A DNA stretch of 64,000 nt from Tunturibacter psychrotolerans (lineage in GTDB: Bacteria; Acidobacteriota; Terriglobia; Terriglobales; Acidobacteriaceae): the NCBI RefSeq assembly GCF_040359615.1, contig NZ_CP132942.1, positions 1,116,001 to 1,180,000 of the forward strand, in the 5' to 3' direction. How positions within the stretch are numbered: position 1 is the stretch's first letter; each line of letters begins with the position of its first letter. The position numbers and the translations under genes are program-made. The notes beneath the pieces are model-generated. The model had not been told where the DNA came from. It was given only the letters and a program-made list of their open reading frames with translations, and searched no databases. Positions 1-64,000 of the stretch are shown here, piece after piece.

Positions 1-111
1 TTTCGAGATATTCTAGTGCGCTCGATTGCCGTATTGGCACCGCTTTCCGCGGCGCAGTATGCTTGGATTGTGCTTCGCAGGATGAGTTCACCGCCGGAAC
101 AGACGGTCTAG
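1..111 (+). CDS. C-terminal end of a truncated hypothetical gene
   Basis: Frame 1 is open from the first base to a TAG at 109-111, giving 36 residues that end in SSPPEQTV. The stretch is hydrophobic in the middle (VLAPLSAAQYAWIVL), which would suit the end of a membrane protein, but no family can be named from so little. Its stop codon overlaps the stop of the convergent small gene in a shared CTAG. The gene begins left of the window, so the reading is only supported by the open frame and the tight convergent arrangement. Confidence 0.4.
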   Translation, partial: FRDILVRSIAVLAPLSAAQYAWIVLRRMSSPPEQTV

Positions 112-272
112 TCGTCGGACGGGGTCTCGGCGAGGGCGTTTTCTTCTTCGATGGCGATGTCGCTATATTCGGCTGAGTCGAAGACTTCTCCGCACTTCTG
201 GCACTCAACGAATTCGGCGTCATCCTCTCGGGCAACGATTTTGACAATGGGATGTTTGCAGATGGCGGTCAT
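108..272 (-). CDS. Small putative zinc-ribbon protein
   Basis: Encodes about 54 residues starting MTAICKHPIVKIV. It has CKH near the N-terminus and a CQKCG pair in the middle, the spacing of a small zinc-binding ribbon, followed by an acidic tail (EEENALAETPSDD). The ATG at 270-272 was chosen because the longer start at 329 adds a stretch without ribbon character. It lies head-to-head with iscR, so the two may share a control region. The function is unknown; a metal-binding or nucleic-acid-binding role is only an inference from the Cys pattern. Confidence 0.6.
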   Translation of the reverse strand: MTAICKHPIVKIVAREDDAEFVECQKCGEVFDSAEYSDIAIEEENALAETPSDD

Positions 273-400
273 TTGGGGAGTAAAAACGTGAATGGTATGG
301 ATTTTGCCCGTCTGCAGACCCCTTGTCAACCTGGATTTCCGGATTTTCTATCTGCTAAAAGCAGGTTGCAGGACTGGTGCCGGAGGGGTCCGATCCTCTG

Positions 401-429
401 TTGCGCACCGGGAATTTTGGACGTACACT
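401..429 (+). promoter_or_regulatory. Candidate promoter of the isc operon
   Basis: TTGCGC at 401-406 and TACACT at 424-429 are separated by 17 bp, a reasonable sigma-70 spacing, about 60 bp before the iscR start. GGACTGG occurs twice nearby (371 and 435), but a convincing IscR-type palindrome is not evident. The assignment rests only on hexamer similarity and position. Confidence 0.35.
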
Positions 430-488
430 ATCTAGGACTGGAATTGTCTGATTTTCGACTTCTCCGGTAGCGGGAGCACAAATCTGAC

Positions 489-956
489 ATGCTGCGTCTG
501 ACCAAAAAAGCCGACTATGGGCTGATGGCTCTGAAGTATCTAGCAGAGCAGCAGAACGGTAGTGCCCACAGCGCAAAGGATATCGCAGAGGCGTACCATA
601 TCCCGCCACAGTTGTTGGCGAAGATTCTACAGACTTTAGCGAAGGCGGGGCTGCTGGTTTCGCATGCCGGGACCAATGGCGGCTACGCACTGTCCAAGAG
701 CGCGTCGGAGATTACGGCGTTCGAGGTGATCCGGGCGATCGACGGACCGCTTTTTATTACAAGTTGCATTACGATTCACGGAACTTGCGACCTGGCGGGC
801 CATTGCACCATCAAAGAACCACTGCGTAAGGTGAATGACAGCATCAAGGATTTGTTGAGCGGACTAAGTATCGCGGATTTGATCGAAACCGGGGATACGG
901 AGCAGGGTGCATCGGGAGCCCCGGTGGGTGGCGGTCTGGTGAGCATCGCGCTTTAG
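489..956 (+). CDS. iscR: Rrf2-family regulator IscR
   Basis: A 155-residue Rrf2-family transcription factor. An N-terminal winged helix-turn-helix spans roughly residues 1-80. Three cysteines, C93, C100 and C106, in a C-x6-C-x5-C pattern match the [2Fe-2S] ligand cluster of IscR, which senses iron-sulfur status and represses its own operon in well studied bacteria. It is the first gene of iscR-iscS-iscU-iscA-hscB, all on one strand, which supports IscR rather than another Rrf2 protein such as NsrR or CymR. GGGAG about 10 bases upstream of the ATG serves as ribosome site. The C-terminus ends in a glycine-rich tail. Confidence 0.88.
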   Translation: MLRLTKKADYGLMALKYLAEQQNGSAHSAKDIAEAYHIPPQLLAKILQTLAKAGLLVSHAGTNGGYALSKSASEITAFEVIRAIDGPLFITSCITIHGTCDLAGHCTIKEPLRKVNDSIKDLLSGLSIADLIETGDTEQGASGAPVGGGLVSIAL

Positions 957-1002
957 TCAGGCAAGATCAGTGAAGAATCAGAAGTGACGTTCGGGAGAGA
1001 CG

Positions 1003-2283
1003 ATGAGCAACGAGATAAGTAATAACGGCGTGGTGGTTAGCGAATCATCAGCACCATTACCGGCTGGCGTTACGCTGCCGATCTATATGGACAATCACGC
1101 GACGACACCGATCGACCCGCGAGTTCTGGATGCGATGCTGCCCTACTTCGGCAAGGTGTTTGGCAATGCTGCGAGCCGCAACCACGTATTTGGCTGGGAG
1201 GCGGAACAGGCAGTTGAGAAGGCGCGCGAACAGATTGCCAAGCTGATTGGTGCGACCGCGAAGGAGATTATCTTTACCAGTGGAGCGACCGAGTCGAATA
1301 ATCTCGCGATCAAGGGAATTGCCGAGATGTATCGCGAACGCGGCAACCACATCATCACGCAGGTGACTGAGCATAAAGCCGTTCTGGATACTTGCAAGAA
1401 GCTTGAGAAACAGGGCTATCGCGTCACCTATCTGCCGGTGCAGGCAGACGGACTGATCGACCTTGAGGATCTGAAGCGCGCAATCGATGACAAGACGATC
1501 CTGGTTTCGATCATGTATGCGAACAATGAGATCGGCGTGATTCAGCCCGTTGCCGCGATCGGCAAGCTCTGCCATGAAAAAGGCGTGATCTTCCATACCG
1601 ATGCTGTTCAGGCGGTGGGTAAAATTCCGGTCGATGTGCAGAAGGACAATATCGATGTGCTCTCGCTTTCGGGACACAAGATCTATGGACCGAAGGGCGT
1701 AGGCGCGTTGTATGTTCGTCGGCGTAACCCGCGGGTCCAGATTTCGGAGCAGATCAATGGCGGAGGACACGAGCGCGGAATGCGGTCGGGGACACTGAAC
1801 GTTCCTGGGATTGTCGGGCTGGGGATGGCTTGCGAGATCTCAGGTCAGGAGATGGAGGCTGAAGGGAAGCGCGAGAAGGAGTTGCGCGACTACATGAGGG
1901 CCAAGTTCGAGAAGGCGTTGGATTATGTGCATGTGAACGGCAATATGGACCATCATCTGCCGGGTAACCTGAATATGAGCTTTGTCTACGTCGAGGGCGA
2001 GAGCCTTTTGATGGGAATCAACGATATTGCAGTTTCTTCCGGTTCTGCTTGCACCTCAGCGACCCTTGAGCCATCTTATGTATTGAAGGCTTTGGGTCTG
2101 GGCGATGATGTAGCACACAGCTCGATCCGCTTCGGTCTTGGCCGCTTCAATACGAAGGCTGATGTCGACTATGTTTCAGACAAGGTGATCGATGTGGTTT
2201 CGAAGCTGCGGGAGCTTTCGCCGCTGTATGAGATGGTGAAAGAAGGCATCGATCTTTCGAAGATTGAATGGGCAGCGCACTAA
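1003..2283 (+). CDS. iscS: Cysteine desulfurase IscS
   Basis: A 426-residue PLP-dependent class V aminotransferase-fold enzyme that removes sulfur from L-cysteine as a persulfide for Fe-S cluster assembly. The N-terminal [12 protein letters not shown] motif, the PLP-binding lysine in [10 protein letters not shown] (K226) and the catalytic cysteine on the mobile loop [14 protein letters not shown] (C350) are all present. The first ~25 residues are a short extension before the conserved core. The start is preceded by GGGAGAGACG. It lies 46 bp after iscR and 50 bp before iscU, consistent with a single transcript; a NifS role is unlikely in this context. Confidence 0.96.
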
Positions 2284-2333
2284 GTCTAAAGGCTTCGTGC
2301 TTAGGGATTTGTAAGAAGAGATAGGAGAACAAG

Positions 2334-2750
2334 ATGGCTTATAGCGATAAGGTCGTAGACCACTACAATCATCCACGGAATGTTGGCACGCTGGATAAGA
2401 GTGCTGCCGAGGTTGGTACCGGGCTTGTAGGCGCGCCGGAGTGCGGTGACGTGATGCGGTTGCAGATCCGCGTGAATCCCGAGACGAACGTGATTGAAGA
2501 TGCCAAGTTCAAGACCTTCGGTTGCGGTTCGGCGATTGCTTCTTCCTCTCTCGCGACTGAGTGGGTGAAGGGCAAGACGATCGACGAGGCGATGGCGATC
2601 ACGAACACGGACATTGTGAAGGAGCTTGCGCTTCCTCCGGTGAAGATTCACTGCTCGGTGCTCGCGGAAGATGCGATCCGTGCGGCTATCGGCGACTGGA
2701 AGAAGAAGAATAACGTTGCCGAGACGGCGGCGGTTGCGGTTGCTCACTAA
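2334..2750 (+). CDS. iscU: Fe-S cluster scaffold IscU
   Basis: A 138-residue scaffold on which [2Fe-2S] clusters are assembled from IscS sulfur. It shows YSDKVVDHYNHPRNVG at the N-terminus, the three ligand cysteines C37 (APECGD), C64 (FGCGSA) and C107 (IHCSV), and D39. The LPPVK motif at residues 100-104, the recognition sequence for the dedicated Hsp70 HscA, is intact, and an hscA gene is indeed found in the window at 45.5 kb. AGGAG lies 8-9 bases upstream of the start. The lysine-rich and alanine-rich C-terminal tail is unremarkable. Confidence 0.96.
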   Translation: MAYSDKVVDHYNHPRNVGTLDKSAAEVGTGLVGAPECGDVMRLQIRVNPETNVIEDAKFKTFGCGSAIASSSLATEWVKGKTIDEAMAITNTDIVKELALPPVKIHCSVLAEDAIRAAIGDWKKKNNVAETAAVAVAH

Positions 2751-2779
2751 GTTTAGAGCAACGGCTATTGGGTTGAGAT

Positions 2780-2818
2780 AACGGTAGCGGCGCATATTTC
2801 AGTCGCGTCGCTACCGTT
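2780..2818 (+). other. Hairpin between iscU and iscA
   Basis: A perfect 10-bp inverted repeat, AACGGTAGCG at 2780-2789 and CGCTACCGTT at 2809-2818, encloses a 19-base loop that can pair further. No T-run follows, so it is more likely an mRNA stability/processing element or weak attenuator than a classical terminator. It separates iscSU from iscA-hscB in the operon. Confidence 0.6.
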
Positions 2819-2856
2819 GTCTGTTGGGCTTGAGTGGTATTGGCAAGGACGGCGAT

Positions 2857-3357
2857 ATGGCGATGGTGACACTACAAACCGCGGCGGAGATGGAGGCGGC
2901 CCAGAAGGCTGCTGCATCGGGTGAGTCAAAGAATCCGCTGGCGGGGATGAATGTGCTGACTGCGCAGGGACAGGAACCGGGTCAGAAGGGCATCCAGATT
3001 ACCGAAAAGGCGCTGAAGCGAATCCGTGTCGCGATGGCCAAGGAAAGTGTTTCGCCAGAGCAGGGTGGGCTGCGGGTAGGGATTCAGGGCGGCGGCTGCT
3101 CGGGGTTGAGCTATAACATTCGCTTCGATACGCAGCCCCGTGAACGAGATCGTGTGTATGCGTTTGGTGAGGGGTTGGCTACTGTGGGCGATCCTACCGA
3201 TGGTAAGGCGATACGGATCTTTGTTGATCCGAAGAGCTTTATTTATCTGCATGGCATGGTGCTCGATTTTGAAGAGACGCTGATGCGGCAGGGGTTCAAT
3301 TTCATCAACCCGAATTCGACCAAGAGCTGCGGGTGTGGTTCGAGCTTTACGGCGTAG
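2857..3357 (+). CDS. iscA: A-type Fe-S carrier (IscA/ErpA family)
   Basis: About 166 residues in the HesB/IscA family, which carry Fe-S clusters or iron to client proteins. The three family cysteines are present: C81 in GGGCSGLSY and C158/C160 in SCGCGS near the C-terminus. The conserved core starts near residue 43 (QKGIQITEKAL); the first ~42 residues are an Ala/Gln-rich extension not typical of the roughly 107-residue enterobacterial IscA. The ATG at 2857 is preferred over an upstream TTG at 2824 because AAGGA lies 7 bases before it. Position between iscU and hscB fits IscA; an ErpA-like function cannot be excluded. Confidence 0.88.
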   Translation: MAMVTLQTAAEMEAAQKAAASGESKNPLAGMNVLTAQGQEPGQKGIQITEKALKRIRVAMAKESVSPEQGGLRVGIQGGGCSGLSYNIRFDTQPRERDRVYAFGEGLATVGDPTDGKAIRIFVDPKSFIYLHGMVLDFEETLMRQGFNFINPNSTKSCGCGSSFTA

Positions 3358-3375
3358 GCGAGTGATCCAATACAG

Positions 3376-4005
3376 ATGAGCCACGACGCATACAACAGTT
3401 ACTTCACTTTTTTTCAACTTCCTCAGCATTTGAATCTTGACGTGAGCGCGTTGGAGAAGCAGTTTTATGTCCTGAGCCGTAAGCTGCACCCGGACAGGTT
3501 CGCTTCGAAGCCGGTTGCAGAGCAGGAGGCGGCGCTGGCGAAGAGTTCGCTGTTGAACGATGCTTACCGAACTCTGAAGGACCCGATTGCGCGAACGCAG
3601 TATATGCTGACGCTCGAGGGTGTGGAGCTTGAGGAGCAGTCGAAGGCGGCGACGGATGCAGCGCGGGCAACGGGTGAGCAGAAGAAACAGATTGTCCCTC
3701 CGGAGTTGCTGGAAGAGGTCTTCGAGCTGAACATGCAGTTGCAAGAGATGCGCGCGGCTAACAAGATGGGCGAGGATGAGCCTGAGTTGCGGCGCGATCT
3801 GATGACTGCGAAAGATACATTCGACGCGAAGATGGTGGACATCCAGGCGGAGTTGGAAGGGCTGTGGTCGGTGTGGGACGCTGGGGTGGATGCCGGGGAT
3901 GAGGCGGCGAAGACTCGCGCGAAGGATGCAATGGTGGTGTTGTTGAACAAGCGAAGCTACCTGCGGAACCTGGTGCGGGACGTCAATGAGGCCTTGGGAG
4001 TCTAA
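3376..4005 (+). CDS. hscB: Hsp20/J-type co-chaperone HscB
   Basis: A 209-residue J-domain co-chaperone for HscA. Residues 1-75 form the J domain with the H38-P39-D40 motif in SRKLHPDRF, and the C-terminal region (about residues 95-205) is the helical IscU-binding domain. In characterised ISC systems HscB delivers IscU to HscA and stimulates its ATPase. The start lies 18 bp after the iscA stop. Its partner hscA is not next door as usual but 41 kb away within this window, with the intervening DNA holding sugar-catabolic genes. Confidence 0.92.
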   Translation: MSHDAYNSYFTFFQLPQHLNLDVSALEKQFYVLSRKLHPDRFASKPVAEQEAALAKSSLLNDAYRTLKDPIARTQYMLTLEGVELEEQSKAATDAARATGEQKKQIVPPELLEEVFELNMQLQEMRAANKMGEDEPELRRDLMTAKDTFDAKMVDIQAELEGLWSVWDAGVDAGDEAAKTRAKDAMVVLLNKRSYLRNLVRDVNEALGV

Positions 4006-4184
4006 GCCGCTGGTCTGCTGATTCGTCATATGCTCTTCCCCTCTCCGGAGGTACCCCCCCCCATATATGAATCTGTAAATTCCTTTATATGAACGACTTG
4101 CGAAGTGCCATTTTTTCAAATTCGTCATTCTAATAGACTTACAGTCAAATTCGTCCAAATAAAGGGCTTAGCTGCGAACAACAG

Positions 4185-4213
4185 AAAAGCCCCGGCAGCG
4201 GCCGAGGCTTTTT
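4185..4213 (+). terminator. Intrinsic terminator after the isc genes
   Basis: AAAAGCC at 4185-4191 pairs with GGCTTTT at 4206-4212, with an inner CGGC/GCCG stem, one mismatch pair and an AGCG loop, followed by a T-run ending at 4213. Because A-runs flank the other side, it could also act on the opposite strand for lepB, which ends at 4704. Confidence 0.7.
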
Positions 4214-4404
4214 CTCTTCTGTATTCATTATAGCGGTTTGAAGATAACTCATACGCCACGCGAATGATCAGGATTGGCGCGGATTTTCGTCGTTCAAGGG
4301 CTTGACAGAAATTTTGGCCATGTAGGTTTGTGTATCGAGGTGAAAATTTGACGCTTGTGAGAAGCCCTAACGCGCAGTAGATGCCAACGAGCGCATCGGG
4401 TTGT

Positions 4405-4505
4405 CGCCACTGCGCTGGTTACAATCAATTCCGCCACCAGCACAACGATTTGCCGCCACCCAATGCAAGGTTATGCCGCCACTCGGTACAGCAATATTCC
4501 GCCAC
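4405..4505 (+). repeat. Phased CCGCCAC repeats, possible transposon end
   Basis: CGCCAC cores start at 4405, 4432, 4454, 4477 and 4500; the last four are full CCGCCAC copies spaced 22-23 bp, two helical turns. Regular short transposase-binding repeats of this kind are typical of IS21-family ends. No istA/istB-like gene is nearby, so this would be a remnant end or a multi-site operator. Family assignment is inference. Confidence 0.5.
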
Positions 4506-4703
4506 TGAATTGATTGCAGAGCGAGGGTAACAAAACTATCATCCGCCCCGGAGGCGTGTGAGGTAAATTCATTCGAACTTGCTCATAACCCCGTTTTTCG
4601 TGCACTAGTACTCTATTGAACAGTGATACTGGGGTGTAGAGCAGGATGACCCGGGGAACGGATTCAGCTTCAACAACTATGTTTGTGCGCCATGGATTAC
4701 CAC

Positions 4704-5519
4704 TTAGCTCACGATATGCAATGTGCGTTTCCAGCGGGTTCCGTCGAAGATATGAAGCACGACGTGCCCGATGAACCCTAAGCGTTCACCGATCGATTGC
4801 TTGTCGATCTGGTGTGCCGGAGTATCGAAGGACCAGTAGACGAAGAGAGGACGTCCGAGGATGTTCTCAGTCGGAACGAAACCCCAGAAGCGGCTGTCAA
4901 GGGAGGCAAGACGGTTGTCACCCATGGCGAATCCCATACCGTCGGGAACGACCAGGTCATTGTCTTGAATGTGACTTGGAAGCTCGGCGGCCCATGTGGC
5001 GGCATGGTTGGCAGATGCTTGAGCACTGATGCCCTCTAAGTCCTGAGGGAAGTCATCGCGATACGACTGATAAACGTGGTTTGGATCGCCATCGTATGCG
5101 GGCATGGCGGCATAGGCTTCGTTCTGCGCAACCCCGTTGAGGTAGAGAACTCCATTGCGGAGGTGAATGCGATCTCCAGCGATGCCGATCAAGCGTTTGA
5201 CAAGGATAAGGCCAGGCGTTTCTGGGTGGGGCTTAAGGAAGACGATGACGTCACCGCGCTTCGCTGACCGGTAACGAACCAGTGGCATCCACTTTGTCTG
5301 CGGAGCCAGCGTGGTGCGATCAACCAAAACATGGTCACCAATAACCAGGGTCTTCACCATGGAAGCAGAGGGAATCTCGAAATTTTGAAAGATAAATGTC
5401 ATCACGAACAGCCCGATGACGAGTACAACGCTCATACTGGCAATCGATTCAAGGAGCGACTCCCGAACCTCGACCTCTACCGGAGGCTCAGCAGTATTCT
5501 GTTCGTCAATCAATGCCAA
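4704..5519 (-). CDS. lepB: Signal peptidase I
   Basis: A 271-residue membrane serine protease that removes signal peptides from secreted preproteins. One N-terminal membrane segment (about residues 28-45) is followed by the periplasmic catalytic domain. The nucleophile is S53 in PSASMVKTL, the general base K108 in LVKRLIGIAGD, and the late GDNRLASLDSRFWG box is intact. In this protein the usual SGSM sequence is SASM. Lacking the second transmembrane helix of E. coli LepB, it resembles the shorter single-span type. It precedes a TlpA-like gene by about 110 bp but a shared transcript is uncertain. Confidence 0.93.
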   Translation of the reverse strand: MALIDEQNTAEPPVEVEVRESLLESIASMSVVLVIGLFVMTFIFQNFEIPSASMVKTLVIGDHVLVDRTTLAPQTKWMPLVRYRSAKRGDVIVFLKPHPETPGLILVKRLIGIAGDRIHLRNGVLYLNGVAQNEAYAAMPAYDGDPNHVYQSYRDDFPQDLEGISAQASANHAATWAAELPSHIQDNDLVVPDGMGFAMGDNRLASLDSRFWGFVPTENILGRPLFVYWSFDTPAHQIDKQSIGERLGFIGHVVLHIFDGTRWKRTLHIVS

Positions 5520-5628
5520 ATCGTGTCGCCTTTCTTAAGCGGCTTCGCCTTCCAGTTTACGGTCACCAGACTAATACCGTTCCATTGCGGTCTCGATACA
5601 GTCACTTCCCCGGGCAAAGCAGCGGGGG

Positions 5629-6609
5629 TTAGGGCAAAAGATTGCCGAGCGTGATATCTAAATTCTGTCCTGATAGTGGAAGATGATCCGTTTGTGAGGT
5701 CGAAACAATTGTTCCGTTGCCGTCGATGAGAACCAAAGTGGGCCACGCCGTAATGTGAAAAAGATTTTGGAGCATATCTTGATCCGGCTTTGCTTCAGGC
5801 CACGAGGCATTGAGCTTTTGCATCAACTTCTTCGGCTTATCAACCTCTGCGTCGGCATTCATTCCGAGTATTTCGAAACCCTTGACGTGAAATCGATCGT
5901 ACGCCTCCTTCCTGGAGGGAAGGTCGGCTACGCAGGGGACGCACCAGGTGGCCCAGAAATCAAGCAGTATGTACTTTGCCTTGATGTCAGAAAGCTGGTG
6001 CGTCTCGCCGGAGAAATCCCGGTAGTTGAAGTTTGGAACTTTCCCGTCGACGACCAGCTCAATGCGCTGCTTGTCGGCTGAAACAACCTTCAGAACCAGT
6101 TTGCGCGTGTTCAGGTCAAGACTTGCTGTCTGCAACCAAAGATCATCTACGTGAAAGGTGGGCAGAGTGGTTGAGGGGATGCCGACCTCCGCGCTTCCTG
6201 GTGTGGCATCGAATTTCCCATCACCATTGGTATCGAACCATTCGGTTGCGTGCTTTAGATCAGTGGTGCCTGTATCGGGGTCAAAAGAGAATCGGACTTG
6301 CAGCTTGCGGTTTGGAAGCTTGGCATCTCCCGTCACATAGGATCTGTCCCCGACGATAAGCATGGCTTGATTGGGCTTGAGGGGATACCCTTCAGTGCTC
6401 TTTGGCAGGGCAACGTAGGCTGGTGCAGTGCGAAACGGTCCTGTTCGAAGGGGAATGTTGAAACGCGCCTCCGCTGAATGGTAAGGCTGCGACGGGCCGG
6501 TCAACGGAATACGCGTGGGATTCCGTAGTGCGCCGCCGCCACTGTGGAGGTCGACGAAGAAGACTTTCTCGCCATCCTTGAGCAAGCAGAGTGCAGCGCC
6601 GAAATCCAA
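5629..6609 (-). CDS. TlpA-like secreted thioredoxin protein (main part)
   Basis: Residues about 190-326 form a TlpA/ResA thioredoxin-like domain with the redox pair C223 and C226 in FWATWCVPCVADL and the cis-Pro region ITAWPTLVLID. Such proteins reduce disulfides outside the cytoplasm. Upstream is an uncharacterised beta-rich region with an EF-hand-like loop DTNGDGKFD (126-134). The open frame continues upstream to about 6735 with convincing sequence (NIDPSTISELYRGDLKF) but has no good start; the TTG at 6609 is arbitrary. The signal peptide lies in another frame at 6736-6851, so the gene appears frameshifted unless the sequence holds an error. Confidence 0.75.
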   Translation of the reverse strand: MDFGAALCLLKDGEKVFFVDLHSGGGALRNPTRIPLTGPSQPYHSAEARFNIPLRTGPFRTAPAYVALPKSTEGYPLKPNQAMLIVGDRSYVTGDAKLPNRKLQVRFSFDPDTGTTDLKHATEWFDTNGDGKFDATPGSAEVGIPSTTLPTFHVDDLWLQTASLDLNTRKLVLKVVSADKQRIELVVDGKVPNFNYRDFSGETHQLSDIKAKYILLDFWATWCVPCVADLPSRKEAYDRFHVKGFEILGMNADAEVDKPKKLMQKLNASWPEAKPDQDMLQNLFHITAWPTLVLIDGNGTIVSTSQTDHLPLSGQNLDITLGNLLP

Positions 6610-6735
6610 AGCTTGAGCCTTTCCGAACTTCAGATCTCCCCGGTAAAGTTCAGAAATCGTCGATGGGTCGATGTTGAGATCTTGTGCGAGGCGCGGGTCA
6701 GTTTTATCCCAGAGCAGTACCGAGCCGATGCTGTA

Positions 6736-6851
6736 TCAACTGAGAGCTGCTGGCTGACATGTCCATGAAAAGCTTGCGCGTGTAAAGAGGCTGCACTCAG
6801 GCAGATGATCAGCCCGGGAGGCAGGGCTTTGAAGATGTCGCGTAACAACAT
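6736..6851 (-). pseudogene. Frameshifted N-terminus of the TlpA-like gene
   Basis: From the ATG at 6849-6851 this frame encodes MLLRDIFKALPPGLIICLS followed by AASLHAQAFHGH, a clear signal peptide with an Ala-x-Ala-type cleavage site. The frame then runs into sequence without protein character, while the next frame takes over at about 6735 (YSIGSVLLWDKTDPR) and continues into the thioredoxin protein. The two pieces make one complete exported protein if a single frame change near 6736-6750 is allowed. Confidence 0.6.
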
Positions 6852-7003
6852 GCCACCCACTCTAAAGTTGTGAAATATCCGCATGCAAGGCTTCTAGTTC
6901 CCGTAAAGTCATACTTGCGGCAAGTTCGAGATCGAAGTTTCCTATAACCCCGCTAATGAGATGGTCCGTCGCTTGATCTTCCCCAAGTTGTAGAGGATCT
7001 GCG

Positions 7004-8101
7004 TCAGTCACCGAGCTGGAGAACCTCTCCGCTTTGGGCGCTGGAGCGGTAGAGCGCTTCCACAAGCGCCATGGTTTGGAAGGCGTCTTCGTAGTGGGTC
7101 GGCAGGTTGGAGGTTGAGCCTTCCACGAAGGCCTGAAGAGCTCCCATCGTCCCGATAAAGCCGTCGGGAATGTTAGCTCCCGCAACTGGAAGTGACTCCC
7201 AGCAGTCGTCGGTGCATCCCCGCTCGGCAAACTCGGCTGTGTCGGGAATTCCTATGGGGTAGTCCAGATTCATGCCCATGCTGATGCGAGCCGCACCACG
7301 AGTACCTTCCCATTGCACGAAGCTGTGCTGATGCTTCTGGCCAAAGTTGTGATGATGATTACTTGCAACGAAGACCCGCATGTTACTGCCGTAGTCCAGG
7401 ATTGCGATGGTCTTGGTCGCGGCCAAGTTAGCCGTGTGAGGGTTGTTTACGGTTTTCGCGTAGACGCTGTTTGGATTTCCGAGCCAGGAGCGAATCAAGT
7501 CGAAGTAATGGATGCTGTGATACAAAACCTCAACTCTCGGCGCGGTGGCGAGGAAGGTCCAGAGGTCCCAGGGCGTGTAGGTAGTCGTTTGAACCTGAAG
7601 ATCATGGAGATCTCCAAGCAAACCGGCCCTTGCCAGGGCTGAGATCGCCAGATTGTTAGGGGAATAACGTAGGGAGAAGTTGACTGAGGCCGTGAGGCTT
7701 TTGGCCCGGCAGAGATCGCGAATAACACGCGCCTCTTCAATTGTCTCTCCCATAGGCTTCTGCATCAAGACGGCGGACCCATCAGGAATGTGAGGAAGAA
7801 TATGCGAGAGTTGCGAGGCAGGTACGGCGATATCGTAGACGACATCGTTGGGAGCGAACTGGACGACGCTGTCGATATTGTCAAAGGTGCGAGCGATGGC
7901 GTGACTCTTAGCCAATAAGTCTGCTCGTTCAAGATCCTGATCCATCAAACCGATGACCGAGAACTTGCCCTTTTCGTAAGCAGGCAGATGTGCGGACCGA
8001 ACGATGCCTCCCGCTCCGATGATAACGATAGGGCGCTTTTGTTTGGGCATTGGCGGCAAAGCGTGCGCCCTAATCGCGGAGAGGACTGAGTCTCGGATCA
8101 T
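7004..8101 (-). CDS. Gfo/Idh/MocA-family oxidoreductase
   Basis: A 365-residue NAD(P)-dependent sugar oxidoreductase. The N-terminal Rossmann fold carries the GAGGIVRSAHLPAY dinucleotide motif (about residues 28-41), and the QKPMGETIEEA segment contains the family's catalytic-type lysine-proline (normally EKP; here QKP). The C-terminal half is the substrate-binding alpha/beta domain. Its ATG overlaps the stop of the permease gene (ATGA at 8098-8101), so translation is coupled to the fucose operon. As no other candidate is present, it may supply the first step, oxidation of L-fucose to its lactone, but this is inference; another sugar or inositol substrate is possible. Confidence 0.85.
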   Translation of the reverse strand: MIRDSVLSAIRAHALPPMPKQKRPIVIIGAGGIVRSAHLPAYEKGKFSVIGLMDQDLERADLLAKSHAIARTFDNIDSVVQFAPNDVVYDIAVPASQLSHILPHIPDGSAVLMQKPMGETIEEARVIRDLCRAKSLTASVNFSLRYSPNNLAISALARAGLLGDLHDLQVQTTTYTPWDLWTFLATAPRVEVLYHSIHYFDLIRSWLGNPNSVYAKTVNNPHTANLAATKTIAILDYGSNMRVFVASNHHHNFGQKHQHSFVQWEGTRGAARISMGMNLDYPIGIPDTAEFAERGCTDDCWESLPVAGANIPDGFIGTMGALQAFVEGSTSNLPTHYEDAFQTMALVEALYRSSAQSGEVLQLGD

Positions 8102-9402
8102 GCGGTAGTCTCGGCGGTGGGGGTCCGTGATGAGAACGCCGCAATTACGAGGTAGCAGACGGCGGGGACGAGATACGCAGCAGCCATGCTGTGAGAATAT
8201 TCGGAGATGAGTCCCATCACGGGGGTCAAGATAGCGCCACCGAGGATGGCCATGACGATTAGTGACCCGGCGAGATTTGTCTCTTCTCCCATATCGCGAA
8301 TGCCAATGGCAAAGATGGTGGGATACATGATCGACATAAAGAAGCTAGTCATAAGAATTGCGAACAGGCCATACCAGCCGGAGGCGAAGATTCCAATAGC
8401 GAGTAGTAAAACGTTCAGGATGGCATAGGCCGTCATTAGCTTTGCTGGAGCTAGCCATTGCATGATATAGGCCGAGCCGAACCTGCCGATGCCGAAGGCC
8501 ACAAGGGTTCCAGTCAGCAGAAGTCCGGCGGTGCGCTCTGAGACGTGGGTGTACTCCTGGGCGTATGGGATGAAGTAGCTCCATGTACCAACTTGAGCGC
8601 CCACGTAGAAAAACTGTGCGGCGATGGCGTAGAGCAGGAGACGATGACGAAACAGTCGTTTCCACGAACCGGATGATGGAGCGGCGGCTTCAATTACTCG
8701 TGGAATGCGCGGAAAATGGGTGATAGCAATCAGCGTTGCCCAGGCCAAAGCGATGATACCAAGCACTAAGTATGGAGTGACAACTCGCTGGGTTTCGTGA
8801 TGGAGATATGCAACGTATGTGCCACTGCTGAGCATGGATGCTTTTTGCGGTGGTGTCAGCTCGATCCCGGAAAAGATGAAACGTGTCCCGATAAGGACGC
8901 CGCTGATTGCACCAATGGGATTGAAAGCCTGTGAGAAATTCAGTCGGCGCTCTGCGCTGGCGGCTGGACCTAGCTGCGCGATGAAGGGATTCGCTGCAGT
9001 CTCCAGAAAGGCAAGGCCACTTGCCACGATGAAGAGTGCGCTGAGAAAGAAGGTATAACTGCTGGTCATGGCCGCCGGCCAGAAGAGCATACAGCCCAGG
9101 CCGAAACATAGGAGGCCGGTGATAAAGCCCGATTTGTAACCGTGCCGTTTGATGAGCAATCCAGCAGGCAGGGCTAGAAGAAAGTAGCCTAGATAGAAAG
9201 CGGATTGCACCAACCCGGCTTGGAATCGGCTTATGGCGAACGACTTCATGAACTGGCGAATGAGAACGTCGTTCAGATTGTTGGGGACACCCCAGAGAAA
9301 GAACAGGCCCGTAACCAAAATAAAGGGGCGCATTTGGCGTTTTGGAAGAAAGGACGAGCTCTCCCTGTTCTCAGCGGTTTCGACAGGGAGAGGAAGATGC
9401 AT
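8098..9402 (-). CDS. fucP: FucP-type L-fucose/proton symporter (MFS)
   Basis: A roughly 434-residue major facilitator with 12 predicted membrane segments. It has the FucP-family pattern: FFLWGVPNNLNDVLIRQF in the first helix, and LETAANPFIAQLGP in the fifth, which are characteristic of the fucose-galactose-glucose symporter family. The start at 9402 is supported by a TGATG overlap with the upstream lactonase gene; a start further upstream would add 37 residues of unconvincing sequence. It lies between the lactonase and the Gfo/Idh/MocA gene in one leftward operon, so import of L-fucose is the most likely role. Confidence 0.88.
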   Translation of the reverse strand: MHLPLPVETAENRESSSFLPKRQMRPFILVTGLFFLWGVPNNLNDVLIRQFMKSFAISRFQAGLVQSAFYLGYFLLALPAGLLIKRHGYKSGFITGLLCFGLGCMLFWPAAMTSSYTFFLSALFIVASGLAFLETAANPFIAQLGPAASAERRLNFSQAFNPIGAISGVLIGTRFIFSGIELTPPQKASMLSSGTYVAYLHHETQRVVTPYLVLGIIALAWATLIAITHFPRIPRVIEAAAPSSGSWKRLFRHRLLLYAIAAQFFYVGAQVGTWSYFIPYAQEYTHVSERTAGLLLTGTLVAFGIGRFGSAYIMQWLAPAKLMTAYAILNVLLLAIGIFASGWYGLFAILMTSFFMSIMYPTIFAIGIRDMGEETNLAGSLIVMAILGGAILTPVMGLISEYSHSMAAAYLVPAVCYLVIAAFSSRTPTAETTA

Positions 9403-10238
9403 CAGGCGCTCGCTCCAGTCAGTCGATAGACACGAGTTGCTGTTCCGCCGAGAATGGCGGCCTGCTCGAAAGGCGATAGCGATTCTGTCCAACCTTCGAC
9501 GATATTCCACCATTGCGAGTAGCTGCTACCGATGGTGCAGACTGGCCAGTCTGTTCCAATCATTAGGCGCTCTGGGCCAAAGCTCTCAAGCACCACATCG
9601 AAATAAGGCCGTAGCAACTCCGGTGTCCACGTTGCTGGGTTCGCCTCGGTGACTAGCCCAGATACCTTGCAGGTGACGTTTGGTCGTTGGGCAAGTTCGC
9701 GGACATTGCGACTCCAGAGATCTCTTTCATGTTGCGCAATGGCAGGTTTGCCCATGTGGTCGAGAACGAAGCTATGAGCCTGAAACTGATCGACGAACGC
9801 AATGGCCTCGGGGAGCTGATGAGCATAGACAAGAAGATCGTAGACAAGGCCGGTCCCTGCGAGATGATGAATTCCTCTCTGGAAGTCAACACGTGTCAGA
9901 AACTGAGAAGGCTCGGCCTGAACGACGTGGCGCAAGCCCTTCAGTAGAGGATTCTGCCTCAGATCGTCAAGAATCGTAGGGAAGTCTTTTGCCGCGATCG
10001 GCGCCCATCCGATAACGCCGAGGATAGGGGTCTCCTGCGCCATTTCGAGGAGCCATTGCGTCTCTTTCAGGCTTTGGCGTGCCTGAACGACAACGCTTCC
10101 ATCCACCTTTGCTTCGTTAAGCTGCGAGCGAAGCTCCGCATCCAGGAAGTCGCGGCGGAGGTCTGACATGTCATCCGAGATCCAGCCGTACTCAGCCGAG
10201 TTATATCGCCAAAGATGGTGATGACTGTCGATGCGCAC
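9402..10238 (-). CDS. Amidohydrolase, probable L-fuconolactonase
   Basis: A 278-residue metal-dependent hydrolase of the COG3618 amidohydrolase group, a TIM barrel. It shows the N-terminal metal motif MRIDSHHHLW, a central FVLDHMGKP histidine, and the late aspartate in MIGTDWPVC. Members of this group hydrolyse sugar lactones such as L-fucono-1,5-lactone and L-rhamnono-1,4-lactone. With the fuconate dehydratase and FucP genes adjacent, opening of L-fuconolactone to L-fuconate is the best call. It is the first gene of the leftward operon starting from the divergent promoter at 10.24-10.46 kb. Confidence 0.85.
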   Translation of the reverse strand: MRIDSHHHLWRYNSAEYGWISDDMSDLRRDFLDAELRSQLNEAKVDGSVVVQARQSLKETQWLLEMAQETPILGVIGWAPIAAKDFPTILDDLRQNPLLKGLRHVVQAEPSQFLTRVDFQRGIHHLAGTGLVYDLLVYAHQLPEAIAFVDQFQAHSFVLDHMGKPAIAQHERDLWSRNVRELAQRPNVTCKVSGLVTEANPATWTPELLRPYFDVVLESFGPERLMIGTDWPVCTIGSSYSQWWNIVEGWTESLSPFEQAAILGGTATRVYRLTGASA

Positions 10239-10315
10239 GGTAGTGACTCCATTTTATGCGCCAAGCTTTTCGCGACTCGATCTTTGGACAAGCTTAGGCG
10301 CTGGACAGAATATCA

Positions 10316-10327
10316 TTTACTAGTAAA
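10316..10327. promoter_or_regulatory. Palindrome in the divergent fucose promoter region
   Basis: TTTACTAGTAAA is a perfect 12-bp palindrome midway between the two divergent fucose operons, just upstream of a TATAAT hexamer at 10342-10347. It overlaps the expected -35 position of the rightward promoter. The IclR regulator encoded at 13.46 kb is the obvious candidate binder. An imperfect AT-rich dyad follows at 10332-10345. Confidence 0.5.
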
Positions 10328-10341
10328 AATATATTTCCGTA

Positions 10342-10347
10342 TATAAT
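10342..10347 (+). promoter_or_regulatory. Candidate -10 of the rightward fucose operon
   Basis: TATAAT, a perfect sigma-70 -10 hexamer, lies about 118 bp before the first gene. No good -35 is visible 16-18 bp upstream (that position reads into the TTTACTAGTAAA palindrome), which would fit a promoter needing an activator. Confidence 0.4.
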
Positions 10348-10464
10348 TTGGCCTATTCTGGTCCTCGCTCAATATCGCGTGAACCCTATCGTTTGAGAGC
10401 CGCTTATCCTGCGAACTGCGCTAGCGATCGGGCGAAAGCAGTCGAATCGAATTAGAGGAGCGTC

Positions 10465-11313
10465 ATGAGAGTAGTCACGTTCAAGCAGGGAAACAGACCC
10501 CCTCTGACAGGGGTGCTTAGAGCCGAAAGAGTCTATGATCTGTCGGAATATGGTTTCCGAAGCACGCTGGAGTTGATCGAGGGCGGCGCAGATGCACTCA
10601 AGCGTATCCACAGCTTCGCGAGTAGCATGATGTCATACGCACTCGACGAGATCCATCTGTTAGCTCCAATTCTGCGACCGCCTCGCATCTTTGCTGTTGG
10701 CCTGAACTACCGTGAGCATGCCGCTGAGTCGAAGATGACGGTTCAGGCGGTTCCGACGGTTTTTATGAAGCTCTCGTCGTCAGTGACCGGACCGGATAGC
10801 GAGGTGATCCTGCCGAAGAACTCTGCGAAGCCTGACTATGAGGCAGAGCTCGCTGTCGTGATTGGCAAGCCTGGATATCGGATTGCCGCGCGAGACTGGG
10901 AACAGCATGTCTTCGGCTATACCATTCTGAATGATGTCAGTGCCCGCGACGTGCAGCTTGCGACCTCGCAGTGGACGCTGGGAAAGAGCTTTCCTACCTT
11001 CACTCCGTTAGGACCTGCAGTGGTTACACGTGATGAGCTTGTCGATCCTCATGTGCTCGATATTCACCTTGCGATTGATGGTGAGGTGCTACAGAGCTCC
11101 AACACAAGAGATCTGATCTTCCGTATTCCTCAGCTCATTGAATACATCTCTTCGCTCACTCCACTCGAGGCCGGCGACATCATCAGCACAGGGACTCCGC
11201 AGGGAGTGGGGCTCGGACGCACTCCGCAGCGATGGCTGCGCGATAAAGAAGAGATGGTGATTACGATCGCAGGGCTAGGTGAGCTTCGTAACAGGACGCG
11301 CGCCGAGGTTTAA
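10465..11313 (+). CDS. FAH-family hydrolase, probable 2,4-diketo-3-deoxy-L-fuconate hydrolase
   Basis: A 282-residue fumarylacetoacetate-hydrolase-family protein. The C-terminal catalytic domain (about residues 70-280) has FAVGLNYREHAAE, the metal-ligand stretch PDYEAELAVVIG, NDVSARD, and the GDIISTGTPQGVG loop. In the non-phosphorylative L-fucose pathway a member of this family cleaves 2,4-diketo-3-deoxy-L-fuconate into pyruvate and L-lactate. It opens the rightward operon, followed after 27 bp by the SDR dehydrogenase that would make its substrate. GAGGAGCGTC precedes the ATG. Without this context it could be called ureidoglycolate lyase-like. Confidence 0.85.
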   Translation: MRVVTFKQGNRPPLTGVLRAERVYDLSEYGFRSTLELIEGGADALKRIHSFASSMMSYALDEIHLLAPILRPPRIFAVGLNYREHAAESKMTVQAVPTVFMKLSSSVTGPDSEVILPKNSAKPDYEAELAVVIGKPGYRIAARDWEQHVFGYTILNDVSARDVQLATSQWTLGKSFPTFTPLGPAVVTRDELVDPHVLDIHLAIDGEVLQSSNTRDLIFRIPQLIEYISSLTPLEAGDIISTGTPQGVGLGRTPQRWLRDKEEMVITIAGLGELRNRTRAEV

Positions 11314-11340
11314 TCCTTCACCACATACCTAGGAGACAAC

Positions 11341-12090
11341 GTGGCAGAAGCATTTGGTTTGACTAAGAAAACAGCGTTAGTGACTGGCGGAGCAAGTGGC
11401 ATTGGAGCCGCAACCTGCCGTGAACTGGATCGTGCAGGGGCAGAGGTGGTAGTTGCAGATCTGAATTTTGAGGCCGCAAAGTCGCTTGCTGACCAATTGA
11501 AGCAGGGGACAGCACTGCACATTGATGTCACCGACGAGGTCAGCGTGAAAGCCGCTGCTGCCAGCTTGTCGAAGCTCGACATTCTGGTAAACAACGCCGG
11601 CATCGGTAATGTGGGAACTGTTGCAGATGTGAGCTACCAGGATTTCGACCGCTTGATGAAGGTGAATGTCTACTCCATCTTTCTGGTAACGCAGGCGATG
11701 TTGCCTCTAATTCTGCAAGCTCATGGGAGCATTGTGAATATCGGATCGGTCGCTGGAATGGTTGGGGTGAAGCAACGTTTTGCGTACTGCGCCAGCAAGG
11801 GAGCGGTGCTCGCAATGACGCGGCAGCTCGCAGTGGATTACCCGAAGGAACTGCGGGTGAATGCTGTCGCTCCGGGGACCGTGCAGACACCATTCGTCGA
11901 AGGTTATCTGGAGAAGTATCACTCACACGAAAAAGAGAAGATTCGCGAGCAACTCGTGTCTCGCCAACCGATTGGTCGCCTAGGCACTCCTGAGGATGTG
12001 GCGTCTTTGGTGCGCTATCTCTGTTCGGAAGAAGCCGGGTTTATCAACGGTGCCGTTGTTGCAATCGATGGAGGGTGGACAGCAGCATGA
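11341..12090 (+). CDS. SDR dehydrogenase, probable 2-keto-3-deoxy-L-fuconate dehydrogenase
   Basis: A 249-residue short-chain dehydrogenase. The cofactor motif TGGASGIG (about residues 15-22), NNAG, and catalytic YCASK with the preceding serine (NIGSVAG) are present. D41 at the end of the second strand (VVVADLN) favours NAD over NADP. In the L-fucose pathway this oxidises the 4-hydroxyl of 2-keto-3-deoxy-L-fuconate. The start is GTG with AGGAGA placed 5 bases upstream. Its stop overlaps the fuconate dehydratase start (ATGA), consistent with joint action. Confidence 0.87.
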   Translation: MAEAFGLTKKTALVTGGASGIGAATCRELDRAGAEVVVADLNFEAAKSLADQLKQGTALHIDVTDEVSVKAAAASLSKLDILVNNAGIGNVGTVADVSYQDFDRLMKVNVYSIFLVTQAMLPLILQAHGSIVNIGSVAGMVGVKQRFAYCASKGAVLAMTRQLAVDYPKELRVNAVAPGTVQTPFVEGYLEKYHSHEKEKIREQLVSRQPIGRLGTPEDVASLVRYLCSEEAGFINGAVVAIDGGWTAA

Positions 12091-13412
12091 ACGTTAGCGA
12101 TCCTCGTATCACTCAGGTCCACACAATTGACCTTCGGTTTCCTACTTCGAAGTACAGTATCGGCTCCGATGCTGTCAATAAAGACCCAGACTACTCTGCT
12201 GCGTATTGCATTCTGGAGACGGACGGCGATCTTCGTGGACATGGCCTCACGTTCACGCTTGGCCGAGGAACAGAACTGTGTGTCATGGCGATCGAATATC
12301 TTTCGCGCTTCGTCGTTGGCCGTCGCCTGAGCGAGATTACAGAGAACTTCGCGGCATTTTCGCGTCAACTGCTCGAAGATAGCCAGTTCCGTTGGCTCGG
12401 ACCAGAGAAGGGTGTTATTCATCTGGCTGCTGCTGCCGTGATTAATGCGGTGTGGGATCTTTATTCCAAGGTGGAAGGGAAGCCCCTTTGGCTACTGTTA
12501 GCCGATATGATGCCGGCGCAGATCGTGTCTGCGATTGACTTCCGTTATATCGACGATGCTCTTTCGCCAGATGAGGCACTCGAAATTCTTTGCGCTGCGA
12601 AGCAGACAATGCCGGATCGTTTGAAGTTGCTCCGCTCAGACGGCTATCAGGCATATACAACCTCCGTGGGATGGTTCGGGTTTAGTGATGAGAAGATTCG
12701 TCGGCTTGCACAAGAAGCGCTGGCTGACGGTTGGACATACTTCAAACTGAAAGTCGGAGGAGACCCAGAAGACGATCTTCGGCGTGGCCGCATTGTGCGA
12801 GAGACGATCGGTTGGGAGAACCGACTAATGATCGATGCGAATCAGAAGTGGGGAGTGGAAGAGTCCATCGTACGCATTCGTGCCTTGCAGGAGCTTCAAC
12901 CGTGGTGGATGGAGGAACCGACCAGTCCGGACGATATTCTTGGGCACGCGCGGATCCGCCGGGAGACAAAGCCCACACGCATTGCGACTGGTGAGCATTG
13001 CCACAACAAGGTGATGTTCAAACAGTTGATGCAAGCGCAGGCGATTGATGTATGTCAGATCGATAGCTGCCGCGTGGCAGGCGTGAATGAGAACCTGGCG
13101 ATCATTCTGATGGCCAAGAAGTTTGGCATTCCCGTGTGTCCACATGCGGGAGGTGTTGGGCTCTGCGAATATGTGCAGCACCTCTCAGCGTTCGACTTCC
13201 TATATGTTTCAGGAACGATGCACGAGCGGGTCATTGAATTTGTCGACCACTTGCACGAGCATTTTGTGACCCCGGTCGACGTAAGACGGGGACGATACTA
13301 TATGCCGGAGACACCAGGCTATAGCATCGAGATCAAACCTGACTCGCTGCAGACGTATGCGTTTCCGCATGGAACCTATTGGTCAGAAGAGCTGGCTGGC
13401 CACTTGGCATAG
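12087..13412 (+). CDS. fucD: L-fuconate dehydratase (enolase superfamily)
   Basis: A 441-residue mandelate-racemase-type member of the enolase superfamily that dehydrates L-fuconate to 2-keto-3-deoxy-L-fuconate. The K-x-K pair K220/K222 (YFKLKVGG), the metal ligands D250 (MIDANQKWG), E276 or E277 (WMEEP) and E303 (TGEHCHNK), and catalytic H353 (CPHAGGVG) are all present, spaced almost exactly as in the characterised Xanthomonas campestris enzyme. The start at 12087 gives an ATGA overlap with the upstream SDR gene. Length and motifs match this subgroup closely; related rhamnonate dehydratases differ in length and in the regions between motifs. Confidence 0.93.
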   Translation: MNVSDPRITQVHTIDLRFPTSKYSIGSDAVNKDPDYSAAYCILETDGDLRGHGLTFTLGRGTELCVMAIEYLSRFVVGRRLSEITENFAAFSRQLLEDSQFRWLGPEKGVIHLAAAAVINAVWDLYSKVEGKPLWLLLADMMPAQIVSAIDFRYIDDALSPDEALEILCAAKQTMPDRLKLLRSDGYQAYTTSVGWFGFSDEKIRRLAQEALADGWTYFKLKVGGDPEDDLRRGRIVRETIGWENRLMIDANQKWGVEESIVRIRALQELQPWWMEEPTSPDDILGHARIRRETKPTRIATGEHCHNKVMFKQLMQAQAIDVCQIDSCRVAGVNENLAIILMAKKFGIPVCPHAGGVGLCEYVQHLSAFDFLYVSGTMHERVIEFVDHLHEHFVTPVDVRRGRYYMPETPGYSIEIKPDSLQTYAFPHGTYWSEELAGHLA

Positions 13413-13459
13413 ATTGCAAAAGAGTCTGCTATTCTGAGTGCGTTCTCGAACCTTCCTAT

Positions 13460-14260
13460 ATGGCATCTGGAAAAATCGCGAAGACTGCGTCTAAACCATC
13501 CAAAAATACTTATGCTACGCCTGCCCTGGAAAAGGGCCTGGATGTCATCGAACTGCTCGCACACCAGCCGAGTGGCCTAAGCAAAAGCGACATTTCACGC
13601 CATCTCAATCGCACCGTGTCTGAAATATTTCGCATGTTGGTGTGCCTGGAAAAGCGAGGATACATTGCACAAAGCGATGGAGATCGCTATGCGCTCACGT
13701 TAAAACTTTTCTCGCTGGTGCAAGAACATCCACCGACGGAGCGGTTGATCACCGAGGCTCTGCCGGTGATCCATCGTGTCACGCAACAAATGAATCAATC
13801 GTGTCACATGGGCATTATCGAAGGTGCCCAGGTGACGATTCTTGCGCAGGCGAATGCACCGACGCCTGTGGGGTTTTACGTCAAGCTCGGCTCGACGGTG
13901 GACTTGATGGAGGCGGCATCTGGTTACGTCATTCTTTCCCACCTCAGAGAAGATGATCTTGAACGCGCTCTGACTGAATGGAAGAGCATCACCGGCAAGA
14001 AGGTTCCCGAAGATCTCAAGAAACATCTTTCCCGGATTCGCCGGCAGGGGCATGAGACCCAACCGAGTTACTTGGTTCGCGGCGTCGTTAATATCAGCTG
14101 CCCGATCTTCGATGAGCGTTCCTCGGCAATCGGAGCTTTGACAGTTCCTTACATTCAATACAACGAGTCCAAAGTAGGGCTTCCCGAGACAAGTAAGATC
14201 CTGAAGCAGGCTTGCCTGGAGATTACTTATGCTATCGGCGGGAAACCTCCGGCGATTTGA
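13460..14260 (+). CDS. IclR-family transcriptional regulator
   Basis: About 266 residues. The N-terminal winged helix (roughly residues 18-80: ALEKGLDVIELLAHQ through LEKRGYI) is followed by the GAF-like IclR effector domain with CHMGIIEG and the late SCPIFDERSSAIGAL motif. The start at 13460 is preferred to an earlier one that would overlap fucD. It lies 47 bp behind fucD on the same strand, so it is likely the local regulator of the fucose operons, acting at the divergent promoter near 10.3 kb. Effector identity (fucose, fuconate or a keto acid) is unknown. Confidence 0.88.
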   Translation: MASGKIAKTASKPSKNTYATPALEKGLDVIELLAHQPSGLSKSDISRHLNRTVSEIFRMLVCLEKRGYIAQSDGDRYALTLKLFSLVQEHPPTERLITEALPVIHRVTQQMNQSCHMGIIEGAQVTILAQANAPTPVGFYVKLGSTVDLMEAASGYVILSHLREDDLERALTEWKSITGKKVPEDLKKHLSRIRRQGHETQPSYLVRGVVNISCPIFDERSSAIGALTVPYIQYNESKVGLPETSKILKQACLEITYAIGGKPPAI

Positions 14261-14311
14261 AGGCTGCGTAACGATGCGCTTGACGAGGGCGCTCGCCGCA
14301 AGCGCATCTCT

Positions 14312-15961
14312 TTAGCGGAGAAGCCAGTTGAGTCCGAGCAAAAGGACCATAAGTATGGTCGCGAGTACCCACGTGGACCGATACACCCGGTGATCTGACT
14401 GCAACTTTGTCCACCGCGCAGAACCATCTCCAGATTCGCAATCCGACTGTACAGATACACTGACGCAAACTGCGACAAGGCAGGTTGTCAGGAAGGCGTA
14501 TATGGCGGAATGAAAGCTGGCGCTCATCATCGTTCCATAGCGCAGAAAGCCTGAGACAGAAAGGATCAGGTGCAATATGGAGGCGCTCATTCCAGCAAAG
14601 AAGCCAGCGAAAGCGCCGCGGGTTGTGATGCGGGGAGAGACGATGCCAATCAGAAAAATTGCCCAGAGCGGGGTGCCGAAGATGGTAAAGATCAGCTGCA
14701 CCTGCTCCATGATGGAGCTGAAGTAGAACGTGATGGAGGAATCGAATACTGCGAGAGTGGCAGCAAAAGCAATTGCGCACCGGCTGACGAACAGGTAGTG
14801 CTCTTCACGACGGCCCGGACGTAACCGCGTGCGATAGATGTCCTCCGTCCATATGGAAGCGAATGCCGCCACGTTAGCTGCGACCCCTGACAGGAGGCTG
14901 GCGGCAAGAGCCGTACATCCGATGCTCAGCATGACGGGACCGTATGCGCTTTGCATGAGCAGCGGGATAGCCTGCTCGTATCTTGCCGTGGTGCCCAGTT
15001 GAGTAAAGAGACGGGCTGCAACTAATCCCGGACAAACGACGAGCAGGGCAAAGAAGAGCTTCGCAAACCCGCTCCACAGAGGTACTTGTTGTGCTGCCAA
15101 CTCGGTGCGGGCAGTGAAAGCGCGTTGCATCAGCACGAAATCGGTACACCAGTATCCGAACCCGAGAACGAATCCCAGTCCCACGGTTAGCCCAAGAACA
15201 TCAAATGGGCTGCGCACAGACGCGGTCGGCAGACCCATCCATAGGTGGCCAAGTACGTGGTGATTTGTTCTGGTATTGACCAGCAGGTAACGAACACTTA
15301 GAAAGCCAATGGGGACAAGCCCGAGAAGCACAACGGTCAGCTGCAGTATTTCGTTGTAGATCGTCGCGCGGAGTCCGCCTAATAGGATATAAGCCAGCAC
15401 GACAGTAGCAGTGGTGGCGGCTCCGGTGATGAAGCTCCAGCCGGCGACCACCTCGAGAAATTGGGCGACAGCGAAAAGCGACACGCCAGCGAGCAGGAGC
15501 AGGGAACTGGCGACAACGCAAGCGTTCAGGAGGCGCATCTGCGGCCCGTAGCGCATCTCCAGAAGCTGCGGCATACTCCGGATTGAAAGGGCACGGTAGA
15601 GTGGCAGAAATCGGAGTGCCGAAAACAGGATCGCTGGGATCGCCCCAATCAGATAGAAGTGAAACGCTACTACCCCGTACTGCGCTGCCACAGCGCTTAG
15701 CGCTATGACCTCGAATGCTCCACAGTTAGCTGCGACATAAGAGAGCGCGACAATACCCGAAGGCAGGGATCGAGTCGCGTTGAGATAAGAGTTCGCCGCT
15801 CGAAATCTGTGCCTCGCGGCCCATCCGATCAGAAGCGATGCTATGAGGTATCCGGGCAAAAGCAGTTCCAGGATGGTTCGAGCTTTCCGTATGTTTAGAG
15901 CATCTATAAACTGGAGAATGGACGCAATATCGATCAACCCGCGGCACGCTGACCTCAACAT
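14312..15961 (-). CDS. Sodium/solute symporter (SSS family)
   Basis: A roughly 549-residue membrane transporter with about 13-14 hydrophobic segments, of the SSS family (SGLT/NanT-like). The family-type segment SYVAANCGAFEVIALSAVAA lies near residues 80-100, and GFGYWCTDFVLMQRAF in the middle resembles the conserved W-x-x-Q region. ATG at 15961 is favoured because GAGGTG lies 8 bases upstream; a GTG nine bases earlier is the alternative. It is transcribed divergently from the TonB-dependent receptor and convergently to the IclR gene. A released monosaccharide such as galactose or fucose is the likely substrate. Confidence 0.86.
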   Translation of the reverse strand: MLRSACRGLIDIASILQFIDALNIRKARTILELLLPGYLIASLLIGWAARHRFRAANSYLNATRSLPSGIVALSYVAANCGAFEVIALSAVAAQYGVVAFHFYLIGAIPAILFSALRFLPLYRALSIRSMPQLLEMRYGPQMRLLNACVVASSLLLLAGVSLFAVAQFLEVVAGWSFITGAATTATVVLAYILLGGLRATIYNEILQLTVVLLGLVPIGFLSVRYLLVNTRTNHHVLGHLWMGLPTASVRSPFDVLGLTVGLGFVLGFGYWCTDFVLMQRAFTARTELAAQQVPLWSGFAKLFFALLVVCPGLVAARLFTQLGTTARYEQAIPLLMQSAYGPVMLSIGCTALAASLLSGVAANVAAFASIWTEDIYRTRLRPGRREEHYLFVSRCAIAFAATLAVFDSSITFYFSSIMEQVQLIFTIFGTPLWAIFLIGIVSPRITTRGAFAGFFAGMSASILHLILSVSGFLRYGTMMSASFHSAIYAFLTTCLVAVCVSVSVQSDCESGDGSARWTKLQSDHRVYRSTWVLATILMVLLLGLNWLLR

Positions 15962-16083
15962 TTGCTTCACACCTCAAGCGTCAATCTGCTTCCGGCGAAG
16001 GATAGCAGAAGCCTCAGGGGTGAAGTTGAAGACGTGGGGTTGCAAGGGGTTAGTGCATTTTCACCTATGCTTTTAAGTTTTCA

Positions 16084-16113
16084 TTGACAAACGAGATTGA
16101 GGTTCTGTATTTT
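16084..16113 (+). promoter_or_regulatory. Promoter of the TonB-dependent receptor operon
   Basis: TTGACA at 16084-16089 and TATTTT at 16108-16113 are 18 bp apart. A transcription start near 16120 would leave an untranslated leader of about 165 bases. The LacI-type operator at 16126-16139 lies immediately downstream of that start. A perfect palindrome CCTCTCGAGAGG occurs in the leader at 16177-16188. Confidence 0.6.
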
Positions 16114-16125
16114 TCTCGTCGTAAA

Positions 16126-16139
16126 TGTAACCGGATTCA
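16126..16139. promoter_or_regulatory. LacI-type operator upstream of the receptor
   Basis: TGTAACCGGATTCA differs by one base from a perfect 14-bp palindrome with the central CCGG typical of LacI-family sites. The perfect version occurs at 30099-30112. Placement just after the predicted start of transcription is suited to repression. Confidence 0.65.
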
Positions 16140-16286
16140 TTTTGTGATCTAAAGATGTCGATTTATGCAATTCAAACCTCTCGAGAGGCTATCAGCGGCT
16201 CAGTGACAGGGGTCTCAGGAATTACTCAAGTCAGGAACAAAGTGCCGGTTTCATAATCTACGGCGCAGTCTGGAGGCAGATATTTT

Positions 16287-19200
16287 ATGCGAGGCGAAAA
16301 CGTGGTTCTAGAATCTGAAAAGTGTCTTCTGGTGAAAGGGAAGTCATGGCCAATGGTTTGGCTGCTGCTTCTTCTATCCCTATGCGGTTTAGCACATGCC
16401 CAGGTGGATCAGGGAGCTATCACAGGTGTCGTGCAGGACTCTTCCGGTGCGGCCATCCCTAATGCGAGGGTTACGCTTACAAGCCCGGAAACAGGATTGG
16501 CGCTGCAACGCCAATCCAATGAGAGCGGTGTCTATGTTTTTTCTCCGATCAAAATCGGCGACTATACGTTGAGTGCCTCTGCTCCCGGGTTTTCGACCAC
16601 GAAGCACGAGAACCTGCACGTCGACATTCAGCAGCGCCTGAACGTAGACCTGAAGCTACAACTGGGCGCGACAAGCGAGACGGTCACGGTGACGACTGGT
16701 GCCCCTCTCCTGGAGACGCAGGAAGCGGCAGTGGGCCAGGTCATCAGCACCGAGACGATCAACAACACGCCACTGAATGGCCGCAACTGGGTCTACATCG
16801 CGCAGTTGACGGCTGGCGTTGCCCCTCCGTTCGGAGGTACCCGCGGTAGTGGTACAGGCGACTTCGTTGCGAACGGCCAGCGCGCTGAGCAAAACAACTT
16901 TGTCCTGGATGGCGTCGACAATAACACCAATCTGATCGACTTCCTCAATGGTTCGAGCTTTGTAATGCGGCCGCCGCCGGATGCGCTCGCCGAGTTCAGC
17001 ATTCAGACAAGCAACTTCAGCGCCGAGTTTGGTCACTCCGCCGGCGCCGTCATGAACGCCAGCATAAAGTCTGGAACAAACGCTATTCACGGCGATATAT
17101 GGGAGTATCTCCGCAATACCAATCTCGATTCGAAGGACTGGGATGCAAGCACCATTTCGCCTTATCACCAGAACCAATTCGGCGGAACGATCGGTCTACC
17201 CTTCTGGAAGAATCACTTGTTCTACTTCGGCGACGTCGAGGCCAACCGAATCTCGATAGCTTTGCCCACCACGACCACGGTTCCAACAGCGTTGATGCGC
17301 ACTGGCAACTTCTCTGAACTGCTAAACCCCAGCCTGAACAACCAGGGTGTTCCGGTTCAGCTCTATGCGCCGAACTCGGGCGGTGCGACGACGCTTTCCT
17401 GTGCAGGTGTCAACAATGCCCTTTGTCCCAACCAGATCGATCCTGTTGCGCAGAAAATCATTAACCTGTATCCACAGCCAAACCTCGGCGTACAGGGACT
17501 GACGTACAACAACTATCGCGTGAACCTCGCTCGGACGGATAACACGGTACAGTGGGATCAGCGACTGGACTGGAATATAAGCGCGAAGGATCAGGCCTAC
17601 GTGCGTTTCAGCTACGCGCACGAGATCAAGACAAACGGTCTGCCTCTTGGTCCGGTACTGGATGGCGGCGGCTTCGGCGGTGCGAACGATACGAATCTGG
17701 CTGAGAACTTCATGCTTAGCGAATCCCATGCCTTCACATCAAACCTCGTCAACGAGTTGCGCTTTGGCTACAACTGGATTGTCTCGCAGTATCACCAACC
17801 CAACGCCAATGACTACTCTCTGGCGGCATCGCTTGGGCTGGGTGGCATTCCCAACAACGGTCCCGGGCTGGGTGGCATCCCACTAGGCTACTTCGGCTAT
17901 GGCCCGATTCAGATCAACCAGTGGGGCTCTGTTGGGACACAGGACGAGGCCCAGAACGTCTATCAAATTCTGGACAACGTCACGCGTACTATTGGGAACC
18001 ATTCTCTGAAGGCGGGCGTGTCGTTTCAATCGATTCGCGTCTTCGATCGCTACGCTCCAAACCCAATTGGCCAGTACTATTTCAACGGCCAGTACACGGG
18101 CAAGGTGGGAAGTTCCATCACGACGGGCGCAGGTCCGGCGGACTTTCTGCTTGGACAGATGAACTCCGCTAGCATTGCGAATAGCCCTCCCATCAATGAT
18201 TCACAGTGGTACAACGCGGCCTATTTGCAGGATGACTGGAAGGTCACGCCGCGGCTGACGCTGAACCTTGGCATTCGGTATGACCACTATGAGCCATACA
18301 AGGAGAACGCCGGCAACCAGGCGAACTTTATCTCAACAGGCAACCTGGGCATCGGTACTGGAGCCGGCATCTATGAACTTCCCAGCCGATCACGCAATCA
18401 GGATCTCGGTGCACCGTTCCTCGCCGTGCTGGCCAAGGATCACGTCGCACTGCAGTACAACGATAATGATCGGTTGGCATCGGGACAAAGCTTTAACTTC
18501 GCACCACGTCTCGGTGCTTCGTTCCGCACTGATGAGAAGACCGTCGTCCGCGCTGGCTTCGGACTTTTCTACGGTGGCTTGCAGAGCCAGGGCAATACCA
18601 ACCTGGGTACGAACTTCCCCTGGGCGAACGGAGCCAATCTCCCAACCCCGGACTGCGCTTCAGGTGCCTGCCCATCGCTGTTGTCGCAGGGCATCTCGCT
18701 GGAGAATGGTCTGGTAGCAGCTACCGGAGTTGGACTGCAGAACTTCGTGTCCTTTCCTGGTTTGCACGGTATCGACCCAAACATCAAAACGCCCTACACC
18801 ATCAACTACAGCCTCACGGTCGAGCGTTCCATTACTCCGAACCTTGCGGCGACCGTCAGCTACGTCGCCAATTCGTCCAGGCACCTCTCGACTTACTACG
18901 ATCCGAACACAATACGCGGTCTATTTGCTCCCGGAGTATCAACGCAGCAGTTCCAACCATTTCCGGACCTCAGTGGCATCGGAACGATCCACTTCGGCGG
19001 CGACAGCAACTACAACTCACTTCAGACCAAGCTGGAGAAGCGTACGTCGCATGGCCTGACGTTCCTCGCAACGTACACCTATGCGCACTCGCTCGATGAC
19101 ACAAGCGACGCGGGCGGACTCTCGACCGCAATCGGGGACCGCAACATGGCGCTAATTCCGTACAACCAGGAGTGGACGAACTCGCCGTATGACATTCGTC

Positions 19201-19841
19201 ACCGCTTCACGTTGAACGGAAATTATGTATTGCCGTTCGGGAAGGGACGCGCGTTCCTGAACAACTCCCGTCTCGCCGAATATACCGTTGGAGGCTGGTC
19301 CACAAGTGTGGTCTTTGCGGTGCAAACAGGTACTCCTTTTACTGTTTCGCCGAGCATCTCCACTGCTAACGGTGGCAGCGCGCGTGCGTTGCTCGTTGGT
19401 GATCCGTTCAAGGGGGGAGGAACTCCAAACCTGGCCAATAATCCCAGCTTGACGTCTTGTCCGACAGAGGTCAAAACACGGACGAACTGGTATAACCCAT
19501 GTGCCTTCGTAAACCCGTTGCCCGGAAACCTCATTACGGGTTCAAACGTAGTCACGGATTACTCGTCCGCTGTCGCCTTCCTTGGCGGTCGCTCGAACCA
19601 GATTTATGGCCCCGGCTATTCGCGGGTGGACATGTCGTTGTTCAAGACTTTCCCCACTTTCCGTGAACAAGCGTTGCAATTCCGCGTCGACGCCTTCAAT
19701 CTGCTCAACCACCCAACAGATGGAAATCCTGCGAACACTGGTATCGGACCACAGGCCGGCCAGATCACGGGAACGAAGTTTTTCCAGAACAACACACCTG
19801 ATGCTCGCTTTCTTCAGCTCTCGCTGAAGTACGCATTCTAG
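16287..19841 (+). CDS. TonB-dependent receptor with carboxypeptidase-regulatory-like domain
   Basis: An 1184-residue outer-membrane receptor of the acidobacterial Oar-like type. After a signal peptide (hydrophobic run at about 24-38, ending AHAQ) comes a carboxypeptidase-regulatory-like beta-sandwich (GAITGVVQDSSGAAIPNARV through about residue 130), then the plug (NGRNWVYIAQLTAGV; NFVLDGVDNN) and a beta-barrel ending in the aromatic signature SLKYAF. Such receptors import or bind glycans and siderophores with TonB energy. GGAGG lies 11 bases before the ATG. It heads a block with fucosidase and galactosidase genes, so an oligosaccharide ligand is likely. It is often mis-annotated simply as a carboxypeptidase-like protein. 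Confidence 0.92.
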   Translation: MRGENVVLESEKCLLVKGKSWPMVWLLLLLSLCGLAHAQVDQGAITGVVQDSSGAAIPNARVTLTSPETGLALQRQSNESGVYVFSPIKIGDYTLSASAPGFSTTKHENLHVDIQQRLNVDLKLQLGATSETVTVTTGAPLLETQEAAVGQVISTETINNTPLNGRNWVYIAQLTAGVAPPFGGTRGSGTGDFVANGQRAEQNNFVLDGVDNNTNLIDFLNGSSFVMRPPPDALAEFSIQTSNFSAEFGHSAGAVMNASIKSGTNAIHGDIWEYLRNTNLDSKDWDASTISPYHQNQFGGTIGLPFWKNHLFYFGDVEANRISIALPTTTTVPTALMRTGNFSELLNPSLNNQGVPVQLYAPNSGGATTLSCAGVNNALCPNQIDPVAQKIINLYPQPNLGVQGLTYNNYRVNLARTDNTVQWDQRLDWNISAKDQAYVRFSYAHEIKTNGLPLGPVLDGGGFGGANDTNLAENFMLSESHAFTSNLVNELRFGYNWIVSQYHQPNANDYSLAASLGLGGIPNNGPGLGGIPLGYFGYGPIQINQWGSVGTQDEAQNVYQILDNVTRTIGNHSLKAGVSFQSIRVFDRYAPNPIGQYYFNGQYTGKVGSSITTGAGPADFLLGQMNSASIANSPPINDSQWYNAAYLQDDWKVTPRLTLNLGIRYDHYEPYKENAGNQANFISTGNLGIGTGAGIYELPSRSRNQDLGAPFLAVLAKDHVALQYNDNDRLASGQSFNFAPRLGASFRTDEKTVVRAGFGLFYGGLQSQGNTNLGTNFPWANGANLPTPDCASGACPSLLSQGISLENGLVAATGVGLQNFVSFPGLHGIDPNIKTPYTINYSLTVERSITPNLAATVSYVANSSRHLSTYYDPNTIRGLFAPGVSTQQFQPFPDLSGIGTIHFGGDSNYNSLQTKLEKRTSHGLTFLATYTYAHSLDDTSDAGGLSTAIGDRNMALIPYNQEWTNSPYDIRHRFTLNGNYVLPFGKGRAFLNNSRLAEYTVGGWSTSVVFAVQTGTPFTVSPSISTANGGSARALLVGDPFKGGGTPNLANNPSLTSCPTEVKTRTNWYNPCAFVNPLPGNLITGSNVVTDYSSAVAFLGGRSNQIYGPGYSRVDMSLFKTFPTFREQALQFRVDAFNLLNHPTDGNPANTGIGPQAGQITGTKFFQNNTPDARFLQLSLKYAF

Positions 19842-19848
19842 CTCGCTG

Positions 19849-19876
19849 GGAGGGCCGGTCCACTGTACGGCCCTCC
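19849..19876 (+). terminator. Terminator or attenuator after the receptor
   Basis: A perfect 9-bp stem, GGAGGGCCG at 19849-19857 and CGGCCCTCC at 19868-19876, with a 10-base loop, followed by a T-rich stretch (TGGTTTCTTGATTCTTT). It lies between the receptor and GH95 genes, 27 bases before the next start. It could lower expression of the downstream enzymes relative to the receptor. Confidence 0.65.
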
Positions 19877-19902
19877 TGGTTTCTTGATTCTTTACGGAGT
19901 CA

Positions 19903-22419
19903 ATGGTTTTCCAACTTGGCACCCTCCGACGGTTGGAGATGTCGGCATCTCTTGGGATGAAGCGGAGTCGAACAGATGAGGATAGGTGGTTGAGTATCGA
20001 CAGGCGCAGCTTCATGCAAGGCGGTCTGGCTCTGGTTGCCCTGCAGCACACGTCCACCGCTCTTTCGGAGAAGGGCTCTACGGCAGCCGCCGAAGAACTC
20101 TGGTACAAGCAGCCGGCAAAGCGCTGGCTCGAGGCGCTGCCTGTTGGCAATGGCCGCCTTGGAGGCATGGTCTTCGGCGGCGTCCAAGAAGAGAGGATCT
20201 CATTATCGGATTCGACAGCGTGGTCCGGCGGGCCCGCAACAGGTGAGGTTAATCCGGGAGCGCTCCCGCACATCCGCGAGATACGTGAGCTCTTCTTCGC
20301 AGGCAAGTACGACGAGGCGCAGGCGCTATGCAGCAAGTACCTTCCTGGCCGCATGAAGAACTTCGGTACGAACCTGCCGCTGCCGGATTTGCAACTTGCA
20401 TTCGAGCACGTTGACCAGCCGGTGGAGTACAGGCGGTCGCTCAGTCTGGACGACGCTATCGCTGCAGTTCGGTTTCAATGCGGCGGTGTTCAGTTCATGC
20501 GCGAGATCTTCGCAACGCATGCTAATAGGGTGCTCGCAATACGTCTGACCGCCAACCAGCGAGGTGCGATTTATTTTCGCATGACCTTTAGTCAGGGCCA
20601 GATCCCAAATACGGTTAGCGCAGAGGATCAAGACACACTAGTACTCCACGGAAACTGCTTCGAGCATAAGCACAGCAGCGGTCATGACGGGGTGGCAATC
20701 CAGATTCGAGCCCAAGTGGTCGCGCAGGGGGGTACGACGTCCGCGATGGGTCAGGGTATCTCTGTCTCAGGCGCGGACGCCGTAACGATTCTGCTTGCTA
20801 CCGGCACGAGCTTTCGCGGAGACAACCCGGATAAGACATCTCGAGAGGTTCTGCGAAAAGCCTCAGCCAAGTCGTTCCCGCAACTTCGCCAGGCGCATCT
20901 TGATGACTACCGTCCTCTGTATCGCCGCGTGTCGCTGGACCTTGGACCAAGCCCCCAAAGCGCGCGGCTGCAACCAACAGATGCACGCCGTAAGGCTCTT
21001 GAGGATGGTGGCGACGATCCGGAGCTGGTTAGTCTCTTCTTTCAGTACGGTCGCTATCTTACGATTGCGGGATCCCGCGCAGACTCAGTCCTCCCGCTTG
21101 CACTGCAGGGTATCTGGAATGATGGGCTAGCCAGCAGCATGGGGTGGACCGACGACTTCCATCTAGACATCAACACTCAACAAAACTACTGGCCCACAGA
21201 GGTCTGCAATCTTTCGGAGTGTCATGCTCCACTGTTCGGGCTCATTGAGGGTCTTGCCTCTGCGGGCAAGGCGACTGCAAGGGAGATGTACGGCTCACCC
21301 GGCTGGGTCGCGCATACGGTCACCAATCCGTGGGGCTACACCGCCCCGGGCGGCACGGGATGGGGCATCGTAGTGACGGCCGGCCTTTGGATCTCCACGC
21401 AGATGTGGCAACACTACGAGTTCACACGTGATACAGAATTTCTCCGCGCCCGGGTGTATCCAGTACTCCGTGAAGCCGCTGAGTTCTTTCTCGCTTACAT
21501 GGTGGAGGAGCCGAAGCATGGCTGGCTGGTGACTGGACCTTCTGACTCACCAGAAAATTGGTACATCACTCCGTCCGGGCAACACGCCTCGGAGTCAATG
21601 GGAAGTACGATCGACCGCGTATTCGTCCACGCCTTATTCAGCATGGTCGTGGAGGCCTGCGCTACGTTATCGATCGACGCCGATCTGCGCTCGCGGGCGG
21701 AGGCAGCCCGTGCGAAGCTGCCGCCGCTGCGGATCGGCCGTCACGGGCAGTTGCAGGAGTGGATGGAAGACTTTGAGGACGCCGAGCCGAACCATCGGCA
21801 TACCTCACATCTCATGTCACTCTATCCCGAGCATCAGATCTCGCCGCGCACCACTCCTGCGTTAGCCCGTGCAGCTGAAGTCACTATCCAGCGTCGAATG
21901 AGCGCGCCGCACTGGGAACAGAGCGAATGGGGCCGAGCGAACCTAGTCGTCTACTACTCGCGATTGCTCAAGGGTGAAGAAGCTCACCGGCATCTCGTAG
22001 GTCTTATCGCGAAGGCAGCAGACGACAATTTAATGACCTACTCCAGTGCAGGCGTAGCCGGAGCCGATTCGAATATCTTCGCGATTGACGGCAATACAGC
22101 TGGAAGCGCTGGGATTGCCGAGATGCTGTTGCAGTCCCACGCAGGCGAGATCGAGTTACTACCTGCGTTGCCGGCAATGTGGCGAAATGGGTCCTTCCGT
22201 GGTCTCTGTGCACGAGGTAGTTACGTGGTAGCCGTGAAATGGCGCAATGGCGAACTTAGCTCAGCTACCATCAGCGCGAGAGGAAGCGGGTCAATCCCGA
22301 TCCGCTATCGCGACCGAGTCACTCACCTTCATCTGCAAGCCGGCCAACAGGTCCGATTGGGACCACAGAGCTTTCTCGACAAAGCGCTCGACGTCGCCGG
22401 CTCTCGCACCCAAACGTAG
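19903..22419 (+). CDS. GH95 glycoside hydrolase, probable alpha-L-fucosidase
   Basis: An 838-residue GH95 protein. The N-terminal Tat-like signal contains RRSFMQGGLALVAL (34-47). The family opening WLEALPVGNGRLGGMVFGG follows. In the (alpha/alpha)6 barrel, INTQQNYWPTE (N424), SPEN (E551) and IDGNTAGSAGI (D729) correspond to the acid/activating residues described for Bifidobacterium AfcA; the position expected to be an Asn two residues before N424 is D422. GH95 inverting enzymes release terminal alpha-1,2-L-fucose, and some cleave alpha-L-galactose. Adjacent fucose catabolism favours fucose. The first ATG is used; a second at 19939 would still keep the signal. Confidence 0.9.
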   Translation: MVFQLGTLRRLEMSASLGMKRSRTDEDRWLSIDRRSFMQGGLALVALQHTSTALSEKGSTAAAEELWYKQPAKRWLEALPVGNGRLGGMVFGGVQEERISLSDSTAWSGGPATGEVNPGALPHIREIRELFFAGKYDEAQALCSKYLPGRMKNFGTNLPLPDLQLAFEHVDQPVEYRRSLSLDDAIAAVRFQCGGVQFMREIFATHANRVLAIRLTANQRGAIYFRMTFSQGQIPNTVSAEDQDTLVLHGNCFEHKHSSGHDGVAIQIRAQVVAQGGTTSAMGQGISVSGADAVTILLATGTSFRGDNPDKTSREVLRKASAKSFPQLRQAHLDDYRPLYRRVSLDLGPSPQSARLQPTDARRKALEDGGDDPELVSLFFQYGRYLTIAGSRADSVLPLALQGIWNDGLASSMGWTDDFHLDINTQQNYWPTEVCNLSECHAPLFGLIEGLASAGKATAREMYGSPGWVAHTVTNPWGYTAPGGTGWGIVVTAGLWISTQMWQHYEFTRDTEFLRARVYPVLREAAEFFLAYMVEEPKHGWLVTGPSDSPENWYITPSGQHASESMGSTIDRVFVHALFSMVVEACATLSIDADLRSRAEAARAKLPPLRIGRHGQLQEWMEDFEDAEPNHRHTSHLMSLYPEHQISPRTTPALARAAEVTIQRRMSAPHWEQSEWGRANLVVYYSRLLKGEEAHRHLVGLIAKAADDNLMTYSSAGVAGADSNIFAIDGNTAGSAGIAEMLLQSHAGEIELLPALPAMWRNGSFRGLCARGSYVVAVKWRNGELSSATISARGSGSIPIRYRDRVTHLHLQAGQQVRLGPQSFLDKALDVAGSRTQT

Positions 22420-22431
22420 GAGTTTGTATTC

Positions 22432-24678
22432 ATGCAGTGTTGTACGGTTATTTCGGATCTTCATCTACGTATTGCAATTTTGGTGCTTGCTTTGTCTGGT
22501 TGTTTCCCCGTCAACGTGAGCGCCCAAACCACGCCGGCGACCATCCAGTTCGATTCCACCTCCGGTGTGTTTCGCATCGATGCCGCTGACAGCACCTATG
22601 TGTTCGGTGTTAATGAAGTACAGGGGCTCCAGAACTTGTACTGGGGTGGACATCTCGCTGCAAGTGATCATTTCGCCACTGCACACAGTTTGCCGGAAGT
22701 TTCATCGTTCGACCCGTCATTGACTGTGACGCCACAGGAGTACGTAGGGTGGGGAGGTGGACTCTATGTCGACCCGGACCTGAAGATCACCTTTCCGGAT
22801 GGCAATCGGGATCTTGCACTGAAATACGTCTCGAATCGTATCGATGGAGATAGTCTCTCCATCGTGATGAAAGACATCTCGCGCGACATATACGTCACTC
22901 TTAACTACCAGGCGGATGGGGAGACCGGAATCCTTCGCCGTTCCGCGACAGTAGAGAATCGCACCGGCGTTCCGTTCACGGTGGAGCAGATTGCGGCGGG
23001 TACCTGGAGTCTCCCACGTGGCACAGATTATCGGCTTCGCTATCTCACCGGCCGCTGGGCAGGGGAGTGGAACGTGCAGGAGAGACATATCGAGCCGGGT
23101 AAAACTGTGCTGGAGAGCCGCCGCGGCACTACCGGAGCACAAAACAACCCGTGGTTTGCCATCGACCGCGAAGGCGCAGGCGATCAAGATCAAGGTGAGG
23201 TATGGTTCGGGGCGCTCGGTTGGAGCGGGTCGTGGCAGATATCTGTGGAGCAGGATCAACTCCAGCAAGTCCGCGTTACTGGCGGCCCGAATGCCTTCGA
23301 TTTCGCCTATCTGTTGAAGCCTCACGAAAAACTCACCACGCCCGACTTCTATGGAGGCTATTCCAGCCACGGCATCGGTGGCGCGTCCCGGCTAATGCAT
23401 CGTTACGAAATCGACTCGATCTTGCCCCGCCATCCCGCGCCAAACCTGCGACCCGTCGTCTATAACTCGTGGGAGGCAACTGGATTCGATGTAAATGAGG
23501 CTGGCCAGATGGCGCTCGCAGAAAAAGCGGCAAGCATCGGCGTCGAGCGCTTTGTGATGGATGACGGATGGTTCGGCGAACGCAAGAACGATCATTCCGG
23601 CCTCGGCGACTGGTACGTGAACCAGCAAAAATTCCCCCACGGTCTCAAGCCGCTCATCGATAAGGTGCACTCGTTAGGCATGGACTTCGGCCTGTGGGTT
23701 GAGCCTGAAATGGTGAACCCAAACAGCGATCTTTATCGCAAACATCCTGACTGGGTATTGAATTTTCCGGGACGTCCGCGTACGGAGGGGCGCAACCAGT
23801 TGGTGCTCAACCTCGCCCGGCCCGATGTGCGGGCGTATGTCTATAGTTTTCTCGACAAGTTGCTAACAGAGAATGACATTGCCTTTCTCAAGTGGGACTA
23901 CAACCGTAACTGGTCCGAACCCGGCTGGCCCGCGGCTGCGTCCAACTCAGAGAAGAACGTCTACGTCGACTTCACAAATAACTTCTACTCCATTCTCGTC
24001 GAGTTGCGGCAGAAACATCCGAATGTGGAGATCGAGTCCTGCTCTGGTGGCGGTAGCCGCGTAGACCTTGGTGTCATGCGCTATACCGATGAAGTCTGGC
24101 CTTCGGACAACACCGATGCTTACGACCGACTGTTCATCCAGAACGGCTTCACCTATGCATACTCGCCCGGAGTCATGGCCGCCTGGGTGACGGATTCACC
24201 CACCTGGGTGAACAGCCGGTCGCTTTCACTCGAATATCGTTTCTTGTCGTCCATGCAGGGGGCGCTTGGCATAGGAGCCAACCTGAACAAATGGACGAAC
24301 GAAGATCTGGACGAGGCCCGGACGATGGTAGCTGCGTACAAATCCATTCGTGAAACGGTCCAGCGCGGTTCTCTCTACCGGCTGATTGCTCCGGAGAACA
24401 ACAGCGAGCAATCCGTCACGGAGACCGTCTCACGGGATGGCAAACAAGCTGTCACGTTTGCCTTCCTTCATTCCAGCCGCGAGCTCTATCCATTTCCACT
24501 CGTGCAGTTGCGCGGACTCGAAGAGAACTCAACCTACACCCTATCCATGATCGCCGGAAACGTTGACGACGGAACGCCCATCACTGCTTCTGGCTCATAC
24601 TGGATGCATCATGGGCTTGATCTCAAACTCCGCGGCGATTTTCAGGCGCTGGCATTCACCTTGACCCGGACGAAGTAA
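22432..24678 (+). CDS. GH36 alpha-galactosidase, exported
   Basis: A 748-residue GH36 enzyme with an N-terminal signal sequence (hydrophobic 13-30, ending VSAQ). An N-terminal beta-supersandwich (about 35-330) precedes the TIM barrel. Catalytic residues by motif are the nucleophile D489 in FLKWDYNRNW and the acid/base D559 in WPSDNTDAYDR; MDDGWFGERK and LWVEPEMVNP are further family hallmarks, as is CSGGGSRVD. It would release terminal alpha-D-galactose. It begins 12 bp after GH95, so it is surely in the same transcript. Most bacterial GH36 enzymes are cytosolic; here export to the periplasm is predicted. Confidence 0.93.
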   Translation: MQCCTVISDLHLRIAILVLALSGCFPVNVSAQTTPATIQFDSTSGVFRIDAADSTYVFGVNEVQGLQNLYWGGHLAASDHFATAHSLPEVSSFDPSLTVTPQEYVGWGGGLYVDPDLKITFPDGNRDLALKYVSNRIDGDSLSIVMKDISRDIYVTLNYQADGETGILRRSATVENRTGVPFTVEQIAAGTWSLPRGTDYRLRYLTGRWAGEWNVQERHIEPGKTVLESRRGTTGAQNNPWFAIDREGAGDQDQGEVWFGALGWSGSWQISVEQDQLQQVRVTGGPNAFDFAYLLKPHEKLTTPDFYGGYSSHGIGGASRLMHRYEIDSILPRHPAPNLRPVVYNSWEATGFDVNEAGQMALAEKAASIGVERFVMDDGWFGERKNDHSGLGDWYVNQQKFPHGLKPLIDKVHSLGMDFGLWVEPEMVNPNSDLYRKHPDWVLNFPGRPRTEGRNQLVLNLARPDVRAYVYSFLDKLLTENDIAFLKWDYNRNWSEPGWPAAASNSEKNVYVDFTNNFYSILVELRQKHPNVEIESCSGGGSRVDLGVMRYTDEVWPSDNTDAYDRLFIQNGFTYAYSPGVMAAWVTDSPTWVNSRSLSLEYRFLSSMQGALGIGANLNKWTNEDLDEARTMVAAYKSIRETVQRGSLYRLIAPENNSEQSVTETVSRDGKQAVTFAFLHSSRELYPFPLVQLRGLEENSTYTLSMIAGNVDDGTPITASGSYWMHHGLDLKLRGDFQALAFTLTRTK

Positions 24679-24730
24679 TCATGAGCGCTCATGCGCTAGG
24701 TTCAGAACAGGTAAGCATCAGGAGGATAAT

Positions 24731-25456
24731 TTGCACGCGTCCACGCGTTTACGCAACCTGACTCACTATAGCAACCACAAAGCTCTTTACTGGTCCATTG
24801 TGATAGCCGCATTGCTCGCCTGCGCGACGCTGCTCGGCGAGGCTCAGAAACAGACTTCCATTCCGGAGGAGATTGAGTGGACGTGGGAAGTGCGGCCATC
24901 GCACGCAGATCCAGCTCTTCCCAACGTACTGCTGCTCGGAGACTCCATCACGCGCAACTACTTTCCTGAAGTTACGAAGGACTTGAAAGGGGTTGCGAAT
25001 GTCTACCTCATGGCCGTGTCCACTTCAGTGGGGGATCCGCGGCTTCCGCGACAAATTGAGGAGTTCGCAGCTATGGAGAATGTCACTTTCCGGGTGGTTC
25101 ACTTCAACAATGGTATGCATGGCTGGGATTACTCGGAGGCACAGTACAAAGCTGCGTTGCCTGATCTGCTGCACAGTGTTGAGCAGATCGCTCCGAGTCA
25201 CCATGCGTTGGTCTGGGCGACGATCACGCCCGTGCAGATCCAGGCCTTCAACGGCGCCACGAATGAGCGAATCAACGAGCGTAACCAGATTGCTCAAGCG
25301 TTGTTCTCTTCGCTTGGAATCACGATTGATGATCAGCATTCACTCATGATGAAGCACCTGGACACCTATGAGGACACAGTACATTTTGGACCCTCAGGCG
25401 CGGCCCTCATGGGCGATCAGGCCGCCGACGCGATTCGCACGGCTCTGCGGAAGTGA
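24731..25456 (+). CDS. SGNH/GDSL-type hydrolase, exported
   Basis: A 241-residue SGNH hydrolase. After a hydrophobic signal (about 22-37) the nucleophile block VLLLGDSITRNYF appears, an NNGMHGWD segment supplies the Asn, and DTVHFGPSGAALMG gives the catalytic Asp-x-x-His. The start is TTG, decided by AGGAGG five bases upstream. As the last gene of the receptor-GH95-GH36 group, it may remove acetyl or other ester groups from the glycan, as such enzymes commonly do in polysaccharide loci, but its substrate is not evident from the sequence. Confidence 0.83.
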   Translation: MHASTRLRNLTHYSNHKALYWSIVIAALLACATLLGEAQKQTSIPEEIEWTWEVRPSHADPALPNVLLLGDSITRNYFPEVTKDLKGVANVYLMAVSTSVGDPRLPRQIEEFAAMENVTFRVVHFNNGMHGWDYSEAQYKAALPDLLHSVEQIAPSHHALVWATITPVQIQAFNGATNERINERNQIAQALFSSLGITIDDQHSLMMKHLDTYEDTVHFGPSGAALMGDQAADAIRTALRK

Positions 25457-25487
25457 TGCGGCTTTCGGAAAAAGATTGTTAGGTGGT

Positions 25488-26711
25488 TTATCCCAACGAC
25501 CAACGAAGAAGTTGCTCAACATCGCAGGTCTGCGTCGAAACTGTCCCTTTCGCAAGAGCCGGAGACACCGCGATGGCGGTTGTGCCTGACTCATGCCATG
25601 CAATGAAACGGCAGTTTTCCTCACCATGCAGTCGGTTCAGGTTGATCCAGGTGTAGTAGGCCCCCATCTCAGCGTCAACCAGGGATCCGCGCGGGTCGAG
25701 CTCCTGTTCGCCATCTTCGACGGAAATCAGCTCATTCATCGGTCGGTCTGCCTGCCGTGGCGCATAGCGCAGGACCAATGTGTCCGGACGTGCACGTCGC
25801 AGCAACTCGCGAGCCGTCCACTGCACAAACGTCGTGCTGAAGATCTGTGTGCCGGCCCCTTCGGTCAGTACGCTCAATTCGAAGCGGCGAAGGACTTCGT
25901 CTGAACCGCCCTGCAAGTTGCCGAGTTGTGCTGGCCCCATCTGCATCATCTTGCTACGCAGCTCTTCCGGACCAACCGACCCTAACGAGCGTGCAGTGAC
26001 CATGTATTGAAGCAAGTTGCGCCGCGTTAGCGCGAGGCCTCCGTATGAGATGGAGCTGACACCTGCTCGGGCGCCACTATCGTGTGTCTCTCCGCCGTCT
26101 ACATACCAGTGGGCATAAGGAACAGGGTCAGCCTGTGCACGCTTCTCCAGAAGCGACATGACTGCCTTCAGGCCGCCTGCAGCACGGACATTTTCGAAGC
26201 AGGTGCCATGCGGACGCAGATGACGAAACAGATCTCCTTCGCCGGGCGCATCCCGGCCGACAATGACGATGCAGAGTCGATCCCGGACCTTCTCCTGCTG
26301 CGCACGGATCTGCGCGAGTTGATCGCCGTAAGCTGATCCGGCCGCATGAAAGGCATCCATGGCCCCCGCGCTCCATAGAAACGCTGTCATCTCTTCCACC
26401 GCGCGCGAAGGCTGCGCGGCCCATCCAGCGCGTTGAAAACACGGGGCGAGCGGGAGTGAATCGAAGCGAGCCAGAGTCTGCTGAAGATTGGGAAGGTCGC
26501 CCCTGTTTCGGAACGTATGCAGCTGCGCCTCCGTTTCAGCGCGCTCGACAGGGAACTGCCAGTCATAGCCCATCAGCTCTCGAAGAAACACAGCAAGAAA
26601 GGCAACCGGCAAGCTCGTCAACGTTGGCAGGTATCGTCGAGCAAGATCACGCGCCTGCGGCGGGTACTGCGCGAAGTCGGACGACTGCAGCGAAGCTGAA
26701 GAGGCGATCAT
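25488..26711 (-). CDS. Conserved protein of unknown function, partner of the Tat protein
   Basis: A 407-residue protein with no recognised family. It has no signal peptide or membrane segment. Visible traits are Arg/Leu-rich helical N-terminal sequence, a GETHDSGARAG segment, and FIAWHESGTTAIAVSPA near the C-terminus. Its ATG overlaps the stop of the upstream gene (ATGA at 26708-26711), which implies coupled translation and a functional link to that exported alkaline-phosphatase-superfamily-like protein. The pair is inserted between two blocks of glycosidase genes on the opposite strand to GH95/GH36. Confidence 0.75.
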   Translation of the reverse strand: MIASSASLQSSDFAQYPPQARDLARRYLPTLTSLPVAFLAVFLRELMGYDWQFPVERAETEAQLHTFRNRGDLPNLQQTLARFDSLPLAPCFQRAGWAAQPSRAVEEMTAFLWSAGAMDAFHAAGSAYGDQLAQIRAQQEKVRDRLCIVIVGRDAPGEGDLFRHLRPHGTCFENVRAAGGLKAVMSLLEKRAQADPVPYAHWYVDGGETHDSGARAGVSSISYGGLALTRRNLLQYMVTARSLGSVGPEELRSKMMQMGPAQLGNLQGGSDEVLRRFELSVLTEGAGTQIFSTTFVQWTARELLRRARPDTLVLRYAPRQADRPMNELISVEDGEQELDPRGSLVDAEMGAYYTWINLNRLHGEENCRFIAWHESGTTAIAVSPALAKGTVSTQTCDVEQLLRWSLG

Positions 26712-27868
26712 AGAACCTCAGTTAGCGGACTTCCGCTGCTGAATCGCGCGTTGCATCCAAGTAAATGTGCGAGTGTAGGCACCAGGTCCACAGACTGCAC
26801 AGGACGGTCGACTGTAACACCCTGGCGGATGTTTGGGCCCATTGCCATAAGCCAGGTGGTACGAGAGAGTGCGTCGCCGGTACGGTGATGCTGAAACCCA
26901 TTGCCGCCAGGGCTCATGTCCGAGTCGCGGCCGAAATCCGGCAGTAGGAACAGATTTGTCTTGCCCGCATACTCGGGGTTGCTCTGAACACTCTTCCACA
27001 GATCCGCGCAGATGCTATCAGTGCGTGTGATCGCTTCGGTGTACAGCGAGAAGGCTCCGGAATGGGCAATGTCTATGTCATGGAGGGTGATCCAAAGCAG
27101 GCTAGGCGCTACTGTCTGCATTACGTGCTGCGCGATATACAGCGACAACTCATCAGGGCTTTGTGACTTGCGCGCGTGTGCGAGAAAATCATCCATCGAA
27201 AGCTTCATCAACTCAGCCATTCCATGCAGCGAATCTTGACGTTTGGCCGTAAGCGGTGAAACGATAGGCGACTCGTAGTTGTCTCGAAGGAGCTGGTCAT
27301 AGTCCGCAACTGCGCGGTGGTTGGCGAGGGTGAGCAGTTGCTTGGGCAGCACAACTGTTGCGCCGAGCCCGTGCCCATAGAGCGTGTGATTGCTCTCGCC
27401 GATGCAATCAAAGCCGTTGCTGGGAGCAATTACCCAAACGTCCGATGCTGATCGCTGCCGATCCCTTCTGTAGTATTCGAAGATCGTCGGGTTGCTCGGA
27501 GCAATCGGCATGAAGTTGTCGAAAGTTTCGTAACAACCGGTTGCAAGGCCGGCGTTGGCAACATAGTGGCCTAGAATTCCCCGATTGACTACCTGTGTGT
27601 AGAACGTAGCCTGCGGTATAAGCTCTTCGAGCAAACGAGGAATGTAACGTTGACCTCCAGGAGCGAACGTCTCTTCATCTCGTGCTCCGCCACCAAAGGT
27701 CACAACGATTGTCTTAGGCGTAGGAGGAAGGGCTGCCGCTCGCAACGGCGATGCAAAGAACATCGCTGTAGCGGTGCCAGTTCCGGCGGCTGAGCGCAAG
27801 AACTCGCGACGGCTGATCGCTCGCTCACGAGACATACGGAACATCTCTCTGCTGCACTCCCGCTTCAT
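26708..27868 (-). CDS. Tat-exported alkaline-phosphatase-superfamily-like protein
   Basis: About 386 residues with a twin-arginine signal, SRREFLRSAAGTG followed by a hydrophobic stretch. The rest resembles the DUF1501/sulfatase-like part of the alkaline phosphatase superfamily: WITLHDIDIAHSG, LFLLPDFGRDSD and a late NGFQHHRTGDAL histidine pair could supply metal ligands, and SVDLVPTLAHLLG is a sulfatase-like C-terminal motif. Sulfatase nucleophile C/S-x-P-x-R is not seen. Start choice is uncertain: ATGs at 27868, 27844 and 27835 are all possible, and the one at 27868 just follows the upstream gene's stop. A role in removing phosphate or sulfate is inference. Confidence 0.7.
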   Translation of the reverse strand: MKRECSREMFRMSRERAISRREFLRSAAGTGTATAMFFASPLRAAALPPTPKTIVVTFGGGARDEETFAPGGQRYIPRLLEELIPQATFYTQVVNRGILGHYVANAGLATGCYETFDNFMPIAPSNPTIFEYYRRDRQRSASDVWVIAPSNGFDCIGESNHTLYGHGLGATVVLPKQLLTLANHRAVADYDQLLRDNYESPIVSPLTAKRQDSLHGMAELMKLSMDDFLAHARKSQSPDELSLYIAQHVMQTVAPSLLWITLHDIDIAHSGAFSLYTEAITRTDSICADLWKSVQSNPEYAGKTNLFLLPDFGRDSDMSPGGNGFQHHRTGDALSRTTWLMAMGPNIRQGVTVDRPVQSVDLVPTLAHLLGCNARFSSGSPLTEVL

Positions 27869-27875
27869 GCTTATC

Positions 27876-30008
27876 TCACTTCGCTCTTCGCGCTCTGCTC
27901 TCATTTCGCATCCCCTCGTTCGAGCCGGATACCTCGATCAGGCGCGACTCGGAGGGTGCTAGATCGACTGCAATGTTGCTTCCTGACATTGGTGCGGAGG
28001 CACCGGAGGCAACATCGCGTGCGACGGAGCCCTTGAATTCGGGATCGATGCGATCGAGACTCACTTGGATGGTATGTTTCTCCTTGTCGTCGTAGTTGAA
28101 GACGGCAATGTAGTAGCCGTGAGCGGATTGTCGCGCGAAGATCTTTGCGGCAGCATCTCCCGTGTCGCCTTCCACGGGACGAAAGACCTCCCCTTCATCG
28201 GCCACCTTCATTAGGGCGCGATTGCTGTATACCTGCAACGCCATTGCTTGCCCGTCGGGATCGTCCGCCAGCCGCGTACTATCCAGAATCATGCCCCCAC
28301 TGATGATCGTCGATAGAAGGCGGCTTTGAGCTTCCACGAGATTGCGTGAACCCTCATCGGCCTTAGTCCCTAATGGAATGTGGTCGGGATCGATGAGGTA
28401 CAAGCTTTCGTTCGTCCACCAGGCATAGGTCAACGCATTCAACATATATTCCGTCGATTGATCTTTACCGCTGATGTGACCTTTGGTATCGCAAGAGAGT
28501 CTTCTCGCGTGGCCATAACCGGAAGGGAACAGTGGGGCAATGGAGAGGCTCAGGAACATGCGTCCGGCGTTCGCCTTCACGACGTCCTGCATGCCCAGGT
28601 TGTAAGCCTCGGTTCCGGTCTGAATCGCAGGATCAGCGTGTACGCCTTCCAATGCGCCGTGACTGAGAAAGTCGAGCTTGAGATATTTGAAGCCCATCTT
28701 CGCAAGTGTGTCGATATAAAACTGCGTCCGCAGTCGTGTGCCAGGCGCGGTTGGATCAATAGGCTTGCCGCCGTCGACCGTCGGCAAAAACGCGCCGTCA
28801 GGCCCTTTAAGCAGAATGTCGCGATACCGGTACTTTCCATTTGTGCCCTCTACGAATGCGTCGAGATCGCCGCCCCAGGCAGCAAATGGCGTCCAATAGA
28901 TACCGGGTTCGAAAACAGTGCCGTCGCTCGATTTCATTGATTTCACGGTGGCCATCGCATCTTCGAGCGCTACCCCGTCGAGACTGGACCAGAACGCATC
29001 GAAGTTGATGTAGACCACCTTCCGCGAGAATCCTTCAGGGCTCAGCTTGTCGTGGACGAACTGTGCGGAGGCGATGAAACGTTGGCGATTGATCTTGTCT
29101 GCGTATGCCGCCCAACTATTCCAGCCCAATGGACGCGGACCGGCCCAGCCGAGCGGCGGATGCAGTTCGGCGTTCCGTTTGCCGTAAGCTTCCATGCCAA
29201 TGCGCCAATCACTGAACTCTCCCACCATCACGCGGGGAGACAGCACTTTCATGCCGCTCACAACACCATGAGCAACAAAGTCGTGCGTATCGCTCCGTTC
29301 GCCAAGCTGCCCCTGTAAACCGCCAAAGACCTCGAGGTCTTTCAACGACTCATTCTGCGCATGCACACTCAACGAGGTCTTCCAGACATCATGCGTCAAC
29401 GATCCGAACACAAAGCCGCGGCGGCTTGCGTTGTCGTAGATCGTTGTCACCTCGTTGCTTGTGATGCGTTGGTCGGGTTGCTGTAGCGCTACAGCATTGA
29501 AGCGAAACCACATATCATTGTCATACGGTACGTGGAGCACACGCAGTGCGTCCTCATGCGCGATTTGGAATGCTTCTTCCCCCTGTACCCGCACGGCGAC
29601 GAAGCGATTGGTTGCAACAGGTGTGGTCAAGGAATCCACTTCAGCTTGGATCTCCACCCACGGCTTTCCGGCTGGGATATAGACATGCTGAATCAGTGTG
29701 GGTAGCCCGACCTTAGTATGTTCGATCGTGATCTCATGTGTGCCGCTGATGACTTGATGCCCTGTGTAGGCGTCACTGGTAAGCAGACGTCCGTCGGTCA
29801 GAGTTACATTTGATGTGATCCCATGTAACTCGCTTCCGTTCCGCCATCGCAGGGTGATCTCTCCCGTTGCAGAATCGACGTTCACCGCGACAGGTTTCGC
29901 GTTGGACAGGTTAGAGCTCTCCGCGCGAATGCAATTGGTCACCGCACACGCGAGAGTAAGAGCGAAGACTAATGATGCGGCGGAAGTTCGATTCAGCTTC
30001 AGAATCAT
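27876..30008 (-). CDS. Clan GH-D (alpha-galactosidase-like) glycosidase, exported
   Basis: About 710 residues with a signal sequence (LVFALTLACAVTNC could even be a lipobox, with Cys near residue 26). An N-terminal beta domain (about 35-290) precedes a TIM barrel with LGWNSWAAYADKIN, the fingerprint of GH27/GH36 enzymes, and GFKYLKLDFLSHG containing the probable nucleophile Asp. The C-terminal beta domain ends near VDLAPSESRLIEV. ATG 30008 is preferred to a TTG 12 bases upstream because of GAGAG. The exact family (GH27, GH36 or a related group) is uncertain; alpha-galactoside cleavage is the likeliest activity. It is under the 30.1 kb promoter/operator. Confidence 0.82.
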   Translation of the reverse strand: MILKLNRTSAASLVFALTLACAVTNCIRAESSNLSNAKPVAVNVDSATGEITLRWRNGSELHGITSNVTLTDGRLLTSDAYTGHQVISGTHEITIEHTKVGLPTLIQHVYIPAGKPWVEIQAEVDSLTTPVATNRFVAVRVQGEEAFQIAHEDALRVLHVPYDNDMWFRFNAVALQQPDQRITSNEVTTIYDNASRRGFVFGSLTHDVWKTSLSVHAQNESLKDLEVFGGLQGQLGERSDTHDFVAHGVVSGMKVLSPRVMVGEFSDWRIGMEAYGKRNAELHPPLGWAGPRPLGWNSWAAYADKINRQRFIASAQFVHDKLSPEGFSRKVVYINFDAFWSSLDGVALEDAMATVKSMKSSDGTVFEPGIYWTPFAAWGGDLDAFVEGTNGKYRYRDILLKGPDGAFLPTVDGGKPIDPTAPGTRLRTQFYIDTLAKMGFKYLKLDFLSHGALEGVHADPAIQTGTEAYNLGMQDVVKANAGRMFLSLSIAPLFPSGYGHARRLSCDTKGHISGKDQSTEYMLNALTYAWWTNESLYLIDPDHIPLGTKADEGSRNLVEAQSRLLSTIISGGMILDSTRLADDPDGQAMALQVYSNRALMKVADEGEVFRPVEGDTGDAAAKIFARQSAHGYYIAVFNYDDKEKHTIQVSLDRIDPEFKGSVARDVASGASAPMSGSNIAVDLAPSESRLIEVSGSNEGMRNESRARRAK

Positions 30009-30098
30009 GAAAGCTCTCAAAAAAGAGGTCTGCGACCGCCCAGATTGCAGCTAAAACATTAGGGCAGTCACCTTGACGATTGTTTTTTCGTCCTAAAA

Positions 30099-30112
30099 TG
30101 TATCCGGTTACA
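30099..30112. promoter_or_regulatory. LacI-type operator upstream of the GH-D gene
   Basis: TGTATCCGGTTACA is a perfect 14-bp palindrome with central CCGG. It sits 91 bp upstream of the leftward GH-D gene and 168 bp upstream of the rightward LacI gene, just downstream of the predicted start site of the leftward promoter. It matches the site at 16126-16139 in 13 of 14 positions after reverse complementing. Confidence 0.75.
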
Positions 30113-30123
30113 TGCAAACTCAC

Positions 30124-30151
30124 AATATAGCCGCACTTTGAAGTGTGTCAA
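30124..30151 (-). promoter_or_regulatory. Promoter of the leftward GH-D operon
   Basis: Read on the minus strand, TTGACA (30151-30146) and TATATT (30129-30124) are 16 bp apart. The predicted start, near 30117, is a few bases before the LacI-type operator, mirroring the arrangement at the receptor promoter. Confidence 0.65.
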
Positions 30152-30279
30152 CTTTGCAAAGCGTTCTTTATGGATCGATTCATCCGATTGCTCTCGACAA
30201 TCGCGTAGACTGAGCGGGAGATTGATCGTATCGATTTGAGGTTTCAGCAATAGATTTCTCAGTCGCGGAGACGGAGTCC

Positions 30280-31338
30280 ATGCGCCACAATGCCGAGAAA
30301 TCAGGTTCTAAAAAGCCCGCGACGATGCGCGATGTGGCGAGCCACGCAGGAGTGTCAGTAGCCACGGTCTCGCGCGCTTTGGACGGCTCTTCGCTGGTGA
30401 CAGAGGAGACCGCACTCGCGGTGCGACGTGCGGTAGCGAAACTTAATTTTGTCCCAAACATCTCAGCGCGCACATTAAAGTATGGGCAGAGCCATGCTAT
30501 CGGCGTTATCGTTCCAGACCTGACAAACCCATTCTTTTCAGAATTTCTTCGAGAATTTGAGGCGCTGGCCTCAGCCAACGGGCAGGTTGTTCTGCTGGCG
30601 AACGCGGAGGCTAGTGTCGGTGGGGCTCTTACATCGGTCCGTCAATTGCTAATGAGACTTGTCGACGGCGTGGTGGTTTTACCATCGCTAGACGAACTGG
30701 AGCCATATCAACTGCTGACGCTTCGCAAGGTACCAACCGTGGCGATTGATAGCCGCCGAACCGGCCCTAGCTTCAGTGACGTGAGTTTGATGCATGAGGA
30801 GGGGATGAGACAGGCGGTGGGCTATTTGAAAGACCTTGGACACCGAAAGATCGCTTTCATCGGGGGCTCACCGGGGCTCACGATCTCGAAGTTGAGATTG
30901 GATGCCTTTCAAGCCTCCCTAAAGATGCACGAAATTACAGTCCGCCATGAGTATGTCCGCTATGGAAACTATCGTGCGGACGGAGGAGACCGTGAGTTGC
31001 GCAACCTCATGCTCCTGGCGGACAGGCCAACTGCTGTCATTGGAGTCAATGATTTGACTGCGCTGGGAGCTCTTCGGGCGGCACGTACCTTGAATATCTC
31101 CGTCCCAAATGAGGTCTCGATAGTCGGGTTCGATGGCATCGAACTGGATGATCTGGTATCGCCGAGTCTGACAACCATGAGTGTTTCTCGTAAGCTTATC
31201 GCCCAAAGCTGTCACGGAGCGTTGGAGGAGATGCGGGTCGGGCGAAACGGTCTCGGCAGGCAGCTCTACATTCCCGTTGAACTTATCGTTCGTCAATCGA
31301 CAGGCCGTCCACTTCGTAAAATGACGAAGTCTCGCTAG
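30280..31338 (+). CDS. LacI-family transcriptional regulator
   Basis: A 352-residue LacI/GalR-family repressor. The helix-turn-helix is at about residues 16-37 (MRDVASHAGVSVATVSRAL), followed by the hinge helix (NISARTLKYGQS) and a periplasmic-binding-protein-like sugar-binding domain from IGVIVPDLTNPFFSEF to the end. GGAG lies 7 bases before the ATG. It is divergent from the GH-D gene, and the perfect operator at 30099-30112 lies in the shared region; a near copy precedes the TonB receptor, so this protein probably controls both. The inducer is presumably a galactoside- or fucose-derived sugar. Confidence 0.92.
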   Translation: MRHNAEKSGSKKPATMRDVASHAGVSVATVSRALDGSSLVTEETALAVRRAVAKLNFVPNISARTLKYGQSHAIGVIVPDLTNPFFSEFLREFEALASANGQVVLLANAEASVGGALTSVRQLLMRLVDGVVVLPSLDELEPYQLLTLRKVPTVAIDSRRTGPSFSDVSLMHEEGMRQAVGYLKDLGHRKIAFIGGSPGLTISKLRLDAFQASLKMHEITVRHEYVRYGNYRADGGDRELRNLMLLADRPTAVIGVNDLTALGALRAARTLNISVPNEVSIVGFDGIELDDLVSPSLTTMSVSRKLIAQSCHGALEEMRVGRNGLGRQLYIPVELIVRQSTGRPLRKMTKSR

Positions 31339-31362
31339 CTGAGCTGCTCTCGATGCGAACGG

Positions 31363-31393
31363 AAAAAAGGCCCCTTCTATTTTCGAAGAGGCC
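31363..31393 (-). terminator. Terminator of the GH27 gene
   Basis: Read leftward, a 9-bp stem (31385-31393 with 31369-31377, one mismatch) and a 7-base loop are followed by six Ts (31368-31363). It lies directly after the stop of the leftward GH27 gene and also separates it from the convergent LacI gene. Confidence 0.8.
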
Positions 31394-31411
31394 CGAAGCG
31401 TTGAATAACGA

Positions 31412-33550
31412 CTAGAAGACAAGTGGCGAAATGGTGATTGAGTCTAAATCAGGAGCGTAGTTCGAGGGGTTATCGAACACGATCTGATTCTTGCCGGCCG
31501 CAAGCTGGACCTGGATAACAGTGCTCGTCGGCGTGCCAAAGCTGTATCCATTGAGGTCGACCTCTTTGGCCGGCTGATCGTTTACGGTGACGAAGAACGA
31601 CCGCGGCCCTTGCGTGAAGTAATCGATTTCAAGGTTGTAGGTGCCAGCGGATGGCACCTCGACATCCGCGAAGGTCACACTATTTCCGGGCCCTCCACCG
31701 ATGTTGCCGGCCTTGGCCAGACCGGAGGCGTTGCCGTTGAACCCAGCGCTTGCAGAGCCGCTGAGCGTTGCCAGCTCCGCTTCGTAAGTCTGCGTCTCAG
31801 GATAGGGCGCGGCCCCGTTTCCACTGATCACGATACGGTCGAGATCGGGGGGATAACTGATCGGGTTTCCGAACTCGATGCTGTTGTCGCCTTTTTTCAA
31901 CTTCACGGGGATGGTCAGCTTCGAGGGAACGTTGCCGCTTCCACCGCTCGAGTTGAGAGTGATTGCGGGGCCTCCATTGACATTGATGATGTAAGAGCGG
32001 GTACCGTTCGTAGCCGAGTCGACTTCCATGTTGTAGACGCCGTCGCGATCGACCTTTACGTCGTCGAAGAAGACGTTGTTGTTCGGGCCGATGCCGATGA
32101 ATCCAACTTTCTTGCCCTCCGAGCACAGCGGACAATCGGCGACCTGGGCCGATCCGGTGAGCGTGGCCTGGTACGCCTCATAGCTGGTGGACTTGGCCGG
32201 AGGGACGTTCAGTACACCGCGCACCTTTAGCAGACGAACGCCATGACCCGGAACAACGGTCGAGTATCCAAGCAACGACTGCCCAAGCTCTGTGTGGCTC
32301 CACAGATCCCGCGTGGTAAGCGTGGCGGCGAAACCGAGATCGTTCCACGGCAGGCTCACGCGCGTGGGAAAGGAGTTTAGGTTAAAGAGAGCAACGTAAT
32401 ACTCGCCATTGCCCAGATTCGACGCCCATATCGGCGTAAAGCCTGCGCGAATCTGCGTCGCGGGATGACCCGACTGATCGACGGCGATCACCTCGTCGTT
32501 GCCGAGAATCTTCTTGCCTGTCGCTGACATCTTCGTTAAATCGCCACCAATGGAGAGCGGAGCGTTGGCCATGGCCCAGAAGCTCATCGCCGTTTGCTGC
32601 TCCTGCGGGGTGATGCCATCGGTTGCGTCGTTACCGATCTCAAGAGAGTCAAGATCGTTCCATCCGAGGGTGGATCCCGCAGCCGATTCCCAACTCGGAA
32701 GATCGAGGAAGCGTACCTGGATACGATTCCACTCCGTAAGGAAGGGGCAATCTCCCTCGCACTCTACGTCGCCTTCGATGCGGCGGGAATTGCTGGTAGC
32801 CTGCCAGTCTGCGATGTAATCCTGATCTAGCGCCCACGATATTGTCAGCCAGATTGGACGTCCGCTCTGCGCAATTGCCTTTGAAAATGCGGCTACGTCC
32901 GGGCGATTGTCGATGTTGGTGTTGTCGTTATAGGAGCCTGGCGTGACAGCGTCGAGTTTTATGAAGTCCGCTCCCCACGAAGCGTAAAGGTCGACAACGG
33001 AGTTGATGTACTCCTGCGCTCCCGGCTTAGTGTAGTCGATCTTGTCGCCTCCGCCGAAGGCGTTGGCGATGGTTGCCGGGGTCACGATGATGTCCTGCAG
33101 GTGATAGGGGGTACCGAGGATAGGCTTGTTGGCTGCGACCTGATCGGTGCCGACGCCAGGGTTCAGGTACATACCGAACTTCTGCCCGTTCGCATGAATA
33201 TGCTGGATCATCGCGACGACGTCGGGGAAGCGGGTGGTGTCGAACAGCGTACGGCCATAGGCGTCAGAGGCCCCGGTCCAGCCGGCATCGACGTTGATAT
33301 AGATGTATCCGTGCGGCTGCAGGCCGGAGTTCCGCAGGGCGTCGGACTGCGCGATGATGCTGTCCTGGGTGAGGAAGGTCTGGGTGGGAGTGATTGTCTG
33401 TTGGCTGTAGGTGCTCCAGCCAAGATATGGTCGTTGGCCCACTCCATTCACCTGCGCGTGACTTCCGGTTGCATAGGCTATGAGCGCTGTGGCAAGTAAA
33501 AGGCGAGATTTCACGACCTTTTGCATCCAGGAAAGAGGTTTTCTCTGCAT
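31412..33550 (-). CDS. GH27 alpha-galactosidase with two CBM35-like modules
   Basis: About 712 residues. The signal peptide (LLLATALIAYATGSHAQ) is followed by a GH27 TIM barrel: PYLGWSTYSQQ, YIYINVDAGW, FGMYLNPGVGTDQ and the nucleophile region DFIKLDAVTPG; then WNDLDSLEIGN and SFWAMANAPLSIGGDL typical of the family. A short antiparallel beta domain follows. Residues from about 465 hold two tandem CBM35-like beta-sandwiches, each starting YEA and ending with PDLDxIxIS. These may anchor the enzyme to polysaccharide. The start at 33550 has GGGAG upstream; an ATG 14 codons earlier lacks it. The double CBM suggests an insoluble or polymeric substrate. Confidence 0.9.
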   Translation of the reverse strand: MQRKPLSWMQKVVKSRLLLATALIAYATGSHAQVNGVGQRPYLGWSTYSQQTITPTQTFLTQDSIIAQSDALRNSGLQPHGYIYINVDAGWTGASDAYGRTLFDTTRFPDVVAMIQHIHANGQKFGMYLNPGVGTDQVAANKPILGTPYHLQDIIVTPATIANAFGGGDKIDYTKPGAQEYINSVVDLYASWGADFIKLDAVTPGSYNDNTNIDNRPDVAAFSKAIAQSGRPIWLTISWALDQDYIADWQATSNSRRIEGDVECEGDCPFLTEWNRIQVRFLDLPSWESAAGSTLGWNDLDSLEIGNDATDGITPQEQQTAMSFWAMANAPLSIGGDLTKMSATGKKILGNDEVIAVDQSGHPATQIRAGFTPIWASNLGNGEYYVALFNLNSFPTRVSLPWNDLGFAATLTTRDLWSHTELGQSLLGYSTVVPGHGVRLLKVRGVLNVPPAKSTSYEAYQATLTGSAQVADCPLCSEGKKVGFIGIGPNNNVFFDDVKVDRDGVYNMEVDSATNGTRSYIINVNGGPAITLNSSGGSGNVPSKLTIPVKLKKGDNSIEFGNPISYPPDLDRIVISGNGAAPYPETQTYEAELATLSGSASAGFNGNASGLAKAGNIGGGPGNSVTFADVEVPSAGTYNLEIDYFTQGPRSFFVTVNDQPAKEVDLNGYSFGTPTSTVIQVQLAAGKNQIVFDNPSNYAPDLDSITISPLVF

Positions 33551-33615
33551 TCGGGTCTCCCATTGCGAATATTTGCACGCGCCAGCCCTCATTTTGAGTT
33601 TTCAATAGTGAGAGT

Positions 33616-33665
33616 TAACTTGCGCCAATGAAAAATACTCTTATACCGAAAGATTTGGCAAGTTA
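33616..33665. promoter_or_regulatory. Inverted repeat upstream of the GH27 gene
   Basis: TAACTTGC at 33616-33623 and GCAAGTTA at 33658-33665 form perfect 8-bp arms separated by 34 bp, extended by CCAA/TTGG with a 2-base offset. A TATAAG-like hexamer for the leftward gene lies between the arms. It is 65-115 bp before the GH27 start and could bind a regulator such as the neighbouring AraC protein. Confidence 0.4.
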
Positions 33666-33849
33666 CTTTTCAATAAAGATGGACAATCAACTTTCCGACA
33701 CTGATGCGGTTTCACCCACGACGGGCAAAAGACATGCAACAACGCGTTCGACAGCGCTTCGTCGCTAGTGGCGGCTTACCCGTTGCACCGGGTGGCGGCA
33801 TGACCGTTGCAACCAGCAGTCGCTGGAGGAATACCGCGATGCGAGCCGC

Positions 33850-34647
33850 CTAGCTTTCCGGGTTCAGTTTCTCCAGCCGCGCGGCCCATGCTTTGGGCGG
33901 CATGCCGAATGTCCGTCGAAAGATTTCTACAAAGGCGCTCGGTTGCCTGTACCCGATGCAGAAGGCGATCTCCTTGACGGAGCGGCCTTGAACGAGGAGT
34001 TCCACAGCTTTCGTCAGTCGAACCTGCCGCCGCCACAGCTCAAAGCTGGTGCCAGTGTCCTTGCGAAATACCCTCTGAATCGTTCTGACGCTGACTCCGG
34101 CATCACTACAGATAGCAGCGAGAGACTTGGTTTGCTCAGGCGCTGACAGCACAGCCTGAGCAACGTGCAATGCTCGCTCGTCTCCTGGGAGAGCCACGAA
34201 CGTCGGAACCGGAGATGCGACTTCCAGATGAAGAATAACCAGGTCGCGGAGCGCTCGTTCGTGGTGCTGCTTCATTCGAAGTTCCCCAATGCGCACGGTC
34301 TCCAGCGTAAGTTCGCGTAACAATGGTGTCACGTGAAGTACGGTCGTACCGGAGGACCGCATACGGACAAGACCCGGTCGGAAGTACAAGGTCCGCATCG
34401 AAACAGCGCCCGGCATGTGGATGTGGTGGTATGTTTTTGCGGGAACCCAGAGTGCAAAACGTGGAGGAACCAACCACATACTTTGACCGGAAAATACTTC
34501 CATGACTCCGCGGACGGCATAGATAAGTTGATCGGCCCCGTGCGCATGTTCCGGAACGTGAAAGCCTGCAGAGTATTCATAGGCTAGCGTTGCTACCGAA
34601 ACGCCGCGCTTCGGATCAAACTCTCTCAGAATTTTGTTGTGGCGCAT
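33850..34647 (-). CDS. AraC-family regulator with cupin-type sensor
   Basis: About 265 residues. The N-terminal part (residues 10-110) is cupin-like (VPEHAHGADQLIYAVRGVMEV), and the C-terminal part has two helix-turn-helix motifs: SLAAICSDAGVSVRTIQRVF and SVKEIAFCIGYRQPSAFVEIFRRTFG. ATG 34647 is chosen over one 14 codons upstream, as the protein's conserved part begins soon after. It is divergent from a VOC-family gene with only 64 bp between start codons, so it may regulate that gene. The ligand is unknown. Confidence 0.88.
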   Translation of the reverse strand: MRHNKILREFDPKRGVSVATLAYEYSAGFHVPEHAHGADQLIYAVRGVMEVFSGQSMWLVPPRFALWVPAKTYHHIHMPGAVSMRTLYFRPGLVRMRSSGTTVLHVTPLLRELTLETVRIGELRMKQHHERALRDLVILHLEVASPVPTFVALPGDERALHVAQAVLSAPEQTKSLAAICSDAGVSVRTIQRVFRKDTGTSFELWRRQVRLTKAVELLVQGRSVKEIAFCIGYRQPSAFVEIFRRTFGMPPKAWAARLEKLNPES

Positions 34648-34711
34648 TATCGATATATTTTGGCATACTGCCATTCTTGCGCCATCCAAAATATTCGCTC
34701 ATTATGGCTGC

Positions 34712-35113
34712 ATGACTAAACAAGTCGGACTCAGCGAGTACAACATCATTGGATTTGCAACCATCGTCGACGTGGATCGAGCGAAGAGCTTTTATGGCGA
34801 AACACTTGGGCTGCGTCTGATAAGCGAAGAGCCGCCATTTGCTCTCGTCTTCGATGCAAATGGCATCATGATTCGTCTGGGCATGGGCAAGGAACTGCCG
34901 CCGGCATCAGGCACGGTGTTAGGTTGGCAAGTTACCGACATAGAGTCAGTCGTCCAAAATCTGAAGACGGCTGGGATCCGCTTCGAACTCTATGAGTTCT
35001 TGAAGCAGGATGACTCTGGAATTTGGACTTCGCCCACTGGAGCCAGAGTCGCCTGGTTCAAAGACCCGGATGGGAACACTCTGAGTGTCTCGGAACACCC
35101 GGAGGGAAAGTGA
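34712..35113 (+). CDS. VOC-family (glyoxalase/bleomycin-resistance fold) protein
   Basis: About 133 residues of the vicinal-oxygen-chelate fold. It shows the paired beta-alpha-beta-beta-beta units: DVDRAKSFYGETLGLRLI in the first half and WFKDPDGNTLSVSEH in the second, the latter with the usual late Asp-Pro-x-Gly-Asn. Such proteins act as glyoxalase-like isomerases, dioxygenases or antibiotic-binding proteins; the sequence does not say which. It is divergent from the AraC gene and may be its target. Confidence 0.82.
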   Translation: MTKQVGLSEYNIIGFATIVDVDRAKSFYGETLGLRLISEEPPFALVFDANGIMIRLGMGKELPPASGTVLGWQVTDIESVVQNLKTAGIRFELYEFLKQDDSGIWTSPTGARVAWFKDPDGNTLSVSEHPEGK

Positions 35114-35373
35114 TGTACCCGCGCGGCCAGAGTGTCCGTAACTAACGCGATGAGCCTCGTGTCTTTTGAGTGCGTCACCCCATCGTCGTCGATCTTCAGA
35201 ATGTCAGGGATTGGCAGACGCTTTGTATGATTTTTTTGGCGGCAATGCCAAAGAGGCTTCTCAAGCTTCTCAACTTGTGCTACGGTTTCGTTTCCCCCAT
35301 AACCGGTCGGCCCCAAGTCCCCTCGGAAGATTCATCCCCCACGCTGAGCCTAGGTGCACTTCAAGGAGGTCCC

Positions 35374-36387
35374 GTGAGCTTTCCTTCAGGCAGGTTCATC
35401 CAACACATGCAGAGCTTTCTGGCATTGCTGGTAACTATCGCAATGCTTAGTGTTTCGGCTGCCGGTCAGGGCAACGAAACTGTTTCTACCCTGCGTCTTC
35501 CCCTTGCCGGGGCGGCTAGAGCCGCAAATGTACCGGCCGGCTATGTGATCACTCCGTTCGGTTACTTTCACTCCTCGTGCGTTGAAGTTCTCAAGGCGGG
35601 CGAACATCTGTTACCTGACCACCGAATTCAACGTGCCGACGGCTCCATCGAAGCTAGTGCCGCCACCTGCGCCTATAGTCATTTCACGCCGACGGGGACA
35701 CCGGTGAACGCTACTGTTTCGCAGAAGAGCAAGACCAACACGGCAACTTCTCCGGAAGTGAATGGTTGGGTGGAGAACTCGAACGTCACCACCGGCTCGC
35801 CGTCCAGTTCGTATGGGGCGCTGGTCGCGAGGTGGACGGTGCCGCCTCATCCGCTTGCCGAGGATGGTCAGGTTCTGTTCTTTTTCCCTGGATTGGAAGA
35901 CATCAACGAGACGCAGAGTATTCTTCAACCTGTCCTCGGTTTGTATGGCGGGCAATGGACGATCGCGAGTTGGAACTGCTGCCTGAGCGGTATTGTGGTC
36001 TCCAGTCCAGCCGTGAACGTCGAACCGGGTGACAGAATCTATGGATCGATGACGAACACGTGCGGGACCGGCACGTCGAGTTGTGCCATGTGGAATGTGC
36101 TTTCCGTCGATCTCTCAACTGGACAGAGTACCGCCCTGGCCAATACTCCCAGCGACGGGCAAGTGTTCAATTGGGCGTTCGGCGGTGTCCTCGAAGCTTA
36201 TTATGTGGTTCGCTGCGACGACTATCCTCCGGATCGGAGCATCACTTTTGAGGATGTGACGCTCTTTGACCAGAATCTTCGTCGCGTTCATGATCCCGCC
36301 TGGAGCAGTGGAGCTGGTTCCGGTATTACGCCGGACTGCCGCTATGGAGCATCGGCAGAGCCCCGTCGGGTGAATTTACGCTACTGA
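35374..36387 (+). CDS. Secreted beta-sandwich protein, eqolisin-like region
   Basis: About 337 residues from a GTG start chosen for the strong AAGGAGG four bases upstream; the next ATG at 35407 gives the same signal peptide (FLALLVTIAMLSVSAAGQ). The mature part contains four or more Cys and a region (roughly residues 125-270) with SSSYGALVARWTVP, QSILQPVLGLYGG, and VNVEPGDRIYGSMT followed by SVDLSTGQSTAL. The order of these motifs recalls glutamic peptidases of family G1 (eqolisins) and related concanavalin-like folds, but the catalytic Glu region (WYEWYP) is replaced by SWNCC. It may be an inactive or different beta-sandwich protein. Confidence in function is low, in the gene high. Confidence 0.75.
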   Translation: MSFPSGRFIQHMQSFLALLVTIAMLSVSAAGQGNETVSTLRLPLAGAARAANVPAGYVITPFGYFHSSCVEVLKAGEHLLPDHRIQRADGSIEASAATCAYSHFTPTGTPVNATVSQKSKTNTATSPEVNGWVENSNVTTGSPSSSYGALVARWTVPPHPLAEDGQVLFFFPGLEDINETQSILQPVLGLYGGQWTIASWNCCLSGIVVSSPAVNVEPGDRIYGSMTNTCGTGTSSCAMWNVLSVDLSTGQSTALANTPSDGQVFNWAFGGVLEAYYVVRCDDYPPDRSITFEDVTLFDQNLRRVHDPAWSSGAGSGITPDCRYGASAEPRRVNLRY

Positions 36388-36475
36388 GCGTAGGGACTGC
36401 CACGCAGCGTGGTTATGCTTCGCGACGATGGTCAGCTACATCGAGGAGCAAAGCTTAGAATTCAAGCTTCTTTTG

Positions 36476-38080
36476 TTACGCCGATTCGCGATAGTTCAGG
36501 AGGATCAAGCCGACGAGGGCCAGGCACAGCGGCCAGAGATAGCCGGCGATTGTGGCCATGCGGCTCTTGGGGAGACGGAGCTCCAACCATCGGGTACAGC
36601 CTGCCGAAACGCCAAGGAGTGCGATAGGGGTGTGGCTCATCTCTGCGAGCAGCGCTTCTTTCACCTTGGCGGCGTGCTCGTGTGTAAGCAGGGTCGCGGC
36701 GCCGAGAACACACATTGCAGGAAAGACGTAACTGGCCCAGCGCGCCTTCAATTTGCCTGCCTGCACGGCACACTCGAAGACCGCGAAGACTACGATCAAG
36801 AGCGCCCCGAAACGATGTTGCACGATTTCGGGTGCGGTGAAACTTTGCCAGAAGGGACGCGGCCCGAGAGGCCAGTTCTCCGGGTCGGCGCGCAGCAGGA
36901 TGAATACGGCTAAACCAGCGAAGGTCACTGGCCAGAAGCGAGCCCACCGCATGGTGGGGTGACGGCTGAGCAGCGCCAGCAGACCTGCGACTAGCACGAT
37001 CAGCCCAGCCCAATGATGGTTGTACTCGGACCATGCGTTGTCATTCGCGTCGCTGTTGATGACTGGCGCGAACTCGTTGGCCTTGACCGCGGCTTCGAGT
37101 GAAATAGGAGGAGCCAACGCGGCCAAGGGAGGACTGGTCATGCGCGGAGGCACCGGATGCATGCGCGCGTAAATCTCCTGAGATGTCAGCCTATCCTGAG
37201 CGGTGACATCGACGGCAGGGGCCTGGGCGGTGAGCGAAGCGGCTGTCAATACTGCGGCGAATCCCAGGCAAATCTCCGCCTCAGCAACGCGGCGCAGTCG
37301 GGCGAGCAAAGGTTTAGGATCGCTGGCCAGACGCCGCACCAGCCACCAATTTCCGGCGCCCAACGTAGCGATCGCCAATACAAGGTAGATTTTGGCAACG
37401 ATCATAACGCCATACGTGGTGGTGTATACGGCGTTCCACGTTCCCATATAGAACACAGCCATTGCCACTCCGGCTGAGATAAGCGTGGCCGCGCCAAGCA
37501 ACGCCATGCGGGAGTAGCGCTGGCTCATACGCCGCGCCTCATCCACGTTTGCGGCGCGGCCTAAGGAGATCCACAGATAGGGCATTGCGCCAAGCCAGGC
37601 GGCTGTACCGAGGTGATGTGCTGCGGTGAGAATCGCCAGCGGTACGCGGTAGTTGATGCGTGCCGCCGCATGGCTGACGGAGACCATAGCTGCTATCACC
37701 AGGAGACTCAAAGGGAGCATAGCGACCGTTGCCGGTCTGCTCTTCAGACGTGCGCAAATCCAGAGTCCAATCGCACAGAGGATTGAAACAGAGTAGGCGC
37801 GGAAAAAGTTTGTGGTGGTCACATCCTTGAGCGTCAAATCAGAGCCGCTCATCAGGAGGGCGGCGGATGCTGTCACCAGTGCAACTTCGCCTACCACCAG
37901 AGCAAGTGCGGCCATCCGGATGCCACGGCGACAAAAGTCCTCGACGGCCTGGCTTGCCGCCGCGGGCAACGCTACGGCCAGAAGATAGGCGACGCCTCCC
38001 AGGAGCAACGCCTCGAATGCCAGCGTTGCCGCGCGTAGGAGAACGGTCAGGAGATCGATATCCTTGAGGAACCAGATCAT
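36476..38080 (-). CDS. copD: CopD-family copper resistance membrane protein
   Basis: A 534-residue integral membrane protein with about 13 hydrophobic segments. The N-terminal half contains the CopD-domain features, including an AAHHLGTAAWLGAMPYLWISL segment whose histidines may bind copper, and the C-terminal half holds further helices with NHHWAGLIVLVAGLLAL. CopD proteins are thought to move or manage copper together with periplasmic CopC. Its start lies 14 bp after the copC stop on the same strand, so the two form an operon. YcnJ/PcoD are the nearest named relatives. Confidence 0.86.
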   Translation of the reverse strand: MIWFLKDIDLLTVLLRAATLAFEALLLGGVAYLLAVALPAAASQAVEDFCRRGIRMAALALVVGEVALVTASAALLMSGSDLTLKDVTTTNFFRAYSVSILCAIGLWICARLKSRPATVAMLPLSLLVIAAMVSVSHAAARINYRVPLAILTAAHHLGTAAWLGAMPYLWISLGRAANVDEARRMSQRYSRMALLGAATLISAGVAMAVFYMGTWNAVYTTTYGVMIVAKIYLVLAIATLGAGNWWLVRRLASDPKPLLARLRRVAEAEICLGFAAVLTAASLTAQAPAVDVTAQDRLTSQEIYARMHPVPPRMTSPPLAALAPPISLEAAVKANEFAPVINSDANDNAWSEYNHHWAGLIVLVAGLLALLSRHPTMRWARFWPVTFAGLAVFILLRADPENWPLGPRPFWQSFTAPEIVQHRFGALLIVVFAVFECAVQAGKLKARWASYVFPAMCVLGAATLLTHEHAAKVKEALLAEMSHTPIALLGVSAGCTRWLELRLPKSRMATIAGYLWPLCLALVGLILLNYRESA

Positions 38081-38094
38081 CTTTATTCTCGGCT

Positions 38095-38478
38095 CTACTT
38101 TACTAGGAAGGGAATCGTGCCACGAGTGATGTGTCCATCCATGGCCAGGATCTGCCAGCGTAGCACATACCCTCCTTTGACGAGCCCGGTCAACTTCGCC
38201 GATAGAGATCCGGGCGAGGTTTCGCTGTTGATCGTGATCTTCTCGACTTTGCCATCAGGGTCGAGCAATGTGAGGGTGGAATGCTCGAGATCAACCCTTG
38301 AACTGTATTTGAGGAGGACGGCGACATCCGGACCGGAGACCGTGCTGTTCGCTGCTGGCTGAGAGCTCACTAAGATCGCATGCGCCAACGCGGCGCGGGG
38401 AGCAATCAGCGCAATACCGCAGGCGACAATGAGAGCTACTACAAACCGAGGGGCGATGATCGAAGTTTTGCGGCGCAT
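38095..38478 (-). CDS. copC: CopC-family periplasmic copper-binding protein
   Basis: About 127 residues. A signal peptide ends in RAALA, and the mature protein begins HAILVSSQPAANSTV, placing the copper-binding histidine at residue 1 as in CopC. The closing motif MDGHITRGTIPFLV supplies the second conserved histidine/aspartate site. The ATG at 38478 gives a normal signal; a longer form from 38565 adds 29 residues without signal character. It is the first gene of copC-copD. It lacks the Met-rich loop, so it probably binds Cu(II) rather than Cu(I). Confidence 0.9.
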   Translation of the reverse strand: MRRKTSIIAPRFVVALIVACGIALIAPRAALAHAILVSSQPAANSTVSGPDVAVLLKYSSRVDLEHSTLTLLDPDGKVEKITINSETSPGSLSAKLTGLVKGGYVLRWQILAMDGHITRGTIPFLVK

Positions 38479-38608
38479 GTCGAATCTGCTCCTCCAAAGT
38501 GAAGTCAACAACCCTTGTGTCGAGATAAAACCTAAAGTGGCTTGATGGCAAGTTGCGCTTTCCACATTTGATACCGCTGTGCTTCGAATGATGCGTAAAT
38601 CTCAGCGG

Positions 38609-39544
38609 TCATTTGATCGGAAAACAGTCAAGGTCGTTGGCGAATTGGATTGGGCCTGAATATCGGCGCTTGATTTCGGTTTGGGTCTCGTTCTCTTTTC
38701 CCAAGGTCCGCAGCATTCGATGAGAGAGAACCAGTTGTTTGACGTGAGCGTTGGCAGCGGTTGCTCCGATGACTGAGGGCGGCATGTGGAGGCGTCGTTC
38801 TACTCCGGTGGCACCCTCCGGTACGGCGTTGTGGGCGACGAATAGGTCTGCGTTCGACGCGAGTTGAGTGAGGCCTTCGCCTTCTCCGTTTGTATCTCCG
38901 CTAAAGACGATTCGCTTGCCACCAATTTCGATGCGCCAGGCCAAGGTGGGAACCTGGCCATGAATGACAGTGACTGCGTAGATGGCCATGTTGGCGTTGC
39001 GGAAGATGAGAACAGGGGTTGAGCTCGGCGCGACGTTATGCGGTTGGAGTTGGTAGCTTCCCTGGCCTGGCTCTACGAGTTCGCTGAGATAGCGCCAGGC
39101 TCCGTGAGGATCGGCGAAGAGCTCGTGCACGAACTCTGTGGTGGAGGGCATGAAATCGTTTCCTGTGGGGCCGTAGACCGGGAGAGGGCGCTTGCGGTCT
39201 TCGAACCAGGAAGAAAAGATGAGAGCTGGGAAGTCGCTGCTGTGATCGACGTGAAAGTGACTGAAGAGGAAGACGTCGGGCTGGGACATCCGCGCTCCAC
39301 TCTCTCCGAAGCGAAGGGCACTGCCTCCTCCGGCGTCGAGGATGACGCGGGCGTTGCCGTGATCCCAGACGAGATAGCTGGTGGAGGCGCGCTTATCCTG
39401 GGACTCGGGACCGCCGGAGCCGAGGACCTGTACGGCTAATCCTGTTGATCCGCATGACTGCGCCGCTGCGGGCGAAGGCGTGCACGTTGATAAGAGCGAC
39501 GTGAGGAGAAGCAGAGCTTTTAGCGGTGGTTTAGGGGAGTGCAT
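38609..39544 (-). CDS. Secreted metallo-beta-lactamase-fold hydrolase
   Basis: About 311 residues. The signal peptide (KALLLLTSLLSTCTPSPAAAQ) contains a Cys but no clean lipobox. The mature part is a metallo-beta-lactamase fold: LDAGGGSALRFGE, the metal motif HFHVDHSSD, VIHGQVPTLAWRIE, FSGDTNGEG and a final LSHRMLRT histidine. The arrangement resembles the RNase Z/arylsulfatase-like or phosphodiesterase (MBL fold, HxHxDH) groups rather than true beta-lactamases. Substrate unknown. The start at 39544 is the second of two closely spaced candidates. Confidence 0.86.
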   Translation of the reverse strand: MHSPKPPLKALLLLTSLLSTCTPSPAAAQSCGSTGLAVQVLGSGGPESQDKRASTSYLVWDHGNARVILDAGGGSALRFGESGARMSQPDVFLFSHFHVDHSSDFPALIFSSWFEDRKRPLPVYGPTGNDFMPSTTEFVHELFADPHGAWRYLSELVEPGQGSYQLQPHNVAPSSTPVLIFRNANMAIYAVTVIHGQVPTLAWRIEIGGKRIVFSGDTNGEGEGLTQLASNADLFVAHNAVPEGATGVERRLHMPPSVIGATAANAHVKQLVLSHRMLRTLGKENETQTEIKRRYSGPIQFANDLDCFPIK

Positions 39545-39631
39545 CTTAGACCTCACATGTCCTTATTTCTGTTGCGTCAAACTGCTGAGAGAAAAGCCGT
39601 CGAAATTTTGATCGCGCGGCTGAGGTCGTTT

Positions 39632-40279
39632 TCATTCTTTTTTCTTCCTGGATTTTTTTTTGGCACTGTCGGGGTGTGGCAGCCCATTGAGCAACGCCTG
39701 GAGACCTTGTTCGAAGCGGCCTTTGCGGGTTTCGATGCGGCCTTTGGCAAATATCTTTGCGATTCGGGGAAAGGCGCCGGTGGCTAGTTGGGCGGCGGCG
39801 AACTCGGTGTCGATTGCTGTGTCGTTGGCGGTTTCGCGGAGTGCGTGGCCGAAGACGAAGTCGTCGACGGTGGCGAGGAGGGCGAGTTTTTCGCTGTTGG
39901 TCATGTGAATTTCGGCGAGCGCTTCGAGACATTGCTCCATGTGGCGCATGGCATTGAGGCCGGGGGGCGCGGAGAGCATCGAGACCAGAGCCCAGGGGTG
40001 GCGGAGGAAGAGCGCGTGAGTGTGTCTGGCGATCTCCATCATTGCTTCCTGCCAGCCTTTCGGCACTTTGGGCAGGAGAGCTTCGCCGAGGAGTGCGTCG
40101 TCCATGACGGCGATAAGGTCGTCTTTGGTTTTGACGTAGTAGTAGAGGCTCATGGTGCCGACGTTAAGCTCCTGGGCGATCCGGCGCATGGAGACGGCGT
40201 CGAAACCTTCCTTGTCAGCGATCTCGAGGGCTGCGGCGGCGATGGTTTCGCGGCTGAGGTTTGTATTTTTCCTTGACAT
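39632..40279 (-). CDS. TetR-family repressor
   Basis: A 215-residue TetR regulator. The helix-turn-helix occupies about residues 8-55 (LSRETIAAAALEIADKEGF, then SMRRIAQELNVGTMSLYYYV), and the remainder is a helical ligand-binding domain ending in a lysine-rich tail. It is divergent from an FAD monooxygenase with only 33 bp between start codons; the palindromes there are its probable operators. The monooxygenase substrate or an aromatic compound may be the inducer. Confidence 0.9.
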   Translation of the reverse strand: MSRKNTNLSRETIAAAALEIADKEGFDAVSMRRIAQELNVGTMSLYYYVKTKDDLIAVMDDALLGEALLPKVPKGWQEAMMEIARHTHALFLRHPWALVSMLSAPPGLNAMRHMEQCLEALAEIHMTNSEKLALLATVDDFVFGHALRETANDTAIDTEFAAAQLATGAFPRIAKIFAKGRIETRKGRFEQGLQALLNGLPHPDSAKKKSRKKKE

Positions 40280-40301
40280 TCGTACACTGTACCATTATGT
40301 T
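40273..40301 (+). promoter_or_regulatory. Promoter of the FAD monooxygenase gene
   Basis: TTGACA at 40273-40278, a perfect -35, and TATGTT at 40296-40301 are 17 bp apart. The -35 lies inside the start region of the divergent TetR gene. Transcription would begin near 40308, leaving about five bases before the ATG at 40313, that is, an almost leaderless mRNA. Confidence 0.65.
40279..40294. promoter_or_regulatory. Operator 1, imperfect, between -35 and -10
   Basis: TTCGTACACTGTACCA is a near-copy of operator 2 with one arm mismatched. It fills the spacer between the -35 and -10 of the monooxygenase promoter and abuts the TetR start codon, an ideal place for repression of both genes. Confidence 0.6.
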
Positions 40302-40303
40302 TG

Positions 40304-40322
40304 TTTCGTACAATGTACGAAA
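40304..40322. promoter_or_regulatory. Operator 2, perfect palindrome over the start codon
   Basis: TTTCGTACAATGTACGAAA has perfect 9-bp arms around one central base. The monooxygenase ATG (40313-40315) lies at its centre. It is the likely main binding site of the adjacent TetR protein. Confidence 0.75.
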
Positions 40323-41635
40323 CAACGATCATCATCGCTGGAGCTGGTCCCACTGGGTTGACCCTTGCGGTCGATCTTGCGCGGCGGGGCGTCTCGTTCC
40401 GTCTATTTGAAGCTGCTTCCATACCCTTCGAAGGGTCGCGGGGGAAGGGGATACAACCGCGCACGCTGGAGATCTTTGAGGATCTTGGCGTCATCGATGC
40501 GATGCTTGCGGCGGGGGCGACCTATCCGAAGTTTCGGACTCATTTTGGAAGCTTGTCGCTTCGGATGGGTTCGCTGGGTTCAGGGAAACAGGCGACGGAG
40601 AGCGTGCCCTATCCGAACCTCTGGATGGTGCCGCAGGCGCGTACTGAGGCCATTCTGCGTGAGCGGCTGTGTGAGCTTGGAGGTGAGGTTGAGTTTGGTA
40701 AGGCGTTCGCGTCGTTTACGCAGAATGAGCGAGGCGTCGAGGTCACGCTGGGCGACGGGGAGGTGGTGCGGGCGCAGTATCTGGTGGGGTGCGATGGCGG
40801 ACGCAGTGCGGTGCGGAAGGCATTGGGGCTGCGGTTGGAGGGGGAGGGTCTCGATGAAGAGCCGATGCTGGTGGCGGATGTTGAGGTCGAGGGCCTGGAT
40901 CGAGCGGACTGGCATCTTTGGCCCTTTGCTAAAGGCGGCGTGATTGGACTGTGTTCGTTGCCAAAGACAGGGCTATTTCAGCTGACGGGGAGGGCGGATG
41001 TTTTGGGAGACGATATCGAGGGCGTAGTGCGGAGGGCAACGGGGTATCGCGTCGCGCGAGTTGCCTGGAGATCGATCTACCAGCCCTCGGTCCGTATGGT
41101 CGGTCGCTATCGGATGGAGCGTGTGTTGCTGGCGGGAGATGCGGCGCATGTGCATCCGCCGGCGGGTGGGCAGGGGTTGAATACGGGGGTGCAGGATGCG
41201 TATAACCTCGGATGGAAGCTTGCGCATGTTGTGCGTGGCGGCCTGGATTCGCTGCTCGATAGTTATGAAGCGGAACGTTTGCCGATTGCGGCGGCAGTGC
41301 TTGGGTTGAGCAAGAGGCTGCTCCAGACGCGGTCGATCAAGCGTGGAGATGCGACGAATCAGCTTGCACTGCACTATCGATCGAGTGCGCTTTCGTTGGG
41401 TGGGTCGCTTGGAGGCTTGCAGGCTGGCGATCGAATGCCGGATGTGCGGCTAGAGGATGGTGGCCGGTTGTTCGCGCAAATGGGGGGTACTCATGCGACG
41501 GAGTTGGAGACGCCTGAGGGGCGGATTTTGATTCGTCCGGATGGGTATATTGCGTCCATCGGCGCGCCGTCGTCGAGTGATTATGCGGGCGTGAGTACTC
41601 GTTCCGTTCGTACTTCTAACCACGTGGGACGCTAA
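40313..41635 (+). CDS. FAD-dependent aromatic-type monooxygenase
   Basis: About 440 residues in the PHBH-like group A flavoprotein hydroxylase family. It has IIIAGAGPTGLTLAVDLARRG (FAD Rossmann motif), the middle DG motif in YLVGCDGGRSAVRKALG, and GDAAHVHPPAGGQGLNTGVQD, which binds FAD and NAD(P)H. The C-terminal thioredoxin-like region of longer members is shortened and ends with VRPDGY-like LIRPDGYIAS. Members hydroxylate phenols, antibiotics or quinones. The start at 40313 is within a repressor operator; the mRNA is predicted to be nearly leaderless. Confidence 0.9.
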   Translation: MYETTIIIAGAGPTGLTLAVDLARRGVSFRLFEAASIPFEGSRGKGIQPRTLEIFEDLGVIDAMLAAGATYPKFRTHFGSLSLRMGSLGSGKQATESVPYPNLWMVPQARTEAILRERLCELGGEVEFGKAFASFTQNERGVEVTLGDGEVVRAQYLVGCDGGRSAVRKALGLRLEGEGLDEEPMLVADVEVEGLDRADWHLWPFAKGGVIGLCSLPKTGLFQLTGRADVLGDDIEGVVRRATGYRVARVAWRSIYQPSVRMVGRYRMERVLLAGDAAHVHPPAGGQGLNTGVQDAYNLGWKLAHVVRGGLDSLLDSYEAERLPIAAAVLGLSKRLLQTRSIKRGDATNQLALHYRSSALSLGGSLGGLQAGDRMPDVRLEDGGRLFAQMGGTHATELETPEGRILIRPDGYIASIGAPSSSDYAGVSTRSVRTSNHVGR

Positions 41636-41655
41636 GGTGCGGGTCTTGCCCCAGC

Positions 41656-41677
41656 GCTCCAACGAATGCGTTGGAGC
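41656..41677. other. Hairpin downstream of the FAD monooxygenase
   Basis: Nine-base arms at 41656-41664 (GCTCCAACG) and 41669-41677 (CGTTGGAGC) are perfectly complementary with a 4-base loop. There is no T-run, so it is not a standard terminator, though it may stabilise the 3' end of the preceding mRNA. Confidence 0.5.
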
Positions 41678-41728
41678 AGATAGCGACGTTTGTGGAGGAT
41701 GTGCGTCTGATCTTCACTTGGAATTGCG

Positions 41729-42934
41729 ATGGATCTTCATTTGAAAGATGATGGATTGACTTCGCGCTCCGGAGAGAGACTCTTATGGAAGTATTGCTGC
41801 ATGGGTGAGACAGAGAGCGAGCTGTCGAGGCTGGTAGACCAGCTTAATCGTTCGGCGAACAATTCGAGATCGGGCGAGAAGAGAACGCTTGATCAAATTC
41901 TTAGCACGGCGTTTCAGCGGCATGCGTCCGATATTCTTCTGGTTGCCGGTTCGCCAGTGACCCTGCGGGTGAATGGCGCATTGACGCCGGATGTGGGAGC
42001 AGCCCTCTCGTCCGAAGAGGTTAGGGGGATGCTGCAGTCGTTGCTTTCTGCGGAGCGACTGGCTGAGCTGCAGGAGCATAAGTCGCTGGATTTCTGTTTT
42101 GTGCGGCCTTCGATTGGAAGATTTCGCGCGAACTTTCATTATCAGCGTGGCACGCTGGCAGCGGCGATTCGCGTGCTGCCGGAGCAGGTGCCCTCGCTGG
42201 AGTCGCTGCATCTGCCTGCCGGACTGGCGATGTTGACGGAGCGAAGGCAAGGGCTGGTGCTGCTCACGGGGCCGACGGGGTGCGGAAAGACTTCAACGCT
42301 GGCGGCGCTGGTAGATCGGGTGAATACTCTGCGGCGCGACCACATTATTACGATCGAAGATCCGATCGAGTATCAACACCTGAATCGCAGCTCTCTGGTG
42401 GAGCAGATAGAACTCGGGCGTGATACGCCAGACTTCGCGCAGGCGGTGCGGTCGGTCCTGCGGCAGGACCCGGATGTGATCATGATTGGGGAGATGCGCG
42501 ACAGCGAGACGATGGCGGCGGCCTTGACTGCGGCAGAGACGGGTCATCTGGTTTTGTCGTCGTTACATACGAACGATGCAGCGCAGACGGTCTCGCGCAT
42601 TCTGGATACTTTTCCTTCAGGGTATCAGTCGCAGATTCGACAGCAGCTTTCCCTGGCGTTGCTTGCTGTGATTTCGCAACAACTACTGGCGGCTGCAGAT
42701 GGTGCAGGACGATACCCGGCGGTTGAAATTTTGGTGGCGAACGGCGCTACGCGGAATTTAATTCGGCGGGGAGATGATCATCAATTGCGCGCGAACATCG
42801 AGACTGGACGCGCGGACGGAATGTTGACGATGGAGCAATCGCTGGCGGAGCTTGTGAGGGCGTACAGGATCTCGCGTGAGACGGCGTTCGCGCACTGCTA
42901 TCACCCGGAGGATCTGCGACGGCACTTGAGTTAG
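41729..42934 (+). CDS. pilT: PilT-like type IV pilus ATPase
   Basis: A 401-residue GspE/PilT-family secretion ATPase, closest in layout to the retraction ATPase PilT. The N-terminal part includes HASDILLVAGSPVTLRVNG (66-83), the Walker A motif GPTGCGKTST is at 181-190, followed by the Asp box (IITIEDPIEYQH), Walker B (DVIMIGEMRDSET) and His box (ETGHLVLSSLHTNDAAQT). No other pilus gene is nearby, so it is an isolated copy. A start at 41801 is also possible; the first 24 residues lack family character. The C-terminal tail is variable. Confidence 0.85.
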   Translation: MDLHLKDDGLTSRSGERLLWKYCCMGETESELSRLVDQLNRSANNSRSGEKRTLDQILSTAFQRHASDILLVAGSPVTLRVNGALTPDVGAALSSEEVRGMLQSLLSAERLAELQEHKSLDFCFVRPSIGRFRANFHYQRGTLAAAIRVLPEQVPSLESLHLPAGLAMLTERRQGLVLLTGPTGCGKTSTLAALVDRVNTLRRDHIITIEDPIEYQHLNRSSLVEQIELGRDTPDFAQAVRSVLRQDPDVIMIGEMRDSETMAAALTAAETGHLVLSSLHTNDAAQTVSRILDTFPSGYQSQIRQQLSLALLAVISQQLLAAADGAGRYPAVEILVANGATRNLIRRGDDHQLRANIETGRADGMLTMEQSLAELVRAYRISRETAFAHCYHPEDLRRHLS

Positions 42935-43428
42935 CTGGGTTTGGCGGTGAGGCGTTCTAGTTGTTGGAGGTGGTTGATGTCGTGGCCGGCCATGGTTTCG
43001 ACGATGGTCCAGAGAGTCATGGTGCCGCGTTCGGGATGGGTGGCGGGGCGATGGCGTTCGTCGCCGGAGATGGTGGCGAGGAAAAGGAGATTCCAGTTGC
43101 GCATGGCCTCGAAGAGCGCGAGTGCAGGCTCGATGGGGTAGACGGCGTAGCGGTCGGCCCAATCCTTCTGGTCGAAGGGTTGGATGATGTGGTGGGGCTG
43201 GTCGGTTGGGGTGGCGAGGGTCTGGCGGAGACGGAAGCCGAAGACGGTTTCGGTGTCGGCGAGGTGGGTGATGATGTTCGTGATGCTCCATTTGCCGGGG
43301 GCGGGTGGGGCGTTCAGCTGCGCGTCGGTGAGGCCGGTGGTGAGAGCGTGGAGGCGCCCGGAGGTGCCGGTGAGGACGGGGAGTGGGTCCTGATTGTCGA
43401 GGTATTTGGCGTATGGGTTTAATTCCAT
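42931..43428 (-). CDS. DinB-family protein
   Basis: A 165-residue four-helix-bundle protein of the DinB/YfiT group. Three metal-binding-type histidines can be placed: the HLADTETVFGFRLRQ histidine near residue 55, and the GHDINHLQQL pair near residues 148-152. Such proteins often act as bacillithiol- or mycothiol-dependent transferases or are of unknown function. Its stop overlaps the stop of the convergent pilT-like gene. No partner gene is evident. Confidence 0.85.
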   Translation of the reverse strand: MELNPYAKYLDNQDPLPVLTGTSGRLHALTTGLTDAQLNAPPAPGKWSITNIITHLADTETVFGFRLRQTLATPTDQPHHIIQPFDQKDWADRYAVYPIEPALALFEAMRNWNLLFLATISGDERHRPATHPERGTMTLWTIVETMAGHDINHLQQLERLTAKPS

Positions 43429-43511
43429 CTGGAGACGGTATCACGAGGGGTAGGGGGGAAGGCTAGAGCTCGTTGGAGGGCCCTGGCTGCACTCAGTGAT
43501 CGCCGTGACTT

Positions 43512-43928
43512 TTATTTGAAGTGTAGATACATTCCAATGGAGCGTGGTGCGGTGGGCTTGAAGCCAAAGAGTGAGTAGAGACGATGGGCTTCGCCGTCGG
43601 CGATGAGGCTGATGTAGGCGCCGGGCAGGGCGGTTTTGTGGAGGTGCTCGACGAGCGCGCCGACGATTCGCTTGCCGAGGCCGCGCTTCTGATGTTTCGG
43701 GTCGACGGCGATGTCGACGATTTGGAAGAAGAGGCCGCGATCGCCGATGATGCGGCCCATGCCGATGGCTTCGCCGTCCTTGCGGATGACGACGGCGTAG
43801 ATCGTGTTTGGTAGTCCGGCTACTGCGGCCTCTGCGCTCTTTGGGCTCAAACCGGCGGCGATGCGGAGGCGTCGGTAGTCGTCTGAGGATGGTGTGGCTT
43901 CGACTAATTCGTATTCTTCGTCAGTCAT
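43512..43928 (-). CDS. GNAT-family N-acetyltransferase
   Basis: About 138 residues of the GNAT fold. The acetyl-CoA pyrophosphate-binding loop is DPKHQKRGLGKRIVGAL, preceded by the beta4 strand QIVDIAV. The start at 43928 (MTDEEYELVEATPS) overlaps the end of the upstream VOC gene by 8 bp, so the two are translated together. The long alternative start would run through the VOC gene. Substrate unknown. Confidence 0.87.
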   Translation of the reverse strand: MTDEEYELVEATPSSDDYRRLRIAAGLSPKSAEAAVAGLPNTIYAVVIRKDGEAIGMGRIIGDRGLFFQIVDIAVDPKHQKRGLGKRIVGALVEHLHKTALPGAYISLIADGEAHRLYSLFGFKPTAPRSIGMYLHFK

Positions 43929-44418
43929 CTCCCTGCGCTTTCCTGGACGGTTCTTTTGTTGAGGTGGAGTTTTGCTGTGAGGGTTCGGGAGCCCAGGGGT
44001 CGTAGGTGCCGACGCCCCACATGTGGCCTTCGAGGTCGCGGCACGAGAAGTGGCGTCCACCATAGTCCATGTCGCGGATGTCGATGATCATCTCGGCGCC
44101 GGCTGCCTTTGCGGAGGCGTAGACGGCGTCGGCGTCGGGGACTACGAGGTAGGCACCCTTGGTCTCGCGGAAGCCGATTTCGTCGGGTTGGACCATGAAC
44201 TTGCCGGCTTCGCCGCCGTTGTCGACGGAGCCGATCATGATCATGCCGGGGCCGAGTGTGAGTTGGGCGTGTTGTACGGTTTTGTTGTCGGGTGCGACGA
44301 AGACGGCTTGTTTTTTGAATCCGAAGGCGGCGATGAGCCAATCGATGGCGGCGAGCGCGTCGCGGTAGCGGAGGCTGGGGATGACGGTTGATCCGTTGGT
44401 GGTCATTTGAGTGTTCAT
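43921..44418 (-). CDS. VOC-family protein (PhnB/YkcA-like)
   Basis: A 165-residue vicinal-oxygen-chelate protein with SLRYRDALAAIDWLIAAFGF at the N-terminus and MDYGGRHFSCRDLEGHMWGVG near the end, the pattern of PhnB-like glyoxalase-fold proteins. The C-terminus is Ser/Thr/Lys-rich and extends past the domain. It overlaps the GNAT gene and is downstream of an AraC gene on the same strand, though a dispersed repeat lies between them. Its enzymatic role is unknown. Confidence 0.85.
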   Translation of the reverse strand: MNTQMTTNGSTVIPSLRYRDALAAIDWLIAAFGFKKQAVFVAPDNKTVQHAQLTLGPGMIMIGSVDNGGEAGKFMVQPDEIGFRETKGAYLVVPDADAVYASAKAAGAEMIIDIRDMDYGGRHFSCRDLEGHMWGVGTYDPWAPEPSQQNSTSTKEPSRKAQGDD

Positions 44419-44502
44419 GGTTGGAAGGATGCCATGGGGGTAGAGGGGTGGTCTTGGAAAAATCGGCGTGCGTGAAGAGAAATGTCCTGCCGGACGGGCC
44501 TC

Positions 44503-44572
44503 CTGCGCGGAGTGCGGTCACTTCGTGACGTGTGTTTCCCTTCGGGTGGTGCTTCCGTTGGTCGCAATGAGA
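44503..44572. repeat. Dispersed intergenic repeat, copy A
   Basis: This ~70-bp sequence shares the core GCGGTCACTTCGTGAC, a CCC-TTCGG-type segment and the end CCGTTGGTCGCAATGAGA with copy B at 56239-56308. The core GTCACTTCGTGAC is a small palindrome. It lies between the AraC and VOC genes. Confidence 0.7.
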
Positions 44573-44578
44573 TCCATG

Positions 44579-45400
44579 CTAGTCGAGGGGGATGTGGTTG
44601 GCCCAGATGCGGTTAGTGGTGGAGTAGTCGGTGGCGCTGAGGCCGGAGAAGGCGCGGAAGTCGTTGGCGAAGTGGGACTGGTCGTAGTAGCCGCAGGTGA
44701 GGGCGAGTTCGGCCCAGGGGACGTCGGCGCCGCGGTGCATGAGTTGGAGAGCTTGCTGGAAGCGTTGGATGCGGCAGTAGAGCTTGGGAGAGATGCCGAC
44801 TTGCTCGTTGAAGCGCTCGGAGAGGCGTCGAGGGCTGAGGCCGGTGGTGCGGGTGAGCTCGGCAATGGTCGTGGTGCCGGGTGAGGCGTGGAGATGGGTG
44901 AGGGCGTAGTCGAGAACGGGATCGCGACGCTGGTGTTTGCTGAGGGATAGGCGCGTGAGGAGGGCGAATTCGAGGAGTGAAAATTTTCGCTCGGGTGTGG
45001 GGGCTTCGCGGAGGTCGTTGCGGAGGTTGAGGGAGGCGCGGCCCCAGAGGTCATCGAGAGCGGTTTCGCGGTTGGTGAAGATGCTGGCGTTGTCGGGGAA
45101 GAAGGGCACGGTGCCGCCGGGATGGAAGACGACGCCGATGAGTTCGGTGAAGTCGATGGCGTCGATCTGCTGGTAGCGGGAGAAGATGCCGAGGAAGATC
45201 GCTGCGGGGGTGCGTGAGAGTGGGTTGATGAAGTTGTTGGCGTCGGTGAGGTGGTCGCGTGCGAGAGAGAGGACGATTTGAGCGCGGCCCGTGGGGAGGA
45301 CTCGTTCGTGACGATGGACGGCGTGGGGGTCGCGGACATACCAGAGAGCTTTGATGAAGGGTGCGAGAGCGGGTTGGGGGGGGTGCTCCAAATAGAGCAT
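44579..45400 (-). CDS. AraC-family regulator with DUF6597-like N-terminus
   Basis: A 273-residue regulator. The N-terminal domain begins LEHPPQPALAPFIKALWYVRD and includes HERVLPTGRAQIVLSL and IGVVFHPGGTVPFFP, a pattern of a sensor domain common in AraC proteins. Two helix-turn-helix motifs follow: TIAELTRTTGLSPRRLSERFNEQVG and WAELALTCGYYDQSHFANDFRAFSG. It may control the downstream VOC-GNAT pair. It is divergent from hscA, 107 bp away. Confidence 0.9.
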   Translation of the reverse strand: MLYLEHPPQPALAPFIKALWYVRDPHAVHRHERVLPTGRAQIVLSLARDHLTDANNFINPLSRTPAAIFLGIFSRYQQIDAIDFTELIGVVFHPGGTVPFFPDNASIFTNRETALDDLWGRASLNLRNDLREAPTPERKFSLLEFALLTRLSLSKHQRRDPVLDYALTHLHASPGTTTIAELTRTTGLSPRRLSERFNEQVGISPKLYCRIQRFQQALQLMHRGADVPWAELALTCGYYDQSHFANDFRAFSGLSATDYSTTNRIWANHIPLD

Positions 45401-45507
45401 GCATCGGCCTCGGGTTGGAGCACATCTGAAGGAGATGCGCGTGGGTGGCGGTGTTCGTGATGCGATTGTAGGACAATAGAAGATGGACTAATAGGGGATT
45501 TGAAGCG

Positions 45508-47514
45508 ATGGCGGATGACCGGGTTGTAGGGATCGATTTGGGTACGACGAATTCGTTGGTGGCGTTTATGGAGGGGGGTACGCCAGTGGTGATACCCGGC
45601 GAGGATGGTGAGCGACTGGTGCCATCGGTGGTGGCGTGGACTGATAACGGCGTGGTGGTGGGGAATGCGGCGCGCGGAACGTTGATGGCCGACTCGGCAA
45701 GCGCGGTTTATTCGGCTAAGAGGCTGATGGGACGAGACATTGAGGACGTGCAAGGGGAACTGAAGCTGTTTCCGTTCAAGCTGGCGGAGGGGTTGAAGCC
45801 GAATGAGGTGCTGAAGGTGAGCGTGGGCGGGTTGATGCTGACGCCGCCGGAAATTTCGGCGTACGTACTGCAGCAGTTGAAGAAGAATGCTGAGAGATTT
45901 TTTGGTGGGCCGGTGACGAAGGCAGTGATTACGGTTCCCGCTTACTTCAATGATGCGCAGCGGCAGGCTACGAAGGATGCGGGGCGGATTGCGGGGCTGG
46001 AGGTACTGCGGCTGGTGAACGAGCCTACGGCGGCGGCGCTGGCTTATGGGCTGGATAAAAACAAAGATGGCTTGATTGCGGTGTATGACTTTGGTGGCGG
46101 GACGTTCGATGTTTCGATTCTGAAGCTGCATGAGGGGATCTTTGAGGTTATCGCGACGGGTGGGGATACACATCTGGGCGGGGATGATATCGACAACCTG
46201 ATCATTGCGATTGCGCTCGACGATATTGCTGGTGACCTGGGTGAGGACGTTCGCGGGAATGGCGAAGCGGTGCAAGCGGTGCGCAAGGCGGTGATCGAAG
46301 CGAAGATTCTGCTTTCGAGTGCGCACAACGCTACGTTGAATGTGGAGCTGCCGAGTGGGAAGAGATATTTGCGACAGATTTCGCGGGAGCAGTTTGAGGG
46401 TTTGATTGCGGGAGTGATTGCGCGGACTGCCGCTCCTTGCAAGCAGGCGCTGAAGGATGCGGGTCTGTCTGCGGCACAAATCGATGAGGTGGTGCTGGTG
46501 GGCGGATCGACGCGGATACCTGGGGTGCGGGCCTTGGTGGATGATTTGTTCGAGATGAACGCTCGCGGGAAGAAGCCGCATACGGAGTTGAATCCGGATG
46601 AGGTGGTGGCGCTTGGCGCGGCGGTGCAGGCGCAGATTTTGGCGGGAGGGTCAGCTGCGACGGAGGATTTGTTGTTGCTGGATGTGACGCCGCTTTCGTT
46701 GGGGATTGAGGCGCTGGGTGGTGTGGTGGCGAAGATCATCCAGCGGAACTCTACGATTCCTGCGAGCGCGACGGAACACTTTACGACGGGTGTGGATGGG
46801 CAGACGAATGTTGCGATCCATGTGGTGCAGGGAGAACGTGAGATGGCGAAAGACTGCCGTTCGCTGGCGCGGTTTGAGCTAAAGGGGATTCCACCGATGG
46901 TGGCTGGGCTGCCTCGGATTGAAGTTAAGTTTCTGATCGATGCGAATGGGATTCTGCATGTGAGTGCCCGCGAGCAGAGGAGTGGGAAAGAGGCTGAGGT
47001 AGAGGTGAAGCCGACGTATGGGCTGACGGATGAGCAGGTGGAGACGATGATTCTGGACTCGTTCGATAACGCCGAGATCGATATTCAGGAGCGGCAGACG
47101 ATTGAAGCGAAGAACGAGGCAGACACGATTCTGACTGCAGTGAAGAAGGGAAAGAGCCATGCTGCGTGGCAGATGTTGACGAGTGAAGAGATTGAAAAGA
47201 TAGGACAGGCTACTTCTTTTCTAGAGGCGGCGGTGCAGGGTGGCGAGTACAAGGTGATTCGCACGGGGATCGAGCGGCTTGATGCGGCGACGCGGCGGTT
47301 TGCAGAGTTGATGATGGATAACGCAGTGTCGGGCGCGATGCAGGGCAAGACGATGGAGGCCGCAGGTGAGAGCATAGGAGAGGGGCCTACGGCGCCGCAT
47401 CCTTTTGCAAAGGCGCAGGTAAGCAGCTCGCATGCTGATGCGGATGCTGAGACGAAGAGGATTGAAGAATCCATTTACGATGAGGCTACGGCCGGAGAGT
47501 CGACGGAAGATTGA
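45508..47514 (+). CDS. hscA: Hsp70 chaperone HscA
   Basis: A 668-residue Hsp70. The ATPase domain shows GIDLGTTNSLVAF, AVITVPAYFNDAQRQATKDAG, YDFGGGTFDVS and VLVGGSTRIPGVR, and the substrate domain spans about 400-540 (LLLDVTPLSLGIEALGG). The helical lid and acidic tail follow. It is called HscA and not DnaK because it is translationally linked to an ISC-type ferredoxin, and IscU in this window carries the LPPVK HscA-binding motif. In the ISC system it uses ATP to release clusters from IscU. The matching hscB is 41 kb upstream. Confidence 0.9.
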   Translation: MADDRVVGIDLGTTNSLVAFMEGGTPVVIPGEDGERLVPSVVAWTDNGVVVGNAARGTLMADSASAVYSAKRLMGRDIEDVQGELKLFPFKLAEGLKPNEVLKVSVGGLMLTPPEISAYVLQQLKKNAERFFGGPVTKAVITVPAYFNDAQRQATKDAGRIAGLEVLRLVNEPTAAALAYGLDKNKDGLIAVYDFGGGTFDVSILKLHEGIFEVIATGGDTHLGGDDIDNLIIAIALDDIAGDLGEDVRGNGEAVQAVRKAVIEAKILLSSAHNATLNVELPSGKRYLRQISREQFEGLIAGVIARTAAPCKQALKDAGLSAAQIDEVVLVGGSTRIPGVRALVDDLFEMNARGKKPHTELNPDEVVALGAAVQAQILAGGSAATEDLLLLDVTPLSLGIEALGGVVAKIIQRNSTIPASATEHFTTGVDGQTNVAIHVVQGEREMAKDCRSLARFELKGIPPMVAGLPRIEVKFLIDANGILHVSAREQRSGKEAEVEVKPTYGLTDEQVETMILDSFDNAEIDIQERQTIEAKNEADTILTAVKKGKSHAAWQMLTSEEIEKIGQATSFLEAAVQGGEYKVIRTGIERLDAATRRFAELMMDNAVSGAMQGKTMEAAGESIGEGPTAPHPFAKAQVSSSHADADAETKRIEESIYDEATAGESTED

Positions 47515-47952
47515 ATGATGAGTGAGACGAAGAAGATTGAAGATGTAGTGGATTTGTCGAAGCCTGCGGGTGAGGGAATGGTTCGCGTGACGTTTTTGCC
47601 TGAAGGCAGAACGGTGGAGTTCCCGTTCGATACGCTCCCGTATGAAGGGCATGGATTGCCGATGTCGTTTTTGGATGTGGCGGAAAACTACGATATTTTT
47701 CTCGATCATGCGTGTGGTGGTGTGTGTGCGTGCACGACGTGCCATATCCATGTGAAGGAAGGCGCACAGGGGCTCAGCGAGGCGGAGGATCTGGAGTTGG
47801 ATCGGATGGAGACGGCGGCGGATATTCAGCTGAACTCACGACTGGGATGCCAGGCGGTGATTGAGAAGCCGGGGACTTATGTGGTTGAGATTCCGAAGTG
47901 GAATCGGAACTATGTGCAGGAAGGCAAGCCCTCGCATGGGCCCGGGGCGTAA
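47515..47952 (+). CDS. fdx: ISC-type [2Fe-2S] ferredoxin
   Basis: A 145-residue adrenodoxin-like ferredoxin. Residues about 20-130 form the fold; the cluster ligands are in CGGVCACTTCHI (three of the four cysteines) and the later LGCQAV. ISC ferredoxins donate electrons during cluster assembly. It starts directly after the hscA stop (TGAATG), so it is co-translated. The N-terminal ~20 residues and the tail WNRNYVQEGKPS are extensions. The next gene, on the opposite strand, interrupts the expected fdx-iscX junction. Confidence 0.92.
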   Translation: MMSETKKIEDVVDLSKPAGEGMVRVTFLPEGRTVEFPFDTLPYEGHGLPMSFLDVAENYDIFLDHACGGVCACTTCHIHVKEGAQGLSEAEDLELDRMETAADIQLNSRLGCQAVIEKPGTYVVEIPKWNRNYVQEGKPSHGPGA

Positions 47953-47977
47953 TAAGGTTCACTCTTAGAGTGGATCT

Positions 47978-49051
47978 TCAGGCGGGAAGGATTCCGTACT
48001 TTGCTTCGAGGAAGTTTTGCAGATCTTCGGGGAGCGCGGTGTTTAGTTCCTGCCAGGTGAGGAGCTTGAGGCGCCAGGCGAAGCTGGGGTAATGGACCGC
48101 GGCGAGGATCGAGTACCAAGTCTCGATGAGGTCGTGGCGGCGGGTGTCGCAGAGGACGCAGAAAGATGCGTCGGAGTCGAAGGCGGCGAGGACGTTGCGG
48201 ATGAGCTGGTAGCCCTGGATTACTGTGCGGGATCGTGCTGGAGTGGGTGTGCCTGAAGTTGTGCTGGTGGGCTCTTCGAGGTCGGCGAAGTCTTCGGTGG
48301 GCGGGTGCGTTGGAGCTGACGTGATGGTCTTCTTCGGTAGGCGTTCGATGTCGAAGATGGTTTCGAGATCGCGGTAGCGTTCTATGAGACGTTGGCTGGC
48401 GGTCTGGAAGTTGGATTCGGTGAGCTTGGCTTCGAGGAAGAGATTGCCGAGTTGGAGGTCAATCTCGGTGCGGTCTTTGAGGAGATCTGGTTCTTCTGGT
48501 TGTGTGGGGACGTGGGGTTTGTTGAAGATAGATGCTGTGGACTTTTGTTGGGTGGAGCGTGTTGCTTTTTTTCTGCGGCTGGCTGTGGATTTTTTTAGTG
48601 GAACGCCGGGGTGGATGCCGAAGTTTGGTTGGGTGTCTGAAGGGATGCCTAGAAGGTTTGCGACAGTGGGGTTGAGGCGGTTGTTGGAGAAGACATCGGG
48701 ATGGCAGAAGATGTTCATCAGAAGCGCGTCTGAACTGTTGGCGCAGTCCAGCTCCATCCATTGCCAGTCGGCCCTTGCGCGCACGCGGCGGTGGGCGGTG
48801 TGCGCTTTGGTGAGGCGGCGGGACCATTCGGAGTTGGCGCAGATGGCGGTGTAGCTGGCGAGATGGAAGTTGCCGTGGCGTGCTTGCTCGGCTTGTTCAT
48901 CGCGGCCAAAGATGATGCTGGGCTCGGAGCCGGTGGTTTGCTCGTGCAGGAGTTTGCCGGTGAGGGCGAGATGTTGGGCGCGAGCGTTCAGGTCGCGGCG
49001 AAGGAGTGACGCTGACCAGCGGGCTGGAGCGCTTAGAGGGTTTTGAGTCAT
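47978..49051 (-). CDS. Putative PD-(D/E)XK-type nuclease-like protein
   Basis: A 357-residue protein on the opposite strand between fdx and iscX. The region around residues 190-215 contains TEIDLQLGNLFLEAKLTESNF: a D-x(n)-E-x-K arrangement typical of PD-(D/E)XK nucleases. The middle (about 150-185) is low-complexity Lys/Ser/Thr-rich, followed by another charged linker. The C-terminal part ends FRLKLLTWQELNT-like (FAWRLKLLTWQEL), reminiscent of uncharacterised putative restriction-endonuclease-like proteins. No methylase is adjacent, so a restriction role is unproved. The call is inference from one motif. Confidence 0.6.
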   Translation of the reverse strand: MTQNPLSAPARWSASLLRRDLNARAQHLALTGKLLHEQTTGSEPSIIFGRDEQAEQARHGNFHLASYTAICANSEWSRRLTKAHTAHRRVRARADWQWMELDCANSSDALLMNIFCHPDVFSNNRLNPTVANLLGIPSDTQPNFGIHPGVPLKKSTASRRKKATRSTQQKSTASIFNKPHVPTQPEEPDLLKDRTEIDLQLGNLFLEAKLTESNFQTASQRLIERYRDLETIFDIERLPKKTITSAPTHPPTEDFADLEEPTSTTSGTPTPARSRTVIQGYQLIRNVLAAFDSDASFCVLCDTRRHDLIETWYSILAAVHYPSFAWRLKLLTWQELNTALPEDLQNFLEAKYGILPA

Positions 49052-49129
49052 AAAACTGTAGCCGATTTCTTGTAGTCTTTGTGTGGCAGCGGCTGTAGCT
49101 GCTCGAAAATTATTTTATCGGGGGATGTT

Positions 49130-49345
49130 ATGGCGTTTGAGTTTGATTGGACCGATGCAGAAGAGATTGGAATTCAGTTGCAGGAGAAGTATCCGGAGAT
49201 TGAGCCGTATTCTGTGCGGTTTACGGATTTGCACAAGTATGTGACGGGGTTGCCGGGATTTGCGGGAGATCCGGCTAAGTCGAATGAGGGGATTCTGGAG
49301 GCGATTCAGACGGCGTGGAATGAAGAGTATGAGGATGCGAAGTAG
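49130..49345 (+). CDS. iscX: Iron-binding Fe-S assembly protein IscX
   Basis: A 71-residue acidic protein matching the size of IscX. The pattern W-T-D-A-E-E-I-G near the start, YPEIEPYSVRFTDLHKYV in the middle and SNEGILEAIQTAWNEEYED at the end follow the family layout closely. IscX binds IscS and iron and tunes cluster assembly. It is the last gene of the standard isc cluster; here it follows fdx but is split from it by the opposite-strand gene at 47978-49051. GGGGATGTT precedes the ATG at 49130. Confidence 0.93.
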   Translation: MAFEFDWTDAEEIGIQLQEKYPEIEPYSVRFTDLHKYVTGLPGFAGDPAKSNEGILEAIQTAWNEEYEDAK

Positions 49346-49362
49346 GCAGTCTTTGACTGCAG

Positions 49363-51009
49363 TCAGGCGATGCGGGAGCGGATTTGATGAAGGAGTTTTG
49401 AGCCGGTGAGGTGGAGGGTTGCGAAGCAGAGCGCGGCCCAAACCAGTGTGGCGGCTGCGATGATGAGTAGATCTCTGACGTGGCCGTGGCGCAAAGGGAT
49501 GAAGTGGACGACGGCGGCGGCTCCGGCGAAGCTGATGACGGCGGCGAGCAGGGCGCCGGATAACTCGCGCAGTTCGAGGCCGGACAGGCGGACTAGCTTG
49601 CGTCGGTTTAGGAGGAGCGCGAGGGTGAGGGTCTGGATGACGATACCGATGTCGGAGGCGATGGTAAGGCCTTTGAGTCCAAGAGAGCGGAAGAGAAGAG
49701 CGTAGATGGGGATGGAGACGAGGGTGACGATCCAGCCAGCAGTGGCTGGGGTGATGGTGTTGCCGGCGGCGTAGAAGGAGCGGGCGTAGATTCCCTGTGC
49801 GGCCCAGAAGGCGATGGAGAGGGTGAAGAGGGTGAAGTAGAGCGCCGTGGCGTGGGTTTCTGCGGGGGTGAAGGAGCCGCGCAAGAGATTGACGATCGGG
49901 TTGGCGAGGGCGATCATCCATGCGCCGAGAAGGAAGGATGCGGCGATGACTCGGGAGACGGAGCGGTTGACGGCTGACGCGAAATCGTCGAAGCGGCGCT
50001 GGCTGTATAGAGCGGAGAAGAAGGGGAGGGAGGCTGCGCCGGCGGCCTGGCCGAGGATGCCCATGGGGGCGGTGAAGAGGGTTTTGGCGACGGTGAGGAG
50101 GGAGATGCCGCCTACGTCGTTCGACGCGAAGTAGCTGAGGATCCACTTGTCGGCTGTGACGAGGGAGACGCCGATCATGAGGGGGAAGGTGAGGCGGAGC
50201 CACTCGAGAAAGGCCGGGTGGCGGAGGTTGAGGATGGGGGTGTAGCGGAGTCCGTCGCGAAGTGCGCCGAAGAGGTTGAGGGTGGCGGGGCCTAGGACTA
50301 CTCCGGCAAGAACGCCGATGGCGAGCGAGTAGATGCCGAAGCGTTGATGGAGAAAGATGGCGCCGAGGATGATGCCGGAGTTGTAGATGAGCGGGCTGAT
50401 GGCCTGGTAGAGGAAGATCTTGCGGACGAGAAGGCGGGAGCCGATGACTCCGCCGAAGAAGAAGAAGAACTGTGCGGGGAGCAGGAGACGGGTGAGGGTG
50501 GTGCAGAGGGCGGCGCGATGGGGGTCGAAGCCGCGGAAGGCGATGTGGGTGTAGTAGGGGGCGAAGATTTCAGCGAGGACAATGCCGATGAGGAGCACTG
50601 TCGCCATTGCGGTGAGGATGATGGAGAGGGCTCGGTCTGCACCGGTTTCGTCGTTCTGTGCGCGGTAGCGGCTGAGGATGGTGACCAGCGAGATGGAGAC
50701 GACGCCGCCGACGAGGAAGTAGGCGAGCATGTCTGGGAGCTGGAAGGCGGCGTTGTAGGCATCCGTTTCGGGGCTGGCTCCGAAGATGCGGTTGATGTAG
50801 TAGGTGCGGACCAGGCCCAGGACCCCGGAGAGGAACGTGGACACCATCAGTAGAAGCGTGGCGGAGAAGGCTGACTGAGAGGAAGGGCGCAAGATGGCGA
50901 AGAGGCTGCGGCGAGGGTTGCGTGCGGTGTCGGGGGCTGCGATGAGGGGCTCGAGGGTAGCGGATTCGAGAGGGTTGACGGCCGGATTGGGATCTTCGTT
51001 GATGGACAC
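49363..51009 (-). CDS. murJ: Lipid II flippase MurJ
   Basis: A 548-residue MATE/MOP-superfamily membrane protein with about 14 helices. The N-terminal LLMVSTFLSGVLGLVRTYYINRIFGASPETDAYNAAFQLPD region is characteristic of MurJ/MviN, which flips the peptidoglycan precursor lipid II. It ends just 17 bp from iscX, convergently. The start is GTG at 51009, eight bases from the TTG-proximal end of the divergent LysR region. A leading ~50-residue cytosolic stretch precedes the first helix. Confidence 0.93.
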   Translation of the reverse strand: MSINEDPNPAVNPLESATLEPLIAAPDTARNPRRSLFAILRPSSQSAFSATLLLMVSTFLSGVLGLVRTYYINRIFGASPETDAYNAAFQLPDMLAYFLVGGVVSISLVTILSRYRAQNDETGADRALSIILTAMATVLLIGIVLAEIFAPYYTHIAFRGFDPHRAALCTTLTRLLLPAQFFFFFGGVIGSRLLVRKIFLYQAISPLIYNSGIILGAIFLHQRFGIYSLAIGVLAGVVLGPATLNLFGALRDGLRYTPILNLRHPAFLEWLRLTFPLMIGVSLVTADKWILSYFASNDVGGISLLTVAKTLFTAPMGILGQAAGAASLPFFSALYSQRRFDDFASAVNRSVSRVIAASFLLGAWMIALANPIVNLLRGSFTPAETHATALYFTLFTLSIAFWAAQGIYARSFYAAGNTITPATAGWIVTLVSIPIYALLFRSLGLKGLTIASDIGIVIQTLTLALLLNRRKLVRLSGLELRELSGALLAAVISFAGAAAVVHFIPLRHGHVRDLLIIAAATLVWAALCFATLHLTGSKLLHQIRSRIA

Positions 51010-51038
51010 GGGTTGATTTGATTTTATCGGGTGGGCTT

Positions 51039-52007
51039 ATGCTGATGGGTGGCGGGGCTGGTTCGTTCGGGAAGGGAGAGAGTTTGGAGAACTTTCGGCT
51101 GAGGGTGTTTCGGGCGGTGGCGGAGGAGTTGAGCTTTCGCAAGGCGGCGGAGGTTCTGCATCTGAGCCAGCCGGCGGTGAGTCAGCACGTTCATGCGCTC
51201 GAGGAAGAGGCTGGCGTGCAGTTGTTCGATCGGGCTCGAGGTGGTGGACATGGGAGCCAGATCTCGTTGACTGAGGCGGGACGGGTGTTGCTGGGGTATG
51301 CCGATCGTGCGGCGGAGACGATGGTGGAGGCGCGGCGGGCGCTGGCGGCTCTGAATGATGAGACGGTTGGTCCGTTGCGGTTGGGGGCTTCGACGACGGT
51401 GGCACAGTATCTGTTGCCGAGGATTCTGGGGGCATTCTTGAAGCAGTATCCGCAGGTGAAGCTTTCGCTGGTGAGTGGGAATACAGAACAGATTGTGGAG
51501 GCGGTGACGGAGAAGAAGGTGGCGCTGGGGATTATTGAAGGGCCGGCGATGCGGAGAGAGGTGAAGACCGAGCCGATGACACAGGATGAGATGGTGCTGA
51601 TTGTTAGCCCGAACCATGCGTGGGCCGCGCGGAAGGGCGGAGAGATTGAACAGAAAGAGCTGGCGAAGGTGCCGCTGTTGTTGCGCGAGAGGGGGTCTGG
51701 GTCGCGGCGGGTGGTGGAGCGGGCGTTGAAGAAGGTAGGGCTGCCGTTGCGGTCGCTGCAGGTGGCGATGGAGCTGGATTCGACGGAGGCGATTATCTCG
51801 GGCGTGGAGGCGGAGCTTGGGGTGGGCTTTGTTTCGCGGTGGGCGGTCGGAAAGGTCCTGCGGCTGGGGACGGTAAGGGTGGTTGCGGTGAAGGGGCTGG
51901 AGATTCGACGGGATTTCAGCTTTGTGAGGCTGGCGGGAGCTGAGATGACAGGGGCTGCGGCTGCGTTCCAGCGGTTTGCGATGGGCGCAAAGAGTGCAAT
52001 TAGCTGA
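51039..52007 (+). CDS. LysR-family regulator (YeiE-like)
   Basis: About 322 residues. The winged helix-turn-helix is at about 15-75 (LENFRLRVFRAVAEELSFRKAAEVLHLSQPAVSQHVHALEEE), followed by the LysR effector domain (LRLGASTTVAQYLLPRILGAF and later GVGFVSRWA). It lies directly before a YeiH-type membrane gene, with a T-N11-A palindrome between them, matching the YeiE-YeiH pairing. Possible starts at 51039 or 51045 give almost the same protein. It is divergent from murJ. Confidence 0.9.
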   Translation: MLMGGGAGSFGKGESLENFRLRVFRAVAEELSFRKAAEVLHLSQPAVSQHVHALEEEAGVQLFDRARGGGHGSQISLTEAGRVLLGYADRAAETMVEARRALAALNDETVGPLRLGASTTVAQYLLPRILGAFLKQYPQVKLSLVSGNTEQIVEAVTEKKVALGIIEGPAMRREVKTEPMTQDEMVLIVSPNHAWAARKGGEIEQKELAKVPLLLRERGSGSRRVVERALKKVGLPLRSLQVAMELDSTEAIISGVEAELGVGFVSRWAVGKVLRLGTVRVVAVKGLEIRRDFSFVRLAGAEMTGAAAAFQRFAMGAKSAIS

Positions 52008-52013
52008 TCGGCT

Positions 52014-52032
52014 CGATAAGTAATACTTATCG
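52014..52032. promoter_or_regulatory. LysR-type operator
   Basis: CGATAAGTAATACTTATCG has perfect 8-bp arms with a 3-base centre and contains an ATAAG-x5-CTTAT T-N11-A LysR box. It is 55 bp upstream of the YeiH-type gene and just after the LysR stop, so the adjacent LysR protein is the likely binder. Confidence 0.75.
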
Positions 52033-52086
52033 GCGATTGGAAAGTACGTCTCGACGGTGGGTGTGGGGGACGCGCATGCTTTAAGC

Positions 52087-53022
52087 ATGTGGAAGAAGAA
52101 TCTCTTTTATATCGGGATCATTGTTTCAGCGAGCGGATTGATCGGGCCTCCCCTTGCGTTGGCAGCGGGTCTCGCGTTTGGTTTGAGTACGGTTCATACG
52201 TTTCACGGGGAGAGCCGGTGTCTTTCCAAGTTTTTGTTGCAGGCCGCGGTGGTTTGCCTGGGATTCGGGATGAATCTGAAGGAGGTCGTGCACGCGGGTG
52301 CGTCGGGGTTTATGTATACGGCGATCAGCATTACGTTTGCACTGTGCCTGGGAGTTGCGTTGGGTAAGTTGTTACAGGTGGGCAAGACGCAGTCGTTGCT
52401 GATCAGCTTTGGGACGGCGATCTGCGGAGGGAGCGCGATTGCGGCGATGGGGCCGGTGCTGAATGCCAATGAAGAGGAGATGGCTGTCTCGCTGGGGACG
52501 GTATTTGTGCTGAACTCTGTGGCGCTGCTGCTGTTTCCATTGATTGGACACCTGATGAATTTTTCGCAGACGCAGTTTGGGTTGTGGTCGGCGCTGGCGA
52601 TTCATGACACGAGCTCGGTGGTGGGCGCAGGCGCGAAGTATGGGCCAACGGCGCTGGCAGTGGGGACGACGGTGAAGCTGGCCAGGGCGTTGTGGATTGT
52701 GCCGTTGGCGATTGCTACGGCGATGTTGAAGAAGAGCAAGGCGAAGGTAGCTTGGCCTTGGTTCATCTTGTACTTCTGCTTCGCGGCGGTGGCGGCGAGT
52801 TATCTGCCGCGGTATATGCCGCAGATGGTGCCGTTGTTTTCAGCGTTGAACCGACTGGGACGTGCGGCGTTGACGGTTGTGCTGTTTCTGATTGGGACAG
52901 GCATTACGCGAGAGACGCTGAAGGAGGTAGGCGTAAGGCCGATGGTGCAGGGGATCACGCTTTGGATTGTGGTGGCGAGCTTGTCGCTGTGGGCGATCCA
53001 TGTGGGGTGGATTTCGCTGTGA
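52087..53022 (+). CDS. YeiH-family putative sulfate exporter
   Basis: About 311 residues, UPF0324/YeiH family, with roughly 9-10 membrane helices. Family marks are LGFGMNLKEVVHAG, the ISFGTAICGGSAIAAMGPVLN segment and the HDTSSVVGAGAKYG motif. The family is often annotated as putative sulfate exporters, but the substrate is not firmly known. The ATG at 52087 was chosen because the added N-terminal residues of a longer form lack hydrophobic character. It forms a regulator-transporter pair with the LysR gene. Confidence 0.88.
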   Translation: MWKKNLFYIGIIVSASGLIGPPLALAAGLAFGLSTVHTFHGESRCLSKFLLQAAVVCLGFGMNLKEVVHAGASGFMYTAISITFALCLGVALGKLLQVGKTQSLLISFGTAICGGSAIAAMGPVLNANEEEMAVSLGTVFVLNSVALLLFPLIGHLMNFSQTQFGLWSALAIHDTSSVVGAGAKYGPTALAVGTTVKLARALWIVPLAIATAMLKKSKAKVAWPWFILYFCFAAVAASYLPRYMPQMVPLFSALNRLGRAALTVVLFLIGTGITRETLKEVGVRPMVQGITLWIVVASLSLWAIHVGWISL

Positions 53023-53153
53023 GGAACTAGCGGATCCCTAATGTGAGTGTAAGGATCAAGCTAAGGCTTATCTCTCAAAATCGATAAAAGGGGCTTCAGC
53101 TTTTTCTGGCACCTCACTGCCACTGGTGTGTGCGCGAATCGGCTGGATCTTGT

Positions 53154-53537
53154 TTAGTGGTCTTGTTGATTCGATGTGGCTTGGGGTTGCTTGCTGCCGC
53201 CGTCTTTGAAGGGATCCTTCCAGTGTTCGGGTAGGCCGCTCCGATGGCGGCGCTTATTGATTTTGATGCTGGAGGAGATCGAAAGGCTGGCTACGGTGAA
53301 GCTGACAAGTTGCCGCTGGCTGCAGCGAAGGCAACGGACGGGGTATCGCATGAGGAGGATTTCGGTGAGATCTTGAGAGCGCAGGCTGGAGCGACGGAAG
53401 CTTTGGCCGGTGCAGAACTGGCATCGGATGGGGGCCCCGTTTTGAGGATCGACTCCGAAGAATGGTTCGCGTTCGTGAGAAGAATGACGTCTGCGGCGGG
53501 AGCTGTTGCTGTTATCGGTGCTGAATTTCATCTTCAA
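53154..53537 (-). CDS. Small double-CxxC protein coupled to MerR gene
   Basis: A 127-residue protein. [17 protein letters not shown] and [13 protein letters not shown] give two C-x2-C pairs about 30 residues apart, a zinc-ribbon pattern, flanked by basic and Ser-rich sequence. Its ATG overlaps the stop of the MerR gene (ATGA at 53534-53537), which supports it as a real, co-translated gene. No known family is named; it may bind zinc or nucleic acid. Confidence 0.65.
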
Positions 53538-54052
53538 CTTTTATTGTCTTCGGGAAGAAGTGGGAGATCGAACAGCTTTTGCGGAGTCCGACGCGAGATA
53601 CTGGGCGTGCGGGGGGCGCGGATGGGGTGAATGGTGGGGCGAGATGGCGACTTGGAGAGCAGGGAGTGAAGGTCGCGGAGATCTTTGTGCAGTTTCTGGA
53701 GCTGGCGCGAGTCGACGCTGGGGGTGGTGCCTTCGATGGTCAGGGCCAGCTGCGGCTCTCGATGTTTGAGCTCACTTTTGAAGACTTGGCGGGCGCCGGG
53801 GATGGTGTAGCCCTCGTTGTAGAGGAGGCTCTTGATTCGCAGGGCCATTTCAACGTCGCGGCGGCGGTAGAGACGCTGGCCGGTGCCGCCCTTGTGCGGC
53901 TTGAGTTGAGGAAACTCGCTCTCCCAAAAACGGAGGACGTAGGCGGGGACGTCGCAGAGCTTGGCGACCTCGCCGATGCGGAAGTAGAGCTTGTCCGGGA
54001 TGTCGGACCCGGAGGTTGGGGTGGTTTTGCGGATTGGCTGGTGCTGCGCCAT
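53534..54052 (-). CDS. MerR-family regulator
   Basis: A 172-residue regulator. The N-terminal MerR-type DNA-binding domain (about 22-95) begins [31 protein letters not shown] and includes [24 protein letters not shown]. The C-terminal part is short, Ser/Pro/Arg-rich and lacks a classical metal-binding loop, so it may not respond to metals. It is followed by the overlapping CxxC gene. Similar short MerR proteins are common in Acidobacteria and related phyla. Confidence 0.88.
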
Positions 54053-54171
54053 GCCAGGAAGCTCCGAGGGCCGCCTTTCCGGCGGGGGTGGCCTATGGTC
54101 CGGCTGCTGCCAGTATAGGCCACTCGCGATGGCACGGTTTGTAATTTTCCCTGGTTAGGACTGTTGAATTT

Positions 54172-55302
54172 TCAGGCACCTGGGGTGAAGACGGGTTGGC
54201 GTGGCTCGGTTTTGCCGCGGGCGCTGCGGAGGTACTGGACGGGCCAGGTGGTGGACTGGTGGAGGACGGCGGCGGCGTGAAGAGGCCAGTAGGGGTTGCG
54301 GAGGAGCTCTCGCGCGAGCAGGATGAGGTCGGCTTGGCCGGTGCGAACGATCTGGTCGGCCTGGGCTGGTTCGGTGATCATTCCGACGGCAGCGGTGGGG
54401 ATCTGGGCCTCGCGGTGGATGGTGTCGGAGTGGTGGACCTGATAGCCGGAGCCGACGGGAATCTGCTGGGCGGGGTGGTTGCCACCGGTGGAGACGTCTA
54501 CGAGATCGACATCTGCCTGTTTGAGGAGTTTGGAGAAGGCGACGGATTGGGGGAGATCCCAGCTTGCACCGAGGGACTCGGGAGCCCAGTCGGTGGCGGA
54601 GATGCGGACGAAAAGCGGCAGGTGTTTGGGCCAGGCGGCGCGGACGGCTTTGACGACTTCGAGGGGGAAGCGGGTGCGGTTTTCGAAGCTGCCGCCGTAC
54701 TCGTCGGTGCGGTGGTTGGAGAGCGGAGAGAGGAACTGGTGGAGGAGATAGCCGTGGGCGGAGTGGATCTCAACGAGGTCGAAGCCGGCGGCGAGGGCAC
54801 GATGGGCAGCTGCGAGGAAGTCGGCGACGATCTTGTCCATGCCGGCGCGATCGAGTGCGGTGGGGAGCGGGTAGGGCTCGTCGAAGCGGATGGCGGAGGG
54901 GGCGACGGGCTGCCAGCCGCCTTCAGAGGCGGGCATGGTGCGGGTGGGCTCCCATGGGACGGACATGCTAGCTTTGCGGCCGGCGTGGGCGAGCTGGATG
55001 CCGGCGTAGGTGCCGTGCTGGTGCAGGAAGGTGGTGATGCGCTTGAGTTCGGGGATGTGCTCGTCTTTCCAGATGCCGAGGTCGGCTGGGGTGATGCGGC
55101 CTTCGGAGTTTACCGCTGCGGCCTCTGTGATGATGAGGCCGGCGCCGCCGACGGCGCGGCTTCCGAGGTGGACGAGATGCCATTCGTTGGCGAATCCGTC
55201 GATGGAGGAGTATTCGCACATGGGGGAGACGGCGATGCGGTTGGGCAGAGTGAGGCTGCGGAGCTTGAGGGGGGCGAAGAGATGGTCGGTTGGCTGGGTC
55301 AC
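54172..55302 (-). CDS. Old Yellow Enzyme, YqjM-like NADPH dehydrogenase
   Basis: About 376 residues forming an FMN-binding TIM barrel. It opens with LFAPLKLRSLTLPNRIAVSPMCEYSS, with the Cys-containing motif MCxYS of YqjM-type enzymes, and has FDLVEIHSAHGYLLHQFLSP with the catalytic His pair and a C-terminal FMN-phosphate loop (GQADLILLARELLRNPYWP). It reduces activated double bonds with NADPH. The most plausible start is a GTG at 55302 since no ATG fits the homologous N-terminus; a longer reading to 55854 includes non-coding sequence. Confidence 0.88.
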   Translation of the reverse strand: MTQPTDHLFAPLKLRSLTLPNRIAVSPMCEYSSIDGFANEWHLVHLGSRAVGGAGLIITEAAAVNSEGRITPADLGIWKDEHIPELKRITTFLHQHGTYAGIQLAHAGRKASMSVPWEPTRTMPASEGGWQPVAPSAIRFDEPYPLPTALDRAGMDKIVADFLAAAHRALAAGFDLVEIHSAHGYLLHQFLSPLSNHRTDEYGGSFENRTRFPLEVVKAVRAAWPKHLPLFVRISATDWAPESLGASWDLPQSVAFSKLLKQADVDLVDVSTGGNHPAQQIPVGSGYQVHHSDTIHREAQIPTAAVGMITEPAQADQIVRTGQADLILLARELLRNPYWPLHAAAVLHQSTTWPVQYLRSARGKTEPRQPVFTPGA

Positions 55303-55329
55303 GACTTTTAGATGTAGTTGAATGCTCGG

Positions 55330-55560
55330 TGGATGTGGCTGGAGGAACTTCGCACGGCCAATTAAATTTTTCCTGTGGGTCTTTTGAAGGTTTTTGGGAG
55401 GGGTTTCGGGAAAAGGTGGAGATTTTTGTGGTCTTTTTGTGGTGAAGATGTGGTGGAATGCGTGGTGAACGTGGTGCGCAGACCGCGAGATTTTGAAGGT
55501 TGAAAAATACGCCATCAATTTCACATTTTTTCGGATAATTTGAAGAACGGAACCAGAAGG
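55330..55560. other. Unusual AT-rich intergenic tract
   Basis: This 230-bp gap between the OYE gene and the lipoprotein gene is rich in G/T on the + strand, with GTGGTG repeated four times at about 10-12-bp intervals in 55439-55480 (GTGGTGAAGATGTGGTGGAA, then GTGGTGAACGTGGTGCG) and T-runs such as TTTTTGTGGTCTTTTTGTGG. It does not resemble a terminator or known riboswitch. It may be a repetitive element or regulatory leader. Confidence 0.45.
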
Positions 55561-55600
55561 TTCGAGAAGGCGTATTGTTTCCTGACCGATGGAGGCTGAG

Positions 55601-56227
55601 ATGCGGGTGAACCAAGGTGTTGCGGCAGCGATGTTGTTAGCGGCGATCGCGGCGTCGACGATGCTGATGAACGGCTGCCGGATCGAGAACGATAAACACG
55701 GCGATGCCGATAATGTGAAGATCGCCACTCCGTTTGGCGGGATGTCGGTGAAGACGAACGAAGCGGCTGGTGTTGAGGGGATTGGGCTGCCGGTGTATCC
55801 GGGAGCGGTGATGGTGAAGAAGAAGGATAAGAACGACGGGGCGGCCGATATCAATTTGAGCTTTGGCAGTTTTACGCTGAAGGTGAAGGCGGCCAGTTAT
55901 ACGACGCCCGATAGTCCAGACCTGGTGACGGCGTTTTATCGCAAGGCGCTGGGGCGGTATGGCGATGTGATTCAGTGCCAGAACGACAAGCCGGTGAGTT
56001 CGCAGACGCGAACGGCAGAGGGGTTGACCTGCGCGGACGATCAGAAGAATCACATCAAAGTGGATAACGATCTGTCGGGCAAGTTGGAGCTGAAGGCTGG
56101 GTCGAAGCAGCACCAGCATATCGTCGGGATCGATCCGGATGGGAGTGGGACGAAGATCGGGATGGTGGCGCTGGATCTGCCGGGGCGTGTGTCGGTTGGC
56201 GACGACGAGGACTCTAGCAAGCAGTGA
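55601..56227 (+). CDS. Predicted lipoprotein of unknown function
   Basis: About 208 residues. The N-terminal AAMLLAAIAASTMLMNGCR is a lipoprotein signal with the Cys after LMNG. The mature part has a Tyr-Pro-Gly motif (LPVYPGA) and SFTLKVKAASYTTPDSPDLVTAFYRKALGRYG, a layout common to acidobacterial secreted proteins. GGAGG lies 6 bases before the ATG at 55601. Two further Cys (IQCQ, LTCAD) could form a disulfide. No function is known. Confidence 0.72.
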   Translation: MRVNQGVAAAMLLAAIAASTMLMNGCRIENDKHGDADNVKIATPFGGMSVKTNEAAGVEGIGLPVYPGAVMVKKKDKNDGAADINLSFGSFTLKVKAASYTTPDSPDLVTAFYRKALGRYGDVIQCQNDKPVSSQTRTAEGLTCADDQKNHIKVDNDLSGKLELKAGSKQHQHIVGIDPDGSGTKIGMVALDLPGRVSVGDDEDSSKQ

Positions 56228-56238
56228 CGGTGCTCCCG

Positions 56239-56308
56239 CTGCGCGCGGGGCGGTCACTTCGTGACTTATGTACCCCTCCGGTTGCCGCTCCCGTTGGTCG
56301 CAATGAGA
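56239..56308. repeat. Dispersed intergenic repeat, copy B
   Basis: Shares GCGGTCACTTCGTGAC, a CCC-TCCGG-type segment and CCGTTGGTCGCAATGAGA with copy A at 44503-44572, with about three quarters identity over the ~70 bp by eye. It follows the lipoprotein gene and precedes a membrane-protein gene. Confidence 0.7.
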
Positions 56309-56388
56309 AAATCGCGTGATGCATTTAGAAGCTGGGATACATTCCCGGCGCTTGCCGCGCTTTGTTGGGTGGGGTAGCTTCATAAGAT

Positions 56389-57075
56389 ATGCATGAGTAT
56401 TGTCATCGTTGCGGAGGCGAGCTTTCGGCCAGTGTGGGCGAGTCGCCATTCTGCCCCCATTGCGGTTCGCCGCAGATCTATCTGCAGGACTACGAGGAGC
56501 AGAACAACGGCGCCGAGGGAAGCACTACGGGCGCCGCGCCACCGCCCAGCCCGCAACAGGTCGAGTGGAAGACGGCGATTCGTTGTGCGCTGTTAGTCGC
56601 GGGAGTGGCGGGGGTGCTGAGTGTCATTTCGGCAAAGGTGCAGCTGGTGTCGCCGATAAGCTGGCTTTGGACGATCAGTGGGTCGATGATTACGCTGGCG
56701 CTGTATCAGAAGCGGAGACCGCTGGCGTGGATGGATGCGGGAGTGGGTGCGCGGATCGGCGTGGTGGTTGGGTTGGCGCTGGTCTCCTGTCTTGCGGTTG
56801 CGATGGCGGGCGCGGGGTTGGTGGCGAGGTTTGGGCTGCATAGCATGGCGGGGTTCGATGCGGAACTGACGCAGACGCTGCATACTCAGGTTGAGAAGGC
56901 CGCTGCAGCTGCGCCGCAACCGCCCGAGATGGTGCGGTTTCTGTATTCGCCTGAGGTGAGGGCGGGAATTATGCTGGCGGGGTTCTCGATGGTTTCGGGA
57001 GTCCTGCTGGTGCTGTCGACCGTTGGCGGGGCGCTGGGTGGGTTTATGCGGATGCGGCGGAAGGTTTCGGCGTAG
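56389..57075 (+). CDS. Zinc-ribbon membrane protein
   Basis: A 228-residue protein. The N-terminus carries a zinc ribbon with CHRCGGEL and CPHCGSP (two C-x2-C pairs), then a linker rich in Pro/Gly, and four predicted membrane helices (about 67-85, 91-108, 121-146, 199-218). Similar N-terminal ribbon plus membrane proteins are widespread but uncharacterised. Its last helices are preceded by a soluble loop (GFDAELTQTLHTQVEKAAAAAPQ). Confidence 0.8.
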   Translation: MHEYCHRCGGELSASVGESPFCPHCGSPQIYLQDYEEQNNGAEGSTTGAAPPPSPQQVEWKTAIRCALLVAGVAGVLSVISAKVQLVSPISWLWTISGSMITLALYQKRRPLAWMDAGVGARIGVVVGLALVSCLAVAMAGAGLVARFGLHSMAGFDAELTQTLHTQVEKAAAAAPQPPEMVRFLYSPEVRAGIMLAGFSMVSGVLLVLSTVGGALGGFMRMRRKVSA

Positions 57076-57151
57076 TAAGAGAACCGGAGAAGCTTCACAA
57101 GCCCCTTGCCGTCTCATTTTGATTTGAAGTGACACCTGACATGGAGGCCAG

Positions 57152-58654
57152 TCAACTTGCCTTCGGCAAAAACTGATTGAGGTAAGCATCAACGGCGTTC
57201 CAATCACCGCTCTTTGTGGCAAGAGCGACGTATCCGTCAGGACGAACCAGCGAAAGACTATCGGGAGATAAAGGAGCGCGTGGCGTGGCCTCAAGGAGAG
57301 CGCTGTATTTTAGTAGCAGGGCTGAGGGCAAGTTGTTGGATTCCGCGAAGAGAGCAAATCGCGGAGCATCGCCGAAGCCGACAGGCGGCTCATTTTCACG
57401 AATCAGAGCCCGCTTACCTGGTTTGACGCCATGGCGCGGGTGCTGTGTGTGCGCGTTCAAAGGACTGTCTGAATACCCAATCGATATCTCCGAGAGCAAA
57501 TTCGCCATTGTGTGCGTGACAGGCGCGAAGCCTAAGACAAGAGACGCTACATGGTTGCGGATAGACTGCTTGACGCCGCCGCGAAGCAGTGCCGCCTCCG
57601 TGGCTCTGCCGGTGAATTCAAGGAGCACTTTTGCGACTGGGCTACGCTCGGCGCTATAGCTGCTCAGCAATGGCTCAGGCTGGCAGATGCCGCGCGACAC
57701 CAGCGCCAGCTTCCAGGTGAGATTGAATGCATCCTGCATACCGGTGTTCATCCCCTGACCGCCCGCGGGGCTGTGGACGTGCGCAGCATCGCCGGCGACA
57801 AAGACGCGGCCGGACCGGTAGTCGTCAACCTTGCGCTCGTTGATGCTGAAGTTCGACCGCCACACGGAATCCTCGGCCTTGATTCCGCCAGGGCCGCGCG
57901 TGTCGAGAACACGCTGGATATCTTCGACTGTAGGAGCAGGGCGGTTGCCTTCGCCGATCGGGCCGGAAGACTCTCCCACATTTGCGATGATGCGGTGCCT
58001 CGTTCCCTGGAGCGGAAAGAGCGCGAGAATTCCATCAGCATGCCAATAGATGTTGATGGCGGGAGTTCCCTGTACTCCGGTGAGATAGATGTCGGCCAGC
58101 ATCCAGTCGCTGAGAAGGGTGCTGCCGTGAAACTCCTTGTTGAGTTTGTGCCTTACGATGCTGTGAGCACCGTCGGCGCCGATGAGCCACGAGGCCTCTG
58201 CGGTCTCTTCGCTGCCGTCGGCGTGTTTCAGCACATAAGTCACACCATCGGAAGTCTCCTTGAAATCTGTCAGCTCAGTCTGCCGCTCCGCTTTTATGTT
58301 GAAGGTGGCAAGATGCTCTTCCAGCAGGCGCTCTGTATCGCTCTGAGGAATCATCACAACGAACTTGTACTTGGAGTCAACTTCCTTCATGTCGGCGTGA
58401 CCGATATGTTCGCTGCCGGAGAGGATATTGACTGACTCGGTTTTGAGTCCGGTCTCGATGAAGCGATCCGCGCAGTTCGGGGACATCCGATTGATGAGCT
58501 CCAGTGTGCGAGCCCACAAGACAATGGCCTTCGATTTATCGGTACGCTGCGTGTTTTTGTCGACAAGACGAACGGATAAGCCATAACGGGACAACTCGGA
58601 TGCCATCGTGAGCCCGACTGGCCCTGCTCCTGCAATGAGAACATCTGTCTTCAT
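57152..58654 (-). CDS. FAD-dependent aromatic-type monooxygenase
   Basis: About 500 residues of the PHBH-like group. MKTDVLIAGAGPVGLTMASELSRYG is the FAD fold; the DG motif is in WLIGADGAHSIVRHKL; GDAAHVHSPAGGQGMNTGMQD follows. The C-terminal region to RPDGYVALATKSGDW is the thioredoxin-like tail. ATG 58654 has GAGGAA ten bases upstream. It would hydroxylate an aromatic or polyketide-type compound. It is unlinked to a regulator, unlike the copy at 40.3 kb. Confidence 0.9.
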   Translation of the reverse strand: MKTDVLIAGAGPVGLTMASELSRYGLSVRLVDKNTQRTDKSKAIVLWARTLELINRMSPNCADRFIETGLKTESVNILSGSEHIGHADMKEVDSKYKFVVMIPQSDTERLLEEHLATFNIKAERQTELTDFKETSDGVTYVLKHADGSEETAEASWLIGADGAHSIVRHKLNKEFHGSTLLSDWMLADIYLTGVQGTPAINIYWHADGILALFPLQGTRHRIIANVGESSGPIGEGNRPAPTVEDIQRVLDTRGPGGIKAEDSVWRSNFSINERKVDDYRSGRVFVAGDAAHVHSPAGGQGMNTGMQDAFNLTWKLALVSRGICQPEPLLSSYSAERSPVAKVLLEFTGRATEAALLRGGVKQSIRNHVASLVLGFAPVTHTMANLLSEISIGYSDSPLNAHTQHPRHGVKPGKRALIRENEPPVGFGDAPRFALFAESNNLPSALLLKYSALLEATPRAPLSPDSLSLVRPDGYVALATKSGDWNAVDAYLNQFLPKAS

Positions 58655-58855
58655 AACGTGCGATTCCTCTTTCTGGCCGATGACAGCCTTACTTAAGACG
58701 GAGCGGCACAGATTTGCTGGGCGACTCGGAGATATGCACGGCAAATAGTATGAGATCGAGGACGGTAACTAATAACGGGAAATACCAAGAAAATGTACTC
58801 CCACTGAGGGCCAGAATCAACTCGGCGTGATGATTCTTAGAAGGCGGCTTGTCGG

Positions 58856-58877
58856 AAGCGCTGGAGCCGCAGCGCTT
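58856..58877 (+). other. Hairpin in the pyrR leader
   Basis: AAGCGCT at 58856-58862 and AGCGCTT at 58871-58877 form a perfect 7-bp stem with an 8-base loop, 75 bases before pyrR. PyrR acts on leader RNA hairpins in some bacteria, but the known binding-loop consensus is not clearly recognisable, and no T-run follows. Confidence 0.3.
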
Positions 58878-58952
58878 AGTGGTAACGACGGATTGGTTGG
58901 GTGGCTGGTTGTTCTTTTGGGTGGGTGGGCTGATATCATCAAGCGCAATCGT

Positions 58953-59528
58953 ATGAGTGAAGATACTGAAGTTCGGAAGCCGAAGTTTCGTGAAAAGGGC
59001 AGGCTGATGTCGGCCTCAGAGATCGAGCGTACGCTGGTGCGGCTGGCGCATGAGATCGTGGAAAAACATGGCGGCAGCAAGAATGTCGGCCTGGTGGGGA
59101 TCAAGCGGAGAGGGGTTCCGCTGGCGGAGAGGTTGGGCAAGCTGATCGAGAAGATTGAGAAGCATCCGGTGGATGTGGGGGTGCTGGATATCAGCTTTTA
59201 TCGCGACGATCTTTCGACCGATGGGCCGAGGCCGAAGGTGACGCCTGGGGCGATCGGGTTCGATGTGACAGGGCGCGACATCGTTTTGATGGATGACGTG
59301 CTGTATACCGGGCGGACGATTCGGGCGGCGCTGGATGCTTTGTTTGATTATGGCCGGCCGAAGAGCGTGCGGTTGCTGGTGTTGATCGATCGCGGGCATC
59401 GTGAGTTGCCGATTGAGGCGACGTACGTGGGGCGGCTTATTCCTACATCGAAGCGGGAGATTATCGAGGTGAAGCTGAACGAGGTCGATGGGCAGGAGCA
59501 GGTGCTGCTGGTTGAAGTGGTGGATTGA
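58953..59528 (+). CDS. pyrR: PyrR regulator/uracil phosphoribosyltransferase
   Basis: About 191 residues. The type-I phosphoribosyltransferase fold includes LVGIKRRGVPLAERL and the PRPP-binding motif IVLMDDVLYTGRTIRAAL; the start MSEDTEVRKPKFR precedes it. PyrR binds pyrimidine-operon leader RNA in a UMP-dependent manner in Bacillus and has weak uracil PRTase activity. It leads a pyrR-pyrB-pyrC cluster. ATG 58953 is preferred because the upstream residues look unrelated to the family. Confidence 0.92.
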   Translation: MSEDTEVRKPKFREKGRLMSASEIERTLVRLAHEIVEKHGGSKNVGLVGIKRRGVPLAERLGKLIEKIEKHPVDVGVLDISFYRDDLSTDGPRPKVTPGAIGFDVTGRDIVLMDDVLYTGRTIRAALDALFDYGRPKSVRLLVLIDRGHRELPIEATYVGRLIPTSKREIIEVKLNEVDGQEQVLLVEVVD

Positions 59529-59531
59529 CGG

Positions 59532-60560
59532 GTGGCTTCGAGGACGGCAGTGGAAAGCTCTCGTGTGATGAAGAGTTCTGAGTATGCTGCGGGTTCTTTG
59601 CTGACGGTGGCGAACCTGTCGGTGGAGGATGTGGCGGCGATTCTGGCGGCGACGGACCGGCTGGAACGCATGGCTGCGGCGGAGCGGGCGAGGATTCTGG
59701 CGGGGCGGCGGATTGCGCTGCTGTTTTATGAGTCGAGCACGCGGACGAGGACTTCGTTTGAGCTGGCGGCGAAGTCGCTGGGGGCGATGACGACGCTGGT
59801 GAGCGATAAGTCTTCTTCGATTGAGAAGGGCGAGAGCCTGAAGGATACGGGGTTGACGCTGAGGGCGCTGGGGGCGGAGTGCATTGTGCTTCGGCATGCG
59901 AACTCTGGGGCGCCGTATTTGTTGGCTAAGGCGACGGGGCTGCCGGTGTTGAATGCCGGGGATGGGATGCATGAGCATCCTTCGCAGGCGCTGCTGGATC
60001 TGCGGACGATGCTGGCGCGGCTGTCGGGTGTGGGTGGGCGGCTGGTGAACGGGAAGACGCTGGATGGCGTGACGGTGGTGATTACGGGGGATATTCTGCA
60101 TAGCCGGGTGGCGCGATCGAATGCGATGTTGCTGCCGCGGCTGGGAGCGAAGGTGGTGTTGTGCGGGCCGAAGGAGTTGTTGCCGGAGGATGCGCTGGGG
60201 TTGGGCGTCCATGGGGCGAGTGGCTGCGTGGTGATTGAGCGGGATTTTGATAAGGCGTTGAAGCAGGCGCAGGTTGTGATGATGCTGCGGATTCAGCGGG
60301 AGCGGCTGGCGGGGCTGGAGCTGGATCTGGGGGACTATATTTCGCGGTATCAGTTGGATGAGGAGCGGTTGGCGGCGCGGTCGCCGGAGGCTCTGGTGAT
60401 GCATCCGGGGCCGATGATTCGTGGGCTGGAGATCGCGGGTGAGGTGGCGGATGGGCCTAACTCCGCGATTGAGGATCAGGTGCGGCATGGGCTGGCGGTG
60501 AGGACGGCGTTGCTGGTGAGGGCGCTGGGCGTGGGCGGATTTGAGAGTGTAACGGTATGA
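59532..60560 (+). CDS. pyrB: Aspartate carbamoyltransferase catalytic subunit
   Basis: A 342-residue transcarbamylase that joins carbamoyl phosphate and aspartate in pyrimidine synthesis. The carbamoyl phosphate motif STRTRTSFELAAK and the aspartate-binding motif EHPSQALLDLRTM are both present. No pyrI-like regulatory subunit is adjacent. The GTG at 59532 starts 3 bp after pyrR; an ATG at 59568 is a good alternative since the conserved domain begins later (LTVANLSVED). Its stop overlaps pyrC (ATGA). Confidence 0.94.
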   Translation: MASRTAVESSRVMKSSEYAAGSLLTVANLSVEDVAAILAATDRLERMAAAERARILAGRRIALLFYESSTRTRTSFELAAKSLGAMTTLVSDKSSSIEKGESLKDTGLTLRALGAECIVLRHANSGAPYLLAKATGLPVLNAGDGMHEHPSQALLDLRTMLARLSGVGGRLVNGKTLDGVTVVITGDILHSRVARSNAMLLPRLGAKVVLCGPKELLPEDALGLGVHGASGCVVIERDFDKALKQAQVVMMLRIQRERLAGLELDLGDYISRYQLDEERLAARSPEALVMHPGPMIRGLEIAGEVADGPNSAIEDQVRHGLAVRTALLVRALGVGGFESVTV

Positions 60561-61861
60561 GTGACATATTGATTTTGAATGGGCGGGTGGTGGATCCGTC
60601 GAGTGGCCTGGATGCGGAGCGGGATGTGCTGCTGCGGCATGGGCGGGTGGCTGCGGTGGAGATGCCAGGGGCTCTGCGGGTGGCGAAGGCGAAGGAGACG
60701 ATTGACGCGAAGGGGATGATCGTTGCGCCGGGGCTGGTGGATGTACATGTGCATTTGCGGGAGCCGGGGCAGACTTATAAGGAGTCGATCAAGACGGGGA
60801 CGGCGGCCGCTGCTGCGGGTGGGTTTACGAGCGTGGTGGCGATGCCGAATACTGTGCCGGTGAATGATACGGTTGCGAGGCTGGAGTGGATGTTGGATGC
60901 CGCGCGTGGGGCTTGCGTGAAGCTGTTTGCGATGCCGGCGGCGACGTTCGGAAGTCTGGGGGAGGAGATCACGGATTTTCATCAGCTGCAGCGGGCGGGG
61001 GCTGTGGGGTTCACTGACGATGGGAAGCCGGTGCTGGTTGATCGTGTGATGCGTGCGGCGCTGGTGGCTGCGGCGGGGATTGGTGTGCCGGTGTCGCAGC
61101 ATGCGGAGGATACGCGGCTGACGGGCGGATGCAGCATGAACGCAGGGCCGGTGGCATTTCGGCTGGGGCTGCGCGGGATGACGGTGGAGGCGGAGTCGAA
61201 GATTGTGGAGCGGGATGTTCGCTTGTTGAAGGATATCGAGCAGCATGATGGGTTGCGGCCGCATTTGCACGTGCAGCATGTATCGACGGCGAAGGCAATG
61301 GAGGCGATTCGTCAGGCGAAGCGTGAAGGGTTGCATGTGACGTGCGAGGTGGCGCCGCATCACTTTACGCTGACGGATGAGGCGATTGGGGAATACGACA
61401 CGAATGCGAAGATGAATCCTCCGCTGCGGAATGACGCGGACAGGTTGGCGATGATTGCCGGGTTGATGGATGGGACGGTGGATTGTATTGCGACCGATCA
61501 TGCTCCGCATGCGCTGTTTGAGAAGGAGCAGGAGTTTGAGCGTGCGCCGAATGGAATTACGGGGCTGGAGACGGCGCTAGGGCTGGCGTTGCGGGTGTTG
61601 CACAAGGGCCAGGGGATGTCGATCTCGCGTGTGATTGAGTTGATGAGTGCGCATCCGGCCAGGGTTGTTTCGCTCGACGGGCGTGGGACGCTGAGAGTGG
61701 ATAGCTTTGCGGATGTGGTGGTGTTCGATCCGGCGGCGGAGTGGAATTTTGAGGCGGTGAAGTCCAGGTCGAAGTCGCGTAATACTCCGTTTGACGGCGC
61801 GCCGATGCTGGGTCGGGTCGTGGCAACGATTAGCGAAGGCACTCTCGTATACCGAGGATAG
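60557..61861 (+). CDS. pyrC: Dihydroorotase
   Basis: A 434-residue type-I dihydroorotase (amidohydrolase superfamily). The metal motif VDVHVHLREPGQTYKE with two His, HHFTLTDEAI, and CIATDHAPHALFEKE are the catalytic signatures; MNPPLRN is also a hallmark. It closes carbamoyl aspartate to dihydroorotate. The start overlaps pyrB by 4 bp. The enzyme is of the class that can associate with PyrB. Confidence 0.95.
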   Translation: MSDILILNGRVVDPSSGLDAERDVLLRHGRVAAVEMPGALRVAKAKETIDAKGMIVAPGLVDVHVHLREPGQTYKESIKTGTAAAAAGGFTSVVAMPNTVPVNDTVARLEWMLDAARGACVKLFAMPAATFGSLGEEITDFHQLQRAGAVGFTDDGKPVLVDRVMRAALVAAAGIGVPVSQHAEDTRLTGGCSMNAGPVAFRLGLRGMTVEAESKIVERDVRLLKDIEQHDGLRPHLHVQHVSTAKAMEAIRQAKREGLHVTCEVAPHHFTLTDEAIGEYDTNAKMNPPLRNDADRLAMIAGLMDGTVDCIATDHAPHALFEKEQEFERAPNGITGLETALGLALRVLHKGQGMSISRVIELMSAHPARVVSLDGRGTLRVDSFADVVVFDPAAEWNFEAVKSRSKSRNTPFDGAPMLGRVVATISEGTLVYRG

Positions 61862-62566
61862 ATGCTTCGTTTTATGCGGAGTTCAATCGGAGTTTTGGCG
61901 GGCGCGATGTTGCTCGCGGCTTCTTACGCGCAGCCCTCGCATCAGGTACGAAACGCGGATTTTCCGAGTTTCAAACTCCTTTCAGGTGCGACCGATTCGG
62001 ATGGTTTCCCAACTTCGGGTGCGAAGCTTTGTCTTTTGAAAGCGGTAGGGACCTGTTTTCAAATGCCATCGAACAACGGATACTCCGGCGGTTCTGTGAC
62101 GTATGAGTTCGGTCTCGACCCTATTGGAGAGAAGGTTCCTGTCACCGGCGGCGGATCAGTGGTTTTGTTTTCGGCGCATTTCTCAGGCGGGGGAAGCGGC
62201 ACGTTGGATCGTCTCGCCATTTTGCGATATGGAGCAGATGGGAGGATTGTGAATTTGCTGCCGTACGTCGGAGTGACGAACCAGAGCGACAGAGCTGTTT
62301 GGCAGATTGCGACCGTTTCGAATTTTCCGATTCTGGTGACTGCTGACTTCGACTGGGCTGAAGGCGAGACGCATTTTTCCGAACATCGATATGTAGTGAA
62401 GGCCTATAAGTTCGATCCTGAAAAGGATAGGTATCTCGAAGCTCTGTCCTACGAAACCTCCAAAAAGTATCCGGGGCTCGATGAGGTTGACCGAATCGAT
62501 GTGTTGAATGCAGAACGAGCACAGATACTCAAGCAGATTGAAACGCCTTCTCAAACCATGAGATGA
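61862..62566 (+). CDS. Secreted hypothetical protein
   Basis: A 234-residue protein with a signal sequence (GVLAGAMLLAASYAQ). The mature part includes GAKLCLLKAVGTCFQMPS with two cysteines and a Ca/beta-like VVLFSAHFSGGGSGTLDRLAILR repeat-free beta-sandwich pattern, then YVVKAYKFDPEKDRYLE near the end. It begins right after the pyrC stop and may be the last gene of that transcript. Function unknown. Confidence 0.75.
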   Translation: MLRFMRSSIGVLAGAMLLAASYAQPSHQVRNADFPSFKLLSGATDSDGFPTSGAKLCLLKAVGTCFQMPSNNGYSGGSVTYEFGLDPIGEKVPVTGGGSVVLFSAHFSGGGSGTLDRLAILRYGADGRIVNLLPYVGVTNQSDRAVWQIATVSNFPILVTADFDWAEGETHFSEHRYVVKAYKFDPEKDRYLEALSYETSKKYPGLDEVDRIDVLNAERAQILKQIETPSQTMR

Positions 62567-62625
62567 CTTTTTTTCGCGGCCTCCACGGCAAGTATGCGGA
62601 AGGCCGCGTTGTGCCGCGGGATACT

Positions 62626-62967
62626 TTATTCGCGCTGCATGATCGCTAGTTCGTTGCCGGCGGGGTCGATGAAGTGGAAGCGGCGACCGCCGGGGAAGCT
62701 GAAGATGGGGAGGGTGATCTTGCCGCCGGCTTTCAGGATGCTCTGCTCGGTCTCTTCGAGATTTTGCGATTCGATGACAGGTAGCGGGGCTTTGGTGCGT
62801 TCGGCGGGGTCGGCGTTGAAGCCTCCTTCGGTGCCGCTCTCAGAGAACGCGGCATAAGTGGGGCCGTAGGCCTGGAAGGACCAGCCGAAGAGGTTGGCGT
62901 AGAAGTCCCGGCTTGCAGCCAGCTCTTGAGCTGGTAGCTCGAGGTAGACGATTTTTAAGTTAGGCAT
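62626..62967 (-). CDS. VOC-family protein
   Basis: About 113 residues. IVYLELPAQELAASRDFYANLFGW and FHFIDPAGNELAIMQ are the paired motifs of a small vicinal-oxygen-chelate domain. ATG 62967 was chosen because upstream sequence lacks conserved character. It may function as a dimer, as with other short VOC proteins, in isomerisation or binding. Substrate unknown. Confidence 0.83.
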   Translation of the reverse strand: MPNLKIVYLELPAQELAASRDFYANLFGWSFQAYGPTYAAFSESGTEGGFNADPAERTKAPLPVIESQNLEETEQSILKAGGKITLPIFSFPGGRRFHFIDPAGNELAIMQRE

Positions 62968-63245
62968 GATTGTCCTCAGGGAGATGCGCGTCGCTGACTC
63001 CTCCATCCGCTCCGCCGCGAAGTGGTTAGCGGGGCAGGTAGAGACCGGCGGATCCGGCCTCGCGAGGGACAGATTCAACATAAAACGGGATGGTGGCTTG
63101 GTCAACGAAATCATAGGGATGGACGGCTGCAATAACGGACTCCTTTGCTGGTTTACGGGATGCGATAGAGAACGAGCGATCGAAAGGGGGTTGTGAAAAG
63201 ACGAGAAGCTTGGAACGGAGTGAGAGCAATTTCGTATAGTGACGC

Positions 63246-64000
63246 ATGAGAACTTTGCGGTGGGCGGCGACGCTGATTCTTGTTTTGACGGTGGTGGTTG
63301 CGCGGGCCGGGTTTGGTGCGACGACGTATGAGGTGGGGACGAGTTCGCGGGTTTTTAAACCTGCGCATGCGCGGAACTGGCGAGGGGCGACGACCGAGGC
63401 GCTGATTACGACGATCTGGTATCCGGTGAGTGTGGATGCGGCGGTTCATGAAGAGCCGTCGGCGATTGGGCCGCCGGGGAATCCGTTATTTTTGGCCGGG
63501 AGTGCGGCGGTGGATGCTCCGATTGCGGCAGCGCCTGCAAAGTTTCCGGTGGTGATGCTGTCACATGGGACGGGTGGGTCGGCGCTGCAGTTGGCCTGGC
63601 TGGGTACGGTGCTGGCGCGTCACGGGTATATTGCGGTTGGGGTGAATCATCCTGGGAATAATGCGCTTGAGCCTTATACCGCGGAGGGGTTTGTGTTGTG
63701 GTGGGAGAGGGCGACCGATATCAGCGATGCGCTGGATGCGTTGCTGAGCGATTCGACGTTCGGGCCGCATGTGGACGAGGGCCGGATTGGGGCGGCGGGG
63801 TTCTCGATTGGCGGATATACGGTGCTGGAGCTGGCGGGTGCGCGCACGGATCAGGAGCGGTTTCTGAAGGCTTGCGAGACTGACCCTACGCTGCACAAGT
63901 GTGTGGTGCCCGAGATGAAGAACATGGGTGACCCGGAGCGGATGCTGGCGAAGGTACGAGCGAGCAGCGCTGAGTCGATGGCGCGTGGAGGTGCGAGCTA
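63246..64000 (+). CDS. Alpha/beta hydrolase, truncated by window end
   Basis: About 251 residues are visible. A signal sequence (LRWAATLILVLTVVVARAGFG) precedes an alpha/beta hydrolase of the dienelactone-hydrolase or PET-hydrolase-like group: PVVMLSHGTGGSALQ (oxyanion region), then the nucleophile elbow GFSIGGYT with the catalytic Ser. The C-terminal Asp and His lie beyond the window. The protein is exported. The gene runs off the right edge, so its full length and partner genes are unknown. Confidence 0.85.
   Translation, partial: MRTLRWAATLILVLTVVVARAGFGATTYEVGTSSRVFKPAHARNWRGATTEALITTIWYPVSVDAAVHEEPSAIGPPGNPLFLAGSAAVDAPIAAAPAKFPVVMLSHGTGGSALQLAWLGTVLARHGYIAVGVNHPGNNALEPYTAEGFVLWWERATDISDALDALLSDSTFGPHVDEGRIGAAGFSIGGYTVLELAGARTDQERFLKACETDPTLHKCVVPEMKNMGDPERMLAKVRASSAESMARGGAS

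Follow-up and report, generated by a model that had tools for sequence, protein, structure and literature searches.

The canonical isc operon, of the E. coli type, has the gene order iscRSUA-hscBA-fdx-iscX. Operon break-up involves insertion between genes followed by the acquisition of separate promoters, and it is usually inferred from end states. The evolution of gene blocks is treated in PMC4481853. RisR of Myxococcus xanthus is an Rrf2 regulator of isc genes whose motif is T(t/g)GAC-N7-GTCC(t/a); in M. xanthus, a single transcription unit runs from iscS to fdx, risR sits with suf, and Acidobacteria are put in the same Rrf2 group (IS6) as RisR (PMC9973013).

In the window (the whole 64-kb stretch of DNA analyzed here), the components and order of the canonical operon are kept, but the set lies in two collinear pieces on the same strand, 489-4005 and 45508-49345 (ORF coordinates), with an antisense gene before iscX (Table 1). 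The distance from the hscB stop to the hscA start is 41,502 bp, with strand and gene order as in the standard operon. ORF positions and model matches thus bear out the sequence-only reading, which had described one isc set in two pieces with an intact LPPVK motif in IscU. The set is not a single ISC operon, since the 41.5-kb gap holds opposite-strand genes. In the model search, the curated cut-offs were passed by IscS, IscU, HscB, HscA, and IscX, whereas IscA (79.6, equivalog cut-off 150.6) and Fdx (82.0, fdx_isc equivalog cut-off 132.1) are matches at the family level only. The regulator had been called iscR; it belongs to the Rrf2 superfamily but, unlike its canonical counterpart, scores below both IscR equivalog cut-offs (70.5 against 207.55 and 53 against 275), so Rrf2 is the safer name. 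In 13 relatives, too, the REase-ARP family gene separates fdx from iscX.

Table 1. Features of the split isc locus and of the intervening DNA (window coordinates)
Feature	Position	Strand	Remark
Promoter-like pair TTGCGC (401) - 17 nt - TACACT (424)	401..429	+	conserved in aligned genus upstream regions; predicted promoter
Operator GGAC-N7-GTC, RisR-like core	435..448	+	putative, from sequence pattern; overlaps likely transcription start
Rrf2-family regulator	489..956	+	superfamily/subfamily-level model
iscS	1003..2283	+	curated model
iscU	2334..2750	+	curated model; LPPVK
iscA-type carrier	2824..3357	+	subfamily level
hscB	3376..4005	+	curated model; J-domain with HPD
Hairpin with flanking T/A runs 3' of hscB	4185..4212	.	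possible terminator, weak by itself
Lineage-specific insertion (29.5 kb): L-fucose/alpha-galactoside utilization genes, lepB, thioredoxin-like gene	4315..33854	.	G002 has 94 bp here; Pfam
Array of ~23-nt CCGCCAC repeats	4405..4506	+	left-end type of a mobile element
CCGCCAC repeats, inverse orientation	33768..33818	-	right-end type
AraC-family gene	33850..34689	-	common to G002 at same place
copD, copC, MBL-fold, tetR, FAD monooxygenase, T2SSE-like ATPase	36476..42934	.	common to G002, order kept
DinB-superfamily gene (PF12867)	42931..43428	-	probable old wedge member
Glyoxalase-like gene (PF00903, VOC)	43921..44418	-	probable old wedge member
AraC-family gene (DUF6597 + HTH_18)	44579..45400	-	probable later wedge member, divergent from hscA
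TTGTAGGACAATAG, copy of the hscA-specific conserved element	45466..45479	+	starts 42 bp before hscA
hscA	45508..47514	+	curated model
fdx (2Fe-2S ferredoxin)	47515..47952	+	fdx_isc best match, under cut-off
REase-ARP family gene	47978..49051	-	antisense, separates fdx and iscX
iscX	49130..49345	+	curated model

The gap was earlier described as dominated by a glycan utilization block. This holds for about 29.5 kb of it (where the match to a fuconolactonase model was under the cut-off), whereas another, older gene set makes up the right-hand 11-12 kb. In the sister genome G002, this right-hand part is present at 89-91% DNA identity, with the T2SSE-like ATPase aligning in three pieces, and the segment 4315-33854 is missing. 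The hscB and hscA genes of G002 are nevertheless already 10.9 kb apart, and the DNA between them consists of genes still found on the right side of the window's gap. The glycan block is, judged by this sequence comparison, a late insertion. No tRNA was found within the 64-kb window, which rejects tRNA-linked integration, and no RNA family was detected at gathering score.

The presence of the block here and its absence from G002 at the same place is a lineage-specific difference, and as such it would fit the proposal that an operon intact until then was split in this lineage by insertion of the block. We consider this highly improbable, as G002 is split without it and so are G014, G065, G025, G032, G063, G064, G029, and G066, over 3.4 to 8.1 kb. 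Among the 62 genomes of the genus (Edaphobacter as defined by GTDB), hscB and hscA are on one contig in 48 (39 collinear, 6 on opposite strands, and 3 reversed), and their distance exceeds 500 bp in 45 of these 48 and is at most 500 bp in 3, with gaps taken from match coordinates and seven genomes assumed to be circular (in G085, the hscA match is partial and the true gap is ~2.7 kb, not 3.7). In the stretches examined of the separated genomes, other genes lie between hscB and hscA. The gene order check in relatives suggested earlier thus undercuts the glycan insertion as the cause: the split is old, and the block is refuted as its cause but does account for the gap's present size of 41 kb.

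The other part of the earlier proposal, that an ancestral operon was split, is supported by adjacency in outgroups. In all five class-level outgroups having an hscB match, hscB and hscA are ~20-100 bp apart (match coordinates). The 80 HscB loci include 24 from genus genomes and three without room for hscA (L101, L144, and L147); in the remaining 53 scorable named loci outside the 62 genomes, the two genes are within 200 bp in 40 and separated by gaps of 0.4 to 3.5 kb in 13, so separation is not confined to Edaphobacter.

Inverted repeats of the mobile element type lie inside the glycan block at both ends (array candidates in one scoring were limited to the best 2 per genome). The 29.4-kb segment between them may have moved as a single transposon-like unit, given that the left-type and right-type ends are inverted to each other and that a G022 element sharing these kinds of ends has a 6-bp duplication (TCCAAC) at its exact ends. 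We find this doubtful, however. Comparison of the two stretches at the junctions in the window gave no persuasive target duplication, as their longest common word, the 6-mer CGCTGG (4413 and 33821), runs into the conserved end sequence and is near chance (~0.4 expected by our own estimate); no istA, istB, or other transposase was recognized by Pfam among the block's 19 main ORFs; and the arrays are set in by ~90 and ~40 bp from the breakpoints of the G002 alignment and may be remnants of separate copies. An IS21 element with istAB was rejected as the source of the repeat ends: the strain's own genome gave three weak IstB matches, and IstB occurred at 15 places in 9 of the 62 genus genomes, none of the 9 places examined with flanks carrying an array of at least 3 units. 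This array test, which gave 4 arrays when applied to the 80 HscB loci (1.28 Mb), is insensitive: neither the right array of the window nor several 2-unit arrays already known were picked up by it. A plasmid source of the left array was likewise rejected (one weak match, E 0.1), and a plasmid search with HscA as the query was uninformative (257 records, all below 60% identity, the best listed being named DnaK).

Opposite-strand dinB-like and/or VOC genes occur in 40 of the 57 genus stretches examined, 24 of which are only 0.9-1.7 kb long; a lack of dinB or VOC in these short ones means only that the gene was not found near hscA. Content is nested outward from hscA, in the order araC, VOC, dinB, and then the rest; VOC is the sole gene of the three found in G003, G016, and G079. 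The states within the genus form a series of 47 bp, 0.6 kb, 1.1 kb, 4-11 kb, 41 kb, hundreds of kb, and relocated genes, and such a gradation within one genus, from 47 bp up to hundreds of kb, goes beyond the operon break-up concept, with which the window shares an insertion between operon genes and, probably, later separate control. In the tree, where supports are modest, the near-contiguous G011, G061, and G013 fall among the split genomes, and they may therefore be re-fused, or the wedge of small opposite-strand genes may have entered repeatedly. Several independent entries, with these three genomes retaining the ancestral state, would accord with the modest deep node supports and with the presence of dinB alone, VOC alone, or both, depending on the genome. 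We think this unlikely, since both wedge genes recur in many genomes with constant order and orientation, which favors one gain followed by later losses.

The first half of the set appears to keep its regulatory site. The putative operator upstream of the Rrf2 gene (core at 436-448) shares with RisR the core GAC-N7-GTC with equal spacing and a location near the -10/start region, although of the four outer positions of the RisR motif only the G before GAC fits; the window also differs from M. xanthus in that its regulator heads the isc set and that hscA is without an operator core (PMC9973013). The GAC-N7-GTC core was found in 25 of 29 iscR upstream regions (200 bp; 5.2% of shuffles) but in none of 32 hscA upstream regions (150 bp; shuffles, 3.1%). 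The operator profile agrees, with a mean score at hscA equal to that of shuffles; against this, in G030, G031, and G082 the best score at hscA was slightly above the best of 30 shuffles. The IscR-responsive promoter once envisaged at hscA is therefore unsupported, and the presence of the core at iscR and its absence at hscA suggest that the chaperone half has probably left the control of the Rrf2 regulator.

The second half carries an element of its own. The 14-bp sequence TTGTAGGACAATRG lies 33-181 bp upstream of hscA, with at most one mismatch, in 45 of 53 separated genomes and in none of the 3 near-contiguous genomes, a class of only three, and related genomes are not independent. These 56 of the 62 genomes exclude G004, G027, and G072 (no full hscA) and G018, G019, and G073 (no hscA start read); 11 genomes with the genes on different contigs are scored as separated and may reflect assembly breaks. 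The element is missing from 8 separated genomes: G003, G016, and G079 (VOC only); G006, G020, and G085 (dinB); and G034 and G035. Of 18 genomes searched, 13 contain a single exact match, always before hscA, against one match of a reversed control pattern across the same 18 genomes. That the separated gene is accompanied by a conserved element present as a single copy is a further feature beyond the break-up concept.

In the shortest splits, the element lies in a divergent intergenic region, with the dinB start 145-197 bp from hscA (G023, G015, G084, G005, and G082), and it could in principle belong to the divergent gene (dinB, VOC, or araC). This is quite improbable, because the element keeps its 33-181-bp distance from hscA whichever of these genes is the neighbor and is also present where none was found in the ~1 kb upstream examined (e.g., G067, G071, G077, and G078). 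We favor its assignment to hscA, where it is probably part of the promoter or operator of the hscA-fdx half. The scan gave no sigma-70-like promoter before hscA, and no -35 column around TTGTAGGACAATRG is conserved in the alignment (the 25 aligned rows of the profile analysis were selected for carrying it), so the promoter role is only putative. Together with outgroup adjacency, the conserved element makes separate promoters for the two halves likely, as the sequence-only reading had proposed.

We propose that small opposite-strand genes (DinB-like and glyoxalase-like), which an AraC-type gene may have joined later, interrupted an ancestral operon, Rrf2-iscS-iscU-iscA-hscB-hscA-fdx-iscX, at the hscB-hscA junction early in the history of the genus. 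The wedge would have ended read-through into hscA, leaving the first half with the operator bearing the RisR-like core and the hscA-fdx half with its own TTGTAGGACAATRG element. With read-through irrelevant, the space between hscB and dinB may have become a tolerant landing zone, in which copCD and neighboring genes would have been taken up by the window strain and its sister G002 before the 29.5-kb fucoside/galactoside block entered in the window strain only. We give this explanation as a whole, with the wedge first and the glycan block last, a probability of about 0.75. More tentatively, it is possible that in most of the genus the HscA-Fdx half has escaped Rrf2/RisR-type feedback and come under a dedicated, once-per-genome TTGTAGGACAATRG read by a yet-unnamed regulator or sigma factor, and that some lineages have re-fused the halves and lost the element.

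No description of a split isc operon in Edaphobacter was found in the titles and abstract openings of the open-access papers searched. The genus appears to keep intermediate states of operon break-up plus a candidate replacement control element, and with both in one genus, the survival of a core machine after losing shared scaffold/chaperone transcription is directly testable.

The hairpin 3' of hscB was reported by the scan on the minus strand only, with 1 found versus 1.1 expected in shuffles. Comparable hairpins were seen by eye in G002, G025, G032, G063, and G066.

The sequence-only reading had described two collinear isc pieces, and open reading frames and profile matches in the window (1116001-1180000 of contig C1 in the 5.6-Mb genome G000) bear this out; most of the named relatives that carry this locus are recorded as Edaphobacter or Granulicella. 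A regulator gene does head the first half, but its product is an Rrf2 protein scoring well under the IscR equivalog cut-offs, and the name iscR is not retained. Likewise, hscA, fdx, and iscX keep the order described but do not form one uninterrupted piece, since an antisense gene separates fdx from iscX. A gene of the same family (PF22558) also sits between fdx and iscX in 13 relatives among the stretches read.

Features of the split isc locus, from left to right (window coordinates unless another locus is named)
Feature	Position	Placement
Promoter-like pair TTGCA-17-TACACT		Before first half
Operator GGACTGGAATTGTC	435-448	After promoter-like pair
Rrf2 regulator-iscS-iscU-iscA-hscB	489-4005	First half
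Hairpin		Just after hscB; first feature on left side of gap
CCGCCAC repeats, ~23 nt apart	4405-4506	Left-end type
Signal peptidase I genes (lepB in the window)	4704-5519; L170 6079-6879; L234 7268-7984	Window and two relatives' loci
lepB, then thioredoxin-like gene		Right of hairpin
Gfo/Idh/MocA, MFS, amidohydrolase, FAH, SDR, MR/MLE dehydratase, IclR		Next, left to right
SSF symporter, then TonB-dependent-receptor-like protein		Right of IclR
GH95, GH36, GH27-type enzymes and LacI regulator		Right of TonB-receptor-like gene
CCGCCAC repeats, ~23 nt apart	33768-33818	Right-end type; orientation opposite to 4405-4506
AraC, uncharacterized ORF, copDC, MBL-fold, TetR, FAD monooxygenase		Right of LacI/GH genes
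T2SSE-like ATPase, DinB-like, GNAT, glyoxalase-like, AraC		Right end of gap, in that order
Element TTGTAGGACAATRG	45466-45479	Upstream of hscA; sharply bounded, conserved
hscA-fdx-iscX	45508-49345	Chaperone half
REase-ARP family gene (PF22558)	47978-49051	Antisense, between fdx and iscX

The operon had been proposed to be split by insertion of the glycan-utilization block. The sister genome G002 (98% HscA identity to G000) aligns with the window at 1-4314, 33855-35116, 36450-39570, and 39674-53216, with DNA identity of 88 to 91%; the 29.5 kb lacking alignment therefore represent an insertion in G000 or a deletion in G002. No GH95, GH36, or GH27 gene was seen at the hscB-hscA gap in any of the 40 stretches from relatives that were compared, and this favors insertion. 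The block is a likely insertion, but G002 lacks it and is already split by 10.9 kb, which argues against its having split the operon. A second difference between the two genomes is 1.3 kb long (35117-36449), and the sole match in the gap of another relative, G069, is a distant one to the TonB receptor (24 to 33%). Within the block, the amidohydrolase is closest to L-fucono-1,5-lactonase (283.5 bits versus a cut-off of 400). Three successive minus-strand genes at 25488-30020 have no informative Pfam match, the sole hit being a weak TAT signal; one 714-aa product shows weak similarity to GH27/GH36-type structures.

Across the genus (read as GTDB Edaphobacter), hscB was detected in all 62 genomes, and 59 of them have an hscA match at E <= 1e-170. 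The two genes share a contig in 48 genomes (39 collinear, 6 on opposite strands, and 3 in reversed order) and lie on different contigs in 11, a separation that assembly breaks can cause. Collinear gaps (n = 39) range from 47 bp to 263 kb, and gaps under 500 bp occur in just three of the 48 genomes: 47 bp in G011, 58 bp in G013, and 466 bp in G061. In the 57 stretches read, the genes preceding hscA, where present, follow the order araC, glyoxalase-like gene, and dinB going away from hscA, and they are opposite to it in strand except in G070, in which dinB and the glyoxalase-like gene are placed with hscB, past an inversion. dinB occurs in 36 of these stretches, alone in some genomes (e.g., G015, G023, and G082), and four further stretches have the glyoxalase-like gene without dinB (G003, G016, G068, and G079). 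The hscB-dinB interval was variable DNA in the eight lichenicola-clade gaps compared.

By match coordinates, hscB and hscA lie about 20 to 100 bp apart in the class-level outgroups G052, G054, G055, G058, and G060, the 5 of 24 non-genus relatives having an hscB match. The 80 named loci include 24 that belong to the genus genomes and 3 too short to hold hscA; of the 53 scored, 40 have the genes within 200 bp and 13, including Terriglobus roseus, have gaps of 0.38 to 3.5 kb. In a FastTree phylogeny of IscS, HscB, HscA, and Fdx (41 taxa), G000 and G002 grouped together (support, 0.999), and G011 plus G061, and G013, fell nested among split genomes, suggesting that these near-contiguous genomes were re-fused by loss of the opposite-strand genes; several deep nodes are weakly supported (0.2 to 0.85), and we do not insist on this reading.

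Gene order, its layering, and the distribution of element and operator are observed directly; the most likely course of events that we infer is one in which opposite-strand genes would have inserted between hscB and hscA and ended read-through into hscA-fdx, which has its own candidate control element, and the interval may later have become a safe landing zone for other DNA.

That candidate element was found exactly in 13 of 18 genomes searched, once in each and always before hscA; the reversed pattern, as a control, gave one match across the 18. No exact match occurred in the remaining five, namely, G014 and G015, which carry one-mismatch forms, and the near-contiguous G011, G013, and G061. 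This search is less biased than an alignment of 25 rows picked for carrying the element within one mismatch, in which invariance is partly due to selection and no column at -35 distance was conserved. With up to one mismatch, the element is present in 45 of 53 separated versus 0 of 3 near-contiguous genomes (Fisher P value = 0.006, relatedness ignored); the separated genomes lacking it are G003, G006, G016, G020, G034, G035, G079, and G085. None was found in the named loci scanned outside the genus set.

Of 29 regions upstream of iscR, 25 carry the operator core GAC-N7-GTC, versus 5.2% of shuffles; none of 32 regions upstream of hscA carries it, versus 3.1% of shuffles, which lends no support to the suggested IscR-responsive promoter at hscA. 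The window operator shares core and spacing with the footprinted motif of RisR, an Rrf2 regulator of Myxococcus xanthus, T(t/g)GAC-N7-GTCC(t/a), as given in PMC9973013, but its outer bases are mostly unlike that motif.

The operon of this genus may also break at further joints, as iscU is off the hscB strand, far away, or on another contig in G010, G012, G024, G026, G028, G033, and G034. In G072 (L244, 7038-12410), an internal deletion leaves the first ~57 and last ~58 codons of hscA, and other DNA replaces iscU and iscA; read from the locus, loss of a working ISC system is possible.

In G022 (L172, 501-1713), ends of both kinds delimit an element of 1.2 kb with a 6-bp duplication, TCCAAC, on either side, so that the CCGCCAC arrays are most likely the ends of something mobile. 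The sole long ORF of the G022 element (233 aa) is not transposase-like by eye, and this is perhaps a non-autonomous cargo element. No transposase was identified, and the only word of at least six letters shared by the window ends, CGCTGG (4413 and 33821), overlaps the end sequence and was not counted as a target duplication. Among 299 class genomes drawn, with two candidates scored per genome, the left end gave five scoring hits spread over four genomes, and four of the five hits fell inside the hscB-hscA gap (G000, G014, G025, and G065); as a query against 61 relatives, the window's left end matched in 11 genomes, with many of the matches outside the gap. A signal peptidase I gene adjoins the left-end repeat or its remnant in G000, G014, and G066 (in G066, a weak 26-bp match only), the window copy having about 50% protein identity to the other two.
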